Assembly: GCA_903895845.1 (NCBI GenBank)
Contig: CAITVK010000055.1
Location: 1-64,000 of the forward strand
DNA length: 64,000 bases
Reading direction: 5' to 3'
Origin: an uncultured Chitinophagaceae bacterium
GTDB lineage: Bacteria > Bacteroidota > Bacteroidia > Chitinophagales > Chitinophagaceae
The position numbers and the translations under genes are program-made. Every line of letters begins with the position of its first letter. The stretch's first letter is position 1. The notes under the pieces were generated by a model. That model saw only the letters and a program-made list of their open reading frames with translations. It was not told the DNA's origin and ran no database searches. Below are positions 1 through 64,000 of the stretch, in pieces.

Positions 1-501
1 CAGCCAAACTACCAGGTAAGTACTGTCCAAAGGGCGTTGCTGCCACAGTGCAACGTCCACCAATACCCTTTCCGTGATATTGGATACAGTGGAGCTGCTG
101 ATGTCGACACCATACAACTCATTGATTTGGGTACTGATATCTGCCGTACTCATCCCCTTGGCATAAAAACTGACCACCACATCCTCTATATGGTCTATCA
201 TCCGCTTACGTTTGGGGATCAGGCGTGGCTCAAAACTGCTTTCCCTGTCCCTGGGAACATCAATAATGTAGCTGCCTTTGGTCGTCTTGATGGTCTTGCT
301 CTTATAACCATTACGCTTGTTACTGCCGCTCGAAGCAGCATGCTTGTCATAGCCTAAATGCGCGTCCAACTCCCCTGAAAGAAGCTCTTCAACACCACGC
401 TTGAACAAAGCATCCATAAAACCCGTAAAATCCTCCCCACTCTTGAACTGCTTAAAGAAGTCCGTGGGCAACCCTTTTAATAACTCGTTTTTCTCTTTCA
501 T
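1..501 (-). mobile_element. IS256/Mutator-family transposase, N-terminal part, truncated by the window edge
   Basis: Reverse-strand reading from ATG at 501: MKEKNELLKGLPTDFFKQFKSGEDFTGFMDALFKRGVEELLSGELDAHLGYDKHAASSGSNKRNGYKSKTIKTTKGSYIIDVPRDRESSFEPRLIPKRKRMIDHIEDVVVSFYAKGMSTADISTQINELYGVDIS..., typical IS256-family N-terminus; open to window edge. Confidence 0.9.
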
Positions 502-763
502 AATAAATCTGCAAGTTTATGACTTACACACTTATTTGGATACTATCGTTTTTGGGGTTATTACAAAATAAAATAAACCTCATCGACAAATAAACTCCAT
601 CAATTTCACGTTTTTCATAACCAAAACAAACAAAAAGAAGCAATATCTCATAAGAATCAACATCCACAAATACCATAAATCAACCTTTGCAAACTATTAT
701 GATTTGCCTGCGGTGACTAATTACTACTACCAGTATCAACTGTTGTCACCAAACATTATAAAC

Positions 764-1684
764 ATGAAAGCGTTACCCATCATCCCCATCTTCGTTGTTT
801 TATTTTCACTTTTTAGCTGTAAAAGCGGCAACTCTTATGCGCCAGCAGCAGACAGTACAAAAGTAGATAACTACAAAACTGCCACCGACAGTGTAGATTC
901 CCCCGTTTCTTCTTCTACGGCAGTAGTCGGCAAAAAAGAGGCGGAAAGGAAATTCATCCGGACTGCCGACTTAAAGTTTAAAGTAAAGGATGTTGCCAAA
1001 GCCACTTACTACATAGAAGACGTTGTGAACAGGCAAGGCGGCTTTGTTACCTACACCAACCTGTCAAGCACCATCGACAACACTTCCAGTACCCAGGTAA
1101 GCGAGGATTCTACCTTGGAAACCACATTCTACAATGTAACCAACACCATGACCATCCGTGTTCCAAACAGCAAACTGGATTCTACCCTAAAGGAAATAGC
1201 CAAGAACGTAGACTATCTAGATTACAGGATTATCAAGGCGGATGATGTTGCACTACAATTATTGTCCAACGAACTCACACAAAAAAGGGTAGCAAAGAAT
1301 ATGGCGAGGGAAGCCAGCGCAATCGACACCAAAGGAAAGAAATTGGCTGAGACAACTACTGCCGAAGAAACATTATTAAGCAAACAAGAAGCGTCCGACA
1401 ATGCAAGAATTGCCAACCTTTCTTTGCAGGATCAGGTGAGTTTTAGTACGATAACCATCAATATCTACCAGAAACAGACTCTTAAGAGAGAATTGATTTG
1501 CAACAATAAAAGTACCAAGGAATACGAGCCCAATTTTGGCATCAAAGTATATCAATCACTACAGTTTGGATGGGATATGCTGGAGACAATCATCGTTTCT
1601 ATCGTCAGACTTTGGGGATTGATTCTATTGGCATTGATTGCCTATTTCATCTACAGAAAATATGGACGAAAGGCTAAGAAATAA
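764..1684 (+). CDS. DUF4349-type lipoprotein
   Basis: Lipobox-like MKALPIIPIFVVLFSLFSCKS; coiled middle and C-terminal TM helix; resembles DUF4349 proteins. Start set at internal Met of ORF 704..1684. Confidence 0.7.
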   Translation: MKALPIIPIFVVLFSLFSCKSGNSYAPAADSTKVDNYKTATDSVDSPVSSSTAVVGKKEAERKFIRTADLKFKVKDVAKATYYIEDVVNRQGGFVTYTNLSSTIDNTSSTQVSEDSTLETTFYNVTNTMTIRVPNSKLDSTLKEIAKNVDYLDYRIIKADDVALQLLSNELTQKRVAKNMAREASAIDTKGKKLAETTTAEETLLSKQEASDNARIANLSLQDQVSFSTITINIYQKQTLKRELICNNKSTKEYEPNFGIKVYQSLQFGWDMLETIIVSIVRLWGLILLALIAYFIYRKYGRKAKK

Positions 1685-1690
1685 AAAACA

Positions 1691-1721
1691 GGGTCAACAA
1701 CCTTCCAAAGGTTGTTGACCC
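1691..1721. terminator. Stem-loop GGGTCAACAACCTTccAAAGGTTGTTGACCC between convergent genes
   Basis: Near-perfect inverted repeat read directly; lies between DUF4349 gene stop and nadB stop. Confidence 0.7.
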
Positions 1722-1741
1722 TACTTTCAACTTTTAACACT

Positions 1742-3349
1742 CTACAACACAATATTCTGCAACAAATCACTCTTATCCAGATGGTCTGTATTGTAATGCA
1801 AACCACGACTCTCTTTCCTAAACTCAGCACCTTTTACAATCAGATAACCCACTGTAATCAGGTTACGTAGTTCACACAATTGTGGGGAAACCTTGGTGGC
1901 ACGGTAGAGTTCTTCGGTTTCCTCGTACAACAAATCGAGGCGGCGCATAGCCCTTCTCAAACGGACATCCGTACGAACAATCCCAACATAATCACTCATA
2001 ATCTGCTCCAACTCCTTGCGGGTCTGGGTAATCAATATCATTTCTTTGGGGGCCGAAGTGCCCTTTGCAATCCAGTCGGGTAACTGTGCAGGCAAATGAT
2101 TCTCAGTGTTTATCTTATCAATCAAAGATAAACTATCCAAAAAGCAACGCTCACCAAACACCATCGCTTCCAGTAAACTATTACTAGCTAAACGGTTGGC
2201 ACCATGCAAACCTGTACTGGCACATTCGCCACAGGCATACAAATGTTTGATAGAAGTGCGCCCCATTTCATCGGTCTTGATGCCGCCACAACTATAATGG
2301 GCAGCAGGCGCAACAGGTATCATGTGCTTGGAAACATCAATACCGATGCTTAAACACTTCTCATAAATATTGGGAAAATGATGGATAAACTTCTCCTGAT
2401 CCATGTGTGTACAATCGAGATACACATGCTCGGTACCGTTCTTTTTCATCTCATTATCTATCGCTCTTGCCACAATATCACGAGGGGCAAGATCTTTTCG
2501 ATGGTCATAATATTCCATAAAAGCGTCGCCATTCTTATTGCGGAGAATGCCGCCATCTCCACGTACCGCTTCGGTAATCAGGAAGGAGGGTGAAACACCC
2601 GGTTCAAACAAAGCAGTGGGATGAAACTGAATGAACTCCATGTTTTCTATCCTTCCCTTTGCACGATAAACCATTGCAACCCCATCACCTGTTGCTATCT
2701 TGGGATTGGTGGTAGTCCGATAAACCTGACCATTACCACCTGTTGCCAATAAGGTAATCTTAGATGTAATCTTCTCTACCTGATTAGAATTTACATTCAA
2801 CACATAAACACCGTAACAAGTGATGTCAGTGGTAGATTTGGTAACTAGATACCCAAGATGGTGTTGCGTAATTATATCTATTACAAAACAATGTTTGATG
2901 AGATTGATGTTGGGCAGCTTCCCTAATTCACTCAATAAAGCTCTTTCTATTTCTAATCCGGTTACGTCTTTATGGTGTAATATCCTGTTCTCACTATGTC
3001 CCCCTTCTTTGCCAAGCGAATATTCGCCAGATTCATCTTTATCAAACCGCGCTCCGTATTCAATAATTTCCTTAATACGCTCTGGACCTTCCTTCACTAC
3101 AATCTCCACAATCTTTTCATTGCAGAGACCATCGCCAGCAATCAATGTATCGTCAATATGTTTATCGTAGCTATCATTTTCCTCATCCCAAACGCCCGCA
3201 ATACCCCCTTGGGCATATTTCGTATTTGTTTCGTCGGCACTAGTTTTGGTAATCACCACCACCTGCTTCTCGGGAAAATGTTTAGCCATCTTCAAGGCAT
3301 ACGTCAAACCCGCAACGCCACTTCCTATCACCAAAAAATCTGTTTCCAT
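1742..3349 (-). CDS. nadB: L-aspartate oxidase
   Basis: METDFLVIGSGVAGLTYALKMA; HPTALFEPGVSPSFLITEAVRGDGG; YSCGGIKTDEMGRTSIKHLYACGECASTGLHGANRLASNSLLEAMVFG. Start at internal Met. Confidence 0.95.
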   Translation of the reverse strand: METDFLVIGSGVAGLTYALKMAKHFPEKQVVVITKTSADETNTKYAQGGIAGVWDEENDSYDKHIDDTLIAGDGLCNEKIVEIVVKEGPERIKEIIEYGARFDKDESGEYSLGKEGGHSENRILHHKDVTGLEIERALLSELGKLPNINLIKHCFVIDIITQHHLGYLVTKSTTDITCYGVYVLNVNSNQVEKITSKITLLATGGNGQVYRTTTNPKIATGDGVAMVYRAKGRIENMEFIQFHPTALFEPGVSPSFLITEAVRGDGGILRNKNGDAFMEYYDHRKDLAPRDIVARAIDNEMKKNGTEHVYLDCTHMDQEKFIHHFPNIYEKCLSIGIDVSKHMIPVAPAAHYSCGGIKTDEMGRTSIKHLYACGECASTGLHGANRLASNSLLEAMVFGERCFLDSLSLIDKINTENHLPAQLPDWIAKGTSAPKEMILITQTRKELEQIMSDYVGIVRTDVRLRRAMRRLDLLYEETEELYRATKVSPQLCELRNLITVGYLIVKGAEFRKESRGLHYNTDHLDKSDLLQNIVL

Positions 3350-3476
3350 ACTATTTATTTTTCGCCACAAAGACACTAAGGCTCTAAGTTGCACCAAAAA
3401 GAAGAGAAAAAGAAGAATGACTTTAAAAGACATACTTAGTGCTTCTTTCTGTCTTTGAGTCTTTGTGGCCTCTTAC

Positions 3477-5528
3477 CTACACTTCCACCCAAGCCTCGTT
3501 TTCTTTCAATAAATTAATCAACTCATCTACTGCGATGGCACTATCAATATTTTTTTTCACTACTTCTTTGCCTTTATAGAGGGTAATCTTACCCACACCG
3601 CTGCCCACATAACCAAAGTCGGCATCAGCCATTTCACCAGGGCCATTTACAATACAACCCATGATGGCAATCTTGACGCCCTTCAAATGATTGGTTACGC
3701 TGCGTATTTTGGCAGTCGTTTCTTGTAAATCGAATAAGGTTCTACCACAACTAGGGCAGCTGATATATTCTGTTTTAGAGATGCGCACCCTTGTCGCTTG
3801 AAGGATAGAAAACGCTGTAGAATTAATAAATTGTTCGGGTGATGAATTGCTGGTGTAAGTCCGCCCCTCAGTATTCTGCAATCCGGAAACTTGTGACTTG
3901 TAACTTGCTTCTGTCATTCCCAAACAAATACCATCACCAAAACCATCCAGTAGCAAAGCGCCAGCCTCTGTAGCATAGTGAATCAGATGTTCATCAGCGG
4001 TTTGCCAACTGCTATCCACAATTAAGATAATCGGATTTTCTATGTCATTGTTCTTCAACTCCATCACCATGCGACGCACACTCTGCATTGCATTTTTATT
4101 GGTTGATGACAAGCAAAGCACTGCTGTCTTATCTATTTTAATCTTGGTTAATAAACTTTCCAAGACAGGCTGATTTGTGCTTCCTGAATAACAATCTATC
4201 ATCAAAAAGTTAATCTCCGATGACTTGTCAATGCTAATATCTAGGTAACTATTGCCATCAAGTATTGGGAAGAACTTAGTTTTATCCTCAGCTTCTAGCC
4301 AAGTTGTGTAGTAGCTAATCACCTTCAATGTACCAGGCAAAGCGAAGTCCACTGTTTTATCAGCCACAAAAATATAATCCGCCGCACCATCGCTAATGTT
4401 CCATTTATCACTTGCTTCATCATATCTATAACCCACACCCTCCAGACTTTTCGGTGTGATAGTCTCCAATTTACTCAAATCTGCAATCACCACAGGCACA
4501 TGGTGGTCGCCAATATTATCTACAGCAAAAGTCTTTCTCCGAGAATAATTGAAAGGATTGTAAGGTACTTTCTCGATAGGTGTCACCGTTACCCGATTAC
4601 CGTTGACCGTAGAACCCGCAACTTCGCTACGGTCAACGGTCAACCTAGAAGTATACCTTTTAACTAAGTCACGGCACACCGGAATCTCCAACTCAGGATC
4701 TTCGGTAAGGCTCACACGTATAGTGTCACCAATGCCATCTTCCAACAAAGTCCCAATACCAACTGCACTCTTCACACGTCCATCTTCTCCGTCACCCGCT
4801 TCGGTAACGCCCAAATGCAAAGGATAACATTCCCCAAACTCCGCATCCATCTGTTGAATCAACAATCTATATGCCTGCACCATCACCTGCGTATTACTCG
4901 CCTTCATACTAAGGATAATGTTATGATAGCTTTCGCCCCGTGCAATCCGCAGAAACTCCATCGCACTTTCTACCATGCCCATCGGTGTATCGCCATAGCG
5001 GCTCATTATTCGGTCGCTCAGACTGCCGTGGTTGGTGCCAATCCGCATAGCAGTGCCATATTCCCTACAAATCTTCACCAGCGGCGTAAATCGTTCACGT
5101 ATTCGATCAATCTCCTCTGCGTATTCCGCATCGGTATAATCTATCTGTTCAAACTTCTTTTTATCGACGTAATTGCCCGGATTTACACGAACCTTCTCTA
5201 CAATCCTAGCGGCAATTTCGGCAGCATTGGGGGTAAAGTGAATGTCGGCAATCAGTGGGGTATTATAGCCTCGCTTGCGCAATTCGTTCTTGATGTTCAG
5301 TAGGTTTTCCGCTTCCTTTTTACTGGGGGCCGTAATGCGCACCAACTCCGAGCCCGCCTCAATGCAACGGATTGTTTGCTCCACCGTTGCCAGTGTATCC
5401 ATCGTGTCGGTGGTAGTCATCGTTTGCACACGGATAGGGTGACCATTGCCGAGCAAGAGATCGCCAATTTTTACTTCCTTCGTAATTAAACGGTTGTATT
5501 CGGTAAGAGAATTACAATAAAGCTGCAT
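3477..5528 (-). CDS. ispG: 4-hydroxy-3-methylbut-2-en-1-yl diphosphate synthase, long (insert-containing) form
   Basis: RVQTMTTTDTMDTLATVEQ; LIADIHFTPNAAEIAA; ISCPSCGRTLFDLQ; KGVKIAIMGCIVNGPGEMADADFGYVG. Confidence 0.95.
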   Translation of the reverse strand: MQLYCNSLTEYNRLITKEVKIGDLLLGNGHPIRVQTMTTTDTMDTLATVEQTIRCIEAGSELVRITAPSKKEAENLLNIKNELRKRGYNTPLIADIHFTPNAAEIAARIVEKVRVNPGNYVDKKKFEQIDYTDAEYAEEIDRIRERFTPLVKICREYGTAMRIGTNHGSLSDRIMSRYGDTPMGMVESAMEFLRIARGESYHNIILSMKASNTQVMVQAYRLLIQQMDAEFGECYPLHLGVTEAGDGEDGRVKSAVGIGTLLEDGIGDTIRVSLTEDPELEIPVCRDLVKRYTSRLTVDRSEVAGSTVNGNRVTVTPIEKVPYNPFNYSRRKTFAVDNIGDHHVPVVIADLSKLETITPKSLEGVGYRYDEASDKWNISDGAADYIFVADKTVDFALPGTLKVISYYTTWLEAEDKTKFFPILDGNSYLDISIDKSSEINFLMIDCYSGSTNQPVLESLLTKIKIDKTAVLCLSSTNKNAMQSVRRMVMELKNNDIENPIILIVDSSWQTADEHLIHYATEAGALLLDGFGDGICLGMTEASYKSQVSGLQNTEGRTYTSNSSPEQFINSTAFSILQATRVRISKTEYISCPSCGRTLFDLQETTAKIRSVTNHLKGVKIAIMGCIVNGPGEMADADFGYVGSGVGKITLYKGKEVVKKNIDSAIAVDELINLLKENEAWVEV
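4599..4640. repeat. GTTGACCGT-family palindromic element inside ispG
   Basis: ACCGTTGACCGTAG (4599-4612) / CTACGGTCAACGGT (4627-4640), perfect 14-bp arms, 14-nt loop; encodes ...TVDRSEVAGSTVNGNRVTV. Confidence 0.75.
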
Positions 5529-5716
5529 AATATTTTGCTGCGCCTAGCGGTAGGCCGATTATTAAAAGTACAATAGTTGCAAATAAACAACGTTTTTTGG
5601 AGTAAACGGTTTACAACGCAAGTCTGGATGATAATCCGACTAAGCAGAAGGTCGGTTTAAAGCACTCGATCAGACGAATGACTATAAGTCTATCATTACA
5701 TTTCTTTTAAAAGAGC

Positions 5717-5926
5717 GCATTTCCTCACGTGGGTGAGACTCCGCCGCACCTGCGTCAGACGTTCACCCACGTGAATCTTTTGTCCATTTGCTTGAGTCAC
5801 CCCCATTTATACAAAAGGCAGACTTCGACTCAATTGAGTGAGGCTTTAACTCACGTGAGTCAGAGCTTCATTCAATTGAGTGAGAGGTTGCCGCAAGTGC
5901 GGGAACGTCAGCCTCAAGTGAGGAAA
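5717..5926. repeat. Array A: ten consecutive 21-bp degenerate units with covarying dyads
   Basis: Units laid out at 5717, 5738, 5759 ... 5906; 8 of 10 contain inverted arms such as ACTCAATTGAGT, ACTCACGTGAGT, CCGCAAGTGCGG, CCTCAAGTGAGG, CGCACCTGCG. Confidence 0.85.
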
Positions 5927-6622
5927 TGACCAATAATCAATCAATTGGGTTGTATTTGATTGAATAAAAGTTGGGATAAGTATATTTCTCTCATTCTGAC
6001 CTCAGCCCAACCCTTCTCCAATGGAGAGAAGTCAAGTGCTCACAGTCAGTGTCTAATTGTGAGTTAACTTTTTAGACTCTTTTTATGATTACTCATTCTA
6101 TAATTAGCAACTCAAATTGTATAATTACGGATAGCAACCTTTCTTACATTTCAAGTGAAGTAATATTAACAGAAACATGCATAAAAAACCAGATGTAAAG
6201 GTGGCGATGGCTGTTATAAACTACAGCCAGTCTTTTTTGTTTTAGTTATTCTTATAGTTCCTTGTTGATTGGTTAGTTCATCAATCTATTAGTTTTTCGG
6301 GACGATAAAGTGAACTGTTAGTATTAAAAATGAGTGTCCATACTTTTTTAATTTCATTTTGTTGTAGTGGTAATACATTTGATTGATGTACGTTTGATGT
6401 AGTAGTGAACTATTTGAACCAATTTAATTTTTATACCGATGTAGTATTGTTGTGTGGGGGTTGTTGTGTGGGTAATTTATAACCTGCTACTTTTACATCT
6501 CGAAATGTCAGGTACTACAAATTACCGAAAAACACTAACGATTATTTGCCACTTAGTAGTTTTAAGTAAAAGTTGGTACTAGAAATTTTTATTATTAATT
6601 TTTAAACTTTAAAACAAAAAAG

Positions 6623-8461
6623 ATGAAAAAAAATTACATTCTTCTTGCGATTCTTACCTTCTTTATATGCAAGGTACAAGCACAGCCAGGTACGCCTGCT
6701 CCCAAACCAACAGCCAATGCTTCTAATGTAGTATCACTGTGGGGAAATACCTACACCAATGTACCTGGAACCAATTGGTATCCAAATTGGGGGCAAGCAA
6801 CTCAAGTAGCTTATTCTAGTGTTGGTGGCGACACAACATTGGGTTACACAGCCCTTAACTATGAAGGGGTTGCTTTTGCTAATCCAATTGATTTATCTAA
6901 TATGGATTCTTTGCATTTGGATGTGTGGTCTCCAAATACTTCCTCATTAGATGTGCGCTTGATAAATTCTACCGCGGTGCAAAACACCGGTAACCCCATC
7001 CAACCAAATGTTACTTTAACATTAAATAACAGTGGATGGAACGTTGTGAGCATTCCTATTTCTAAATTCACAGGGTTAAAACTAAACGTGTTAGATCAAA
7101 TGTCTTTCACGGCGCTTACACCTAGTTCTGGTGGAACTATTTATTTAGAGCACATTTATTTTGTATCCCACGTAAATCTACCAACTATCACAGGCTTTTC
7201 TATTCCCTCAAACCTATTGTTGGGTGCAGCACCATTTACCCTAACCGATCCAGCTAGTAATAGTACAGGTGCATTTACCTACACCAGTAGCGATGTAACT
7301 GTTGCAACTATCAGTGGAAAAGTAGTAACAATTGTTGGTGCAGGTTCTACTGTAATCACAGCAAATCAAGCAGCTGCCGGAAGTTTCTCTAAGGGATCCG
7401 CCTCTGCAACCTTAGTTGTGTCTTATCCTCCGCCAACAACTGCTGCAACAGCCCCAACTCAATCTGCAACTAATGTAATTTCTCTATGGGGTAATAATTA
7501 TGCTAATGTAGATGGTATTAACTGGTATCCAAATTGGGGACAAGCAACGCAACTTGGATTATCAAATATTGGTGGTGATACTACATTGGAATATTCAAAC
7601 CTAAACTATGAAGGGGTTCAAACAACAACTCCTCTGAATGTTGGAAAGGCTAGTTACTTTCACCTTGATGTATGGACACCAAATGCAACTGCGGTGGTAG
7701 TAAATTTAATTAATTCTGCTTTAGTAACAGGTGGTGCAGCGGTTCAGGTTGCTGACACAATCTCACTTACAACCAGTGGATGGAACGCCATTGATATTCC
7801 AGTTACTGCTTTCAAAGGTGTAGACCTTACAAAGGTTGATCAGGTGATGTTTGTAGGCGCGACTCCAGCAACAAGTAGTGTTATCTACTTACAAAACATT
7901 TACTTCTGGGCTAGTGTGCCATTGGCAGTATCATTGGCAGACTTTAAAGCTTCAAAGATTGGCAATACAGCATCATTGACTTGGAAAACTGTAAGCGAAA
8001 CAAATAACAAAGGATTCAATGTTCAACGTAGCAGCAATGGTAAAAACTGGGCTACTTTGAAATATGTTGCAGGTGCAGGAACAGGTTCCAGCTATTCTTT
8101 TGTAGATAATAGCCCAGCAAGTGGTGTTAGCTATTACCGTTTAGGTTTAGTTGACGCAAGTGGAAAGGTTACTTACAGCTCTACGTTGTCAGTTGATTTT
8201 TCTAAAGCAACTATAGGAATTTCTTTCTATCCTAACCCTGTAAAGAGTGTAATGAATGTAAATATCCCAGCTATCCAAAGCAATACTGCAAGTTTGAGCT
8301 TGGTTGGATTGAATGGCAGAACTATCAAGACTGTTCAGTTAGGAACTCAGAGTTCCAACAGCAATGTGGCGGTAAATGTTGCAGGCTTGGCAAAGGGTAT
8401 TTATGTATTGACATTAAAAGATGGAGCTACAGTAAAAACAGCCAAGGTTGTTGTAGAATAA
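6623..8461 (+). CDS. Secreted protein with duplicated beta-sandwich-like domain, Ig-like (Big_2-like) segment and type IX secretion C-terminal sorting domain
   Basis: Signal peptide; NVVSLWGNTYTNVPGTNWYPNWGQATQ repeated as NVISLWGNNYANVDGINWYPNWGQATQ; C-term YPNPVKSVMNV...GIYVLTLKDGATVKTAKVVVE. Confidence 0.8.
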   Translation: MKKNYILLAILTFFICKVQAQPGTPAPKPTANASNVVSLWGNTYTNVPGTNWYPNWGQATQVAYSSVGGDTTLGYTALNYEGVAFANPIDLSNMDSLHLDVWSPNTSSLDVRLINSTAVQNTGNPIQPNVTLTLNNSGWNVVSIPISKFTGLKLNVLDQMSFTALTPSSGGTIYLEHIYFVSHVNLPTITGFSIPSNLLLGAAPFTLTDPASNSTGAFTYTSSDVTVATISGKVVTIVGAGSTVITANQAAAGSFSKGSASATLVVSYPPPTTAATAPTQSATNVISLWGNNYANVDGINWYPNWGQATQLGLSNIGGDTTLEYSNLNYEGVQTTTPLNVGKASYFHLDVWTPNATAVVVNLINSALVTGGAAVQVADTISLTTSGWNAIDIPVTAFKGVDLTKVDQVMFVGATPATSSVIYLQNIYFWASVPLAVSLADFKASKIGNTASLTWKTVSETNNKGFNVQRSSNGKNWATLKYVAGAGTGSSYSFVDNSPASGVSYYRLGLVDASGKVTYSSTLSVDFSKATIGISFYPNPVKSVMNVNIPAIQSNTASLSLVGLNGRTIKTVQLGTQSSNSNVAVNVAGLAKGIYVLTLKDGATVKTAKVVVE

Positions 8462-8745
8462 AAGAAGTTGCATCAAAATAGTTATTATTCAGGAGGTTGT
8501 CTGCAAGGCAGCCTCCTTTCCTTCCGGTTCAAATAATTTAAATAAGTTCTATTTAGTAATTATAAGACGAAAGCGACAAACACTATGAAAGCGTTGTGAT
8601 GCTTATGATGTACTAAAAAGTAGGATTAATAGTTCAAAAACGATTCTTTAGAAGTAGTATTGATGTAGGAGTCAATCTAATTACAAGTTCACGCAAAGGT
8701 ACTTTTGTCCTTCAGAATTTCTTCACGTTTTAAAACGATTGCATT

Positions 8746-11700
8746 ATGAAATTAAAAGTCAGATTGTTATGTATCGGTATTTTTTTGAGTGGATTACTTT
8801 TACAAGTCGCCGCCCAAACAAATATTGTTGTAACGGGAAAAGTAAGAAACAAAACAACGGGTCAACTTCTGTTTGGAGTTACTGTTAAAAGTGATAAGTC
8901 TAAAAAGTCTACACAGACAGATTTGAATGGTAGTTTTTCTATCGCAACTCCTGTTGGTTCTACATTAGTCTTTTCTTATGTAGGAATGACTACTTTTAAA
9001 TATGAAGTAACTAAAGCAGGTGATGTTGATATAACAATGGTTGAAGATATTAAGGCAGGTGACGAAGTGGTAGTTATTGGTTATGGCACACAAAAAAAGA
9101 GTGTTGTAACAGGTGCTATCTCAAGTGTAAAAGCTGCTGATTTGGAAAACCAAGTTACCCCGCGTATTGAAGAAGCTTTACAGGGTAGAACTTCTGGTGT
9201 AACCATTGCAGCATCTTCTGGTAGCCCTGGTGCTGCATCTACAATTTATGTAAGAGGTGTTACTAGCATTAATAATAGCGACCCATTGTATGTTGTGGAT
9301 GGTGTTCCAATAACAGGAGGAATTGATTATTTAAACCCAAGCGATATACAAAGTATTGAATTGTTAAAGGATGGAGCTTCTGCTGCCATCTATGGTACTA
9401 AAGCTGCTCCAGGTGTAATTTTAGTAACAACAAAAAAAGGTAGAGCGGGTGATGCTCAAATTAATTATTCCGGTTACTTTGGTTCGCAAGCTCCTGCTCA
9501 TAAGTTAAGTTTACTGAATGCCACTCAATATGCTACCCTTCGAAATGAGTCTTCTTTAGCTGCTGGTGGTGGTCTTGTATTCTCAAACCCTAAAAGTTTG
9601 GGTGCAGGAACCGATTGGCAGAGCTTAGTTTTTAATAATAATGCCAAGATTCAGAACCATCAATTTAGTGTAAGCGGCGGTAATGAAAAGGCTACATATT
9701 ATGGCTCGATGGGTTATTTTGAGCAGCAGGGTATTGTTGCTACTTCTATATCAGACTACAAAAGATTTACGGCCTCTTTTAACTCTAAAGAGAAATTGAA
9801 TAATTGGGTAACCTTCGGAAATGACATATCTTATGCCCACATTAAGAGTCAAGGGAGTTTAAATACCAACAGTGAGTATGGGGGGCCACTGAGTTCTGCT
9901 ATCAATCTAGACCCTATCACAAGAGCAGTTGTCACGGATGCTGCAACTTTAGCAACTAGTCCTTACAATATCGATTCCCTTCCGTTAATTAAGGATGCAA
10001 ACGGCCATCCTTATGGCATTTCACAATATGTTGGTCAAGAAATGACAAATCCGCTTGCCTACATACAAACAGTGCAGGGTAACTATGGTTGGTCTGATAA
10101 TTTTGTAGGTAATGTTTACCTAGAGATTGAACCAATCAAGGGTTTAAAAATAAGAAGTAACATGGGGGCTAAAATGGGCTTCTTTGGTTCTGAAAGTTTT
10201 GAACCTGTATATTACTTGAGTCCTACAGTAAATAACTTAGCAGAGAATTCTTTCTATCGTGACAACACAAAGAACCTGAACTGGAACTGGGATAATACTA
10301 TATCTTATTCTAAAAGTATTGGGTTACACAACTTTACTTTGTTAGGTGGCACAGGTGCACAACAAGCAACAGGCTCCGATGCTAATGCAACTTATTTCGG
10401 CTTACCAGTAACTACATTCCAGCAAGCTTCTATGAACTTTAGTGTTCCAACAGCTAACAGAATTGGCGGTGGATATGAATATCAGCCGTATACCCTTAGT
10501 TCTTTTTTTGGAAGAGTTACTTATGATTATAATGGAAGATATTTATTAACAGCAATAGTAAGAAGAGATGGTTCGAGCCATTTTGGTGAAGATAAAAAGT
10601 ATGGAACATTCCCATCAGTTTCTTTAGGTTGGGTACCAACCAAAGAAAATTTCTGGAGTAAGAATGATGTGGTTAACTTTCTTAAGGTTAGGGCTTCTTA
10701 TGGTGTAAATGGTAATGATAATATTGGGCCTTTTGCTTATGAGTCAACAGTTAGTGGTGGTGGTGTAAGAAATTACACTATTGGTACGGCACCTGGTCAA
10801 CTTGTAGGTTATTCTCCTAATGCGCCTGAAAATCAAGACTTGCATTGGGAACAAACCTCTCAAGCAGATTTTGGTATTGACGCGGTAGTGTTTAAAAACT
10901 TCAATGTAATTTTTGATGTTTACGACAAGAAAACTACAGGTATGTTGCTAAATCTAAACCTACCTGGCTATTTTGGAAATACGGGACAACCAATTGGCAA
11001 CATTGCTAGTCTGGAGAATAAGGGGATAGAGTTGGAAGTTGGGTACACTAAGAAACTAGGTGAAGTAAACTTTAGTTTAAAAGGAAATCTTTCCTATATA
11101 AAGAATGAGATTACCAATATTGGTACAAATCCTTACCTTGTTGGGGCAGGTTTTCAAGCCAGCAATTATGAGTTAAGCAGGACGGCAGTGGGTCATCCTT
11201 TGGGGGCTTTTTACGGATTCAAAACGCTTGGCATATTCCAAACGCAACAGGAAATAAATAACTATGTAGGTGCAAATGGTGAGAAGTTGCAACCCAATGC
11301 TAAACCAGGTGACTTTAAATATGCACATTTAAGTAACGACAGTGTAATTGGCAGCAGCGATAGGACTTATATTGGTGATCCTACACCACACTGGTCTTTT
11401 GGCTTTACGGCTACAGCTAATTGGAGAGGATTCGATATCTTATTATTTGCACAAGGAGTTACAGGCAATCAAATATTTCAAGGATTGCGGAGGTTAGATA
11501 TTTCTGGTTCAAACTATGATATTAAGGCATTGAGTCGTTGGATTGGTGCTGGAACATCTAATGATTATCCTAGGTTAGTGGATGGTGACCCTAACGGTAA
11601 TTTTACAAATCCTTCTAATTTTCATTTGGAAAGTGGTGCCTACCTAAGAATCAAGACGTTGCAACTGGGTTACACCGTGCCAAAGTCTTTTTCTCAAAAG

Positions 11701-11868
11701 ATTGGATTACAAAAACCTGCTCGTATCTACATAAGCAGCAACAACTTGTTGACGCTTACTAAGTATGATGGTTTTGATCCAGAAATTGGTGGCGGTAGCT
11801 ATGGTATAGATAGGGGTATTTATCCTCAGGCACGTTCTTTCTTGGCAGGAATTAACATTACTCTTTAA
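8746..11868 (+). CDS. SusC/RagA-family TonB-linked outer-membrane protein
   Basis: CarboxypepD_reg-like N-term, plug with DEVVVIGYGTQKKSVVTGAISSV, DPLYVVDGVPITGG, GAPGVILVTTKKG; beta-barrel length. Confidence 0.95.
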   Translation: MKLKVRLLCIGIFLSGLLLQVAAQTNIVVTGKVRNKTTGQLLFGVTVKSDKSKKSTQTDLNGSFSIATPVGSTLVFSYVGMTTFKYEVTKAGDVDITMVEDIKAGDEVVVIGYGTQKKSVVTGAISSVKAADLENQVTPRIEEALQGRTSGVTIAASSGSPGAASTIYVRGVTSINNSDPLYVVDGVPITGGIDYLNPSDIQSIELLKDGASAAIYGTKAAPGVILVTTKKGRAGDAQINYSGYFGSQAPAHKLSLLNATQYATLRNESSLAAGGGLVFSNPKSLGAGTDWQSLVFNNNAKIQNHQFSVSGGNEKATYYGSMGYFEQQGIVATSISDYKRFTASFNSKEKLNNWVTFGNDISYAHIKSQGSLNTNSEYGGPLSSAINLDPITRAVVTDAATLATSPYNIDSLPLIKDANGHPYGISQYVGQEMTNPLAYIQTVQGNYGWSDNFVGNVYLEIEPIKGLKIRSNMGAKMGFFGSESFEPVYYLSPTVNNLAENSFYRDNTKNLNWNWDNTISYSKSIGLHNFTLLGGTGAQQATGSDANATYFGLPVTTFQQASMNFSVPTANRIGGGYEYQPYTLSSFFGRVTYDYNGRYLLTAIVRRDGSSHFGEDKKYGTFPSVSLGWVPTKENFWSKNDVVNFLKVRASYGVNGNDNIGPFAYESTVSGGGVRNYTIGTAPGQLVGYSPNAPENQDLHWEQTSQADFGIDAVVFKNFNVIFDVYDKKTTGMLLNLNLPGYFGNTGQPIGNIASLENKGIELEVGYTKKLGEVNFSLKGNLSYIKNEITNIGTNPYLVGAGFQASNYELSRTAVGHPLGAFYGFKTLGIFQTQQEINNYVGANGEKLQPNAKPGDFKYAHLSNDSVIGSSDRTYIGDPTPHWSFGFTATANWRGFDILLFAQGVTGNQIFQGLRRLDISGSNYDIKALSRWIGAGTSNDYPRLVDGDPNGNFTNPSNFHLESGAYLRIKTLQLGYTVPKSFSQKIGLQKPARIYISSNNLLTLTKYDGFDPEIGGGSYGIDRGIYPQARSFLAGINITL

Positions 11869-11887
11869 TCTTAAAACACTCAATAAA

Positions 11888-13399
11888 ATGAAAAAGAAGA
11901 TAATCATATACTTTCTTATGGCTGTTATAATACAGTCCTTGGTCTCTTGTAAAAAGAGTTTTCTAGAGACAACACCTGCGGGTGAATTCTTACAGTCTAA
12001 TTATTATCAAACCTCAGATCAGGTTTTTACTGGTGTCATAGCTGCTTATAACCCCTTAGGCTGGCAGTACGTAAATTCATACACCGACGAATATGTAGAT
12101 AAGCAGATTGTAGCCAATACACTTGGGGATGAATGTTATGCAGGTGGCGGGGGTGCTACCGATGTTCCTGGTTTACAAGCTTGTAATACCTATTCCTTAA
12201 GTAGCGCACTTGGTCCACAGGGTGTTCTATTCGATAGAAACTATACTGGTATATACAGGGCAAACCTCATGTTGCAAGTGTTGAATGGCTCTTTAATACC
12301 GGGACTTACAACTGCGAACAAGAACAGATATATTGCAGAAATGAAGTGGTTAAGGGCGTATTATTATTTTGATTTAGTTACTCTATTTAAAAATGTACCG
12401 TTAACTACAACGCCAATACCAATTGCAGAAGCTTTTTCTATTACTCAATCTAAACCTGCTGATGTTTATTCTCAGATAGAAAAAGATTTAAACGAAGCAA
12501 TTCCTGCTTTACCTGCAATCATTCAATCTTCCGATTATGGTAGAGTAACAAGTGGTGCCGCAATGGCTTTGCTAGGTAAAGTTATTCTTTTTCAAAACAA
12601 CACTTCGAGAATGCAAGAGGCTGCTAATTGGTTTGATAAGGTTAATAGCTCTGGAATCTATCAATTACAATCGAACTTTGCTAGCATTTTTGATCCTGCA
12701 AATAAATTTAATAGCGAATCAATATTCGAGATTACCCATTCTTTCAATGTAGGGAATGACTGGAGTAATCTTCAAGGAGTAACCGGTAACATTTATGTAC
12801 AAATGGTAGGACCAAGAACTTACACAGGTTCTACCTACTATTCTGCAGGTTGGAGCTTTAATCCAATCATCCCAGCTTTTCAACAGTTTATGAAAAACGA
12901 TCCGAGGTATCCGTTCACTATTTTAAATATTGATAGCTTGACTAAAGCGAATGGAACAAGCTATTTACCAGGTTACCAAAATACGGGTTTTTTTATAGCT
13001 AAGTACGTACCATTGGCACAATATGCTTCCACTACTGGTAATCAGGCATTAAACTTTACCAACGATTATATCGAGATACGTTTGGCTGATACCTATTTAA
13101 TGGAAGCTGAAGCTATTGTACGTGGCGGTGGAAATGTAGCAACAGCGCAAAATTACCTGGATCAAGTTCGTGCAAGAGTAGGTTTACCTTCTATTCCAGC
13201 AACATTAGCTAACATATATGCAGAAAGAGAATTAGAATTAGCAACCGAAGGACATAGATGGTTCGATCTAGTTCGTACTGGACAGGCTCCATCTGTATTA
13301 GCATTTAAAGGATTTAAGGCTGGTATAAATGAAATTTTGCCCATTCCTTTAGACGAACTTAATAATACTAAGTTGGTACAGAATCCTGGTTATAATTAA
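11888..13399 (+). CDS. SusD/RagB-family nutrient-binding lipoprotein
   Basis: Lipobox LVSCKKSFLETTPAG; EMKWLRAYYYFDLV; LADTYLMEAEAI; ERELELATEGHRWFDLVRTG. Confidence 0.95.
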   Translation: MKKKIIIYFLMAVIIQSLVSCKKSFLETTPAGEFLQSNYYQTSDQVFTGVIAAYNPLGWQYVNSYTDEYVDKQIVANTLGDECYAGGGGATDVPGLQACNTYSLSSALGPQGVLFDRNYTGIYRANLMLQVLNGSLIPGLTTANKNRYIAEMKWLRAYYYFDLVTLFKNVPLTTTPIPIAEAFSITQSKPADVYSQIEKDLNEAIPALPAIIQSSDYGRVTSGAAMALLGKVILFQNNTSRMQEAANWFDKVNSSGIYQLQSNFASIFDPANKFNSESIFEITHSFNVGNDWSNLQGVTGNIYVQMVGPRTYTGSTYYSAGWSFNPIIPAFQQFMKNDPRYPFTILNIDSLTKANGTSYLPGYQNTGFFIAKYVPLAQYASTTGNQALNFTNDYIEIRLADTYLMEAEAIVRGGGNVATAQNYLDQVRARVGLPSIPATLANIYAERELELATEGHRWFDLVRTGQAPSVLAFKGFKAGINEILPIPLDELNNTKLVQNPGYN

Positions 13400-13439
13400 T
13401 TTCAAACTATTTAATTTTTTATTCTTAATACTTTTTTAT

Positions 13440-14378
13440 ATGAAATATTTTAATCAAAGAAGGGTTTTGCTAATGGTTGCTTTAATTGCTTTTGTGGTTG
13501 TCACAATTATAAATGCTTGTAAACCCACAGTATCTACACCAGGATTAGGCGCTTTGCCTAAACCGAGTTTTTCAATAGATAGTATTGACGGTAACCACTT
13601 TTTAGTTATGAATACTACCTCTACCCCTTGTATGGCTTATTGGACAACAAGTGCAAGTGGAGGCAAATTAGCTTCAGGTAATACGGATAGTTTGCATTTT
13701 ACCTTTGCGGGTACTTATACCGTAACCTTGTACGCAGCAGCACAAGGTGGTATTGATTCTATTACTAAGACAATTGTAGTAAGCCAAAACGACCCTAATG
13801 CTTGTACTTCTGGGCTTCCTCTTAATTTTATTGCAGGTTGTACATCTCGTTCATGGAAGCTTGCGCCTATTGCCCATGCGTTGGAAGTTGGACCTTCTGG
13901 TCCTGGTGATGGTGCATGGTGGGGTAATGCTGCAACAGATCCTGCCGGTGCTAGGTCTGGTGACTTTGATGATACATATACTTTCTATTTTAATGCAGCA
14001 GGAACTTATGGCTTTAATGATAATGGCACTTTCTTTAGTGATAATTATTTAAGTGGTACTCAATACACTTCACTACCAGATGCACAAATGTTTCCTACAT
14101 GTGCTTTATGGCAGTCTGGTACATTTAATTATAACTTTATTCCAAATGCAGGTAAAGCCGGATTAGGTCAGATTCAATTGGTTGGGCTAGGGGCTCATTT
14201 AGCGTTGCCCAAAGTAACTAATACAGTTGAAACTACTGTTCCCACAGTCCCCTCGGTTACTTATGATGTTATTTCAATGACAACAGATAACAACGGAATA
14301 GGTCACATGGAACTTGCCATAAACACTGTTAAAACAAGTAATGAATGGTGGACATTTTATTTAGTTTCAACAAATTAA
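13440..14378 (+). CDS. PUL-associated lipoprotein with PKD-like segment (unknown surface glycan-binding function)
   Basis: Signal/lipobox ...VVTIINACKPT; PKD-like FTFAGTYTVTLYAAAQGG; located between susD and GH16. Confidence 0.55.
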   Translation: MKYFNQRRVLLMVALIAFVVVTIINACKPTVSTPGLGALPKPSFSIDSIDGNHFLVMNTTSTPCMAYWTTSASGGKLASGNTDSLHFTFAGTYTVTLYAAAQGGIDSITKTIVVSQNDPNACTSGLPLNFIAGCTSRSWKLAPIAHALEVGPSGPGDGAWWGNAATDPAGARSGDFDDTYTFYFNAAGTYGFNDNGTFFSDNYLSGTQYTSLPDAQMFPTCALWQSGTFNYNFIPNAGKAGLGQIQLVGLGAHLALPKVTNTVETTVPTVPSVTYDVISMTTDNNGIGHMELAINTVKTSNEWWTFYLVSTN

Positions 14379-14413
14379 CAGGAATTAATTATTTCAAAAT
14401 AAAAAGGGTTAAG

Positions 14414-15619
14414 ATGAAAAGGTTTTTAGGTCTCTTGTTTTTGTCATTGTTGCTTGCAATGGGATGTTCAAAATCGAGTGGTGGCGGAGGTAGTCAAGTT
14501 AATTTGCCCACATTAAGTACAAATAATGTATCGGCGGCGAGAAATTATAATGGCACCTCTAGTGTTAATTTTAGATTTTTTGTATCTCTTAGTACAGTTT
14601 GCACAAATGATATTTCGGTTGCCTATACTACAGTTTCGGGAACTGCAATTGCTAATCAGGATTTTATCCCTAATTCAGGAATTTTAACTATTGCTTCTGG
14701 ACAATCAACTGGTTACGTCGATGTAAGTGTTTTAGCTGATAGCACTAGAAAAAATAATCTTACTTTTTACGTTGCTTTTTCTAATCCTACTAATGCAACA
14801 ATAAGTGGATCAGATTCTGCAATAGGTACCATTCAATGTAATGGAACCTATATGCCAATAGATACATCTAGTACAACTGGAGGTTTTTCTAGTCCCAAAA
14901 GCTATCCTGGCTACACATTGGCTTGGAGCGATGAATTTAGCGGAAAAACCCTGAACACAAATAACTGGAATTATGAGATTGGTGGCAACGGTTGGGGTAA
15001 TAATGAACTTGAGTACTATACAAATAGTTCAAACAATTCCTTTTTAACTAGTGGTTGTTTGGTTATTGAGGCAAGGAATGAAGTATTTGCAGGGAATAGT
15101 TATACTTCTGCTCGTATCAATACAATGAACAAACAGCAGTTTCAATATGGCAGAATTGACATAAGAGCAAAACTTCCTGTTGGTTCCGGTGCTTGGCCAG
15201 CTTTGTGGATGTTGGGATCCAATTATACAACAGCAGGATGGCCTCTCTGCGGGGAAACAGATATAATGGAATTGAAAGGTGGAATTAGTTCAGCGGAAAT
15301 ATTTGGTTCTCTTCACTGGCATAACAATGATAATTCTGAGGGAACTATCACAAATCAATATACTACTACACCTGGAGACTTCTCTCAAAAGTTCCATGTG
15401 TTTAGTTTGATTTGGAAACAAAACTCTGTTCAATTCCTCGTAGATAATACTCCCTATGCTACAGGAACTAGTGCTGATGTTACCAACGGCACTTGGCCAT
15501 TTAATGCGGCTCAGTTCTTTATTTTCAATGTTGCAGTTGGTGGAAATTTCCCTGGTACAGTTCAATCGTCTGCATTTCCACAAAGGATGTTTGTTGATTA
15601 TGTTAGGGTTTTTCAATAA
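14414..15619 (+). CDS. GH16-family glucanase lipoprotein with N-terminal Calx-beta-like domain
   Basis: Lipobox LLLAMGCSKS; W-S-D-E-F; GRIDIRAKLPVGSGAWPALWMLG; GETDIMEL (ExDxxE catalytic motif). Start at internal Met of ORF 14345..15619. Confidence 0.92.
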   Translation: MKRFLGLLFLSLLLAMGCSKSSGGGGSQVNLPTLSTNNVSAARNYNGTSSVNFRFFVSLSTVCTNDISVAYTTVSGTAIANQDFIPNSGILTIASGQSTGYVDVSVLADSTRKNNLTFYVAFSNPTNATISGSDSAIGTIQCNGTYMPIDTSSTTGGFSSPKSYPGYTLAWSDEFSGKTLNTNNWNYEIGGNGWGNNELEYYTNSSNNSFLTSGCLVIEARNEVFAGNSYTSARINTMNKQQFQYGRIDIRAKLPVGSGAWPALWMLGSNYTTAGWPLCGETDIMELKGGISSAEIFGSLHWHNNDNSEGTITNQYTTTPGDFSQKFHVFSLIWKQNSVQFLVDNTPYATGTSADVTNGTWPFNAAQFFIFNVAVGGNFPGTVQSSAFPQRMFVDYVRVFQ

Positions 15620-15811
15620 AATACTAGAATGTGAAAATTGTTCTGTTTAGAAAACAGGAGTAGAATGTTTATCACAGATACAAACTTGTAGAAACTTATT
15701 AATGAAAAATTTTTAGTTATTAATCTAGGAAAAGGGTTTGCTTTTTGTTGGCTGTGGTTGTTAACGTGTAAATACTTAAAGACTAGTTTGTGTTGAATTA
15801 GAGCTCGCTGT

Positions 15812-17020
15812 ATGAGAAAGTACTTTCCCTTTTTTGTTTTTTGGTTGCTAATATCAAACTTTTGTTCCTCACAAGTAGTTAAGGTCAACATTAAAGAAGC
15901 CACTAATGGATTTACACTTGAAGTTAATGGAAAACCATTTTTTATTACTGGCATGAACTGGGATTATTACCCTATTGGAACAGATTATGAATATAGTCTG
16001 TGGCAACAACCTACTGCAACAATCAAAGAAGCGCTCGATTATGAAATGCCACTTTTAAGGAATATGGGAGTAAATACCATTCGTCAATATTCAGTCATTC
16101 CTCCCGAATGGATCAAATATATCTATGAAAATTATGGAATTTACACAGTTCTGAACCACACTTTTGGCAGGTATGGACTAACCCTCAATGGAAAATGGGA
16201 GGCAAACACCGACTATTCCTCCCCATTGGTAATAGAGACGCTTTTGAAAGAAGTAGATTCAATGGTTATAAAATATAAAAATACGCCGGGTCTTTTGATG
16301 TTTCTTTTGGGTAACGAAAACAATTATGGTCTTTTTTGGCAGGGAGCAGAAACAGAGAATATACCCTTAGAAAATCGTAAATCAACTATTGCCGCTATTC
16401 ATCTTTATCAGTTATTTAATGAGGCTGCAGTTTCGATGAAAGCAATTGATGCCAATTACCCGATTGCCATTTGTAACGGTGATTTGATGTATCTGGATAT
16501 CATAGCAAAAGAATGTAAAGATGTAGATGTATTTGGAGTGAATATATACAGAGGGATTTCATTTGGTAATGCTTTCGAGAAAATTAAAACTGCTTATAAT
16601 AAGCCTGTGATGTTTACAGAGTTTGGCGCAGATGCTTTTAATGAAATCACTAAATCGGTAGACCAAAAAGATCAAGCGACATGTTTGGTTGAAAATTGGA
16701 AGGAGGTATATGCAAATGCAGCAGGTGGCGGCAAAGCAGAGAATTGTATTGGTGGGTTTACTTTTCAATTTAGTGACGGATGGTGGAAGAGTGGTCAAGA
16801 TATTAACTTGGAAAAGCATGACTCAACTGCTTCTTGGTCAAATGGGGGGTATAAATATGACTACCAAAAGGGAATCAATAATATGAATGAGGAATGGTTT
16901 GGTATATGTGCAAAAGGCGCTACTAATAAAAATGGCGTGTATAAATTATATCCAAGAAAAGCTTATTATGCTTTAAAAAAGCTAAATAAGGAATTTGCAA
17001 GTTCTATTATTAAGCACTGA
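15812..17020 (+). CDS. TIM-barrel glycoside hydrolase (GH2/GH5-like catalytic domain)
   Basis: Signal peptide; LEVNGKPFFITGMNWDYYPIG; LLRNMGVNTIRQYS; LLGNENNYGLFW; PVMFTEFGADAF. Confidence 0.7.
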   Translation: MRKYFPFFVFWLLISNFCSSQVVKVNIKEATNGFTLEVNGKPFFITGMNWDYYPIGTDYEYSLWQQPTATIKEALDYEMPLLRNMGVNTIRQYSVIPPEWIKYIYENYGIYTVLNHTFGRYGLTLNGKWEANTDYSSPLVIETLLKEVDSMVIKYKNTPGLLMFLLGNENNYGLFWQGAETENIPLENRKSTIAAIHLYQLFNEAAVSMKAIDANYPIAICNGDLMYLDIIAKECKDVDVFGVNIYRGISFGNAFEKIKTAYNKPVMFTEFGADAFNEITKSVDQKDQATCLVENWKEVYANAAGGGKAENCIGGFTFQFSDGWWKSGQDINLEKHDSTASWSNGGYKYDYQKGINNMNEEWFGICAKGATNKNGVYKLYPRKAYYALKKLNKEFASSIIKH

Positions 17021-17089
17021 TTAAATGATTCAGTGAAACATTGTAGTTGTCGGTTTAATAAAAATAAGAGGAATTAAAAATAATGAGAT

Positions 17090-20000
17090 ATGAGAAATGA
17101 AACAATTTGTCTTGATACTATTGACGTTACAGGAGAAACTTTCTTTAAGATATCGAATGTAAGCGAGATGCCGCCGTTTTTTATGAGCATTGTTAGCGAT
17201 TCAAATCATTGGATGTTCATTTCGAGTAATGGAGCACTTACGGCAGGAAGAAAGGATGCAGAACATGCCTTATTTCCTTATTATACCGATGACAAAATAA
17301 CCAATTCTGTAGAAAATACAGGTAGCAAAACAATATTTTGGGTCGATAAAAACAATAAACAGTATTTGTGGGAACCTTTCTCCGAACGTGGTATTGGTAA
17401 ATTCAATTATACCCGAAACCTCTACAAAAGTCAATTTGGCAATAAAATAATATTTGAAGAGATTAATAATGATTTAGAAATCGCCTTTCAGTATCAGTGG
17501 AATTCGAGTAATAAATATGGATTTGTTCGGGTAAGTAAGCTAACAAATCTTTCAGGCACAACAGTGACTGTGAAATTATTAGATGGGTTACAAAACTTGC
17601 TTCCCTATGGTGTAGGAAGTGATTTGCAAAATAGCTATAGTAATCTGGCAGATGCGTATAAACGCACCGAGTTAATTCCAGAAACTGGTGTAGCAATTAT
17701 AGCATTGAGTGCCATAATTGTAGATAAAGCAGAACCAAGCGAAGCCTTGAAAGCAAATGTTGCATGGTCTCTCGGTTTAGACAATGCCACTTATTTATTA
17801 TCCTCCTCGCAGCTTAAAAACTTCAGAATCAATGGAATCGTTCAGCAAGAAGAAGATAGTAAAGGGCGTTCAGGTGCTTATTTTGTGGCAAGTGAATTGT
17901 CTCTTAGCAGTAATGAAAATAAGGAATGGACAATCGTTGCTAATGTAAATCAAGATCATGCTGCTATTGTACAGCTTTCTGAAAGTATCCGGAATGATGC
18001 CGATCTATTGCAAAAAGTAACTGCTGATATACAATTAGGTACCGAGAACTTAATAAAGCTGGTTGCAGCAGCAGATGGTTTACATTACACTACCGACAAA
18101 CTGAAAGATACCCGCCACTTTAATAATGTTCTATTCAATATTATGAGGGGAGGTATCTTTGATAATAACTACCAGATTGAGCTTTGGGACTTTAGTAATT
18201 ATCTCCGAAAAGCGAATAAACAAGTCTTAGAAAAAGTACAAGCTGCTGTTGAACAACTACCATTAATTTTCTCCATTAATACATTGTTGGAATTGGTTAA
18301 TCAATTGAATGATTCCAATTTTAGTCGGTTAGCTACGGAATACCTGCCCCTAAAATTCAGTCGAAGACATGGTGACCCGAGCAGACCTTGGAACAAGTTT
18401 TCCATCAATACAAAAAGTGAAATAGATGGGTCTAAAATTTTAGATTATCAAGGGAACTGGAGGGATATTTTTCAGAATTGGGAATCGCTTGCTCATTCCT
18501 ACCCAGAATTTATGGAGGGGATGATTGCCAAATTTCTAAACGCTTCCACTTTTGATGGTTACAATCCTTATAGAGTTACTAAAAGTGGATTTGATTGGGA
18601 AACAATTGAACCCGACAATCCGTGGTCGTATATTGGATATTGGGGCGATCATCAAATAATATATCTGCTTAAGTTTTTTGAATTTTTGGATAAACATCGT
18701 CCCGGGCACATTCATCAACTTTTAGGCAAGAATGACTATGTGTATGCGAATGTTCCGTATAAGATAAAGTCATACAAGGACATCGTACACAATCCAAAAG
18801 ACACCATTTTGTTTGACCATAAAGGTGATCTTGCTATCCGTGAAAGAATGAAAGGATTAGGTGCTGACGGTGCTTTACTTACCAAGGCTAATGCTAATAT
18901 CGATATATATCAGGTTAGCTTTTGTGAGAAGGTATTTGCAACTGTGCTTTCAAAGCTTTCCAATTTTGTGCCTGAGGGTGGTATCTGGATGAATACACAA
19001 AGGCCTGAGTGGAATGATGCAAATAATGCGTTGGTAGGCAATGGACTTTCGATGGTTACCCTCTACTACCTCAGAAGATTTCTAAATTTCTTCCAACCCA
19101 TTTTTGAGAATGCAGATGCTACTGAAATCACTTTTTCTGATGAGCTTTTTACTTTCTTTGAAGAAGTCTCGGGTACATTTAAAACTTACAAACACACACT
19201 TTGGACTAAAATAAACGACACAGATAGAAAGAGGATAACAGACGCCTTAGGTTTGGCTGGTAGTAATTATAGAAATAAGATTTATGCAAATGGACTCAGC
19301 GGTCAAAAGAAAGTGGTGACTGCTGCACAATTATTGAAATTCGTAGAATTGTCTAGCGCTTTTTTGGAGCATTCTATTAATGCGAATAAAAGAAACGATG
19401 GCTTGTATCATACCTATAATTTAATTTCTTACGAAGAGGCCACCGTTCAGATATCTCACTTAAGTGAAATGTTAGAAGGGCAAGTGGCTGTTTTAAGTTC
19501 TGGGTTTCTAACAGCAGAACAGAGTTTAAAGCTTTTGGATGCGCTTAGAAACAGTGCTTTATATCGACAGGATCAAAATAGTTATATCCTTTATCCCAAC
19601 AAAAACCTACCTAAATTCCTAGAAAAGAATACGATAAGAAAAGAATCAGCTGAAGGTTCTTTATTAATAAAACAACTGTTGGAAGATGGGAATAATACGA
19701 TTGTAGAAAAGGACATACTTGGCGAATTGCATTTTAATGGCAATTTCAGAAATGCCAATGATCTAGAAAAAGCACTACAACAGTTAGATAATATGTACAA
19801 TAACCTAGTTGAAAAGGAAAGAAGATTGATTCTTAACCTATTTGAAGAAGTCTTTTGCCACAAAGAGTTTACCGGTAGGTCGGGTACATTCTTCGGCTAT
19901 GAAGGCTTGGGTTCTATTTATTGGCACATGGTTTCGAAGCTGTTATTAGCTGTTCAAGAAAATTGTGATAAGGCTATTGAACAACAAAGTAGTAAAGAAA

Positions 20001-20521
20001 TAACAGAAGCATTAGCTACACACTTTTATAACATCAACCAAGGTATTGGCGTTCATAAATCACCAACTGTTTATGGGGCGTTTCCTACAGACCCATACTC
20101 TCATACACCGATGGGAAAAGGTGCACAACAACCAGGAATGACTGGTCAGGTGAAGGAAGATATATTAACAAGAATGGCCGAATTAGGGGTGCAAATTCAG
20201 TCAGGTAGAATAGTTTTCAAACCCTATTTACTTCATAAAAGCGAATTCTTGCAAACTACTGTTCATGCGTCTTTTGTTTTGTTAGATGGCAGTTCAAAAT
20301 CGTTACCTCTACAGAAAAACAGTCTGGCTTTTACTGTTTGTCAGGTGCCGGTAACTTATACGCTTTCAAATTCAAACAGAATAGAGGTGTTATATGCAAA
20401 TGGAACTTCAGAAGTATTGGAAACATTAGCGTTAAGCAAAGAAATAAGTAAACAAATCTTTCAAAGGACGAATGCGGTTGCTGAGATAAGTGTCTTTTTA
20501 ACTGAAGATCATTTGAAATAA
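17090..20521 (+). CDS. Large cytoplasmic carbohydrate-active protein, possibly a beta-glucan phosphorylase-type enzyme (GH94/GH149/GH161-like)
   Basis: No signal peptide; 1143 aa; ILDYQGNWRDIFQNWESLAHSYPEFMEGMIAKFLNASTFDGYNPYRVTKSGFDWE; context in a GH16/GH17/GH30 PUL. Family assignment is inference. Confidence 0.45.
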   Translation: MRNETICLDTIDVTGETFFKISNVSEMPPFFMSIVSDSNHWMFISSNGALTAGRKDAEHALFPYYTDDKITNSVENTGSKTIFWVDKNNKQYLWEPFSERGIGKFNYTRNLYKSQFGNKIIFEEINNDLEIAFQYQWNSSNKYGFVRVSKLTNLSGTTVTVKLLDGLQNLLPYGVGSDLQNSYSNLADAYKRTELIPETGVAIIALSAIIVDKAEPSEALKANVAWSLGLDNATYLLSSSQLKNFRINGIVQQEEDSKGRSGAYFVASELSLSSNENKEWTIVANVNQDHAAIVQLSESIRNDADLLQKVTADIQLGTENLIKLVAAADGLHYTTDKLKDTRHFNNVLFNIMRGGIFDNNYQIELWDFSNYLRKANKQVLEKVQAAVEQLPLIFSINTLLELVNQLNDSNFSRLATEYLPLKFSRRHGDPSRPWNKFSINTKSEIDGSKILDYQGNWRDIFQNWESLAHSYPEFMEGMIAKFLNASTFDGYNPYRVTKSGFDWETIEPDNPWSYIGYWGDHQIIYLLKFFEFLDKHRPGHIHQLLGKNDYVYANVPYKIKSYKDIVHNPKDTILFDHKGDLAIRERMKGLGADGALLTKANANIDIYQVSFCEKVFATVLSKLSNFVPEGGIWMNTQRPEWNDANNALVGNGLSMVTLYYLRRFLNFFQPIFENADATEITFSDELFTFFEEVSGTFKTYKHTLWTKINDTDRKRITDALGLAGSNYRNKIYANGLSGQKKVVTAAQLLKFVELSSAFLEHSINANKRNDGLYHTYNLISYEEATVQISHLSEMLEGQVAVLSSGFLTAEQSLKLLDALRNSALYRQDQNSYILYPNKNLPKFLEKNTIRKESAEGSLLIKQLLEDGNNTIVEKDILGELHFNGNFRNANDLEKALQQLDNMYNNLVEKERRLILNLFEEVFCHKEFTGRSGTFFGYEGLGSIYWHMVSKLLLAVQENCDKAIEQQSSKEITEALATHFYNINQGIGVHKSPTVYGAFPTDPYSHTPMGKGAQQPGMTGQVKEDILTRMAELGVQIQSGRIVFKPYLLHKSEFLQTTVHASFVLLDGSSKSLPLQKNSLAFTVCQVPVTYTLSNSNRIEVLYANGTSEVLETLALSKEISKQIFQRTNAVAEISVFLTEDHLK

Positions 20522-21772
20522 ATGAATAAACTACTTGCCATATCACTTTTATTGCTTGTTGCATGCAATCCTCTTAAAAAATCGGGAGTACATGCAAATA
20601 ATATGACTGCCCAGCAGCTATTGGGTAATGTCAATTATCAAGGTATTTGTTATGGGGGCTACAGAACTCAAACAAGAGACACCGAGACCACCGTTGCGGA
20701 AATAAAAGAGGATTTAAAGATTCTAAAGGCTGTCCACATTAAATTTATAAGAACCTATAATGTGCATCATACAGAAGCGGCTAACTTATTAAAAGCCATT
20801 AGTGAGTTGAAAAAAGAAGATAATTCTTTCGAAATGTATGTAATGCTTGGTGCTTGGATTGATTGTAAAAACGCTTGGATAGATAAAACCCATATTCGTA
20901 ATGAAGATAGTGAGCGTAATTCAACAGAGATAACTGAAGCTGTACGATTGGCAAATGAATATCCCGACATCGTAAAAATAATTTCCGTGGGTAATGAAGC
21001 GATGGTAAAATGGGCTTGGTCATATTATGTAGATCCTAGTATTATCCTAAAATGGGTTAATTACTTACAGCATTTAAAAACACAGCACCAGCTTCCAAAG
21101 GATGTCTGGATAACCTCTTCCGACAATTTTGCCTCCTGGGGTGGGGGTGCTAAAGAATACCATACCGAAGACCTGAATAAATTGATTAAAGCTATCGATT
21201 ACATTTCCATGCATACCTACCCTATGCACGATACCCATTATAATCCTGCTTTTTGGGGCATAAAAGAATCTGAACAAGGATTAACAGAGAAAGAAAAGAT
21301 AGATGCTGCCATGAAAAGAGCAGTTGATTATGCAACAACTCAATACAATAGTGTTGTGAGTTATATGAAATCTATTGGCGTCAACAAACCTGTTCATATT
21401 GGTGAAACAGGGTGGGCAACCATCTCCAATGAACAATATGGTAGTGATGGTTCTAAAGCTACGGACGAATACAAGTCCGCGAAATATTATCAATTGATGA
21501 GAGATTGGACTAACAAGGCTGGTATTACCTGCTTCTACTTCGAGGCTTTTGATGAAAACTGGAAAAATAGTAATAATCCATTAGGATCTGAAAATCATTT
21601 TGGATTAATCAATATGCAATCTCAAGCAAAATATATGCTCTGGGATGCTGTTGATAAAGGCGTTTTTAAAGGACTTACCAGAAATGGCAAACCCATTTTA
21701 AAAACGTACAATGGCAATGAAAAAGCACTGTGGTTAGATGTAAAAACACCTACAAGTAGTTTAAAAAATTGA
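20522..21772 (+). CDS. GH17-like beta-1,3-glucanase lipoprotein
   Basis: Lipobox LLLVACNPL; YQGICYGGYRTQ; ISVGNEAMVK; PVHIGETGWAT (GH17-type E-T-G-W). Confidence 0.75.
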   Translation: MNKLLAISLLLLVACNPLKKSGVHANNMTAQQLLGNVNYQGICYGGYRTQTRDTETTVAEIKEDLKILKAVHIKFIRTYNVHHTEAANLLKAISELKKEDNSFEMYVMLGAWIDCKNAWIDKTHIRNEDSERNSTEITEAVRLANEYPDIVKIISVGNEAMVKWAWSYYVDPSIILKWVNYLQHLKTQHQLPKDVWITSSDNFASWGGGAKEYHTEDLNKLIKAIDYISMHTYPMHDTHYNPAFWGIKESEQGLTEKEKIDAAMKRAVDYATTQYNSVVSYMKSIGVNKPVHIGETGWATISNEQYGSDGSKATDEYKSAKYYQLMRDWTNKAGITCFYFEAFDENWKNSNNPLGSENHFGLINMQSQAKYMLWDAVDKGVFKGLTRNGKPILKTYNGNEKALWLDVKTPTSSLKN

Positions 21773-23292
21773 GGATAATGATGTTGTTTAAAAGGTTAAT
21801 TAATAGGTACACATTCTTCATAATAGCAATTATGATGGTATTTGTGCTTATTAATAATCAGGCAATGGCACAGCTAAAGGTAGAAGTTTATGAAACATCT
21901 GCAAATGGCAATTCATTAAAAAAGGTTACCCAATTTATTGATAGTAAAATACCTGTTGAGGTTGATATTAATCCATCAGAAAAGTTTCAGACGATAACAG
22001 GTTTTGGGGGAGCCTTCACAGAATCATCTGCTTTTTTGTTAACGAAGCTAAGTTTAAAGAATAGAGAAAAAGTCCTTGAAGCTTATTTTTCCGAGGATGG
22101 CGCAAATTATTCTTTAACAAGAACACATATCAATTCCTGTGATTTTTCATTGAGTAATTATGCCTATTCAACTGTTGCTAACGACAATAAACTAGAACAT
22201 TTCAGCATTGACCACGACAAGACTTACTTGATTCCCATGATAAAACAGGCACAAAGCTTTTCTAAAAATGGGTTTAAAATTATTTCCTCCCCTTGGACTG
22301 CACCGCCTTGGATGAAAGACAATAATGATTGGCGGGGTGGAAAACTATTGCCCGAATACAGGGAAACTTGGGCACTCTATTTTTCAAAATATATACAAGC
22401 CTATAAAAAGGAAGGGATTAATATCTGGGGCGTTACCGTAGAAAATGAACCATTAGGAAGTGGGAACAATTGGGAGAGTATGATTTATACCCCCCAAGAA
22501 ATGACTGACTTTGTTCATGATTATTTAGGGCCTCATCTTGCAAAAGAGGGTTTGTCGGCTATTAAAATCTTAGGGTACGACCAAAATCGTGGTGAAGACC
22601 TTACGAACTGGGCGAAAACAATGTTTGCAGATAGTCTTACTTCTAAATATTTTGGAGGCACTGCCGTGCATTGGTACAACAGCACTTACGATTATTTTCC
22701 TCAATCCCTACAGTACACGCATCAGATTTCGAAGGGTAAATATTTAATTAATACCGAGGCTTGCATCGACTCGCAAAAACCTGAATGGAAGAATGATAAA
22801 TGGTTTTGGAGTAAGCAAGCAAGGGATTGGGGTTGGACTTGGGCTCCCGAAAAAGAAAAATACCTTCATCCTGAGTATGTTCCTGTTTTTAGATATGCCC
22901 GGGATATTATTGGTTGTCTGAATAACTATGTTGATGGTTGGATCGATTGGAATATGGTTCTGGATAAACAAGGCGGTCCTAATTGGGCTAAGAACTGGTG
23001 TGCGGCGCCTATACTGGTGGATACAGCAAATGATGAAGTTTATTACACTCCGTTGTATTATACAATGGCACATTTCAGCAAATTCATCCGTCCGGGTGCA
23101 GTAAAAATTGGTTGTGTTATCAATAATCAGGAGCTGATGGCAACTGCTGTAAAGAATCTGGATGGCTCTTTTGCAGTCGTCATTTTTAATCCAACTGATA
23201 AAGTTCAATCGCTGAAGATTAAATTGAATGGTCATTCAAAAAATATCTCAATTGACGCAAATGCATTACAAACAGTTGTTCTAAAATTGTAA
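21769..23292 (+). CDS. GH30-family glucosidase/beta-1,6-glucanase
   Basis: EKFQTITGFGGAFTESSAFLL; RTHINSCDFSLSNYAY; SSPWTAPPWMKDNNDWRGG; GVTVENEPLG. Confidence 0.92.
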   Translation: MRIMMLFKRLINRYTFFIIAIMMVFVLINNQAMAQLKVEVYETSANGNSLKKVTQFIDSKIPVEVDINPSEKFQTITGFGGAFTESSAFLLTKLSLKNREKVLEAYFSEDGANYSLTRTHINSCDFSLSNYAYSTVANDNKLEHFSIDHDKTYLIPMIKQAQSFSKNGFKIISSPWTAPPWMKDNNDWRGGKLLPEYRETWALYFSKYIQAYKKEGINIWGVTVENEPLGSGNNWESMIYTPQEMTDFVHDYLGPHLAKEGLSAIKILGYDQNRGEDLTNWAKTMFADSLTSKYFGGTAVHWYNSTYDYFPQSLQYTHQISKGKYLINTEACIDSQKPEWKNDKWFWSKQARDWGWTWAPEKEKYLHPEYVPVFRYARDIIGCLNNYVDGWIDWNMVLDKQGGPNWAKNWCAAPILVDTANDEVYYTPLYYTMAHFSKFIRPGAVKIGCVINNQELMATAVKNLDGSFAVVIFNPTDKVQSLKIKLNGHSKNISIDANALQTVVLKL

Positions 23293-23320
23293 TAGTTGTA
23301 CGGTTTAAACACTTAAAAAA

Positions 23321-24751
23321 ATGTCAAACGAAATTTCAAACACAGCAAAAGTGGTTCCTATGGGACAAAAAATTGCATTTGGATTAGGCATGCTTGCCAA
23401 CCAGATGTTTCCCGCTGCCTTGGGTATTTTCATGGTTGTGTTGGTACAAGATTTAAAATTTCCTGCATGGATGTGGGGTATTTTATTCTTCTTGCCCAGA
23501 ATATTTGATGCCTTTATCGACCCAATCATGGGATTCATCTCAGATAATACAAGATCTAAGTGGGGACGGCGAAGGCATTATGTTTTTATTGGGGCAATTA
23601 TTATGGGACTTTCTTTTGTTGCAATGTGGCAGCTGTACAGAGAAAATGGGGTTCAATATAATTTCATCTACTTCCTTTTATGGTCGTTTATCTTCTATCT
23701 GGGGCTATCCATTTTTAGTGTTCCCTACGTGGCGATGGGTTACGAAATGAGCGACGACTTTCATGAACGTACAAGCATCATGGCTATTTCGCAATGGATT
23801 GGACAATGGGCTTGGGTAATTGCCCCTTGGTTTTGGGTTATTATGTACGACCCAAAATGGTTTCCTAATGCAGATACGGCAACAAGAACATTGGCAGTTT
23901 GGGTGGGTATTGTTTGTATGATATTGGCAATGATGCCTGCTGTTTTCATTAATAGTAAGTCTACCAAAGAGGAAGTAACTTTTTCTCCCCTCACTTTTGG
24001 TACAATTGGCGGCAGCTTGAAAGAAATTTTTAAAAGTTTCAAAGAAGCCTTTAGTAATAAGCCTTTTACGAAACTTTGTATTGCTACTTTTTTAATTTTC
24101 AATGCCTTTAATACGGTTGCCGGCTTTACTTTCTTCATTGTAGTGTATTATCTTTTCAATGGAAATACGGGTGCTGCGGGTATTTGGCCAACACTTTTTG
24201 GATGTGTGGGTGCGTTGTCTACCACCTTTGTAGTAATACCTATTGTGGCGCGATTATCCAAAGCAATGGGTAAAAAGAATGCCTTTTTAGCTTCACAAGG
24301 GGTATCTATTTTTGGTTATATCTTACTATGGTTTTTGTTTATTCCCGGCAAACCCTTTATGTTTTTGTTTGCCTTGCCCTTCTTTTCCTTTGGTATTGGC
24401 AGTTTGTTTACGTTGATGATGTCTATGACGGCGGATGTTTGCGATATGGACGAATTAAACTCAAACAAACGCCGCGAAGGAATCTTTGGTGCCATCTATT
24501 GGTGGATGGTAAAGTTTGGTTTTGCAATAGCCGGACTACTTACAGGAGTCATTATGTCGTTAGTAGGTTTCAATCCTAATTTGCCCGTACAAACAGAAGG
24601 AGCAGTTACTGGGTTAAGACTATTTTTCTCTGGAATTCCTATTCTAGGAACGTTGATAGCGATGTGGGTAATGCGGAATTATGATTTGACAGAAGAAAAA
24701 GCAAGAGAAATAAAACAAGAATTGGATGCCAGGAAAAAATTAGTTCCATAA
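23321..24751 (+). CDS. MFS (GPH-like) sugar transporter
   Basis: Multi-TM; FIDPIMGFISDNTRSKWGRRRHYVFIGAI; C-terminal TADVCDMDELNSNKRREGIFGAIYWWMVK. Confidence 0.85.
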   Translation: MSNEISNTAKVVPMGQKIAFGLGMLANQMFPAALGIFMVVLVQDLKFPAWMWGILFFLPRIFDAFIDPIMGFISDNTRSKWGRRRHYVFIGAIIMGLSFVAMWQLYRENGVQYNFIYFLLWSFIFYLGLSIFSVPYVAMGYEMSDDFHERTSIMAISQWIGQWAWVIAPWFWVIMYDPKWFPNADTATRTLAVWVGIVCMILAMMPAVFINSKSTKEEVTFSPLTFGTIGGSLKEIFKSFKEAFSNKPFTKLCIATFLIFNAFNTVAGFTFFIVVYYLFNGNTGAAGIWPTLFGCVGALSTTFVVIPIVARLSKAMGKKNAFLASQGVSIFGYILLWFLFIPGKPFMFLFALPFFSFGIGSLFTLMMSMTADVCDMDELNSNKRREGIFGAIYWWMVKFGFAIAGLLTGVIMSLVGFNPNLPVQTEGAVTGLRLFFSGIPILGTLIAMWVMRNYDLTEEKAREIKQELDARKKLVP

Positions 24752-24830
24752 TAATTACCTCATTCACTTTTCAAGAGAATACCCTAAACCCCTAAGGTCT
24801 GTGAAGCAATTGTTTCATGGGCTTTTTTTA

Positions 24831-25003
24831 TTAGATAGTAGTTATTAGATGATAGATAGTAGATGATAGATATTAGATAGCAGTTATTAGATAGTAGGTG
24901 GTAATAAGAGAAGCCCCTGAAGTATCAACTCCAAGGGCTTTCCTTTTTAAGAACTATTAATTATTATCTACTATCTACTATCTATCATCTATTATCTACG
25001 ATA
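24831..25003. repeat. Inverted low-complexity TAGATAGTAGATGATAGAT arms flanking a terminator hairpin
   Basis: 24831-24898 (ttagatagtagttattagatgatagatagtagatgatagata...) and 24963-25003 (tattatctactatctactatctatcatctattatctac) are reverse complementary in style. Confidence 0.75.
24908..24943. terminator. Stem-loop AGAAGCCCcTGaagtatcaactCCAAGGGCTTTCCTTTTT between convergent genes
   Basis: Inverted repeat AAGCCC...GGGCTT followed by T-rich tract; between MFS stop and hypothetical stop. Confidence 0.7.
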
Positions 25004-25658
25004 CTATTCCATCAAACTTAGTTGCCACTGTGCCCAATACAGCACGGGTGTTGAAGTAACGGGCGAAGGCAATAAAAGCCATCCCAAAATGGGTGTCCGA
25101 AAAAACTACATGGCCACTATTTGTTTTGTACATGATGGTCTGCGTGCAATCGGCTTCCTTGGGAGGCGTTGTGCCAATAGCATAAAAACCAAAGGTTACC
25201 GTAATCCCATCCTGGCCGGCAGGTTCGCCGCCAACGGGAGTACCAAAAACCATGGTGCCACCCAAATTTCCCGACCTCTCATATTGCACCGAGGGCGCAA
25301 CAATGGCAACAGGCGACAGCGTGTGCGAGTCGCTATCGTTGTGCACCCCACATGCAGTACGGTTTACATCGGTCATCAAAGTATTTGTTTTCATCGCCAT
25401 TCCCATTTTCCTTATTCTCGCTTCGTAGGGCACACGGGCATCTGAGGTAGCCTGCACATCAAGCGGGGTGCGGCTAGCTTTCACCGACGAGATGGCGTAG
25501 TCGGTATTAAAAATAGTTTGCTCGCCCACCAATGCCGTGGCATCTGTCAAATTCAATCCCCAACCTGTTTTGTTTGCGGCTACTTCCACGCAAAAATTGT
25601 CTCCAAAAATTTTAAAATCTGTAATTCCCGGAGGAACCCAATCATCATTATGTGACAT
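24996..25658 (-). CDS. Hypothetical protein (MSHNDDWVPPG...)
   Basis: Start placed at MSHNDDW, 54 codons inside ORF 24996..25820; the upstream 7-aa periodic part is repeat array B. Confidence 0.6.
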   Translation of the reverse strand: MSHNDDWVPPGITDFKIFGDNFCVEVAANKTGWGLNLTDATALVGEQTIFNTDYAISSVKASRTPLDVQATSDARVPYEARIRKMGMAMKTNTLMTDVNRTACGVHNDSDSHTLSPVAIVAPSVQYERSGNLGGTMVFGTPVGGEPAGQDGITVTFGFYAIGTTPPKEADCTQTIMYKTNSGHVVFSDTHFGMAFIAFARYFNTRAVLGTVATKFDGIVS

Positions 25659-25700
25659 AATTTGTAATTTTAAATGAAAAGAAATGTTGTAATTAATTTT

Positions 25701-25881
25701 TAATTGTCTACCCGCAAGGTTCAACTGTCTACCCAGAAGGTTTAATTGTCTACCCAGAGTGATTAACTGTCCACCCGGAAGGTTTAACTGTCTACCCGCA
25801 AGCTTTGATTGTCTACCCAAAAAGTCTAATTGTCTACCCAGAGTGATTAACTGTCCACCCAGAACAGCTAATTGTAACTCA
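25701..25881. repeat. Array B: nine units of 21 bp (aaYtgtctacccNgaaggttt-like)
   Basis: TGTC/TGTA anchor at 25705/6, 25726, 25747, 25768, 25789, 25810, 25831, 25852, 25873, exactly 21 bp apart. Confidence 0.9.
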
Positions 25882-26082
25882 TAAAAGCTTTAGAAAGTTG
25901 CCTAAAGCAATAGTATATGATGATACAAAACAGCCCCCATGATATTTTAAGAAGCTGGTGAAAGTGATACTGTCATTGGGTTTCGCAATCGGTAGGGGAG
26001 CGCTTTTTAGTAACGGTTCCTCGCTATCGAGTCACAGAGGTAGCGATAAGTTTGGATAGTGGGGGATTTAATTATTGAGATT

Positions 26083-26115
26083 AGAATTGTCAACTTTTTA
26101 AAAGTTGACAATTCT
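26083..26115. repeat. Stem-loop AGAATTGTCAACTTTTtAAAAGTTGACAATTCT
   Basis: Near-perfect inverted repeat read directly; no gene assigned to this interval. Confidence 0.7.
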
Positions 26116-26220
26116 TGCATAAAACATCCCCAAACCCTGTGATCCGACCTATCGACGCAGGAGATATCTAACCGAAAAAGAATGAGATTTCTCCTTCGTC
26201 GAAAAGACGTTGAAATATAA

Positions 26221-26259
26221 CAAACGGTCAACAACCTTCAAAAGGTTGTTGACCGTTTG
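26221..26259. repeat. Stem-loop CAAACGGTCAACAACCTTcaAAAGGTTGTTGACCGTTTG (same family as 1691-1721)
   Basis: Perfect inverted repeat read directly. Confidence 0.8.
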
Positions 26260-26398
26260 CATTCCGCATGAAAGGATAGTATATATTTGTGAGGGGATAG
26301 AATGAAAATTAGTTAGGAAAAACCAAACCTACTTATTAGCTAGTAACCGCTTTAGTTACCAAATCATCGATACACTTTATGACATTAATATTGAAAAA

Positions 26399-26863
26399 AT
26401 GAACTTATTGCTCTTCAGAAAAATAATTATCGTTTCAAGTTTGACTGAGACTGAACTTGTTAGCAGACTTTCAGAAATGGTAGATATTGTAGATATAAAG
26501 AAAAATCCTTTTGCTTATAGTAACCCAGACCAATCTAAAAAATATATTGGCCGAATAGAAAGCAGACAATTTAGAATTCACAGAATAGTAATTGGGATGA
26601 ATTCATTCTTACCAATCATACGGGGAACCATTATTGATAATTTTTCTGAAAGGATTATTGAACTTAAAATGAGAGTTCATTTTATCAATGTGGTGTTTTT
26701 ACTTTTGATTGCCGGGATTGCTTTTTATTCTATGATAAAGAATTCTGACTCCGACTTCAGTATTCTCATAATGATTGGACTTTACTTAGGAATGACTATT
26801 TTTTTCTTTAATCAAGAGTGCAACAGATCAATAAAAGACTTAGAGGATGTTTTTATTGACTAA
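26399..26863 (+). CDS. Hypothetical membrane protein
   Basis: 154-aa ORF with two hydrophobic stretches (FINVVFLLLIAGIAFYSMI; ILIMIGLYLGMTIFFF). Confidence 0.55.
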   Translation: MNLLLFRKIIIVSSLTETELVSRLSEMVDIVDIKKNPFAYSNPDQSKKYIGRIESRQFRIHRIVIGMNSFLPIIRGTIIDNFSERIIELKMRVHFINVVFLLLIAGIAFYSMIKNSDSDFSILIMIGLYLGMTIFFFNQECNRSIKDLEDVFID

Positions 26864-26871
26864 AAAACAAC

Positions 26872-26902
26872 CGGTCCACAACCTTCAAAAGGTTGTGGAC
26901 CG
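26872..26902. terminator. Stem-loop CGGTCCACAACCTTcaAAAGGTTGTGGACCG after hypothetical gene
   Basis: Perfect inverted repeat just after the stop at 26863; compensatory variant of the 26221 and 1691 hairpins. Confidence 0.75.
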
Positions 26903-27034
26903 TAGTGAATCCACGTGAGGGATTGCAGTAGAAATCCTTTTTGCTGCTTGGCAAAAAGATTGGAACGAAAAGCCCGACCCGCCTCGGGGCACGCCCTAAA
27001 ATAACGCATATTTCATAACTCATAACTAGATAAA

Positions 27035-27775
27035 GTGCTGCTTCACAATACCAAAGGAATTGTTTTACGGACGGTTAAATACGGTGAATCCAGCATCGTT
27101 ACAACCGTTTATACCGAACTTTTTGGGGTGCAGAGTTATATTGTGAAGGGTGCTAGACAGGGAACGAAGAAAACGCAAGGTAAGGCGGCTTACTTTCAGG
27201 CGGCGGCCATATTGGATATGACTGTTTACCATAATGAACAGAAGAACCTGCAATTTATTAAGGAATATAACTGGGCTTATCCGTACCAGACCGTATTGTT
27301 CGACGTGGTTAAAAACTGTGTGGCGATGTATATGGTGGAAGTGTTACAACATACCCTGAAAGAACCGGAAACGAACCCCGACCTTTTTTATCTGATAGAA
27401 AATACCCTGCAACAACTAGATAAAGGTACCGATACCCTTACGGCGAATCTGCCTTTATACTTTATGTTGCACCTTGGGATGCAATTGGGGTTTCAGATAC
27501 AGGGCGTTTATAGTGAAGAAACACCCATACTCGATTTATCGGAAGGATACTTTGTCTCAGAAACACCTACTCACCCCTATTATCTCTCGGATGAACTGGC
27601 AATGGTTGCCTCTCAACTGAATTCGATTTTGTTGTACAGCGACCTAGAGAACATAAAGCTAAACCGATTGACAAGACGGAAACTATTGGATGCTTTTGGG
27701 CAATACCTTTCGCTACATATCACCGACTTCGGCACCCTAAAGACGTTGACGGTGTTGCAGGAAATACTTAGTTAG
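27035..27775 (+). CDS. recO: DNA repair protein RecO
   Basis: TKGIVLRTVKYGESSIVTTVYTELFGVQSYIVKGAR; conserved OB-fold N-terminus. Confidence 0.9.
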   Translation: MLLHNTKGIVLRTVKYGESSIVTTVYTELFGVQSYIVKGARQGTKKTQGKAAYFQAAAILDMTVYHNEQKNLQFIKEYNWAYPYQTVLFDVVKNCVAMYMVEVLQHTLKEPETNPDLFYLIENTLQQLDKGTDTLTANLPLYFMLHLGMQLGFQIQGVYSEETPILDLSEGYFVSETPTHPYYLSDELAMVASQLNSILLYSDLENIKLNRLTRRKLLDAFGQYLSLHITDFGTLKTLTVLQEILS

Positions 27776-27804
27776 TGATGAGTTATGAATGATAACTTTT
27801 GAGT

Positions 27805-28992
27805 TTAAAGAATTCTAACTGCGTTGCTTTCTGTGGTGAGGTTTCCTTGCTTATTTAGGTTAGTAATGTTGACAATGCCGGGCTTTTTACCAAATATAAA
27901 ACTGCCTAACTGATTGTCCATACCTAATGCATTGGCACCATTGCTAGTTGCCCATTGAAGGATAGTTTGCAAAGGGATATGCGGAAAATTTTGCGTAATT
28001 GTTAGTATCTCCGACGAGATACTCAACTGATGATTGCTCGCCAGGCTATCAGTACCCAACACTATTTCGCAATTATTCTGAAGGAATAAATCAATAGGAG
28101 GCAACTTATTTTCTATATACAAGTTGGCATTTACACAAAGGCAAAAGATAGTCTGCTGAATGGAAGACGGAGTGGCTTTTAATAGGTCTATATCGCCCTG
28201 AGAAGTGAAGGTATCATGCACCAACAACAACTTTTTGGGCTTGCTGATAAGTGGCAGAATGGTTTGCAGACTTGTTTTGCCAGAAGGCTGAAAGAATTGT
28301 TTTATATCTACCCCAATGGTTTCATACAACAAATTGAAGGAGCCATCGCCTGTAAAGAAGAATTCATTTTCATCGGGTGTTTCTTGGTTATGGATGGAAG
28401 AAAGGGTGTTGCTATCGAGTGCATCAATCAAACCAAACAAGTTTGTGGAAACCGAATAGGGCGCATGCGGAACTAATGAGGTATGATTGGGAAAATGAGT
28501 CTTGAAAGTATTATAAACCTCCAAAGCTACCTCGAAACGGGGCTGTGCAATAGCAGGAGAGAAGCCACTTACCTCAATAAAGTTATGATATTGTAATTTG
28601 CTGTTTTGCTTTTGAGCGAAAGAAAGGGCATTGTTACTGATGTCTCCTACCGCAACAATACCTTCTTGAAACATGGCTTCATCTGCTTGCTGTATGGCCG
28701 CAAATATTTCGTCTTCTGTGGCATGGCGTTGTTTGAGTATGGAAAGAATAAAGGGAACAAGCCCGGTATGCTCGGGAATCAAACCCTTCATGTGACTCAA
28801 CTCAAGGTGGCAATGGCAATTGATAAATCCGGGGCTAAGGATACCTTCAAAGGTTTGGATACCTTCGCCTGCCTCAGCTATTGGCGCAATATCTTTTACT
28901 ACACCCTGTTCATTTGTAACCAGTACGTGTTTATTATCTAGCAACGTGGTACCAGTAAACAAATAATCTCCCCTGAATTTTTGATATGCCAC
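27805..28992 (-). CDS. Amidohydrolase family protein (cytosine deaminase/SsnA-like)
   Basis: GILSPGFINCHCHLELSHMKG; LVPHAPYSVS; VLGTDSLASNHQLSI; KPGIVNITNL. Confidence 0.85.
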   Translation of the reverse strand: MAYQKFRGDYLFTGTTLLDNKHVLVTNEQGVVKDIAPIAEAGEGIQTFEGILSPGFINCHCHLELSHMKGLIPEHTGLVPFILSILKQRHATEDEIFAAIQQADEAMFQEGIVAVGDISNNALSFAQKQNSKLQYHNFIEVSGFSPAIAQPRFEVALEVYNTFKTHFPNHTSLVPHAPYSVSTNLFGLIDALDSNTLSSIHNQETPDENEFFFTGDGSFNLLYETIGVDIKQFFQPSGKTSLQTILPLISKPKKLLLVHDTFTSQGDIDLLKATPSSIQQTIFCLCVNANLYIENKLPPIDLFLQNNCEIVLGTDSLASNHQLSISSEILTITQNFPHIPLQTILQWATSNGANALGMDNQLGSFIFGKKPGIVNITNLNKQGNLTTESNAVRIL

Positions 28993-29052
28993 TACTATTA
29001 TTTTGTTTGAGCGGCAAAGTTTGGGAGAAAGGGTGGTTTAGTAGCAGAAAAT

Positions 29053-29535
29053 TTATTGGATTACATTCCTATATACCCCAACAAAGTACCTTTTAAGAGT
29101 TGTATAAGTCATCTGCTGACCCTTTATGGCTACCTTTTTATATTCTTTAAACTCCTTTTTCTTATCCAGGAAACCAACTATACAGCTATAATCATTCTCC
29201 CCTTTGTGTATCTCCACAACTGGCTCGGTACCAAAGTTGGGTATCCGTAGCGTATCGCTTTCATCCATTTCTTTGTATTGCATCCGGAGAACATAGTTGA
29301 ATCTATACTTGGTTTCTGAAACAGATACGGCAAATTTCCAGTCGTTTAGTGGATCATTTACCGGCTTAGAATAAGTTGCTACTGGCAGAGGATTTACTTT
29401 GCTCCTCATTTCGGGGATTGTATCATTGGTAATAAAAGTAGTGGACTCATGTACATTAGAATCTTCATGGAGTTGATTGCATGCTGACAGGCTTATTACC
29501 AATGCTAACAAGACAAATGAATTATTCCATTTCAT
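29053..29535 (-). CDS. Hypothetical lipoprotein
   Basis: MKWNNSFVLLALVISLSACNQ lipobox; start at internal Met. Confidence 0.55.
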   Translation of the reverse strand: MKWNNSFVLLALVISLSACNQLHEDSNVHESTTFITNDTIPEMRSKVNPLPVATYSKPVNDPLNDWKFAVSVSETKYRFNYVLRMQYKEMDESDTLRIPNFGTEPVVEIHKGENDYSCIVGFLDKKKEFKEYKKVAIKGQQMTYTTLKRYFVGVYRNVIQ

Positions 29536-29653
29536 AGTATTAACTTTAAGGAAGTTTAGGGAAATAAGTGAGGCTTTAATAAACCAGCAAAGCTTCATCA
29601 GTATTATTTTTAGTAGGTGACTTGATTGTTATAATTGTAACATTAAAAAACAT

Positions 29654-29692
29654 AATAAGACCTCGGGACTTATACACTCCAAGGTCTTATTA
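29654..29692. terminator. Stem-loop AATAAGACCTcggGActtatacacTCcAAGGTCTTATT downstream of cysS
   Basis: Inverted repeat adjacent to the cysS stop (29708, minus strand). Confidence 0.7.
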
Positions 29693-29707
29693 TCTGCTAT
29701 TAAAGTG

Positions 29708-31240
29708 CTATTGAATTGAATAGCTCATACCGCCATCTTTTTCATCTTTTAATTGAACGCCAAGGGCAAGTAATTCATTACGGATTTTGTCGCTCGTAAC
29801 GAAGTCTTTCTTAGCTTTTGCTTCTTTGCGTAAAGACATTAGTAATTGTAGAACATTTTCTAGTTTATCACCGCCTTCCTTTTCTTGTTTTAGTCCAAAA
29901 ATATCTTCCACATATACTTTCATTTTACTTTTCAGCAAAGAAAGTGTGCCTGGTTTTAGAGCCTCTAATGGAATATGCTTATCTTTTATTCCATTGATGA
30001 TGGGAGCCAATTCAAACATATTGGCAATTACTTTGGCCGTATTAAAATCATCATTCATAAACTCATCAAACTCATTGAGTAGGGTGTTTATCTTTTCGTC
30101 CAAATCGTCTTCTGTTGACCGTTCACCGTTCACTGATGATCCAAGCGGTTGACTGTCAACGGTAGATGGTAAACCGTTTAGCACCTGGTATGCTTCCCAC
30201 AATCTCTTGAAGGCTTTTTCTGATCCTTTCAAGGCTTCATTACCAAAGTCTAATGTACTACGATAATGGCTTTGAAGAATAAAGAAACGAATGGTCATGG
30301 GGTGATAAGGCTGATCCAATAAAGGATGTTCACCCGTAAACATTTCACTCAACTTAATTACGTTGTTATAGCTTTTACCCATCTTTCTTCCGTTGATGGT
30401 AATCATGTTGTTATGAATCCAGTATTTAGCCATTGTTTTATGGTTAAATACAGCACTCTGTGCAATCTCACACTCATGATGTGGAAACTGTAAATCCATG
30501 CCACCACCATGTATATCAAACTGATCGCCCAAGTACTTATTGCTCATGGCACTGCACTCAATATGCCAACCAGGAAACCCTTCACCCCATGGACTAGGCC
30601 AACGCATAATGTGTTCGGGCGGTGCATTCTTCCACAAGGCAAAGTCGGCAGTATTGCGCTTCTCATCTTGGTTATCTAGCTCCCTGGTAGTCTCCAACTG
30701 ATCTTCTAGGTTACGTCCACTCAGCATTCCATAAGGCATTCCGACCTTACTGAAATCGGTGTTATATTTCTCTACATCAAAATAAACAGATCCATTAGCA
30801 ACATAAGCATAGCCATCCCTAATAATCTTTTCAATCATTACAATTTGCTCTATTATATGCCCTGTTGCAGTTGGTTCTATACTTGGAGGAAGGGTATTAA
30901 ACTCGTTCATTGCCCAATGAAACAGGTTGGTATATTTCTGTACCAGTTCCATAGGTTCCAATCGTTCCAACAATGCTTTCTTGGCTATTTTATCTTCTGC
31001 TTCTCTTCCTTCTTCCTCAAAATGTCCTGCATCGGTGATATTCCGCACATAACGAACCTTGTAACCCAGATGCTTTAGATACCGATGAATGACGTCGAAT
31101 GTTACATAAGGCCTTGCATGCCCCAGATGACTCTCGCCACTTACCGTTGGGCCACAGACATACATACCTACGTGACCTTCTGTGATACTTTTAAATTCTT
31201 CTTTCTTGCGAGATAAGGTGTTATAAACTTTTAGAGACAC
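29708..31240 (-). CDS. cysS: Cysteinyl-tRNA synthetase
   Basis: [58 protein letters not shown]. Confidence 0.97.
30111..30169. repeat. GTTGACCGT-family imperfect palindrome inside cysS
   Basis: tctgttgaccgttcaccgttcactgatgatccaagcggttgactgtcaacggtagatgg; encodes [19 protein letters not shown]. Confidence 0.65.
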
Positions 31241-31604
31241 TTTTTAGTTATGAATTATAATTGATGAGTAAATACAATTATGCCTAATTACGACAGGCGT
31301 AAAAGTATAGGAACAAACGCAATGGAGCAACTAATTTGTAAGAATTAGTTTTCTTTAATGGCCTTCATTAATAAAACCCTGTTTTTCAAAGTATGAAGTT
31401 GATTAGATATCGGTATTCATTATGCCAAAATAAATAAAGTGAAATGAGTCTGATAATATTGATTGAATGGATGTAAAATCAATAGTGAATACTTATTTTT
31501 AAATTAAAATACTGCATTCTAAAATCAGTGTCTATTTTTACGGGCGTACAAGATGATTGGCATACAAATAACGCAACCATAAAAATAATAGGAGATTATT
31601 ACCG

Positions 31605-32021
31605 ATGAAGAAGATTTTATATCATAGCATACTGATTGTTTTTGTTGCCGTTTTGGCTAGTTGCCACGACCCCTACAAAAAGCCCCTTGGTAGTGACTAT
31701 TATTTTATGGGTTTAGCAGATGATTCTGCATCAATCAAATTGGTACATGGAATAAATGATCGCTTTGATGATATTGTTTTGGGACAGATAGTTGATTTTG
31801 ATGCCGATGGAGAATTCATTTTGATACACAGAAAGGTTAGTGATAGGGCAAGAGCCATCTTTGAAGAAAATCCACTGTGGATAAAACAAGCATCCCCCAC
31901 AGATCAATATTGGATTATCGAGAAAAGGTACGATGGGGTAACGGGACCACTCAGCAAAGAAGAATATTTGATTAAAAGAAAGCAATTGCAAATTTCAGAT
32001 GGAATAAAAATTAGACAATAA
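31605..32021 (+). CDS. Hypothetical lipoprotein
   Basis: Signal peptide with lipobox VAVLASCHDP. Confidence 0.55.
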   Translation: MKKILYHSILIVFVAVLASCHDPYKKPLGSDYYFMGLADDSASIKLVHGINDRFDDIVLGQIVDFDADGEFILIHRKVSDRARAIFEENPLWIKQASPTDQYWIIEKRYDGVTGPLSKEEYLIKRKQLQISDGIKIRQ

Positions 32022-32032
32022 TACTACTATAA

Positions 32033-32566
32033 ATGGCGTTTATACTTTCAGTTCTTGGAAAGACACCTAGGTTTGGTGCAGATTGTTTTGTTGCTCCAAA
32101 CGCAACTATTGTTGGGGATGTAGTAATGGGAAATGAGGGTAGCGTTTGGTTTAATGCAGTAATAAGGGGCGATGTTAACAGCATTGTGATGGGCAACAAA
32201 GTAAATGTGCAAGATGGCGCCGTAATACATTGCACCTATCAAAAGAACGCTACAATCATTGGAAATAATGTATCTATCGGTCACAATGCACTGGTACATG
32301 GTTGTACAATAGAAGACAATGTATTGATTGGGATGGGGGCAATTGTGATGGATAGATGTGTGGTGCACAGCAACTCCATTGTGGCTGCTGGGGCTGTAGT
32401 ATTGGAAGGAACAATTGTGGAGGCAGGAAGCATTTATGCAGGGGTGCCAGCAAAAAAGGTTAAGGATATATCGCCAGAGAAGATAAGCGGTGAAATAGAT
32501 AGAATTGCCAATAACTATGTAAAATATGCTAGTTGGTTTGAGGAATACAATGAGGTTGAAAAATAA
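32033..32566 (+). CDS. Gamma-class carbonic anhydrase-like / left-handed beta-helix hexapeptide protein
   Basis: Hexapeptide repeats: FVAPNATIVGDVVMGNEGSVWFNAVIRGDVNSIVMGNKVNVQDGAVIHCTYQK; GHNALVHGCTIEDNVLIGMGAIV. Confidence 0.9.
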   Translation: MAFILSVLGKTPRFGADCFVAPNATIVGDVVMGNEGSVWFNAVIRGDVNSIVMGNKVNVQDGAVIHCTYQKNATIIGNNVSIGHNALVHGCTIEDNVLIGMGAIVMDRCVVHSNSIVAAGAVVLEGTIVEAGSIYAGVPAKKVKDISPEKISGEIDRIANNYVKYASWFEEYNEVEK

Positions 32567-32579
32567 AGAATTGTTGTTT

Positions 32580-32996
32580 ATGAAAAAGATACTTTTGGGA
32601 TTGATGGTTTGCGGTGTTTTGACAAGTTGTGGTATATTCAAGCATAAAACCACCGATCAAACTTGTCCGGCAAACGTAAATTCAACTGATGAGGGTTCTA
32701 CTAAACGTAGTAGTTGCCCCCCAGCAGCATTTGGTGCAGAAAAATTACTTTCCTACGCAGATAGAGAGGAGGCACACAGTCACCCTACCGAAAAAGGTGA
32801 CCCTATAACTGGTAAGAAAACATCTGTAAAGAAGGGGATAAGAACAGGTGAATTGGATAAGCCTGTTAAGCTGACTCGAGCAGAGAGAAAACAAAAAAGG
32901 ATTGATGAAAGAAAGAAAAAAGCAGAGGATTTGTTGTTAGAAAAACAAATAGAGAGAGATGCTAAGCTAGCAAAGAAAGAACCAGATCCGTATTAA
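32580..32996 (+). CDS. Hypothetical lysine-rich lipoprotein
   Basis: Lipobox GVLTSCGIF, K/R/E-rich C-terminus; start at internal Met. Confidence 0.5.
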   Translation: MKKILLGLMVCGVLTSCGIFKHKTTDQTCPANVNSTDEGSTKRSSCPPAAFGAEKLLSYADREEAHSHPTEKGDPITGKKTSVKKGIRTGELDKPVKLTRAERKQKRIDERKKKAEDLLLEKQIERDAKLAKKEPDPY

Positions 32997-33925
32997 TCCC
33001 AGTCATTTTCTTTGATGGTATCAACAATATTCAGATAGCTAAGGTATCTTTCTACCGATACATTGCCGACGTTTACGGCATATTTTACAGCACATTCCTG
33101 CTCATTCAAGTGCATACAATTATTGAACTGACAATCATTAATTAAGGCCCTCATCTCAGGAAAGTAACCACTGATTTCTTGCTTGGTCACATCTGCTAAA
33201 CCTAATTCTCTGATACCAGGCGTATCAATAATTCTTCCTCCAAACGACAAGTCAAACATTTCGGCAAATGTGGTGGTATGAAGACCTTTGCCACTCCATC
33301 CACTTACTTCTTGTGTTTTCAAACTTAGTTCAGGAAAGATAGCATTGATAAAAGTAGACTTACCAACGCCGCTATGCCCACTAAGAAGGGTCGTTTTATC
33401 TTTAAGTAATGATTTTATCTCTTCAATACCCTCATTATGCTGCACACTTGCCAGCTTAACAGTGTAACCTATCTTTTCGTAGGTGTCTTTTATCTCCTTA
33501 AACTTATCCAACTCTTTCTTCCGATAGACATCACTTTTATTAAAAACAATAATGGCTGGAAGATGATACATTTCGCAGGCAACCAAAAAGCGATCAATAA
33601 AGCCTGTGCTTGTTTTGGGGTCTTTTAGGGTTGCAAAAAGTAATGCCTGGTCTAAATTGGAAGCAATAATATGGTGCTTGTTCTTGTTGCTGGGACTTAT
33701 TCTTGCAACATAGTTCTTTCGTGGAAATATCTCAGTAATGGTTGTGGTGTCTTCTACCTCGTTTTCCAGTACCATCTCCACTTCATCACCTACCGCAATG
33801 GGGTTGGTGGAAGTGATACCGTCTATTTTGAAGATTCCCTTTATACGGGCATTGTATGTTTTGCCTTCTGTGGTCTTAACCACATACCAACTACCTGTAG
33901 ATTTATAAACTAATGCCTTCATCAA
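32993..33925 (-). CDS. rsgA: Ribosome small-subunit-dependent GTPase A
   Basis: LSGHSGVGKSTFINAIFP; IIDTPGIRELGL; CQFNNCMHLNEQECAVKYAV Zn site. Confidence 0.95.
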   Translation of the reverse strand: MMKALVYKSTGSWYVVKTTEGKTYNARIKGIFKIDGITSTNPIAVGDEVEMVLENEVEDTTTITEIFPRKNYVARISPSNKNKHHIIASNLDQALLFATLKDPKTSTGFIDRFLVACEMYHLPAIIVFNKSDVYRKKELDKFKEIKDTYEKIGYTVKLASVQHNEGIEEIKSLLKDKTTLLSGHSGVGKSTFINAIFPELSLKTQEVSGWSGKGLHTTTFAEMFDLSFGGRIIDTPGIRELGLADVTKQEISGYFPEMRALINDCQFNNCMHLNEQECAVKYAVNVGNVSVERYLSYLNIVDTIKENDWD

Positions 33926-34033
33926 AAACGAAGATAATGTTTTAAATAGTTATAAGTCTTAAGTCATAAGTCGTTAGGTAGAAAGGAGCTGTTTCTTAAC
34001 TCAAAACTTATAACTTATAATTCATAACTCTTT

Positions 34034-35455
34034 TTACCTTCTCTTTAACCAACTCTCTGGATTTTGATAAGCTTGTCTGTCATTGAACACTTGAAACTGG
34101 AAGGATCCTTCACCATCAAAATCTGCCGCCACTGTCCCTAAGACAGTTCCTGCTTTTACAATATCACCCTGTTTTACATTTACTTTATTCAGCTTATTAT
34201 AGGCAGTAAAGTATTTTCCATGCTTAACCATTACTACCTGATATTGATCCAAATCCATCACGGCAGTAACTTCTCCATCAGCTACACATTTGATGGTAGC
34301 CCCAATTGTTGTCTTTATATCTATCCCTTGATTGTCAACATCTATTTTAGTTCCTGGAATACGTTGACGACCAAATGGAATAAAAATTGATCCTCCATCC
34401 AAAGGCCATGGCAATCTACCTCTGTTCTTCTCGAAATTTAAAGATTCTGTCAACCCTTCTGGAGTAGACTCAAAAGTACTGTAGGCACGTGTTACTTTAG
34501 GAGTAGTTGTTGTAGCAACATCTTCGGTATTACTAGTAACTGTTATTGGTTGAGGCGTACTTGTTGTAGGTCTAGCTGGGGTGGTAGCAGCCTTTGCTGC
34601 ATCTTGTGCCTTTGCCTCTTTTTGTTGTTGCGCCAATCGCCTCTTCTCCTCTTCTGCTGCTTTTTGTTTTGCAATCCTAGCAGCTTTTTCTTTTTCAGCA
34701 GCTTCTACCATTGCCCTCTTGATGGCAGCCGCAATTGCTGTTCTCAATTTCAATTGGTCTTTTTCGCGTTGTTTTATCTGCGCAGCAATATCTTTCTCTT
34801 GTGTTTTAAGTTGTTTTACTACCTGATCTTTTTCTTTTTTATCATCTTCCAATACCTTTAGTTGACTGCTTTGTGTTTGCAACACATTGCTTTTCTCATG
34901 TCTGTTATTATCCAAAGTGCTGATGGAAGATTGTAGTAATGCTTCTGTTTTGTAGATAGTCTCTGCTTGTGTTTCTCGGAACTGACGATAGCTTTTTAAA
35001 TACATCATCCTTTTGATGGCATCATTAAAGCTTTGCGCAGAAAATAGAAAGTTTAGGTAATCAGAATTGCCCCTGTTTTTATAAGCAAAGACAAGGCTTT
35101 GAGCATACTGCATTTTAAGCGTATCCAACTCCTTTTTTAACCTATAAATTTCAATCTGATTCTGGTAAATGGTTTCCGTCAAGCCATTAATATCCTTATT
35201 TATGTTTCTGATTAAAGCTTCCCGGGCATCAATCTTCCGCTTTACCAAAGCATATTCGCTGAGGGCAGCTTTCTTATTTTGCTTAATCAGCTTTAGGTCA
35301 TTATTCAAATCATCCAACTCTTTCTTAAGTTCCTGTTGTTGCTTTTGAAGTTCTTCGCGGGTAGGAGGTTGCTGCGCAAGTAATGGTTTTACGCCCATTA
35401 CAAAACAAATAAATAGTATCAGCAGCTTCTTAATCATCAATTTTCTATTAGTCAT
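34034..35455 (-). CDS. Murein hydrolase activator, EnvC-like coiled coil with M23 (LytM) domain
   Basis: Signal peptide, long coiled coil, C-term GIDIKTTIGATIKCVADGEVTAVMDLDQYQVVMVKHGKYFTAYNKL...VKQGDIVKAGTVLG. Confidence 0.85.
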   Translation of the reverse strand: MTNRKLMIKKLLILFICFVMGVKPLLAQQPPTREELQKQQQELKKELDDLNNDLKLIKQNKKAALSEYALVKRKIDAREALIRNINKDINGLTETIYQNQIEIYRLKKELDTLKMQYAQSLVFAYKNRGNSDYLNFLFSAQSFNDAIKRMMYLKSYRQFRETQAETIYKTEALLQSSISTLDNNRHEKSNVLQTQSSQLKVLEDDKKEKDQVVKQLKTQEKDIAAQIKQREKDQLKLRTAIAAAIKRAMVEAAEKEKAARIAKQKAAEEEKRRLAQQQKEAKAQDAAKAATTPARPTTSTPQPITVTSNTEDVATTTTPKVTRAYSTFESTPEGLTESLNFEKNRGRLPWPLDGGSIFIPFGRQRIPGTKIDVDNQGIDIKTTIGATIKCVADGEVTAVMDLDQYQVVMVKHGKYFTAYNKLNKVNVKQGDIVKAGTVLGTVAADFDGEGSFQFQVFNDRQAYQNPESWLKRR

Positions 35456-35497
35456 TCGAGGTTAGTCAATCACATAAACGAGAAAAATACCGTTAAA

Positions 35498-36316
35498 TTA
35501 TCTCTTCTTGTAATTTTTTGGTATATTGAAGCTAAAGATTAACGGTTCATTAAACGAGTACTGTTTAAAATCCAGATCAATATCCAGCTTGTTTTTTTCG
35601 GCAACAGAAACGTTTCTGTAAGTTGAAAACTGAATGTCTCCCTTTGTTTCGTAGTTGTTGTAGGTAATGTCGCAGGTTCTGTTTCTTTGAATATCAACAT
35701 CATCAAGTTTACTGTGCAATGGTTTAAAATCTTTACTATCCAATGTAATCAGGTTCTTGAAAAGGTTGCCCACCATCAATACTATCAGGTGATTGTCGGT
35801 TGATTTATATGAAACAACATTGCTATCCAGATAAGTGGGATTGCCAATAATAAGGTCTTGCAAAGTGCTGAAATCAAAAGGAATTTGTGACACTTCCTGT
35901 ACATAACTAATGCTTCTGCGTTGTACATATTTGTCTAATTTATTCACAAGAATAATACTGTCTTTTGTAATCTTGGCTTCCAGACCAACGATACCCAAAG
36001 GGCCAACTAGTTGTATTAAAATGATACTATCCTTCCTCATTTTCAAGTAGGCAACAGCGTTCTGACTAGTCTCAGGACCTTCGTACAACACTTTTATCTT
36101 TGCTTTGAACGTAGTAAAATCGATCTTGTTTTTATATACTTTCCGAAGCATATCGTGTATGAGTGCTTGAGAATCAACCTTTGAAACTTCAGCAATCATT
36201 ACCCTTTGAACGGTGTCTCGTTTGCTGAAAGCTTTGTCCAAAGTATGCACTTTGCGTACAGGTCTGCAAGAAAAAGCGATTACTGTTATTAAAAGAAGAA
36301 AAGAAAGTATTTTCAT
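35498..36316 (-). CDS. DUF4292-like lipoprotein
   Basis: MKILSFLLLITVIAFSCRP; DFTTFKAKIKVLYEG...; position beside an EnvC-like gene is common in Bacteroidota. Confidence 0.65.
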   Translation of the reverse strand: MKILSFLLLITVIAFSCRPVRKVHTLDKAFSKRDTVQRVMIAEVSKVDSQALIHDMLRKVYKNKIDFTTFKAKIKVLYEGPETSQNAVAYLKMRKDSIILIQLVGPLGIVGLEAKITKDSIILVNKLDKYVQRRSISYVQEVSQIPFDFSTLQDLIIGNPTYLDSNVVSYKSTDNHLIVLMVGNLFKNLITLDSKDFKPLHSKLDDVDIQRNRTCDITYNNYETKGDIQFSTYRNVSVAEKNKLDIDLDFKQYSFNEPLIFSFNIPKNYKKR

Positions 36317-36422
36317 TGTAATGATTTGTTTTGAAGAAGTATTACGTTATACGTTTTAAAAAAAAGGTTGTACGTAAAACGTATCACTTACAACGTATAA
36401 CTCCCCAGATAAGGCGGCTAAA

Positions 36423-36869
36423 TTAAACCTTTCCAGTATGACCGAACCCTCCAACGCCTCTTGTAGTTTCGTTAATGTTTGAAACCGGTAGCCATTCAAT
36501 CTGTTCTATAACCTGAATAACCATTTGTGCAATTCGGTCGCCATCGTTGATAGTTTGAATTTCGTTCGACAGATTAATCAAAATCACCTTTATCTCTCCT
36601 CTATAATCTGCATCAATTGTACCTGGGGTGTTCAAACAAGTAATGCCTTGTTTGATAGCTAAGCCACTTCTTGGTCTTATCTGCGCTTCGTAGCCGTTGG
36701 GTAATTCAATGAAAATACCGGTAGGAACCAGCTTTCTTTCCATCGGTTCCATAAAGATTGACTCATTAATAAAAGCCCTCAAATCCATACCAGAAGAGCC
36801 TTCTGTGGCATAGGAAGGTGACGGATGATGCGAATTATTGATGATAGGAACAATGAGTTTATCTGCCAT
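36423..36869 (-). CDS. dut: dUTP diphosphatase
   Basis: [57 protein letters not shown]. Confidence 0.97.
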
Positions 36870-36918
36870 AAGTCTATTTTTTATGAATGATAGAGCAAAG
36901 AATATTTAGTTTAATGCT

Positions 36919-37141
36919 CCATTTTAATCTAGATTAAAATGGTTTTCCTTGTGATTAAAATGGAATTACTCATGATTAAAACGATTTTCCTTGTGATTAA
37001 AAGCATTTTAATCTACATTATTTTGGTTTTAATCATGATTGAAATGACTTTAATGATGAGTAAAATGATTTTCCTTATCAGTAAAACGATAATAATCTAC
37101 ATTAAAATGGCACTTCTTTACGGTGAAACCGTTTTCTTTGA
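36919..37141. repeat. Array C: 24-bp perfect palindrome followed by ten 21-bp units
   Basis: CCATTTTAATCTAGATTAAAATGG at 36919-36942; units begin at 36932, 36953, 36974, 36995, 37016, 37037, 37058, 37079, 37100, 37121 (all exactly 21 bp). Confidence 0.9.
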
Positions 37142-37178
37142 CATAATAAGGATTGATAATTCTAAGAATCAACAAATC

Positions 37179-37979
37179 TTACATCCCACTCAAAATCTTT
37201 TTATAACTAGTAACGATACCCCTTATCAATGAAGAACTAAAGCCCTGATGTTCCATTTCGTTTAGTCCCGCAATGGTGCAACCCTTTGGCGTGGTTACTT
37301 TATCAATCTCTTGTTCGGGGTGAGAACCTTTCTTTTGTAACAGATCTGCAGCACCTTTTACGGTTTGGGCAGCAATCAATGAAGCATTTGCAGCACTAAA
37401 ACCTATCTCGATACCAGCCTGAATGTTAGCCCTGATATAACGCATGGCAAAGGCAGTACCCGAAGCGGCCAAAACAGTAGCCGCATCCATCAGTTTCTCT
37501 TCAATAAACACGGTTTTACCCAATTTATCGAATACATTCCCCACAAATTCCTTTTGTTCTTTGGTCGCGTTGCTTTCGCTTATGCAAGTCATACTCTCCT
37601 GAATAGCAATAGCCGTATTTGGCATTGCACGGAAGATAGGGAAGGAGTTACCAATTACTTCCTCGATATCTTTCACCCAAACACCCGTGATAACACTCAC
37701 CAAAACGTGCTTTTTAGCATCTAGTTTTGGCAGCATCAGGGTTAGTACATCTTTTATTTGAAAAGGCTTTACAGCCAGAATGATATAATCTGCAAAAGCG
37801 GCAGCCTCCAGATTGTTATCGCTAACAAGTACGCCCCTTTCTTTTAAAGAATGGAGGGTAGTAATGTTTCTTTTAGTGATTAAAAGCTGATTTGGTTGAA
37901 TAAATCCACTGTTAATCAGACCTTCTGCAATGGCCGAACCAAGATTTCCGCCACCAATGATGGCTATTTTTTTAGACAT
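37179..37979 (-). CDS. proC: Pyrroline-5-carboxylate reductase
   Basis: KIAIIGGGNLGSAIAEGLI; ILAVKPFQI; RAMPNTAIAIQES; TTPKGCTIAGLNEME. Confidence 0.95.
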   Translation of the reverse strand: MSKKIAIIGGGNLGSAIAEGLINSGFIQPNQLLITKRNITTLHSLKERGVLVSDNNLEAAAFADYIILAVKPFQIKDVLTLMLPKLDAKKHVLVSVITGVWVKDIEEVIGNSFPIFRAMPNTAIAIQESMTCISESNATKEQKEFVGNVFDKLGKTVFIEEKLMDAATVLAASGTAFAMRYIRANIQAGIEIGFSAANASLIAAQTVKGAADLLQKKGSHPEQEIDKVTTPKGCTIAGLNEMEHQGFSSSLIRGIVTSYKKILSGM

Positions 37980-37988
37980 GATATGTTG

Positions 37989-38366
37989 TTAAATGTGTTT
38001 AGTATTTACTTTGATAAATGAAACTATTTCTTCGAACTCAAGATGAGAACTTGCAACTTTAATTACAAAATCATACGCTTCTGTTTCTGTAACAATCAGT
38101 TCAAAACCATCTCTTAAGAGTAATGCACAACATGAAATAAAACCTGTCCGTTTATTTCCATCAACAAATGGATGGTTTTTAATGATACTTTCTAAAATTG
38201 CCGCTGCTTTCTCGAATGAGGTTTCATATAAATCTACACCATCATAACTTGCATGGGGTCTTTCAATTGCACTGCTTAACATTCCTTCGTCTCTAACCCC
38301 ACTTGCCCCGCCATATCTATCAATTGACAATTGATGATATAATAAAACCTCTTGCTTGTAAATCAT
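37989..38366 (-). CDS. doc: Fic/Doc-family toxin-like protein
   Basis: ESIIKNHPFVDGNKRTGFISCCALL (Doc HxFxDGNKRT motif); GVRDEGMLSSAIERP. Confidence 0.85.
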   Translation of the reverse strand: MIYKQEVLLYHQLSIDRYGGASGVRDEGMLSSAIERPHASYDGVDLYETSFEKAAAILESIIKNHPFVDGNKRTGFISCCALLLRDGFELIVTETEAYDFVIKVASSHLEFEEIVSFIKVNTKHI

Positions 38367-38545
38367 TGGGCAAGTTTTCTTAAGGTATTGTCATACCTTG
38401 ATGAAACCTTAGTAAATATTTGTTCTGCAGTAAGCGTATGTTTTTTTTCTTGTAAAAATTTCACAACCTCTTCAATTAAATTCTCGTCTTCAACTTCTTG
38501 AATCAATTGAAATGCTTTCTGTTTCTTTAATTCTAGCTCACTCAT
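38363..38545 (-). CDS. Small antitoxin-like protein partner of Doc
   Basis: 60 aa, overlaps the doc start by 4 nt, upstream in the same operon. Confidence 0.6.
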   Translation of the reverse strand: MSELELKKQKAFQLIQEVEDENLIEEVVKFLQEKKHTLTAEQIFTKVSSRYDNTLRKLAQ

Positions 38546-38567
38546 AACAAATAATTTTTAATCAAAT

Positions 38568-39563
38568 CTACCAAATCTTTCCTTCAGCCAGATAGTTTCT
38601 CACATAATCATCCACGCCTTCTTCCAGCGTATAGAAAGAATCGGTGTAACCAGCAGCTTTCAACTTTTGCATATTTGCTTCGGTGAAGTATTGATACTTA
38701 TCCCGGATATCTATCGGCATATCCACGAAGGAAATGTTGGGTTCTAAGTCTAATCCCCTAAAAGTAGACGAAGCTAAGTCGTAGAAACTACGGGCACTAC
38801 CAGTTCCTAAGTTATACAAGCCAGAAGGAATCTGTTGGTTTTGCATCATCCAATAAATAACCTTTACCAAGTCCTTTACATAAACAAAGTCACGCAATTG
38901 TTCTCCATCTTTGAAGTCGGGACGGTGACTTCTGAACAATTTCACCAAGCCATCTTTCTTTATCTGATTGAAAGAATGCCAGATAACACTCGCCATTCTT
39001 CCTTTATGGTATTCATTGGGTCCATAGATATTAAAGAACTTTAAGCCCGCCCAAAAAGGAGGGGTTTCTGTTTGTTTTAATGCCCATTTGTCAAACTCAT
39101 TCTTACTAATGCCATAAGGATTGAGTGGTTTTAAATCCTCAACTATCTCATGGTTGTCATCATATCCCAATTCCCCACTTCCATAAGTGGCTGCAGAAGA
39201 TGCATAGATTAAGGGGATATTCTTTTCAGTACAATAGTTCCAAACGTTTTGAGAATACACCACATTCAACGCTTTATGAATTGAATAATCGAACTCGGTT
39301 GTATCAGTTCTTGCACCCAGGTGAATGAAAACATCAATAGTGGGCTCATTTCTTTCCAACCATTCAAACAAACTTTGACGCTCCACAATGCCTTCATACT
39401 GTTTGCTTTCCCAATTTACACGCTTTGATTCTATACCAAAGTCATCTACCAAAATAAGATTGGTAAAGCCTTGTTCATTCAGATATTGAACCATGCAAGA
39501 GCCAATGAAACCAGCTGCACCAGTTACGATTATGCTTGTTGAGGATGTTGTTTCTTTATTCAC
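38568..39563 (-). CDS. hldD: ADP-L-glycero-D-manno-heptose-6-epimerase / NAD-dependent epimerase
   Basis: VTGAAGFIGSCMVQYLNEQG; IHLGARTDTTE; YASSAATYG; NIYGPNEYHKGRMASV. Confidence 0.85.
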   Translation of the reverse strand: MNKETTSSTSIIVTGAAGFIGSCMVQYLNEQGFTNLILVDDFGIESKRVNWESKQYEGIVERQSLFEWLERNEPTIDVFIHLGARTDTTEFDYSIHKALNVVYSQNVWNYCTEKNIPLIYASSAATYGSGELGYDDNHEIVEDLKPLNPYGISKNEFDKWALKQTETPPFWAGLKFFNIYGPNEYHKGRMASVIWHSFNQIKKDGLVKLFRSHRPDFKDGEQLRDFVYVKDLVKVIYWMMQNQQIPSGLYNLGTGSARSFYDLASSTFRGLDLEPNISFVDMPIDIRDKYQYFTEANMQKLKAAGYTDSFYTLEEGVDDYVRNYLAEGKIW

Positions 39564-39592
39564 GTTTAATGATTATTATAATTAGTAAGGTA

Positions 39593-41818
39593 TTAGAACT
39601 CTGTTTTTGTCAGAAATTTTTCTATTGCGGTATCATATTTCTCCTTCCAATCAGCAATATTGCCCCAATCTGAGCCATTTACATTGATTGAAGCAGAAAC
39701 GATTCCTATCTCCAAGAATGATTGTCCGGCAGCGGTTAACTTATTTGTCAATGCTGAAAGGTTCTCTTTCTTTACGCTCACAACCACCCTTCCTTGTGCC
39801 TCACCCAACCAGAAAGCATCTTGTCTGATAGTCGTTGATTGATCAGAAACAGTAAATCCTAATCCCTTTTGAAAACCACTCTCCAACAGGGTTACAATTA
39901 AACCGCCTTCACTGATGTCGTGCGCAGATTCAACCAATTTATCTTTAATAATTCCTGCTACAACTTGTTGCATGGCAAACTCTTCTTCTAAATCAAAGTA
40001 AGGAGCAGGGGAATATTCTGTACTCTTTAGTTTATGCAGGTATTCCGAAGAACCAATTTCATTCTGTTGTTTACCAATTAGTACAATCACATCGCCTTCC
40101 TTCTTGAAATACATGGTCATCTTCTGATTCACATCATCCAACAAACCAACCATTCCGATTGTAGGGGTAGGATATACCGGACCATCAGGATTTTGGTTAT
40201 AGAAGCTCACATTTCCACCCGTAACAGGTGTGTTGAAACGTCTGCAAGCATCGCCCATACCTGTAACCGCTTTCACAAACTGATAATATACTTCCGGGTC
40301 GTAAGGATTACCAAAGTTGAGACAGTTAGTTACGCCCAAAGGCTCGCCACCGCTACAAACGATGTTACGTGCAGCTTCTGCAACTGCAATCATTCCACCT
40401 TTGTGAGGGTCAGCAAACACATATTTACTATTACAGTCTACCGTCATTGCCAATGCTTTACCTGTGCCCTTCGCCAATACGATAGACGCATCGCTCGGTT
40501 CATTGGTACTCATGTTTGCCGCACCAACCATGCTATCATATTGTGTATAAATCCAACGTTTAGAAGCAATGTTTGGTAACTGAACCAATTGCTCGGCAGC
40601 AGCTTTAAGGTCTGCATTATCTTTTAAGTCAGCAATGGATTCTAGCTTGAAAGCTGCTATCTTATCCAGGTATTTGGGCGCTGTATATTCTCTGGTATAT
40701 TGTGGTGCACCACCCCCTAAAACCAATTCCTCAGCAGGAACAACAGCTTCAAGCTCTCCGTGCATATAAAACTTAAGTAAACCATCCGTAGTGACTTCAC
40801 CAATGTTGCTTGCGCTTAGATCCCACTTCTCAAATACGGCCAACACCTCAGCTTCTTTACCTTTTTCAACCACCATCAGCATACGTTCCTGACTTTCGCT
40901 CAGCAACAACTCCCACGCTTTCATATCTTTCTGGCGGGTAGGCACTTTATCCAGATCAATGCGCATACCCACACCACCTTTGGCACTCATTTCTGCCGTA
41001 CTACAGATGATTCCTGCCGCACCCATATCCTGCATCCCAACTACAGCACCGGTTTCCAAAACTTCCAGGCACGCTTCCAGCAATTTCTTCTCTTGGAATG
41101 GGTCACCTACTTGCACCGCTGGCAATTCTTGTACACTATCTTTTGTGATGTCGGCACTTGCAAAGCTTGCACCGCCAATGCCATCTTTACCTGTGGCACT
41201 TCCTACAAAAAATACAGGGTTTCCTTCGCCCAAGGCAATGGCACTCACTGTTTTTCCTATTTCCACAATCCCAACGCTCATGGCATTTACCAAAGGATTG
41301 GTATGATAACATTCTTCAAAATAAACTTCACCACCAACGGTAGGAACACCAAAACAATTGCCATAATGACCAATACCATGCACCACGCCACCCAGTAAAT
41401 GTTGTGTCTTCTTATCTTTAAGGTTACCGAAACGAAGGCTATTTAATGAAGCAATGGGCCTTGCACCCATCGTAAAGATGTCTCTCTGGATACCACCAAC
41501 CCCTGTTGCTGCCCCTTGAAAAGGCTCCAAGGCACTTGGGTGATTGTGACTTTCTATCTTGAATACCACCCCGAAGTTATTGCCCATATCCATCAAACCC
41601 GCATTCTCTTCTCCAGCAGCTACCAGCATTTTACCCCCATCTCTTGGAAGGGTTTTCAGCCATTTAATACTGTTTTTGTAACTACAATGCTCACTCCACA
41701 TGGCACTAAAGCAACAGAGTTCATTAAAGTTGGGAGTGCGGCCCAGTTTGGTTTTTATCAACTCAAATTCCTCAGGTGTCAGGCGAAGCTGTTGTGCAGT
41801 CTGTACGGTTATTTCCAT
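39593..41818 (-). CDS. purL: Phosphoribosylformylglycinamidine synthase subunit II
   Basis: FSAMWSEHCSYKNS; FKIESHNHPSALEPFQGAATGVGGI; VGMQDMGAAGI; PVTGGNVSFYN; ESAHDISEGGL. Confidence 0.97.
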   Translation of the reverse strand: MEITVQTAQQLRLTPEEFELIKTKLGRTPNFNELCCFSAMWSEHCSYKNSIKWLKTLPRDGGKMLVAAGEENAGLMDMGNNFGVVFKIESHNHPSALEPFQGAATGVGGIQRDIFTMGARPIASLNSLRFGNLKDKKTQHLLGGVVHGIGHYGNCFGVPTVGGEVYFEECYHTNPLVNAMSVGIVEIGKTVSAIALGEGNPVFFVGSATGKDGIGGASFASADITKDSVQELPAVQVGDPFQEKKLLEACLEVLETGAVVGMQDMGAAGIICSTAEMSAKGGVGMRIDLDKVPTRQKDMKAWELLLSESQERMLMVVEKGKEAEVLAVFEKWDLSASNIGEVTTDGLLKFYMHGELEAVVPAEELVLGGGAPQYTREYTAPKYLDKIAAFKLESIADLKDNADLKAAAEQLVQLPNIASKRWIYTQYDSMVGAANMSTNEPSDASIVLAKGTGKALAMTVDCNSKYVFADPHKGGMIAVAEAARNIVCSGGEPLGVTNCLNFGNPYDPEVYYQFVKAVTGMGDACRRFNTPVTGGNVSFYNQNPDGPVYPTPTIGMVGLLDDVNQKMTMYFKKEGDVIVLIGKQQNEIGSSEYLHKLKSTEYSPAPYFDLEEEFAMQQVVAGIIKDKLVESAHDISEGGLIVTLLESGFQKGLGFTVSDQSTTIRQDAFWLGEAQGRVVVSVKKENLSALTNKLTAAGQSFLEIGIVSASINVNGSDWGNIADWKEKYDTAIEKFLTKTEF

Positions 41819-42183
41819 TATTTAATTATGATTGAACGTATTTAATGCTAACAAGGATGTTTTCAATAAATCATTCTATTTACTAAAAAGATAGGTTGCA
41901 AATGTACGGAAGTGAGCGGTATGAGTAAAGGGATAAAGTTGGTTATTGTAGGGTTTATGTTTATAAGTCATCCTATCCGCTAAGACCCATTGTTTCGCAA
42001 TAGGCCAAGTCTGTTCAACGCTGTCCTTATTCTTGCAATGCTGGTCTTAGCGGCAACTATTTCTTTTCTTTTATTTCTAAGTTTCAAAGGCTAGAGCAAT
42101 GTATTTCTCCAAATCAAAGCCGTACCTTATCTCAAAGGCAAGAGGTATACACTACTATCTATTAGCTCATAACTACTATCTGC

Positions 42184-43143
42184 TTAAAGTAATTGCACCC
42201 GGTATGTTGCGGTATCGCCCGATAAACTTACTACGTTCAAAAAGCGGTGCAAGGCATAGTTGGTGACGCCAAAGGCACTGATGGTAATTGTTTGCTTGAT
42301 GTTGGCAGTAATCAATATCGGTGTACTGTCCACACCTGCAACACCGGACGATAAATACAGGTTGAACGTACCAGAACCTACTATTTTCACAGCTATCTGG
42401 TCGGCAGCCAGGAAGGTGTGTGCCAATAAATTTTCTTGCGCCAGAGACAATATAGCACTTGTGAAGATGGTCTGCGGATTTTCGCGCAGCGTTACCAGAT
42501 CAAATACTAGCGGGCACATCGTTTCGATAGTATCATAAAAGTTATCCATCATATTACCGAGGTTGCGGTATTGCATAACCATTGCAGCAATGCGCGCCGT
42601 CTCCAAAGTGTCGCTATCGTCCGAGGTGGTTGTTATTGCGCTACTCTGCGTTTCCCGCAACAACAGTAGCGAAGCGTAGTTGCTGTCAGCAGCAGTTTTT
42701 ATCGATGCCAACGCCACTTCGCTGCCAATATTCGTTCCCAATACGCCAAATGCCGCAATCTTTGTGTCGATGGTTCCTGTATTAAAAGGTGATAAACCAC
42801 CTGGAAATATCGCTTTGTAGCGAGGTGAGTCTTTTGGATGAAGGCCCAATATCACTGGCATCCATACATTCGTTAGTAGCTTCTTTGAAATTGCAAATTC
42901 CTGTGTTACCGATAGCCTGTCCCCCTGTTGCAAGCTACCCGAACTGGTGTGTTGGTTGTAGGCAGCCACCAAAGCGAGGTGTAATGGATGATAACGGGTG
43001 TAGAGCGGCAATAATAATGGGTAAGTTGTACTTAGTGTTCGTAGGGCATTGTCGTGAAAAGTGCTCAGTATGACGGCTCTTTTTATGCTCCCATAGGTGC
43101 TTAGTAAAAACTGGTTATCAATGTACTTCCAATTGTAAATCAT
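42184..43143 (-). CDS. Hypothetical protein, no recognisable family
   Basis: Single long ORF starting ~40 bp from repeat array D; no recognised motif. Confidence 0.55.
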   Translation of the reverse strand: MIYNWKYIDNQFLLSTYGSIKRAVILSTFHDNALRTLSTTYPLLLPLYTRYHPLHLALVAAYNQHTSSGSLQQGDRLSVTQEFAISKKLLTNVWMPVILGLHPKDSPRYKAIFPGGLSPFNTGTIDTKIAAFGVLGTNIGSEVALASIKTAADSNYASLLLLRETQSSAITTTSDDSDTLETARIAAMVMQYRNLGNMMDNFYDTIETMCPLVFDLVTLRENPQTIFTSAILSLAQENLLAHTFLAADQIAVKIVGSGTFNLYLSSGVAGVDSTPILITANIKQTITISAFGVTNYALHRFLNVVSLSGDTATYRVQLL

Positions 43144-43186
43144 TTTTGTAAATTTAAAAGTTAACTAAATTGTTTGTGATTGAATG

Positions 43187-43448
43187 AAAAGTGTTTGCTG
43201 TATTACCGATGTTCTTAACACAGCAAATGAGTGTGTTTGCCCTGTGTCCGATCTCGACCACACAGCAAATGAGTGTGGTTGCCCTGTGTCTAATCTCGTC
43301 TACACAGCAAATGAGTGTGTTTGCCCTGTGTCTAATCTCGCCCACACAGCAAATGAGTGTGTTTGCCCTGTGTCCAATCTCGTCTACACAGCAAATTAGA
43401 GTATTTGCCTTGTGTCCAATCTCGCCTACGCAGCAAATCATTTTCTTT
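43187..43448. repeat. Array D: 42-bp (2x21) tandem repeat with internal inverted ACACAG(GG)CAAA / TTTGCCCTGTGT arms
   Basis: ACACAGC/ACGCAGC anchors at 43218, 43260, 43302, 43344, 43386, 43428, exactly 42 bp apart. Confidence 0.9.
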
Positions 43449-43789
43449 TTCGTTAATGCAAGTCAAAACCAAAGCTTAATAAGCCTGAATGCTTGTGAAC
43501 GTTTTAAAACTGATTGCGAGGGAGAACGATGCCCTGAAAGAGAGGTTTGTAAGAAGTAAGAATCCTTGTCTTAAAATGCAAGGAGGTTAACCGAAATGAG
43601 TTGAATGTCGAATTTCTATCTTGTTGAGCTAGACTTTTCTTTACTGCTCTGTGAAGCAATACTAAACCTTTTAATTGGATTTATTAAAACAAATTTATTT
43701 TAGATGATAAATATGTTTTTTATTGAAAGAAACGGATCATTTGTGAGCCGTCTTTTTGACGTTAGAAGAAATATGATTGTATTATTTTA

Positions 43790-44458
43790 TCACTTAACAG
43801 ACGTTGTAATCTTCGTAAAGATTTCTTTGTGGCTAAAGCCTTCCTGTCTGACAAATTTCTTGAATTGCTTACGGGTCAACGTGTAATTTATTGATAGTGT
43901 ATCACTATTTGTTTCGGATATTTCTTGCAATTTTTGAATGTCGGTGTCACTTGAAATAGAACTGATAGACAATAACCCATTTTTAAGCGAAACTTCTCTT
44001 ACTTCCCAAGCACTGTCAGTCAATCGTGTATTCATAAAGTAGTATCCCTTATACTTCTTTAAAATATTATCCTTAGATATTTTAAAGAGTGTATCCGTCC
44101 AGTTCAGACATCCATAAATTGTATCTCCTCGTAATTTAATCTTGTATTTTGAGCTATTTGCTACATCTTTAAGTGTATCACCAACTAGTTGGTAAGACGA
44201 GTCGAGACTGTCTTTGCTTACTTTAAAATCAAAATTATGATTCCTCGTCATCAGGTTGTTTTCAATAGTTATTGTAGATGCTTGATCTGTACTTATATAC
44301 TTTCCCAGAATGCGTTTAGGAAATGAAGTAAGCGAGCTTGAGTTGTCTGGTTGTGGCTTATCGAAAGTAGCAAACGTACCCCGATCCTCACAAGCAATAA
44401 ACATTAGGCAAAGTGTTATTGCGAGTACTGTATTCTTGATAAAATGGCGTAGAATCAT
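43790..44458 (-). CDS. Hypothetical lipoprotein
   Basis: N-term ...AITLCLMFIACEDRG lipobox. Confidence 0.6.
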   Translation of the reverse strand: MILRHFIKNTVLAITLCLMFIACEDRGTFATFDKPQPDNSSSLTSFPKRILGKYISTDQASTITIENNLMTRNHNFDFKVSKDSLDSSYQLVGDTLKDVANSSKYKIKLRGDTIYGCLNWTDTLFKISKDNILKKYKGYYFMNTRLTDSAWEVREVSLKNGLLSISSISSDTDIQKLQEISETNSDTLSINYTLTRKQFKKFVRQEGFSHKEIFTKITTSVK

Positions 44459-44869
44459 ACTTGTAGTTTAGTTTTCCTCGATAGCTGAATCACAATATTA
44501 CGTAATTATCTAGGTCTTTAACAAAGCAATTCTTTTATATTAAATTGTATTGCTTTCAAGTATCAATAACTTTAATTAGTAAGCCAGTCATTGCATAGCA
44601 GCCTGTCGCCTAGCACCTTTCGAAAGGTTGGCAATAAACCATTCAATTCATAAAAGCAAAAAATCTGTATCCATCTGGATAAATGCTTTGTAACAATCCA
44701 TCAGATTCTTAAACTGAACAACAAGAACCCAATCAGGAAAAGACGCGCACAATTTGCAAAGGAGTGCAATATAATGAACATTTATACCCTTTAACAAGTC
44801 ATTCGCGATGCCCATCTGCCCCGCTAACCCTTTTTCCGTTAATTTAGCCGCTTTCTAAATAGAGATACT

Positions 44870-46588
44870 ATGAGTTTGAGTGCAGACATTAAAAAGATAC
44901 AGCGGCATTTTGTTCCGCAAGATTTCACCGTTACCACCTGGGAGAATCTGGAACCCTTTTTTAAGACCTTATTGGAAAGGGAGATTAACAGCAGTGAAGA
45001 TCTGGAGCAATGGTTGAAGGATACGAGCGAAATTGAAGCGGTAATTAGTGAAGATGCTTGCTGGAGACAGATAAAAATGACTTGCGACACCACAGACAAA
45101 GCCCTTGAAGAATCCTTTACTTTCTTTTGTATGGAGATTCAGCCGAAGCTACAACCGTATGCCGATGCGTTGAATAAGAAGCTGATTGCATCGCCGTTTA
45201 CCAAGGAGTTGGATCAAGATAAGTTCTTTACTTACCTGCGTAGCGTGAAGAAAAGTATTGATTTGTTTAGGGAAGAAAACATTCCGTTGCAAGCCGAACT
45301 AAGCGTGATGCAACAACAATATGGCGCTATTGCTGGTAAGATGACGGTGGAAGTGAACGGGCAGGAATACACGCTTCAACAAGCTGCTAAGTTTCTGGAA
45401 AGTGAGGACAGGAGTTTGCGTGAGGAGGTTTATAGAAAGATTCAAGACCGTCGCTTGCAGGATAAACAAGCCATGCACGATTTGTATAGTGCGTTGATTG
45501 CAAAACGTCACCAAGTGGCGTTGAATGCAGGCTTTGCCAACTATCGTGATTATAAGTTTGTGGAGTTGGGAAGGTTCGATTATACTAAAGAAGATTGTTA
45601 CCATTTTCATGAAGCGGTGAAGTTGCATGTGCTTCCGTTGATTGATAAGATTTATGCGAAGAAGAAGCAAAAATTGGGCTTAGATACCTTAAGACCTTGG
45701 GATACAGAGGCCGAACCTGCTGGCATCAAACCGTTGAAACCGTTTACAACTGGTCAGGATTTGTTGAAGAAGTCCGAAGCTTGCTTCGAGCAACTAAACC
45801 CTTTCTTCGCTGATTGTCTGCGTAAGATGGATGAACTGAAACACTTCGATCTGGAAAGTAGAAAAGGCAAAGCACCCGGTGGTTATAACTGTCCGTTGGC
45901 AGAAAGCGGCGCACCATTTATATTTATGAACGCTGCCGGACAAATGAGCGATGTAACGACTATGGTGCATGAAGGTGGTCATGCGATACATTCATTTTTA
46001 TCGCACAATCTAGAGTTGAGTGCTTTTAAAGAGTACCCGATGGAGATTGCGGAAGTGGCAAGTATGTCGATGGAGTTGTTTAGTATGAATCATTGGGAGA
46101 GCTTCTTTGAGAATGCCGATGATTTGAAGCGTGCCAAAGAACATCAGTTAGAACGCACCATCACGATCTTCCCTTGGATAGCCATCATTGATAAGTTTCA
46201 GCATTGGGTATATGAAAATCCGGCTCATACCATAGAAGAAAGAACGGCCACCTGGTCATCGATACTGAAAGAGTTTTCTAACAATGCAATCGATTTTACT
46301 GGGTTGGATATGTACCGCGAAATAGCTTGGCAACGTCAGCTACATTTGTTTGAAGTGCCTTTTTATTATATAGAATATGGCATTGCGCAGTTAGGAGCAA
46401 TCGGTTTGTGGATGCAATACAAACAAAATCCGCAGCAAGCGTTGCAGAATTACATCAATGCATTAAGTTTGGGTGGCACAAAGACCTTACCTGTTTTGTA
46501 TGAGACAGCAGGTTTGAAGTTTGATTTATCGCCCGATTATATAAAGACCTTGATGGAGTTTACCAATGAGGAAATGGAACAGTTGTAA
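44870..46588 (+). CDS. M3-family oligoendopeptidase (PepF-like)
   Basis: MVHEGGHAIHSFLSH (HExxH-type: HEGGH); KAPGGYNCPLAESGAPFIFMNAAG. Confidence 0.9.
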   Translation: MSLSADIKKIQRHFVPQDFTVTTWENLEPFFKTLLEREINSSEDLEQWLKDTSEIEAVISEDACWRQIKMTCDTTDKALEESFTFFCMEIQPKLQPYADALNKKLIASPFTKELDQDKFFTYLRSVKKSIDLFREENIPLQAELSVMQQQYGAIAGKMTVEVNGQEYTLQQAAKFLESEDRSLREEVYRKIQDRRLQDKQAMHDLYSALIAKRHQVALNAGFANYRDYKFVELGRFDYTKEDCYHFHEAVKLHVLPLIDKIYAKKKQKLGLDTLRPWDTEAEPAGIKPLKPFTTGQDLLKKSEACFEQLNPFFADCLRKMDELKHFDLESRKGKAPGGYNCPLAESGAPFIFMNAAGQMSDVTTMVHEGGHAIHSFLSHNLELSAFKEYPMEIAEVASMSMELFSMNHWESFFENADDLKRAKEHQLERTITIFPWIAIIDKFQHWVYENPAHTIEERTATWSSILKEFSNNAIDFTGLDMYREIAWQRQLHLFEVPFYYIEYGIAQLGAIGLWMQYKQNPQQALQNYINALSLGGTKTLPVLYETAGLKFDLSPDYIKTLMEFTNEEMEQL

Positions 46589-46602
46589 TGGAAGAATAAT
46601 TA

Positions 46603-46635
46603 AACCTTTACAGGGTTTGAAACCCTATAAAGGTT
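46603..46635. repeat. Stem-loop AACCTTTAcAGGGTTTgAAACCCTaTAAAGGTT between M3 peptidase and glnS
   Basis: Near-perfect inverted repeat; no following T tract. Confidence 0.75.
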
Positions 46636-46657
46636 AGTGCTAATAAATAAGAAAGTA

Positions 46658-48325
46658 ATGAGTGAAGAAAAGAGCCTGAATTTTATTGAAGAGATAGTGG
46701 AAGCAGATTTAGCGAGTGGAAAACATTCGTCCATCCTAACTCGTTTTCCCCCAGAACCTAATGGCTATCTGCATATCGGACATGCCAAAAGTATTTGCCT
46801 GAACTTTGGTTTGGCAAAGAAATATGGTGGTGCTACCAACCTTCGTTTTGATGATACCAACCCTGTAACGGAAGATACAGAGTATGTAGACAGCATTAAA
46901 GAGGACATTAAATGGTTGTTGGAAGGAACGGGAAATGGTTGGAAGCAAGAGTTGTATGCCTCAGATTACTTCGAGCAGTTGTATGGGTTTGCGGTTGATT
47001 TAATCAACAAAGGATTGGCGTATGTAGACGATAGCACGAGTGAAGAGATAGCTACGCAGAAGGGAACGCCTACTCAACCGGGCGTGAATAATAAGTATAG
47101 GGATAGAACAGTGGAAGAGAACCTTCAATTGTTTGCGGATATGCGTGCCGGAAAGTATAAGGATGGCGAGAAGGTTTTGCGGGCCAAGATTGATATGGCA
47201 AGTACCAATATGCTGCTACGCGATCCGATTATCTATCGTATCAAACATGCCCACCATCATCGTACTGGTGATGCTTGGTGCATCTACCCGATGTATGATT
47301 TTGCGCACGGACAAAGCGATTCTATCGAGAAGATTACCCATTCTATCTGTACGCTGGAGTTTATTCCGCACAGACCGATGTATGATTGGTGTATTGAACA
47401 GTTAGGCATCTATCCTTCTAAACAATATGAGTTTGCACGTTTAAACATGACCTACACAGTTATGAGTAAACGCAAGTTGTTGCAATTAGTGAATGAAGGT
47501 CACGTTACAAGTTGGGATGATCCGCGTATGCCTACCATCAGTGGGATGAGGCGTAGGGGTTTTACGCCCGATAGCCTTCGGGAATTTTGTGATAAGATAG
47601 GTATTGCTAAAAGAGAGAACCTGATAGATTTTAGTCTCTTAGAATTTTGCGTAAGAGAACACCTGAATAAGATTGCACAACGCAGAATGGTGGTCTTTGA
47701 TCCTTTGAAAGTAGTGATTACCAACTATGATTTGGGCGAAGAGAATCTATTGAGTGAAAACAATCCCGAAGATGAAAATGGGGGAGAACGCAATGTTCCA
47801 TTCAGCAAAGAGATTTATATAGAAAAGGACGACTTTATGGAGGTGGCTCCTAAGAAATATTTCCGTCTGGCGCCCGGGCAAATGGTGCGATTGAAGAGTG
47901 CTTACATCATCCAATGCGATGAGGTAATAAAGGATGCAGAAGGGAATATCATCCAACTGAATTGCTCTTATATTCCGAACAGCAAAAGCGGTAGTGATAC
48001 CAGTGGCATCAACGTGAAAGGTACTTTGCATTGGGTGAATGTGGCTACTGCCGTGCCGATGGAAGTTCGTTTGTACGATCGTTTGTTTACAGAGGAGAAT
48101 GTTGGCGCAGCCGAAGGAGATTTCAAGGAATACATTAATAAAGATTCTTTACAAGTGCTACCTGTTGCTTATGCTGAACCTTCTTTGGCGGAAGCTACTT
48201 TGAACGAAAGGTACCAGTTCATACGTAAGGGCTATTTCTGTTTAGACAAGGAAAGTACTAAGGAAAAGCTGGTATTTAATAGAACAGTTACGCTAAAGGA
48301 TACGTGGGCGAAGGTGAATAAGTAA
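46658..48325 (+). CDS. glnS: Glutaminyl-tRNA synthetase
   Basis: TRFPPEPNGYLHIGHAKSICLNFG; RFDDTNP; YTVMSKRKL; DDPRMPTISGMRRRG. Confidence 0.97.
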   Translation: MSEEKSLNFIEEIVEADLASGKHSSILTRFPPEPNGYLHIGHAKSICLNFGLAKKYGGATNLRFDDTNPVTEDTEYVDSIKEDIKWLLEGTGNGWKQELYASDYFEQLYGFAVDLINKGLAYVDDSTSEEIATQKGTPTQPGVNNKYRDRTVEENLQLFADMRAGKYKDGEKVLRAKIDMASTNMLLRDPIIYRIKHAHHHRTGDAWCIYPMYDFAHGQSDSIEKITHSICTLEFIPHRPMYDWCIEQLGIYPSKQYEFARLNMTYTVMSKRKLLQLVNEGHVTSWDDPRMPTISGMRRRGFTPDSLREFCDKIGIAKRENLIDFSLLEFCVREHLNKIAQRRMVVFDPLKVVITNYDLGEENLLSENNPEDENGGERNVPFSKEIYIEKDDFMEVAPKKYFRLAPGQMVRLKSAYIIQCDEVIKDAEGNIIQLNCSYIPNSKSGSDTSGINVKGTLHWVNVATAVPMEVRLYDRLFTEENVGAAEGDFKEYINKDSLQVLPVAYAEPSLAEATLNERYQFIRKGYFCLDKESTKEKLVFNRTVTLKDTWAKVNK

Positions 48326-48421
48326 AGATATTGCCACTAAGTCGGGAAGACAGCAAGTAGCACAAAGAGAAAGCAATCCGCCTGAGATATAAATTAGTAA
48401 GCGGATTTTTAATGAAATGAG

Positions 48422-49828
48422 ATGAACCTTCTACAACAATTCATACAATATTGCAAGCAAGAACTAAGGCTTGTCCCTCATCAAACACAATGGGTATTGG
48501 CAGTGAGTGGTGGGGTTGATAGTGTGGTATTGGCTGACTTGTGCCACCATGCAGGCTTTCAGTTTGTGATAGCGCATTGCAATTTTCAGTTGAGAGGGGA
48601 TGAAAGTATAAGGGATGAAAACTTTGTTAGGTCATTGGGAGAGAGGTATAATGAGGAAGTTCTCGTAAAGCATTTTGATACGAAGGCTTATGCCGAAGCA
48701 AACAAGTCTTCCATTCAAGTGGCAGCCAGAGAGTTGAGGTATGGGTGGTTTGAAGAAGTTATTAGTGATGAGTTATTAGTGATGAGTGATAAGCATAAGC
48801 AACAATCACTCGTTTCTAAAGACTTACAACTTACGACTTATAACTTACAACTCTTCCTTGCCACCGCCCACCATGCCGATGACAATATTGAAACCCTTCT
48901 TCTCAACTTCTTCAGGGGAACAGGTATCAGTGGATTGCATGGTATTCTCCCTAAGCAAGGAAATATTATCCGTCCGTTGTTGTTTGCAAAGAGAGAGGAG
49001 ATTGTCGCTTATGCCAAAGAAAATAACCTCAGTTGGGTGGAGGATAGTAGCAATGCTTCCGATAAGTATTCCAGAAACTTCGTTAGGCATCAGGTAATGC
49101 CACTGATGAAAACCATCTATTCGCAGGTGGAAGACAATCTATTAGGAAACATCGAACGCTTTAAAGAAATAGAATTGATTTATAGTGCATCTATCCAGCA
49201 AACAAAGTCAAAGTTGATAGAGGTTAAAGGCAACGAAAGCCATATTCCTATCCTCAAACTGAAAAGGCAAACACCCTTAAAGACCATTGTTTTCGAAATC
49301 ATCAAAGACTTTGGCTTTGCCGCCACACAAACCGAGGAAGCGATTAAGCTTTTGGACGCTGCCAACGGAAGCTTTATGGCATCTGCTTCTCATCGGTTAA
49401 TTATCAATCGGAACTGGCTCATCATTGCACCTTTGCAACCTGAAGAAGCCCTGAATATCATCATTGAAGAAGGTATTAAGAATATTGCTTACGCTGGTGG
49501 AACGCTTTCGTTTGAAACTACTCCTGCTGACAATACCCATCTTCCCACCGATGCTACTATTGCCACACTTAATGCCGATGAAATAAGGTATCCATTGCTA
49601 TTGCGACCATGCAAACAAGGAGATTATTTCTACCCCTTGGGGATGCTTAAAAAGAAGAAGCTTAGTAAGTTCTTTATCGATCAGAAACTATCTAAAACAG
49701 ACAAAGAAAGGGTTTGGGTAATTGAAAGCGACAAGCGTATTGTGTGGGTTATTGGCCTCAGGATTGATAATCGCTTTAGAATAAAGCCGACAAGTAAGAA
49801 GCAATTGACAATTAAATATTCTAGCTGA
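48422..49828 (+). CDS. tilS: tRNA(Ile)-lysidine synthase with ~30-aa insertion
   Basis: LAVSGGVDSVVLADL; AHCNFQLRG; RELRYGWFEE...[insert]...TAHHADDNIETLLLNFFRGTGISGL. Confidence 0.95.
   Translation: MNLLQQFIQYCKQELRLVPHQTQWVLAVSGGVDSVVLADLCHHAGFQFVIAHCNFQLRGDESIRDENFVRSLGERYNEEVLVKHFDTKAYAEANKSSIQVAARELRYGWFEEVISDELLVMSDKHKQQSLVSKDLQLTTYNLQLFLATAHHADDNIETLLLNFFRGTGISGLHGILPKQGNIIRPLLFAKREEIVAYAKENNLSWVEDSSNASDKYSRNFVRHQVMPLMKTIYSQVEDNLLGNIERFKEIELIYSASIQQTKSKLIEVKGNESHIPILKLKRQTPLKTIVFEIIKDFGFAATQTEEAIKLLDAANGSFMASASHRLIINRNWLIIAPLQPEEALNIIIEEGIKNIAYAGGTLSFETTPADNTHLPTDATIATLNADEIRYPLLLRPCKQGDYFYPLGMLKKKKLSKFFIDQKLSKTDKERVWVIESDKRIVWVIGLRIDNRFRIKPTSKKQLTIKYSS
48755..48853. repeat. TAAGTCGTAAG/AGTTATTAGTGATG-type palindromic low-complexity element inside tilS
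   Basis: gaagttattagtgatgagttattagtgatgagtgataagc...gacttacaacttacgacttataacttacaact; encodes ISDELLVMSDKHKQQSLVSKDLQLTTYNLQL. Confidence 0.75.
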
Positions 49829-49875
49829 GTCAGTTTAAATTCCAGCTGGTAACACCGGATTATTAAGGCACTGTT

Positions 49876-50541
49876 TTACGGCACGTTTATGTATTTATGC
49901 AACTGCAAACTAAGTTCCCACTTAGGATTTTGTTTTATATAATCAACTATTAATGGAGTTACAGTTGCTGCTTTATCCCATTCTGGTTGAAGGTAAAGTT
50001 TGCAGGAAGCAGGCACTTGTGCTGCATAAGTCTCCGCCCATTCGAAATCGTGCTTATTAAATACCACAACCTTTAGCTCATTTGCAAAAGGGACTACTTC
50101 TGGCAGGGGAGCTTTAAATTTTTTAGGAGATAAACAGATCCAATCCCAATTTCCACTCAATGGCGAGGAACCAGATGTTTCAATATTTGTTCTGAAGCCT
50201 TTGGCTTTAAGTTCAGCAGTTAATTCATCAAGGTTATGCATTAATGGTTCTCCTCCCGTAATGACTGCAATTAAGCCGTTAACCGTTAATCGTTGATTGT
50301 TGTCCGCTGTCGGTTGACGGTCAACGGTCAACGGTAAACTTCCTAATGCATCCTCCACAATATGCTCTACAGTATATTGCGGGTGCTTGGTTGCATCCCA
50401 ACTATCTTTAACGTCGCACCAAACACAGCCTACATCACAGCCACCCAACCTGATAAAATAGGCAGCACTTCCCTGATAGTAGCCTTCACCTTGTATGGTG
50501 TAGAAACTTTCCATCACCGGAAGTGTATTTGTATTTATCAT
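49876..50541 (-). CDS. queE: 7-carboxy-7-deazaguanine synthase (radical SAM)
   Basis: ESFYTIQGEGYYQGSAAYFIRLGGCDVGCVWCDVKDSWD; VITGGEPLMHNLDELT. Confidence 0.95.
   Translation of the reverse strand: MINTNTLPVMESFYTIQGEGYYQGSAAYFIRLGGCDVGCVWCDVKDSWDATKHPQYTVEHIVEDALGSLPLTVDRQPTADNNQRLTVNGLIAVITGGEPLMHNLDELTAELKAKGFRTNIETSGSSPLSGNWDWICLSPKKFKAPLPEVVPFANELKVVVFNKHDFEWAETYAAQVPASCKLYLQPEWDKAATVTPLIVDYIKQNPKWELSLQLHKYINVP
50275..50337. repeat. GTTGACCGT-family palindromic element inside queE
   Basis: ccgttaaccgttaatcgttgattg ... cggttgacggtcaacggtcaacgg; encodes PLTVDRQPTADNNQRLTVNG. Confidence 0.8.
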
Positions 50542-50567
50542 GATTGAATTTTACTTTTTACTTACAA

Positions 50568-51857
50568 CTATGCCTCGAACTCGTAGCCAATATCCTTTCT
50601 GTAATTGATTCCCTCAAAATGAATATCCTTTAGTATAGAAATAGATTGTTCCACCGCTTCCTTAATGCTGTTTCCCTTGCTCGTTACCGTCAAAACGCGT
50701 CCCCCATTTGTTACAATAGTGTTCTCATTTTGTTTGGTGCCTGCCTGAAACAATAAAGAACTTGCAGGCAAAGGGTTTGCTAATCCAGTAATAGGGATAT
50801 TCTTTTTATAATCTCCCGGATAACCACCACTCACTGCCACCACAGTTGCAAAATAGCCATCGGCAAAGTTAATATTGGCATCTTCCAGCGTTCCATTGTC
50901 CATTGCGGCAAAAAGACTGAGCAAATCTGTCTCTAATCTAGGCATTACAACTTCTGTTTCGGGATCTCCCATGCGACAATTGTATTCTATTACCTCAGGG
51001 TTACCTTCTACATTCATCAATCCAAAAAAGATAAAGCCATTATACACCAATCCCTCTTTTGCAAGCCCTTTCACAGTTGGGGCAATGATTCTTTCTTCTA
51101 CTTTTTGCATAAATGCATCATCCATAAATGGTACCGGTGTCACACAACCCATTCCGCCTGTATTTAAACCCGTATCTCCTTCACCAATCCTTTTATAGTC
51201 TTTAGCATGACCAATCACTTGATAATCCACGCCATTAGTCAATACAAAAACACTTACTTCTATTCCTTTCAGAAAGGCTTCAATCACTACTTTACTACTT
51301 GCCTTACCAAATTGCTGGTTGATAATCATCTCTTCAAAAACCTGCAAGGCATCTTCGTGGGTCTCACTGATTACAACTCCCTTTCCTGCTGCCAATCCGT
51401 CGGCTTTTAGTACAATCGGCAGGTTATGTTGTTTGATATAGGCTTTTCCTTCCTCAAAATTCTCTTTTGTAAACTCAGCATACGCAGCGGTAGGTATATT
51501 GTTGCGGTTCATAAACTTCTTTGAGAAAGCCTTACTTCCTTCCAACTGAGCCGCTTCTTTAGATGGGCCAACCACAAACCCTTTCCAACCGTTTTCTGTC
51601 TTAGCACGCTCCATGAAATCGTAGATTCCATTCACCAATGGTTCTTCGGGGCCAACTACCAATACATCTATCTTATTCGTCAGACAAAAAGCCTTTATCC
51701 CTTCAAAATCGTGCGTGCCGATGTTTACTAATGTGCCTAAGGACGCCATTCCGGGGTTTCCGGGGGCTATAAATAACTGATTGCAGTGATGGCTTTGGGC
51801 TATCTTCCATGCGAGTGCGTGTTCTCGTCCACCGCTTCCCAATATTAATGTATTCAT
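50568..51857 (-). CDS. purD: Phosphoribosylamine-glycine ligase
   Basis: LILGSGGREHALAWKIAQS; FIAPGNPGMASLG; VGPEEPLVNG; LKADGLAAGKGVVI; NTGGMGCVTPVPF; EYNCRMGDPETEVVMPRL. Confidence 0.97.
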   Translation of the reverse strand: MNTLILGSGGREHALAWKIAQSHHCNQLFIAPGNPGMASLGTLVNIGTHDFEGIKAFCLTNKIDVLVVGPEEPLVNGIYDFMERAKTENGWKGFVVGPSKEAAQLEGSKAFSKKFMNRNNIPTAAYAEFTKENFEEGKAYIKQHNLPIVLKADGLAAGKGVVISETHEDALQVFEEMIINQQFGKASSKVVIEAFLKGIEVSVFVLTNGVDYQVIGHAKDYKRIGEGDTGLNTGGMGCVTPVPFMDDAFMQKVEERIIAPTVKGLAKEGLVYNGFIFFGLMNVEGNPEVIEYNCRMGDPETEVVMPRLETDLLSLFAAMDNGTLEDANINFADGYFATVVAVSGGYPGDYKKNIPITGLANPLPASSLLFQAGTKQNENTIVTNGGRVLTVTSKGNSIKEAVEQSISILKDIHFEGINYRKDIGYEFEA

Positions 51858-52062
51858 TCCTAAATGCCGTTTTTATTGTGGCTGCGAATGTACGTGAAAC
51901 CAAAGGAAATGACTAGTGGATGCTAGTGAATACCCTTGTCTTTTGTAACTATAAAACAATTTGGGTTGTAATTTTTATCTTATCTTAATGTTCAAATAAA
52001 TAAAACAATACTTATTTATCATTATTTTGCAACTCCCCATACTGCTTAAATACAACTAAATA

Positions 52063-52437
52063 ATGAAAAAATTACTGGTACTCATACTCTGCTTGTCATT
52101 TAAAATTGCCTTTTTACAGGCGCAAACGCCAGAGCCTACGTTTATAAACAGCGATAAAGGATTGAAAAAAGAGGAAATCCTCAGGCTTGAAATGAAAGAC
52201 GACCTCAAGATATACGACAAGCGTTTCGATTCTGTGGTCTTGATTCAAAAAGAGTTTCAAGCGAAGATTAAAGTGGTTCATTTCGATAAAAAATTAACCG
52301 AAGACATCCGACAAAAGCGCGAAAAAGACTTAAATGATTTGAAAAGAAGGAGATTGCGTGCAGCTGGTCTTGATGATGCTGAGATAAAACGGGTGGAGGA
52401 CTATTTTCTACACAGAGAAAGACAACCGCAACGATAA
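52063..52437 (+). CDS. Small secreted hypothetical protein
   Basis: Signal peptide LLVLILCLSFKIAFLQAQ; charged mature part. Confidence 0.55.
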   Translation: MKKLLVLILCLSFKIAFLQAQTPEPTFINSDKGLKKEEILRLEMKDDLKIYDKRFDSVVLIQKEFQAKIKVVHFDKKLTEDIRQKREKDLNDLKRRRLRAAGLDDAEIKRVEDYFLHRERQPQR

Positions 52438-52538
52438 ATTGCCCAATTGGTTGCCACTAGTTACGCTAAATATTACTAGCTAAGCAAATTTGTATTTATT
52501 AATTTTATTAGTGGCTAACAATTAAACTAGGCAGATAA

Positions 52539-53624
52539 TTAGTTGCCCCTACTCAATATCTTGGTAAACCTTTTTACGTCAGCGAGTGGGTTTATCAGTG
52601 CATTATTCAGTATATTTTCTGATAATTGATGGGCAAAGTAGGGTGCCAACGAACATCCTTTTGTACCCATACCATTCAAGATGCCCATATTGGGATGTAC
52701 GGGATGAAATCCTACAAAAGGTCTCCGCTCCATGTTGGCAGGACGTTCTGCCGCAATATGATCGACTATCTTATACGGTAATTTAATCCAGAACTTAAGC
52801 AATTCTTCCACTTTTTGCCTGAAAGCAGTGCTTGGTAACAGGTCTTTAAAGTCCCATTCGTAAGTGGACCCTACCCACCACAAATTTTCTTTCCATGGCA
52901 CCAGGCTTAGACCTTGCTTAAAGATGTTGGTACGTGGAAGTCCGTCAATTTCTACGATAACTGCCTCACCTTTATTCTTTGCATAGGGCAATAGATTGAA
53001 AAACGGACTGTCGAAACCCTTCGTTCCGTCGCAGAAAATGACTTTTTGGGCAGATACGTTTTTATAAGTCGTAAGGGGTAAGTCGTAAGGAGTAAGTGAG
53101 GAATTGGGAGTCGTTAGTTGATTCAAATCAAACGTTTCCTCCCACAAACTACCGTTTTCTATTAGTTTTTCGCGCCATCCATTCAATAGCAAGTGTACAT
53201 CTATCAGGTAACACGGGTTTATTTCGCCGGCACCGAAGTTGAAATTAAAATATTCTTTTAAGCCCTGTTCATTTGCTGGATAGCGCAGATATTTTTCCTC
53301 TACGGGCTGCCTTTCTGCAAAAGCGAGTTTCATTTGTGGGGTAGGATGGAAATCTATGATGTTCTTCTGACTAATCAGTTCTATCCCAATATCATTGCCC
53401 AGATTGGTGTATGCCTCCAAAGCAAAGGGAAGTAAAATATCTATCATCCAGGTACTCACAATCCGCCTTCCGGTTACAGGATTGATGACGCCGCTTGCAA
53501 CTTTGGAGGCAGTATAGGGTTGTACATCGTTTATAACCAATACCTTCTTGCCTGCCTTTAATAAGTTCCAACTTAAAAAGCTTCCAGATAAACCCTGACC
53601 AACTATTATATAGTCTACTTCCAT
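52539..53624 (-). CDS. FAD-dependent oxidoreductase (DAO-like)
   Basis: DYIIVGQGLSGSFLSWNLLKAGKKVLVI; SGVINPVTGRR; NMGILNGMGTKGCSLAPYFA. Confidence 0.85.
   Translation of the reverse strand: MEVDYIIVGQGLSGSFLSWNLLKAGKKVLVINDVQPYTASKVASGVINPVTGRRIVSTWMIDILLPFALEAYTNLGNDIGIELISQKNIIDFHPTPQMKLAFAERQPVEEKYLRYPANEQGLKEYFNFNFGAGEINPCYLIDVHLLLNGWREKLIENGSLWEETFDLNQLTTPNSSLTPYDLPLTTYKNVSAQKVIFCDGTKGFDSPFFNLLPYAKNKGEAVIVEIDGLPRTNIFKQGLSLVPWKENLWWVGSTYEWDFKDLLPSTAFRQKVEELLKFWIKLPYKIVDHIAAERPANMERRPFVGFHPVHPNMGILNGMGTKGCSLAPYFAHQLSENILNNALINPLADVKRFTKILSRGN
53060..53121. repeat. TAAGTCGTAAG-family repeat inside the FAD oxidoreductase gene
   Basis: tttataagtcgtaaggggtaagtcgtaaggagtaagtgaggaattgggagtcgttag; encodes LTTPNSSLTPYDLPLTTYK. 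Confidence 0.7.
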
Positions 53625-53719
53625 AGTGTGTGCAAAGAAACGCTTCGTGTGTAATAAATAGGATGATTTATGTCAAACTAACTGCTTCAAACTCAAAGTC
53701 CGCTCAAAATTCTTCAATT

Positions 53720-53789
53720 AGATTTCTCCTATCGTCGAAATGACGGGTCGATTGATTGTTCGGACGTCATTTCGAGGCACGAGAAATCT
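53720..53789. repeat. AGATTTCTC...CGAAATGACG inverted-repeat element (copy 1)
   Basis: agatttctcctatcgtcgaaatgacg ... cgtcatttcgaggcacgagaaatct, short loop. Confidence 0.85.
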
Positions 53790-53861
53790 ATTTTACCCTG
53801 TTAGCATTGTTCTTTTTATTTACTGCTTGGCAGTTATATTTGCCGGAAATTGTAGACAAAT

Positions 53862-55133
53862 ATGTTACAGGTAAGTGTGCTGAAAAGTAACCCTGATTGG
53901 GTGAAAGAACGATTGAGTGTTAAGAATTTTAAACAAATAGACCTCGTAGACGCTATCGTGGCATTGGACGACGAGCGTAAATCTATCCAGGTCGGTTACG
54001 ATAATGCGCAGGCGGGCATCAATTCTTTGTCTAAAGAAATAGGCAAATCGATGTCTTCTGGATTGATTGACCAAGCAAATGCGTTTAAAAAGCAAGTAGC
54101 TGAATTTAAAGAACAAGCGGCTGCCTGCTCCGAAAAACTAGCGCTAGTAGAGAAGGAGTTATATGAAGCACTGGTTCAGCTACCCAATTTGCCTGCAAAA
54201 GAAGTTCCGTTGGGCAAAACCCCCGAAGAGAATGTGGTGGTGAGAGAAGGGGGTACTATTCCCGCTTTGTATGATGGCGCGGTGGAGCATTGGCACCTGC
54301 TTGACAAGTATAAATTGGTGAATTTTGAGTTAGGCAACAAGATTACGGGTAGCGGATTCCCGGTTTATACTGGAAAGGGTGCAAAGCTACAGCGTAGTTT
54401 GGTGCAATACTTTCTGGACTTCAATACCGATGCAGGTTATCTGGAATACCTGCCTCCTTTTATGGTCAACGAACAAAGTGCTTTTGCTACCGGGCAACTT
54501 CCCGATAAAGAAGGGCAGATGTACCACGTGACCGAAGACAAATTATACCTCATTCCTACCGCGGAAGTGCCTGTGACCAACGTGTATAGGGATACTATTT
54601 TGAAGGAAGACGAATTGCCCGTAAAAATGACCGCTTATAGTCCATGTTTCCGTAGGGAAGCAGGTAGTTATGGTAAAGATGTTCGCGGATTAAACAGGGT
54701 TCATCAATTTGAGAAGGTAGAGATCATTCAAATTGTGCATCCCGATAAAAGTTATGAAGTATTGGATGAAATGGTTGCCCATGTGGAGCGTCTACTAAAT
54801 AGTTTGCAGTTGCCGTATCGCATTTTGCGTTTATGTGGTGGCGATATGGGTTTTGCGAGTGCCATTACCTACGACTTTGAAGTGTATAGCGCTGCACAAA
54901 AACGCTGGTTGGAGGTGAGTAGCGTGAGTAACTTCGAAAATTTTCAGACAAACCGTATGAAGTGTCGCTTTAAAGATGGCAATAGCAAAACGCAGCTGGC
55001 ACATAGCCTCAATGGAAGCTCGTTGGCATTGCCCCGTATTGTAGCTTGCCTGTTAGAAAATAACCAAACCGCAGAAGGGGTAGTACTTCCACAAGTATTA
55101 CATAGATATTTTGGAGGAGAAGTGATTAATTAG
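53862..55133 (+). CDS. serS: Seryl-tRNA synthetase
   Basis: LTAYSPCFRREAGSYGKDVRGLNRVHQFEKVEI-type motif; EVSSVSNFENFQTNRMKCRFK; LAHSLNGSSLALPRIVACLLENNQ. Confidence 0.97.
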   Translation: MLQVSVLKSNPDWVKERLSVKNFKQIDLVDAIVALDDERKSIQVGYDNAQAGINSLSKEIGKSMSSGLIDQANAFKKQVAEFKEQAAACSEKLALVEKELYEALVQLPNLPAKEVPLGKTPEENVVVREGGTIPALYDGAVEHWHLLDKYKLVNFELGNKITGSGFPVYTGKGAKLQRSLVQYFLDFNTDAGYLEYLPPFMVNEQSAFATGQLPDKEGQMYHVTEDKLYLIPTAEVPVTNVYRDTILKEDELPVKMTAYSPCFRREAGSYGKDVRGLNRVHQFEKVEIIQIVHPDKSYEVLDEMVAHVERLLNSLQLPYRILRLCGGDMGFASAITYDFEVYSAAQKRWLEVSSVSNFENFQTNRMKCRFKDGNSKTQLAHSLNGSSLALPRIVACLLENNQTAEGVVLPQVLHRYFGGEVIN

Positions 55134-55200
55134 GCATAAGAAATAAGTCGTAAGCCGTAAGTCATAAGTCTTAAGGCAAAAGAAAAGAGTTGGAAGCCGT

Positions 55201-55346
55201 AAGTCATAAGTCGTAAGGCATAAGAGATAGGACATAAGTCAAAAGAAATAAAACGTAGTTAAAAAAATAAGCATTACTCATTGATAGTAATGCTTATTTT
55301 TTTTCTCCCTACTTCTTATGTCCTGATACTTACGACTTATGACTTA
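55201..55346. repeat. Direct-repeat element copy 1 containing a terminator hairpin within outer inverted arms
   Basis: Matches 55901-56046 at offset exactly 700 with about 3 mismatches counted by eye. Confidence 0.9.
55264..55304. terminator. Hairpin AATAAGCATTACTcattgatAGTAATGCTTATTTTTTTT downstream of serS
   Basis: Inverted repeat followed by T run. Confidence 0.8.
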
Positions 55347-55357
55347 CAACTTAAGAC

Positions 55358-55807
55358 TCATTCCTTACAACGTACAACTTTCTTAGCTTTTTTCATACTC
55401 AATTGTGCACCTTCTGGGTGTTCTGGGTTAACAATCAGTTCTTGTCGTCGAGGGTGTATCATCACATCCATTTCTTCCATTGGAATTGCGCCTAAGAGTG
55501 GCTCAAGGTTGCCAGGTAGCACCATTGCGCTACAAATGGCGGTTCTGTTTGCAAACTTCACCAATATTGGACCCACAACATCATACTCATTTATCCTTCC
55601 ATCAGCCAAAATTGCCTTTCGCTTTTCAATAAATGTTAGTCCCAATTGCTCTTGTAGCGATTCGTTGATGGCCATTTCATAAGCACCACTGTCCACCATC
55701 ATTTCAATCTTAACTTCCCTAATTTCTTCTTCACCAATCAGGTTTCGTTTTGCCATTCCCATGTCCACTGCATTAATCAACGTTATTTCTGCATACACTA
55801 ATCCCAT
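55358..55807 (-). CDS. Clan AA (retropepsin-like) aspartic protease-like protein
   Basis: EMMVDSGAYEMAINESLQEQLGL (D-S-G motif); PLLGAIPMEEMDVMIHPRRQELIVNPEHP. Confidence 0.75.
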   Translation of the reverse strand: MGLVYAEITLINAVDMGMAKRNLIGEEEIREVKIEMMVDSGAYEMAINESLQEQLGLTFIEKRKAILADGRINEYDVVGPILVKFANRTAICSAMVLPGNLEPLLGAIPMEEMDVMIHPRRQELIVNPEHPEGAQLSMKKAKKVVRCKE

Positions 55808-55900
55808 AATTTCTATTTGTGTAAATATAGCACAAGTATTTTGGGAGAGGGGCTATTAGTTTTAGGAAAAGGAAACGAGTTGTAAGTGGTAAGTCATAAG

Positions 55901-56046
55901 TGGTAAGGCATAAGAGATAGGACATAAGTCAAAAGAAATAAAACGTAGTTAAAGAAATAAGCATTACTCATTGATAGTAATGCTTATTTTTTTTGTCCCT
56001 ACTTCTTATGTCCTGATACTTACGACTTATGACTTAATCTTTATAG
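55901..56046. repeat. Direct-repeat element copy 2
   Basis: Near-identical to 55201-55346, same orientation. Confidence 0.9.
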
Positions 56047-56061
56047 GGATTGTTGTTTTGT

Positions 56062-56172
56062 GACGTCATTTCGAGGCACGAGAAATCTCATTTTGATTAA
56101 ATACTATTGGTGCATACCAAAAACCGCTTGCAGTATTTCGGTTAGATTTCTCCTATCGTCGAAATGACGGGT
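56062..56172. repeat. AGATTTCTC/CGAAATGACG element copy 2 with arms in inside-out order
   Basis: gacgtcatttcgaggcacgagaaatct ... agatttctcctatcgtcgaaatgacgg. Confidence 0.8.
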
Positions 56173-56300
56173 AGATGGTGCAGATTGCGGTAAATTCTTA
56201 AAATAAGCGATTGATAATTATTCATTATCCATTGTCAATTATCAATTCCTTCCCCTTATTGCGCAATTTCAATGTTTCATTATCCAATAACTATTGCTTG

Positions 56301-56550
56301 TTGCCCATATCTTCTGTAAGTTGCCCAAAAACTTTGTAAGTTGTCCAAAAAAACTGCATGTTGCCCAATATCTATAACAAGTTGTCCGATATCGCCTCGC
56401 TTTTGGGCAAATAGCAGCAGAAAATGCCCAACTTGTCATAGATATTGGCTAGAATACAGTAGAAATGGGCAACTTGTACTAGATATTGGACAACTTGCAA
56501 TAGATATCGGACAACTTGTTATAGATATTGGGCAACATGCAGTTTTTTGG
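56301..56550. repeat. Array E: 20/21-bp units in two opposed blocks, with a 46-bp perfect inverted repeat
   Basis: TTGCCC/TTGTCC at 56301, 56321, 56341, 56361, 56382; opposed GGGCAA/GGACAA at 56467, 56488, 56509, 56530; 56348-56393 is the reverse complement of 56503-56548. Confidence 0.9.
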
Positions 56551-56625
56551 GGGGTAAATGAGAAAGAAAAAGGAGGGATTTTGACAGGTTGTCATACATT
56601 TGAAATCGTAAAAGCACCATGAAAT

Positions 56626-57399
56626 ATGAAAAACATTCTTTTTAAACTGATTTTTGGCTTGTTTATATGCAGCAATTGTGTATTTGGGCAGGATAGTAGT
56701 AAGAAAACGACTGCGAATATTGATTCGGTGAATCTTATTAAGTATAAGAGAAATGAATATCATGGGGATATCATGAGGATGGCACCAATAAGGAGAGATT
56801 CTATTCCACCTTATAGCAGAATTTGTGGACCAAGTAGAGCAAGCGTTATATCAAATACTCCTTTATCTGTTTTACCAATTGAAAATTATAAGCAACATCT
56901 AGCGAAGGTTGATTCTATAAAGCCAATCGATACTACTTTGATTCATATTAAGCAACAAGATACATCAACCTATAATCCAAACATCAGAGTTTGTGCGCCA
57001 AGTAGAGCAGGCGTTATGTCTGCTGAGCCTCTTTATGTTTTGAAAAATGATAATAGGATTTTGCGAGACGGAATTGTTAACATACCCCCCTTGTCGATAA
57101 CATCAATTTATGTACTGAAAGATGCCAACACTACTGCAAAATATGGCAGTCGTGGAGCCAATGGTGTTATAGTAATCACGCTGAATGAAGACTCTGTTTT
57201 CTTATCGGTAGAGAAACTATTGAGCGCATATAAAGTTCCAAAGCGTTATAGTACGCTTCCGCTGTATGTTAATCATAAACTCATTCCCAAGGAACAGTTA
57301 TTGCTCCAAAAAAGCAGTGTAACGGATGTTAAGATAGCAGAAGAATTAGAAAATGGATTGAAGGAAAAGCATATTGAGGTTACAACGACGGGGAAGTGA
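56626..57399 (+). CDS. Secreted protein with TonB-dependent-receptor plug-like segment
   Basis: Signal peptide; SITSIYVLKDANTTAKYGSRGANGVIVITLNED (plug-domain motif). Confidence 0.65.
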   Translation: MKNILFKLIFGLFICSNCVFGQDSSKKTTANIDSVNLIKYKRNEYHGDIMRMAPIRRDSIPPYSRICGPSRASVISNTPLSVLPIENYKQHLAKVDSIKPIDTTLIHIKQQDTSTYNPNIRVCAPSRAGVMSAEPLYVLKNDNRILRDGIVNIPPLSITSIYVLKDANTTAKYGSRGANGVIVITLNEDSVFLSVEKLLSAYKVPKRYSTLPLYVNHKLIPKEQLLLQKSSVTDVKIAEELENGLKEKHIEVTTTGK

Positions 57400-57470
57400 T
57401 AGGGAAAACATTCTTTTAGCATTTCTATTTAGATAACGGTATATTTACAGAAATAAATTCATTATTTATC

Positions 57471-57725
57471 ATGCAAAGACGCTCCACTGCACAGGCCGTT
57501 ATCTCTTTAATAGAGAAATTGCCACCGCCCGACAAAAAATTGGTGATGGAATGGCTTACCAAGAGCAATATGCCAGCAGAAACAAAACCACAAGTGGAAT
57601 CCGATGAAGCTTTCTGGCATAAAGTGAGCCTTCAATCGATGAATCAGGTATGGGAAAATGCAGATGAAGACATTTGGGACGACATCTATCAACAACAAAA
57701 AGAAAAAATTAACACAGGAAAATGA
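57471..57725 (+). CDS. Small hypothetical protein
   Basis: 84-aa ORF MQRRSTAQAVISLIEKLPPPDKKLVMEWL. Confidence 0.4.
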   Translation: MQRRSTAQAVISLIEKLPPPDKKLVMEWLTKSNMPAETKPQVESDEAFWHKVSLQSMNQVWENADEDIWDDIYQQQKEKINTGK

Positions 57726-57747
57726 GTACTCAGTCGCAATTCCTACA

Positions 57748-58386
57748 CTATAACAACGCATCCACCGCCGCTATCGCCTTCTGCAAACGTTCGTCGTAAT
57801 TTCCACTGATATCTACCCAAGGAACGGGCTGATTTTGCAATATTTCCTTATAAATACCATACAATTCCTTACGAGGGCCTTCGTCGGGATATTCCCGCAA
57901 CTCATCACGCACCCAAGGCAAGTCGATGTTGCATAAAAGATATAAGTCGTACTTCCTTTGCGCAATCTGTTCATATATATAAGGATGACACTTGCCAAAA
58001 ACATATTCACACCAAACTTTCATCACATACATGTCGGTGTCGATGAAGAGAAGGGGGGAGGAAGCAGTTGACCGTTGACCGTTGACCGTTAACCGTTGAC
58101 CGCTTTCCGTTAACCGAAGGTCGTTTACAATCGGTTTCGCTTCAATATCGGTTGACGGTAAACGGTTAACGGTTGACAATGTGTGCCTCTCCTCCAACTC
58201 CACCTGCCCTTTTGCTATTGTCAGTAGGTCTTCAAAAGTATAGGCTTTGCCATGAATAGTTAAATACTCGCGGGCATATTCTGCACACCATTCTGTTTTG
58301 TAGTGTTGCGCCAATAGCTGTGTAAGCGTACTTTTTCCAGTAGATTCGGGACCAATGACGACTATTTTCTTGAGTTGTTTATCCAT
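57748..58386 (-). CDS. NadR-like AAA ATPase / nicotinamide riboside kinase-like protein
   Basis: KKIVVIGPESTGKSTLTQLLAQHYKTEWCAEYAREYL; LLFIDTDMYVMKVWCEYVFG; adjacent to pnuC. Confidence 0.88.
   Translation of the reverse strand: MDKQLKKIVVIGPESTGKSTLTQLLAQHYKTEWCAEYAREYLTIHGKAYTFEDLLTIAKGQVELEERHTLSTVNRLPSTDIEAKPIVNDLRLTESGQRLTVNGQRSTASSPLLFIDTDMYVMKVWCEYVFGKCHPYIYEQIAQRKYDLYLLCNIDLPWVRDELREYPDEGPRKELYGIYKEILQNQPVPWVDISGNYDERLQKAIAAVDALL
58066..58178. repeat. GTTGACCGT-family palindromic element inside the NadR-like gene
   Basis: gttgaccgttgaccgttgaccgttaaccgttgaccg ... cggttgacggtaaacggttaacggttgac; encodes LSTVNRLPSTD...RLTVNGQRST. Confidence 0.85.
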
Positions 58387-58394
58387 ATTGACTA

Positions 58395-59072
58395 TTAATC
58401 CCTTGTAACTAGATTATGTTTGATAGATGCCGGTGGATGCTCCATTGCGGCCATTTTCTTTTTCCATTCAATCCATCCCATCACTGCCAGTACTGTAAAA
58501 ACAAGGTATTGAAAGCTGGTAAAGACAGCACCCTTATAAAAATATAGCGGTATGGAAACCAGGTCTGTAAGCACCCACCACAACCAGTTCTCAACTTTTT
58601 TGCGGGCCATCTGCCACATGCCTGTATACGCAGTTGCGGAAGCAAAGGAATCGCCAAACGGAACGGTACTTTTGGTATATTTTACCAGAACAACATACAA
58701 AACCGCCCACGATACCACGAAAAAGACAGAACAGATGATCCAATCCTTTTTAGTGTTATAACTCATGGGCAAAATGTTGCCGTCCTTGTGTTTTGCCCAC
58801 GCCCACCAGCCATAAATGCTCATGATGGTATAATAAAAGTTCAGGCTACCCTCGGCATAAAGGCTCCACCAGCCAAAACAGAACCAGGTATAGAGGATGG
58901 TACTGATGATGCCGGTGGGATAGACAAGGATATTCTCTTTTCGGGAATATAATACGCTGATAATACCAAAAAATACCGCAATGAACTCTTGCCAAGTGGT
59001 TGCTTTGATACCATTTAGGAGCTCGAGTGTTAATGTTTCTAAATTCACAAACCTTTTTTGATGATTTGTCAA
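58395..59072 (-). CDS. pnuC: PnuC-family vitamin-precursor transporter
   Basis: TWQEFIAVFFGIISVLYSRKENILVYPTGIISTILYTWFCF; YGWWAWAKHK; NWLWWVLTDLVSIPLYFYKG. Confidence 0.93.
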   Translation of the reverse strand: MTNHQKRFVNLETLTLELLNGIKATTWQEFIAVFFGIISVLYSRKENILVYPTGIISTILYTWFCFGWWSLYAEGSLNFYYTIMSIYGWWAWAKHKDGNILPMSYNTKKDWIICSVFFVVSWAVLYVVLVKYTKSTVPFGDSFASATAYTGMWQMARKKVENWLWWVLTDLVSIPLYFYKGAVFTSFQYLVFTVLAVMGWIEWKKKMAAMEHPPASIKHNLVTRD

Positions 59073-59133
59073 AGATAGCCGCAGAAAGAATACTTACTTT
59101 GCAGTCAATTAATTAACTAAAAAAATAAAAGAC

Positions 59134-59544
59134 ATGATACGTAACGCAACAGCAGTATGGAATGGTTCTGGTAAAGAAGGAAGTGGCCATTTAACTACTC
59201 AAAGTACCACATTAAATCAAACACAGTACTCATTTAACTCTCGTTTTGCAGAAGGTGTAGGTACAAATCCTGAGGAATTGGTTGCGGCAGCACACGCAGG
59301 ATGCTTCACCATGAAACTTAGTTTTGTATTGGGTGCGGCTGGTTTTACACCAACAAGCATCGAAACTAAATGCGAAATAACATTGGACAACGGCGCAATA
59401 ACTTTATCACACCTTACAGTAAAAGCAACAGTGCCAGGTATTGATGCAGCTACTTTTGAAGCAAGCGTAAAGGATGCCGAAGCAAATTGCCCAATCAGCA
59501 AGTTGTATAACACAACAATCACTACCGACGCTACTTTGTTGTAG
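59134..59544 (+). CDS. OsmC-family protein
   Basis: NPEELVAAAHAGCFTMKLSFVLGAAGF; ANCPISKLYN. Confidence 0.92.
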   Translation: MIRNATAVWNGSGKEGSGHLTTQSTTLNQTQYSFNSRFAEGVGTNPEELVAAAHAGCFTMKLSFVLGAAGFTPTSIETKCEITLDNGAITLSHLTVKATVPGIDAATFEASVKDAEANCPISKLYNTTITTDATLL

Positions 59545-59568
59545 TACAAGAGGATTGACTTTATAATA

Positions 59569-59607
59569 AAAGGCAGGTATTTCGATAAGAGATACCTGCC
59601 TTTTTGT
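59569..59607 (+). terminator. Hairpin AAAAGGCAGGTATtTCgataaGAgATACCTGCCTTTTT
   Basis: Stem-loop plus T run after OsmC gene. Confidence 0.85.
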
Positions 59608-59999
59608 TTGCTGACCTACTATATAGGTACAACCATTAGCAACCTGAGAATTATATAACTTATAAAAACAATTCTACAACAGTTTCTGCCAAGCCCGAAG
59701 CCATATTTGTAAGAAATAATTTAATGATATCATTCTTTCAACACAAAACCCTCTCTACACTAAGTGATTTCTGGTATCAGCCACAAATAAGAAACAAAAG
59801 GAAGTGCTAACGAATAATAGGCAATAAATATTGTTTAACATACACTACTTTTTGAGTCTGACAGGTGTTAAACGTATTAGTGTCAACAATCATATTAAAA
59901 GTTGATGTTCGTCACTTTCGCCCGCACTATAGCTGAGTAATTTGCACCCGATTTCGAGATTATACAACAACAATTTAATTACAGTTTAAATACAAACAA

Positions 60000-60590
60000 A
60001 TGAAAAAGATTAAGAATTTTAAAGAAAGAATCGGCATCATACTGATGACCATGTTATTGTTGATGATTGCTTCTTTCACCAACGCACAAGTAAAATATTC
60101 TACGAAAGATGATTTAAATTTATTGGTAAGTGGTACTTCAACCCTGCATGATTGGGATATGAAAGCTGCAAAAGGAGACTGTGTGGCTGTATTTAGCTTT
60201 AATGCAGGCGGCGATGTAACTGCACTTAGCTCATTAACCGTAAATATACCAGCCGAAGCATTGAAAAGCGAACATTCGGGCATGGATAAAAATGCCTACA
60301 AAGCCCTGAAGACAGATAAGGCACCCACAATTTCGTATAAACTGGCATCTGCCACTATTGTAGGAAACAACACCATTAAATGTACCGGCAAACTAACGAT
60401 TGCAGGTGCCACCCGCGATGCAGAAATTGTAGCAACCTATAAAGTAAATGCCGACAAAAGCATCAGCGTAAGCGGAAAGAAAAATATAAGTATGAAAGAT
60501 TTTAATATGGAGCCACCTTCTTTTATGATGGGTACTATCAAAACCGGAAACGATATAGTACTCAAGTTTGATGTAACACTAAGAAAGTGA
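60000..60590 (+). CDS. YceI-family protein
   Basis: LLVSGTSTLHDWDMKAAKGD; GNNTIKCTGKLTIAGATRDAEI; NISMKDFNMEPPSFMMGTIKTGNDIVLKFDVTLRK. Confidence 0.88.
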   Translation: MKKIKNFKERIGIILMTMLLLMIASFTNAQVKYSTKDDLNLLVSGTSTLHDWDMKAAKGDCVAVFSFNAGGDVTALSSLTVNIPAEALKSEHSGMDKNAYKALKTDKAPTISYKLASATIVGNNTIKCTGKLTIAGATRDAEIVATYKVNADKSISVSGKKNISMKDFNMEPPSFMMGTIKTGNDIVLKFDVTLRK

Positions 60591-60620
60591 TTCTAATTTT
60601 TTAACAGTAAAACAAAGTAT

Positions 60621-62027
60621 ATGAAAAAGACAATGAACAATGTAAGCAGGATTTGTATATTAATCGTGCTAGGAATTGTGCCACTCACAATGATGGCTCA
60701 ACAACAACCAAAAATTGGTAACCTAAGGGCTTATGACCAATCAGGAATCAATGTTTTTGAAGATTCAAAGGCAGATTCTGTGAAGTTTGACGGATTAAAA
60801 GTAAGATGGGGCGCAGGATTTACCCAACAGTTCCAAAACTTAAAGGATGAAAACCCAGGTGCATTAAAGAATGATGTAGGTTCATTTTCTGGTGGAGTTT
60901 CTACCGCTGGTAACAAGTTGAAAGTGATTACTGCTGGTTTCCAAACAGCGCAAGCTAACTTGTTTATGGATGTTCAGTTGGCAGATGGTATTCGTTTGAA
61001 TGTAACTTCTTATCTATCTTCAAAACACCACAATGAAACTTGGGTAAAAGGTGGCTATATTCAGTTTGATAAGCTTCCCTTCAAAGGACAGTTCTGGGGC
61101 GATCTGATGAAGATTACAACAATCAAAATTGGTCACTTCGAAGTTGACTATGGTGATGAACATTACCGCAGATCAGACGGTGGACAAGCATTATACAATC
61201 CTTTTATGGAAGGAAATATAATGGATGAATATGCAACTGAAATTGGTGGTGAAGTATATGTGAAGAAAAATGGCTTTTTTGGAATGTTTGGCTTAACTAA
61301 TGGGATGATTAAGGGAAATATAGATTCACTTTATGCAGCAAGCAATCCTGATGGTGATCTTCACAAATCTCCTTCAATTTTATTGAAAGCAGGTCTTGAT
61401 AAGAAATTGGCAGATAATGTCCGTTTGCGTTTGAGTGCTTCATTTTATGGCAATCAAAGTTGCGGTGGCAACACACTCTTTGGCGGGGACAGAACAGGAT
61501 CTAACTATCAATTTGTGATGGAAGAAAATTCTGCCAATCCAAGCAGCACAACTGGTGCGGGTACTCCATTGGCTTTCTCAGGAAGATTTAATCCTGGATT
61601 TAGCAAAAAAATAAATGCTTTGATGTTTAATGCGTTCTTAAAGACAGGCGGTTTTGAATTGTTTGGAACAGCAGAAACTTCCTCTGGTCGTACCGCAGTA
61701 GAAACATCAACCAGAAGCGCCAATCAATATGCAGTAGATGCCATTTATCGTTTTGGTGCTGCCGAAAACCTTTTCTTAGGTGTACGTTACAATACTGTCT
61801 CTGCCCAATTGGCAAATAGCAAAGCAGGTACTGGCGCGGGCGCTATCACTTACAACGGAAACGTACAGGTGAACAGGGTTGCATTGGCAGGAGGCTGGTT
61901 TTTAACTAAAAACGTGTTATTAAAAGCCGAATACGTAAATCAGGTTTACGATAACTTCCCTGCGGCTGATTATCGCTCAACAGGTAAGTTCTATGGATAT
62001 GTTGTAGAAGCAGTTGTTGGTTTTTAG
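60621..62027 (+). CDS. Outer-membrane porin-like protein
   Basis: Signal peptide; barrel-like alternation; C-term ...YGYVVEAVVGF ending in aromatic residue. Confidence 0.7.
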   Translation: MKKTMNNVSRICILIVLGIVPLTMMAQQQPKIGNLRAYDQSGINVFEDSKADSVKFDGLKVRWGAGFTQQFQNLKDENPGALKNDVGSFSGGVSTAGNKLKVITAGFQTAQANLFMDVQLADGIRLNVTSYLSSKHHNETWVKGGYIQFDKLPFKGQFWGDLMKITTIKIGHFEVDYGDEHYRRSDGGQALYNPFMEGNIMDEYATEIGGEVYVKKNGFFGMFGLTNGMIKGNIDSLYAASNPDGDLHKSPSILLKAGLDKKLADNVRLRLSASFYGNQSCGGNTLFGGDRTGSNYQFVMEENSANPSSTTGAGTPLAFSGRFNPGFSKKINALMFNAFLKTGGFELFGTAETSSGRTAVETSTRSANQYAVDAIYRFGAAENLFLGVRYNTVSAQLANSKAGTGAGAITYNGNVQVNRVALAGGWFLTKNVLLKAEYVNQVYDNFPAADYRSTGKFYGYVVEAVVGF

Positions 62028-62053
62028 GTTGGGTCTTTTTTCATTTATGTTGG

Positions 62054-62090
62054 CAGCCAGAATGATTTCTATCGTTCTGGCTGTTTTTTA
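62054..62090 (+). terminator. Hairpin CAGCCAGAAtGAtttctaTCgTTCTGGCTGTTTTTT
   Basis: Stem-loop plus T run after porin-like gene. Confidence 0.85.
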
Positions 62091-62203
62091 ATCAATGGAA
62101 TCCATCAATGATTGAGTTCTTTAAAATAGTGAATCTAAAGAATAAGATAGGGATATGTAAACGTATATAGTGTGCATGCAAAAACTAAAAACTTTCAATA
62201 GGC

Positions 62204-62866
62204 TTGTCGAAATTCGGTTTCAATCAATGGTTTAGTATATTTTTAGGTCGATTTATGTCTTTAAAAGTGATTACATATTGCCTAATCTTATTTGTTTTTG
62301 GAATAACTTTTATTGCTTGGACTAGCGGTAATGCCAATCTCAAAATAAAATGGTTGATACTAAAAGGAGGCTCACTAAAAGTGAATGGTAGTACCAATAT
62401 CAATACTTTTAGTTGCATTGTTGCTGATAATACACCAATAGATACATTGATTTGTACTGTAAATAAGGATGCCTCTGTATTGATGAATGGTAAGATAAGC
62501 CTGGATATATATGGGTTTGACTGTCACAACCCAATGATGACGCTCGATCTGAGGAAAACATTGAAAGCAAAAGAATATCCGAGTATGCGGGTTAATTTCT
62601 TGTCGTTAAGCAAATTTCCAGATTTAAAGGCAACCCCCGAAGCTATAAAAGGATGGGTAAATATAGAATTGTCTGGCGTTACCAAAAGATATGAAGTGAG
62701 TTACAAGTTTTCGATGGATAATATGAAAGTTATTCACTTAGTTGGAGACAGGAGCGTAAACTTCTCAGATTTCAATATTACCCCACCACGAAAATTGGGT
62801 GGCATTATTAGGGCAAATGATCGGTTGGATGTAGAGTTTAGTCTCGATTTGAAAGAAGTAAACTAA
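62204..62866 (+). CDS. Second YceI-like protein
   Basis: LKVNGSTNINTFSCIV; GWVNIELSGVTKRYEV; SVNFSDFNITPPRKLGGIIRANDRLDVEFSLDLKE parallels the 60000 gene's C-terminus. Confidence 0.75.
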   Translation: MSKFGFNQWFSIFLGRFMSLKVITYCLILFVFGITFIAWTSGNANLKIKWLILKGGSLKVNGSTNINTFSCIVADNTPIDTLICTVNKDASVLMNGKISLDIYGFDCHNPMMTLDLRKTLKAKEYPSMRVNFLSLSKFPDLKATPEAIKGWVNIELSGVTKRYEVSYKFSMDNMKVIHLVGDRSVNFSDFNITPPRKLGGIIRANDRLDVEFSLDLKEVN

Positions 62867-63276
62867 GGATTGACCTTTGCAAATACAATTCCAGCTACAG
62901 TTGCTTGAAACAGGCCATATAAAAGCCAGCTGAAAACCATTGCAATTGTTACGTCCATTGCGCTATAAGTAATCCACATAATGGGCAATAAACCAACCAC
63001 AGCATATACAAAACCAAACTCTAATGCACGCAATAAGAAATTTCCTTTCAACAGGCTTTTGAATCGTTCCCAGAACCAAGATAAAGCAAGGCTTATTACA
63101 AAGGCATGTGAAAAGAAAAGCACATCTTTTATACCATCCGAGTTAATAAGTGGATTGTTTGCATAAGCATCAATAAATAGCTGGGGAAAGTATTTTACGG
63201 CTAAAAACAATCCACCATAACTAACAACAAATAGTATTGCCCCCGCAAGTAAACCTGTATAAAGAACCTTTTTCAT
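62863..63276 (-). CDS. Hypothetical membrane protein
   Basis: Four hydrophobic segments in 137 aa. Confidence 0.6.
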   Translation of the reverse strand: MKKVLYTGLLAGAILFVVSYGGLFLAVKYFPQLFIDAYANNPLINSDGIKDVLFFSHAFVISLALSWFWERFKSLLKGNFLLRALEFGFVYAVVGLLPIMWITYSAMDVTIAMVFSWLLYGLFQATVAGIVFAKVNP

Positions 63277-63735
63277 AATTTAAGATTGAAGAAGTAACAA
63301 CCAAAGTTAGTTTGATTGAGTGGTATAGAATAATAGTTTTCAAAAAGCACCAATACTTTATCCGTTTAAGAATCTTTTTTTATTGGTTTACATATAGCTT
63401 TTGGTGGTTACCTGTAAAAATAAGCGTTAAGGCAAACCTCCTATTTTGGTTTAATTTGTAATATTTTGAACGAATAATCAAATAAACTACAAATTGACAA
63501 GTGCAATGCTGTAAAATATGTATTTAAAGGGGTAGATATCTAGGAGAGTTGATGTTTATTTTGATATTATGAATTATGAAATTCGCAATGTAAATTGACC
63601 GATGGTATTAAAAAAAGATAAAAATGTTGTGATTTTGTTTGCATAAATGTTAAATTTTGCCATCAAAGGCTAACAATTAATTAATATTATTTTAACAATT
63701 AAATCTTTTACACTATTTTGCCAACCTAAATAAAT

Positions 63736-64000
63736 ATGAACATGAAGAAAATCTTACTATTTATGGTGATGGTTGTGGGCTTATTTGCAGCAGCCATTGC
63801 GCAAACAAAGCCCATTTCGGGAACAGTTATTGACAAAGAAGGCAAGCCAATTGAGGGAGCCTCGGTAAAAGTAAAAGGACATCAGGGTGGCGTTGCAGCT
63901 GAGTCTGATGGTAGTTTCAAGATTGCAGTGAAGCCGGGTGATGTCTTGATTGTTTCTTCTATTGGTCATGCCACAAAGCAGATTAAGATTTCAAATCAAA
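63736..64000 (+). CDS. TonB-dependent/SusC-like outer-membrane protein, N-terminus, truncated by window end
   Basis: MNMKKILLFMVMVVGLFAAAIAQTKPISGTVIDKEGKPIEGASVKVKGHQGGVAAESDGSFKIAVKPGDVLIVSSIGHATKQIKISNQ: signal plus CarboxypepD_reg-like domain. Confidence 0.85.
   Translation, partial: MNMKKILLFMVMVVGLFAAAIAQTKPISGTVIDKEGKPIEGASVKVKGHQGGVAAESDGSFKIAVKPGDVLIVSSIGHATKQIKISNQ

Follow-up and report, generated by a model that had tools for sequence, protein, structure and literature searches.

BOX elements of Streptococcus pneumoniae are modular intergenic hairpins that lie near genes and carry tandem middle modules. They resemble the arrays described here as intergenic hairpin modules near genes, and differ from them in having one consensus and a 45-bp boxB. 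Closer in taxonomy, the BrickBuilt MITE/minisatellite of Porphyromonas gingivalis, also a member of the Bacteroidota, occupies many intergenic loci with imperfect tandem repeats of 23 nt whose number varies between strains (PMC4596501). However, BrickBuilt has one consensus, leader and tail segments and terminal inverted repeats (PMC4596501), whereas the present arrays have neither a consensus nor shared ends, keep a period of 21 bp and fold back. The tandem repeats of Borgs have a unit sequence unique to each locus, an independent origin and a fast turnover between close relatives (PMC9879509). Locus-specific units, intergenic copies and turnover between close relatives are common to both, but Borg units are perfect, A-rich, of many lengths and half of them in ORFs (PMC9879509), in contrast to arrays that are imperfect (about 20% of positions differ from the consensus of the array), of one helical period (21n), upstream of promoters and dyad-symmetric. 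Heptanucleotide repeats such as TAACTGA, found in Beggiatoaceae, cyanobacteria and Bacteroidetes, are likewise intergenic tandem repeats that keep to one unit length and often lie close to start codons (PMC4679880). Their units are, however, of 7 bp, mostly of one sequence and directly upstream of start codons (PMC4679880), whereas the arrays here have 21-bp units with no 7-bp subperiod and are placed upstream of the promoter.

Repeat families and regulatory elements are usually recognised by sequence. These arrays share position, period, length and symmetry instead: by extrapolation, hundreds of loci per genome have the same layout and not the same letters, and arrays at homologous sites of sister species are unrelated to one another. 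Searches of the open-access literature turned up no description of repeats that share an architecture but not a sequence. If helical phase is the selected trait, natural DNA would have a function in its spacing that is hidden from motif and homology searches. This raises testable questions about the protein that would read the arrays and about how they arise and get swapped.

Five phased islands in the window

A first-pass annotation of the window (the whole stretch of DNA analysed, 64,000 nucleotides) had described five intergenic islands phased at 21 bp, each upstream of a gene start. All five were recovered in place, with TRF periods and, for B to E, local autocorrelation in agreement, and they lie 43-190 bp from the starts at 5528 (ispG), 25658, 36869 (dut), 43143 and 56626. 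Array A (5717..5934) is upstream of ispG (GcpE; 3477..5528, minus strand, PF04551). TRF detects a 21-bp array at 5811-5934, the left part being weaker, and the units contain 12-bp palindromes such as ACTCACGTGAGT and ACTCAATTGAGT (unit dyad p=0.003). Array B (25686..25890), with nine units of 21 bp (TTTAACTGTCTACCCAGAAGG) and without palindromes, precedes a hypothetical gene at 24996-25658 on the minus strand. Array C (36907..37129), about ten units of 21 bp (ATCATGATTAAAATGATTTTA), forms in its entirety a single imperfect foldback upstream of dut (dUTPase; 36423..36869, minus strand, Pfam PF00692). Array D (43187..43448) has about 5.3 units of 42 bp (ACACAGCAAATGAGTGTGTTTGCCCTGTGTCCAATCTCGTCC) and is upstream of the start at 43143. 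Array E (56301..56550) does have the 20/21-bp units that had been described, but they form two inverted arms and not a single direct array, and the arms make up a long, nearly perfect hairpin (-102 kcal/mol when folded as RNA). The gap from array E to the start at 56626 contains TACATTTG (56595..56602, plus strand), which matches the promoter box TAnnTTTG; the enrichment of this box, given below, was established at the level of the class.

In B, C and D local autocorrelation appears only at multiples of 21 bp, and such multiples are also present in E. Self-similarity at 21, 42, 63 and 84 bp marks islands B to E, and the sole other place in the window is a heptamer array at 55.1 kb. The TRF periods are 21/84 for B and for C, 42 for D and 20/21/41 for E. 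The absence of a common consensus holds among these five islands, but it is not absolute, as some arrays in the genome share sequence. Likewise, the dyads that had been noted inside units are frequent but not universal: in 32% of the arrays the consensus unit is more palindromic than shuffles of its columns (unit dyad p<0.05), and B is not palindromic. Open frames that cross the arrays carry no weight for a coding role, since 21 is a multiple of 3 and such frames are to be expected.

Period, anatomy and position of the arrays in the genome

The source genome, that of an uncultured bacterium (4.01 Mb in 138 contigs, 99% complete), was sampled in stretches that total 1.32 Mb, of which 1.30 Mb were readable, one third of the genome. 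Lags from 5 to 129 were counted in non-coding DNA as places where an 80-bp window and the sequence shifted by that lag agreed at 60% or more of their positions. In the 1.30 Mb there were 61 places at lag 21, 63 at 42, 49 at 63, 46 at 84, 35 at 105, 33 at 126 and 35 at lag 7, and every remaining lag had 0-7. An unbiased search of the same DNA with TRF, which has no period preference, gave 94 arrays in non-coding DNA, each 100 bp or longer, with periods of 21 (56 arrays), 42 (13), 41 (eight), 20 (three) or others (14), i.e. 80 of the 94 had a period of 20, 21, 41 or 42. The identical procedure was applied to 79 further loci around ispG, 1.43 Mb in total, which are of Chitinophagaceae type and mostly from records named Chitinophagaceae or Bacteroidetes; it yielded nine arrays of mixed periods. 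The density is about 60 intergenic arrays per Mb, and about 240 are expected in the genome by extrapolation from the 73-80 in 1.3 Mb. Contigs begin inside arrays at L016:1, L018:1, L027:1 and L032:1; hence arrays probably break the assembly and are under-counted.

The mean unit computed from the TRF periods is about 20.9 bp, or about 10.46 bp per helical turn, and periods of 41 and 20 occur, whereas 43 and 22 hardly ever do. This mean fits helical phasing better than an exact quantum of 21 or 7 nt. The helical phasing at 21 bp that had been proposed is thus supported by both lag counts and TRF periods, and lags of 21 bp dominate over other periods genome-wide. As the period is special and the position of the arrays biased (see below), the observation stands. 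Slippage VNTRs or minisatellites would have a free period and no positional bias, and the 21-bp arrays do not behave in this way.

The median array measures 213 bp (177-238 bp for the middle half), and 8-12 units are typical; in those of period 42, two distinct 21-bp halves alternate. Each unit has a contiguous conserved core of about 11 bp and a variable rest (conservation clustering, combined Z=4.9). At lags of 10 and 11 identity falls short of expectation, so that a unit spans two turns instead of a single one; within the 21-bp units there is no trace of a 7-bp subperiod (identity at lag 7/14 0.26). A depletion of indels inside arrays (gap/mismatch 0.044 vs 0.094) hints at a phase constraint, but detection at a fixed lag biases toward this result. 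In 79% of the arrays foldback is above the 95th percentile found for intergenic DNA elsewhere, with its centre at the array middle, and about one fifth of them are without foldback symmetry. Array symmetry beats column permutation in 59% of cases and unit reordering in 39%, the latter implying that mirror-placed units match one another beyond their shared consensus. Higher-order periods of 42, 63 and 84 bp occur within arrays. No k-mer was enriched in 146 array flanks and edges after multiple testing, i.e. neither shared ends nor a flank motif were found there.

The claim that the islands lie upstream of gene starts extends to the class as a significant positional bias. With genes called as open frames of at least 110 codons, an array was present in 22 of the 126 divergent gene pairs, in 48 of the 656 co-directional ones and in 3 of the 130 convergent ones (Fisher p=3e-5 for divergent and 0.03 for co-directional, each against convergent). 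The -7 promoter box of Bacteroidetes is TAnnTTTG, known for Bacteroides promoters. Between array and start codon it was found 28 times in sense and 4 times in antisense orientation, inside arrays it was absent (0, where shuffles predict 8.8), and the segment that runs from the stop codon of the upstream gene to the array held it twice; array-free promoters have an equal density of the box. Since the box falls between array and start and not inside, the array lies upstream of the core promoter. The distance between array and -7 box varies from 1 to >300 bp, which implies that there is no fixed geometry relative to RNA polymerase. Downstream genes with a Pfam match are mostly unrelated housekeeping genes (e.g. 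dut, ispG and those for chorismate synthase, Mur ligase, PEP carboxykinase, MTHFR, MutL, RsmF and arabinose isomerase), several of the checked genes had no match, and no common theme was found among the genes checked.

Copying and turnover of arrays

Within the genome some arrays form small families, with identities of up to 92% over 246 bp, 86-87% over about 190 bp and further such cases. The neighbours and flanks of these near-copies are mostly unrelated, and the best score is 331 bits against a decoy maximum of 73. The closest pairs keep their unit order and others share the unit only, which suggests whole-array copying followed by homogenisation. Dispersed copies of one element are thus seen within small families and not across the class. 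A process dedicated to generating arrays, one of the possibilities raised at first, or to copying them is plausible, given that unrelated loci hold near-copies of entire arrays.

Arrays are present in nine genomes (G000, the source genome, G001-G004, G006, G007, G010 and G011) of a genus known mainly from metagenome assemblies. Small samples of G005 and G008 yielded none, nor did the other genera sampled, and as far as sampled the class is confined to one genus. At the same site, members of the genus have a homologous array, an unrelated 21-bp array or none. The dut site, flanked by the same two genes, has arrays in G000, G001, G004, G006, G007 and G002, those of G007 and G002 being called by inspection and weaker periodicity; the arrays of G004 and G006 are alike and the others unrelated, with four or five unrelated motifs in all. 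This site is arrayless in G010 and G011, where the gap measures 61 and 92 bp, respectively, vs 292 bp, and G010 has arrays elsewhere. Orthologous or paralogous sites of array B carry unrelated arrays in G001 and G010. The site of L032:15354 has a different array in G004, a short remnant in G003 and none in G010. The array at L066:2640 has a homologue in G010 with a differing higher-order structure and unit order, a collapsed remnant in G001 and a strongly diverged or unrelated array in G004. The array at L068:14819 is common to G000 and G001 and missing from G010, where a plain hairpin resembling an intrinsic terminator occupies the site (L267). Such empty sites in close relatives imply that the array is not required there.

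The site comparison covered five retained arrays and about five exchanged or empty sites, with L021 and L045 judged by gap sizes. Retained orthologous arrays were at least as conserved as their non-coding flanks at all five sites and clearly more at three, with array vs flank identities of 97.3 vs 75.0%, 93.7 vs 72.7%, 85.8 vs 78.8%, 78.6 vs 71.7% and 77.5 vs 76.5%. As retained arrays are well conserved and others swapped, slow drift does not account for the differences between genomes.

Possible roles of the arrays

Unrelated arrays share only their geometry, that is, phase, symmetry, size and place. We therefore favour, with a confidence that stops just short of even, a reading of the islands as DNA-level upstream promoter elements or boundaries that are defined by their architecture and read by a geometry-sensitive protein assembly or through hairpin extrusion. 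Such an element would comprise 8-12 units at 21 bp (41/42 if half-units alternate), about 210 bp in all, with a foldback at its middle and a place upstream of the core promoter. With one 11-bp core per two helical turns, its units would offer these cores along a single face of the DNA, arranged mirror-symmetrically. The reader may be an architectural or oligomerising DNA-binding protein of relaxed sequence specificity, or several proteins, and the element would either act on transcription from the adjacent promoter or insulate it. With a reader of relaxed specificity, phase and symmetry would be kept while letters get swapped. More broadly, we tentatively propose a regulatory or chromosome-organising element that consists in geometry alone, whose letters could be replaced wholesale, which would be read by a geometry-sensing assembly or as extruded hairpins and which may be renewed by copying.

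Several candidate factors were considered. HU/IHF shows no expansion, with 2 copies in the genome. RAYT (Y1 transposase, PF01797) has one copy in G000 and was found neither in G010 (99% complete) nor in G001, and these array-bearing genomes rule it out as a required factor. SbcD, the hairpin nuclease subunit (TIGR00619), was not found in G000 or in many of the Chitinophagaceae relatives searched, which is unusual given the plentiful foldback DNA. Loss of SbcCD is not supported as a cause, as relatives that carry no arrays lack SbcD equally, whereas G011 and G007 have both arrays and SbcD. Intrinsic curvature, calculated with wedge parameters, was positive against column permutation and gone against tandem random intergenic 21-mers (median end/contour 0.834 for units and 0.839 for the random tandems, p=0.59; p=0.049 for 42-bp units). 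Selection does not act on static curvature alone, because units bend no more than repeated random 21-mers.

Four other explanations must be taken into account. The near-copies at unrelated loci with non-homologous flanks, the clean empty sites in relatives and the foldback structure would all suit selfish elements, MITE-like or minisatellite, that copy themselves near promoters without host function and whose families amplify separately, hence the sequence differences. We regard this as unlikely, as the arrays are without shared ends or flank motif and the single RAYT copy of G000 has no counterpart in array-bearing G010. At the one site inspected for it, the insertion at L021:12158-12434, no target-site duplication was visible in the own sequence, the edges being those of BLAST alignments. 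Moreover, selfish copying fails to explain a single helical period over unrelated sequences or conservation above neighbouring DNA. It is rather improbable, too, that the arrays are a by-product of mutation without function, generated by slippage or hairpin elongation with a 21-nt step set by polymerase or nucleoid geometry. A promoter-biased position, contiguous conserved cores, conservation above flanks, 41-bp periods and the lack of a 7-bp subperiod all argue against it, although units are tandem and often palindromic, arrays are homogenised internally (42/63/84-bp periods; the unit order that differs in G010) and heptamer arrays also occur in the genome. The missing SbcD would also fit a by-product, but the distribution described above does not follow the arrays.

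Homotypic operator clusters, in which each family would be a row of sites for its own sequence-specific factor and array exchange a change of regulator, are compatible with the 11-bp conserved cores and variable spacers as predicted binding sites, with palindromic units in a third of the arrays, with motif families common to several loci and with the place upstream of the promoter. They would, however, demand dozens of factors with about ten sites per promoter each for target genes without a theme; near-identity covers whole 42-bp units and not cores alone, and operators have no need of whole-array mirror symmetry, so that we consider them quite unlikely. Finally, it is very improbable that the arrays act as structured RNA, be it a small RNA, a terminator or the 5' leader suggested in the first-pass annotation. 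Predicted RNA folding is indeed strong (mean z -3.9 vs column-permuted arrays), some array ends look like intrinsic terminators and the empty G010 site of L068:14819 has a terminator. Nevertheless, the promoter box comes after the array, on its downstream side, and arrays are rare in convergent gaps, where terminators are wanted. G-U pairs acting in RNA would give more G-T than A-C among the foldback mismatches of the sense strand, and the near-equal counts (323 vs 316) argue against action at the RNA level. An Rfam search, moreover, matched no family to the arrays above the gathering score. Its sole match, Flavo-1 RNA (RF01705; 26905-26983, plus strand, 54 bits), lies outside them; several of the genus members searched contain numerous matches to this segment, and Flavo-1 therefore looks like a multi-copy element here.

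Other repeats were noticed besides the 21-bp arrays. Heptamer (7-bp) arrays with inverted arms lie in the window at 24828-24999, 55132-55380 and 58067-58174; several heptamer arrays are in convergent gaps, at positions complementary to those of the 21-bp arrays, and they occur in other Chitinophagaceae too. Short dispersed repeats of about 70 bp, in high copy across genus members, are found in L068 at 1696-1765, 2441-2510 and 5497-5573, the last of which recurs about every 1 kb on contigs C225 and C226 of G004. Another genome of the same genus, G012 (loci L251-L255), is rich instead in repeats with periods of 7, 9 and 47 bp.
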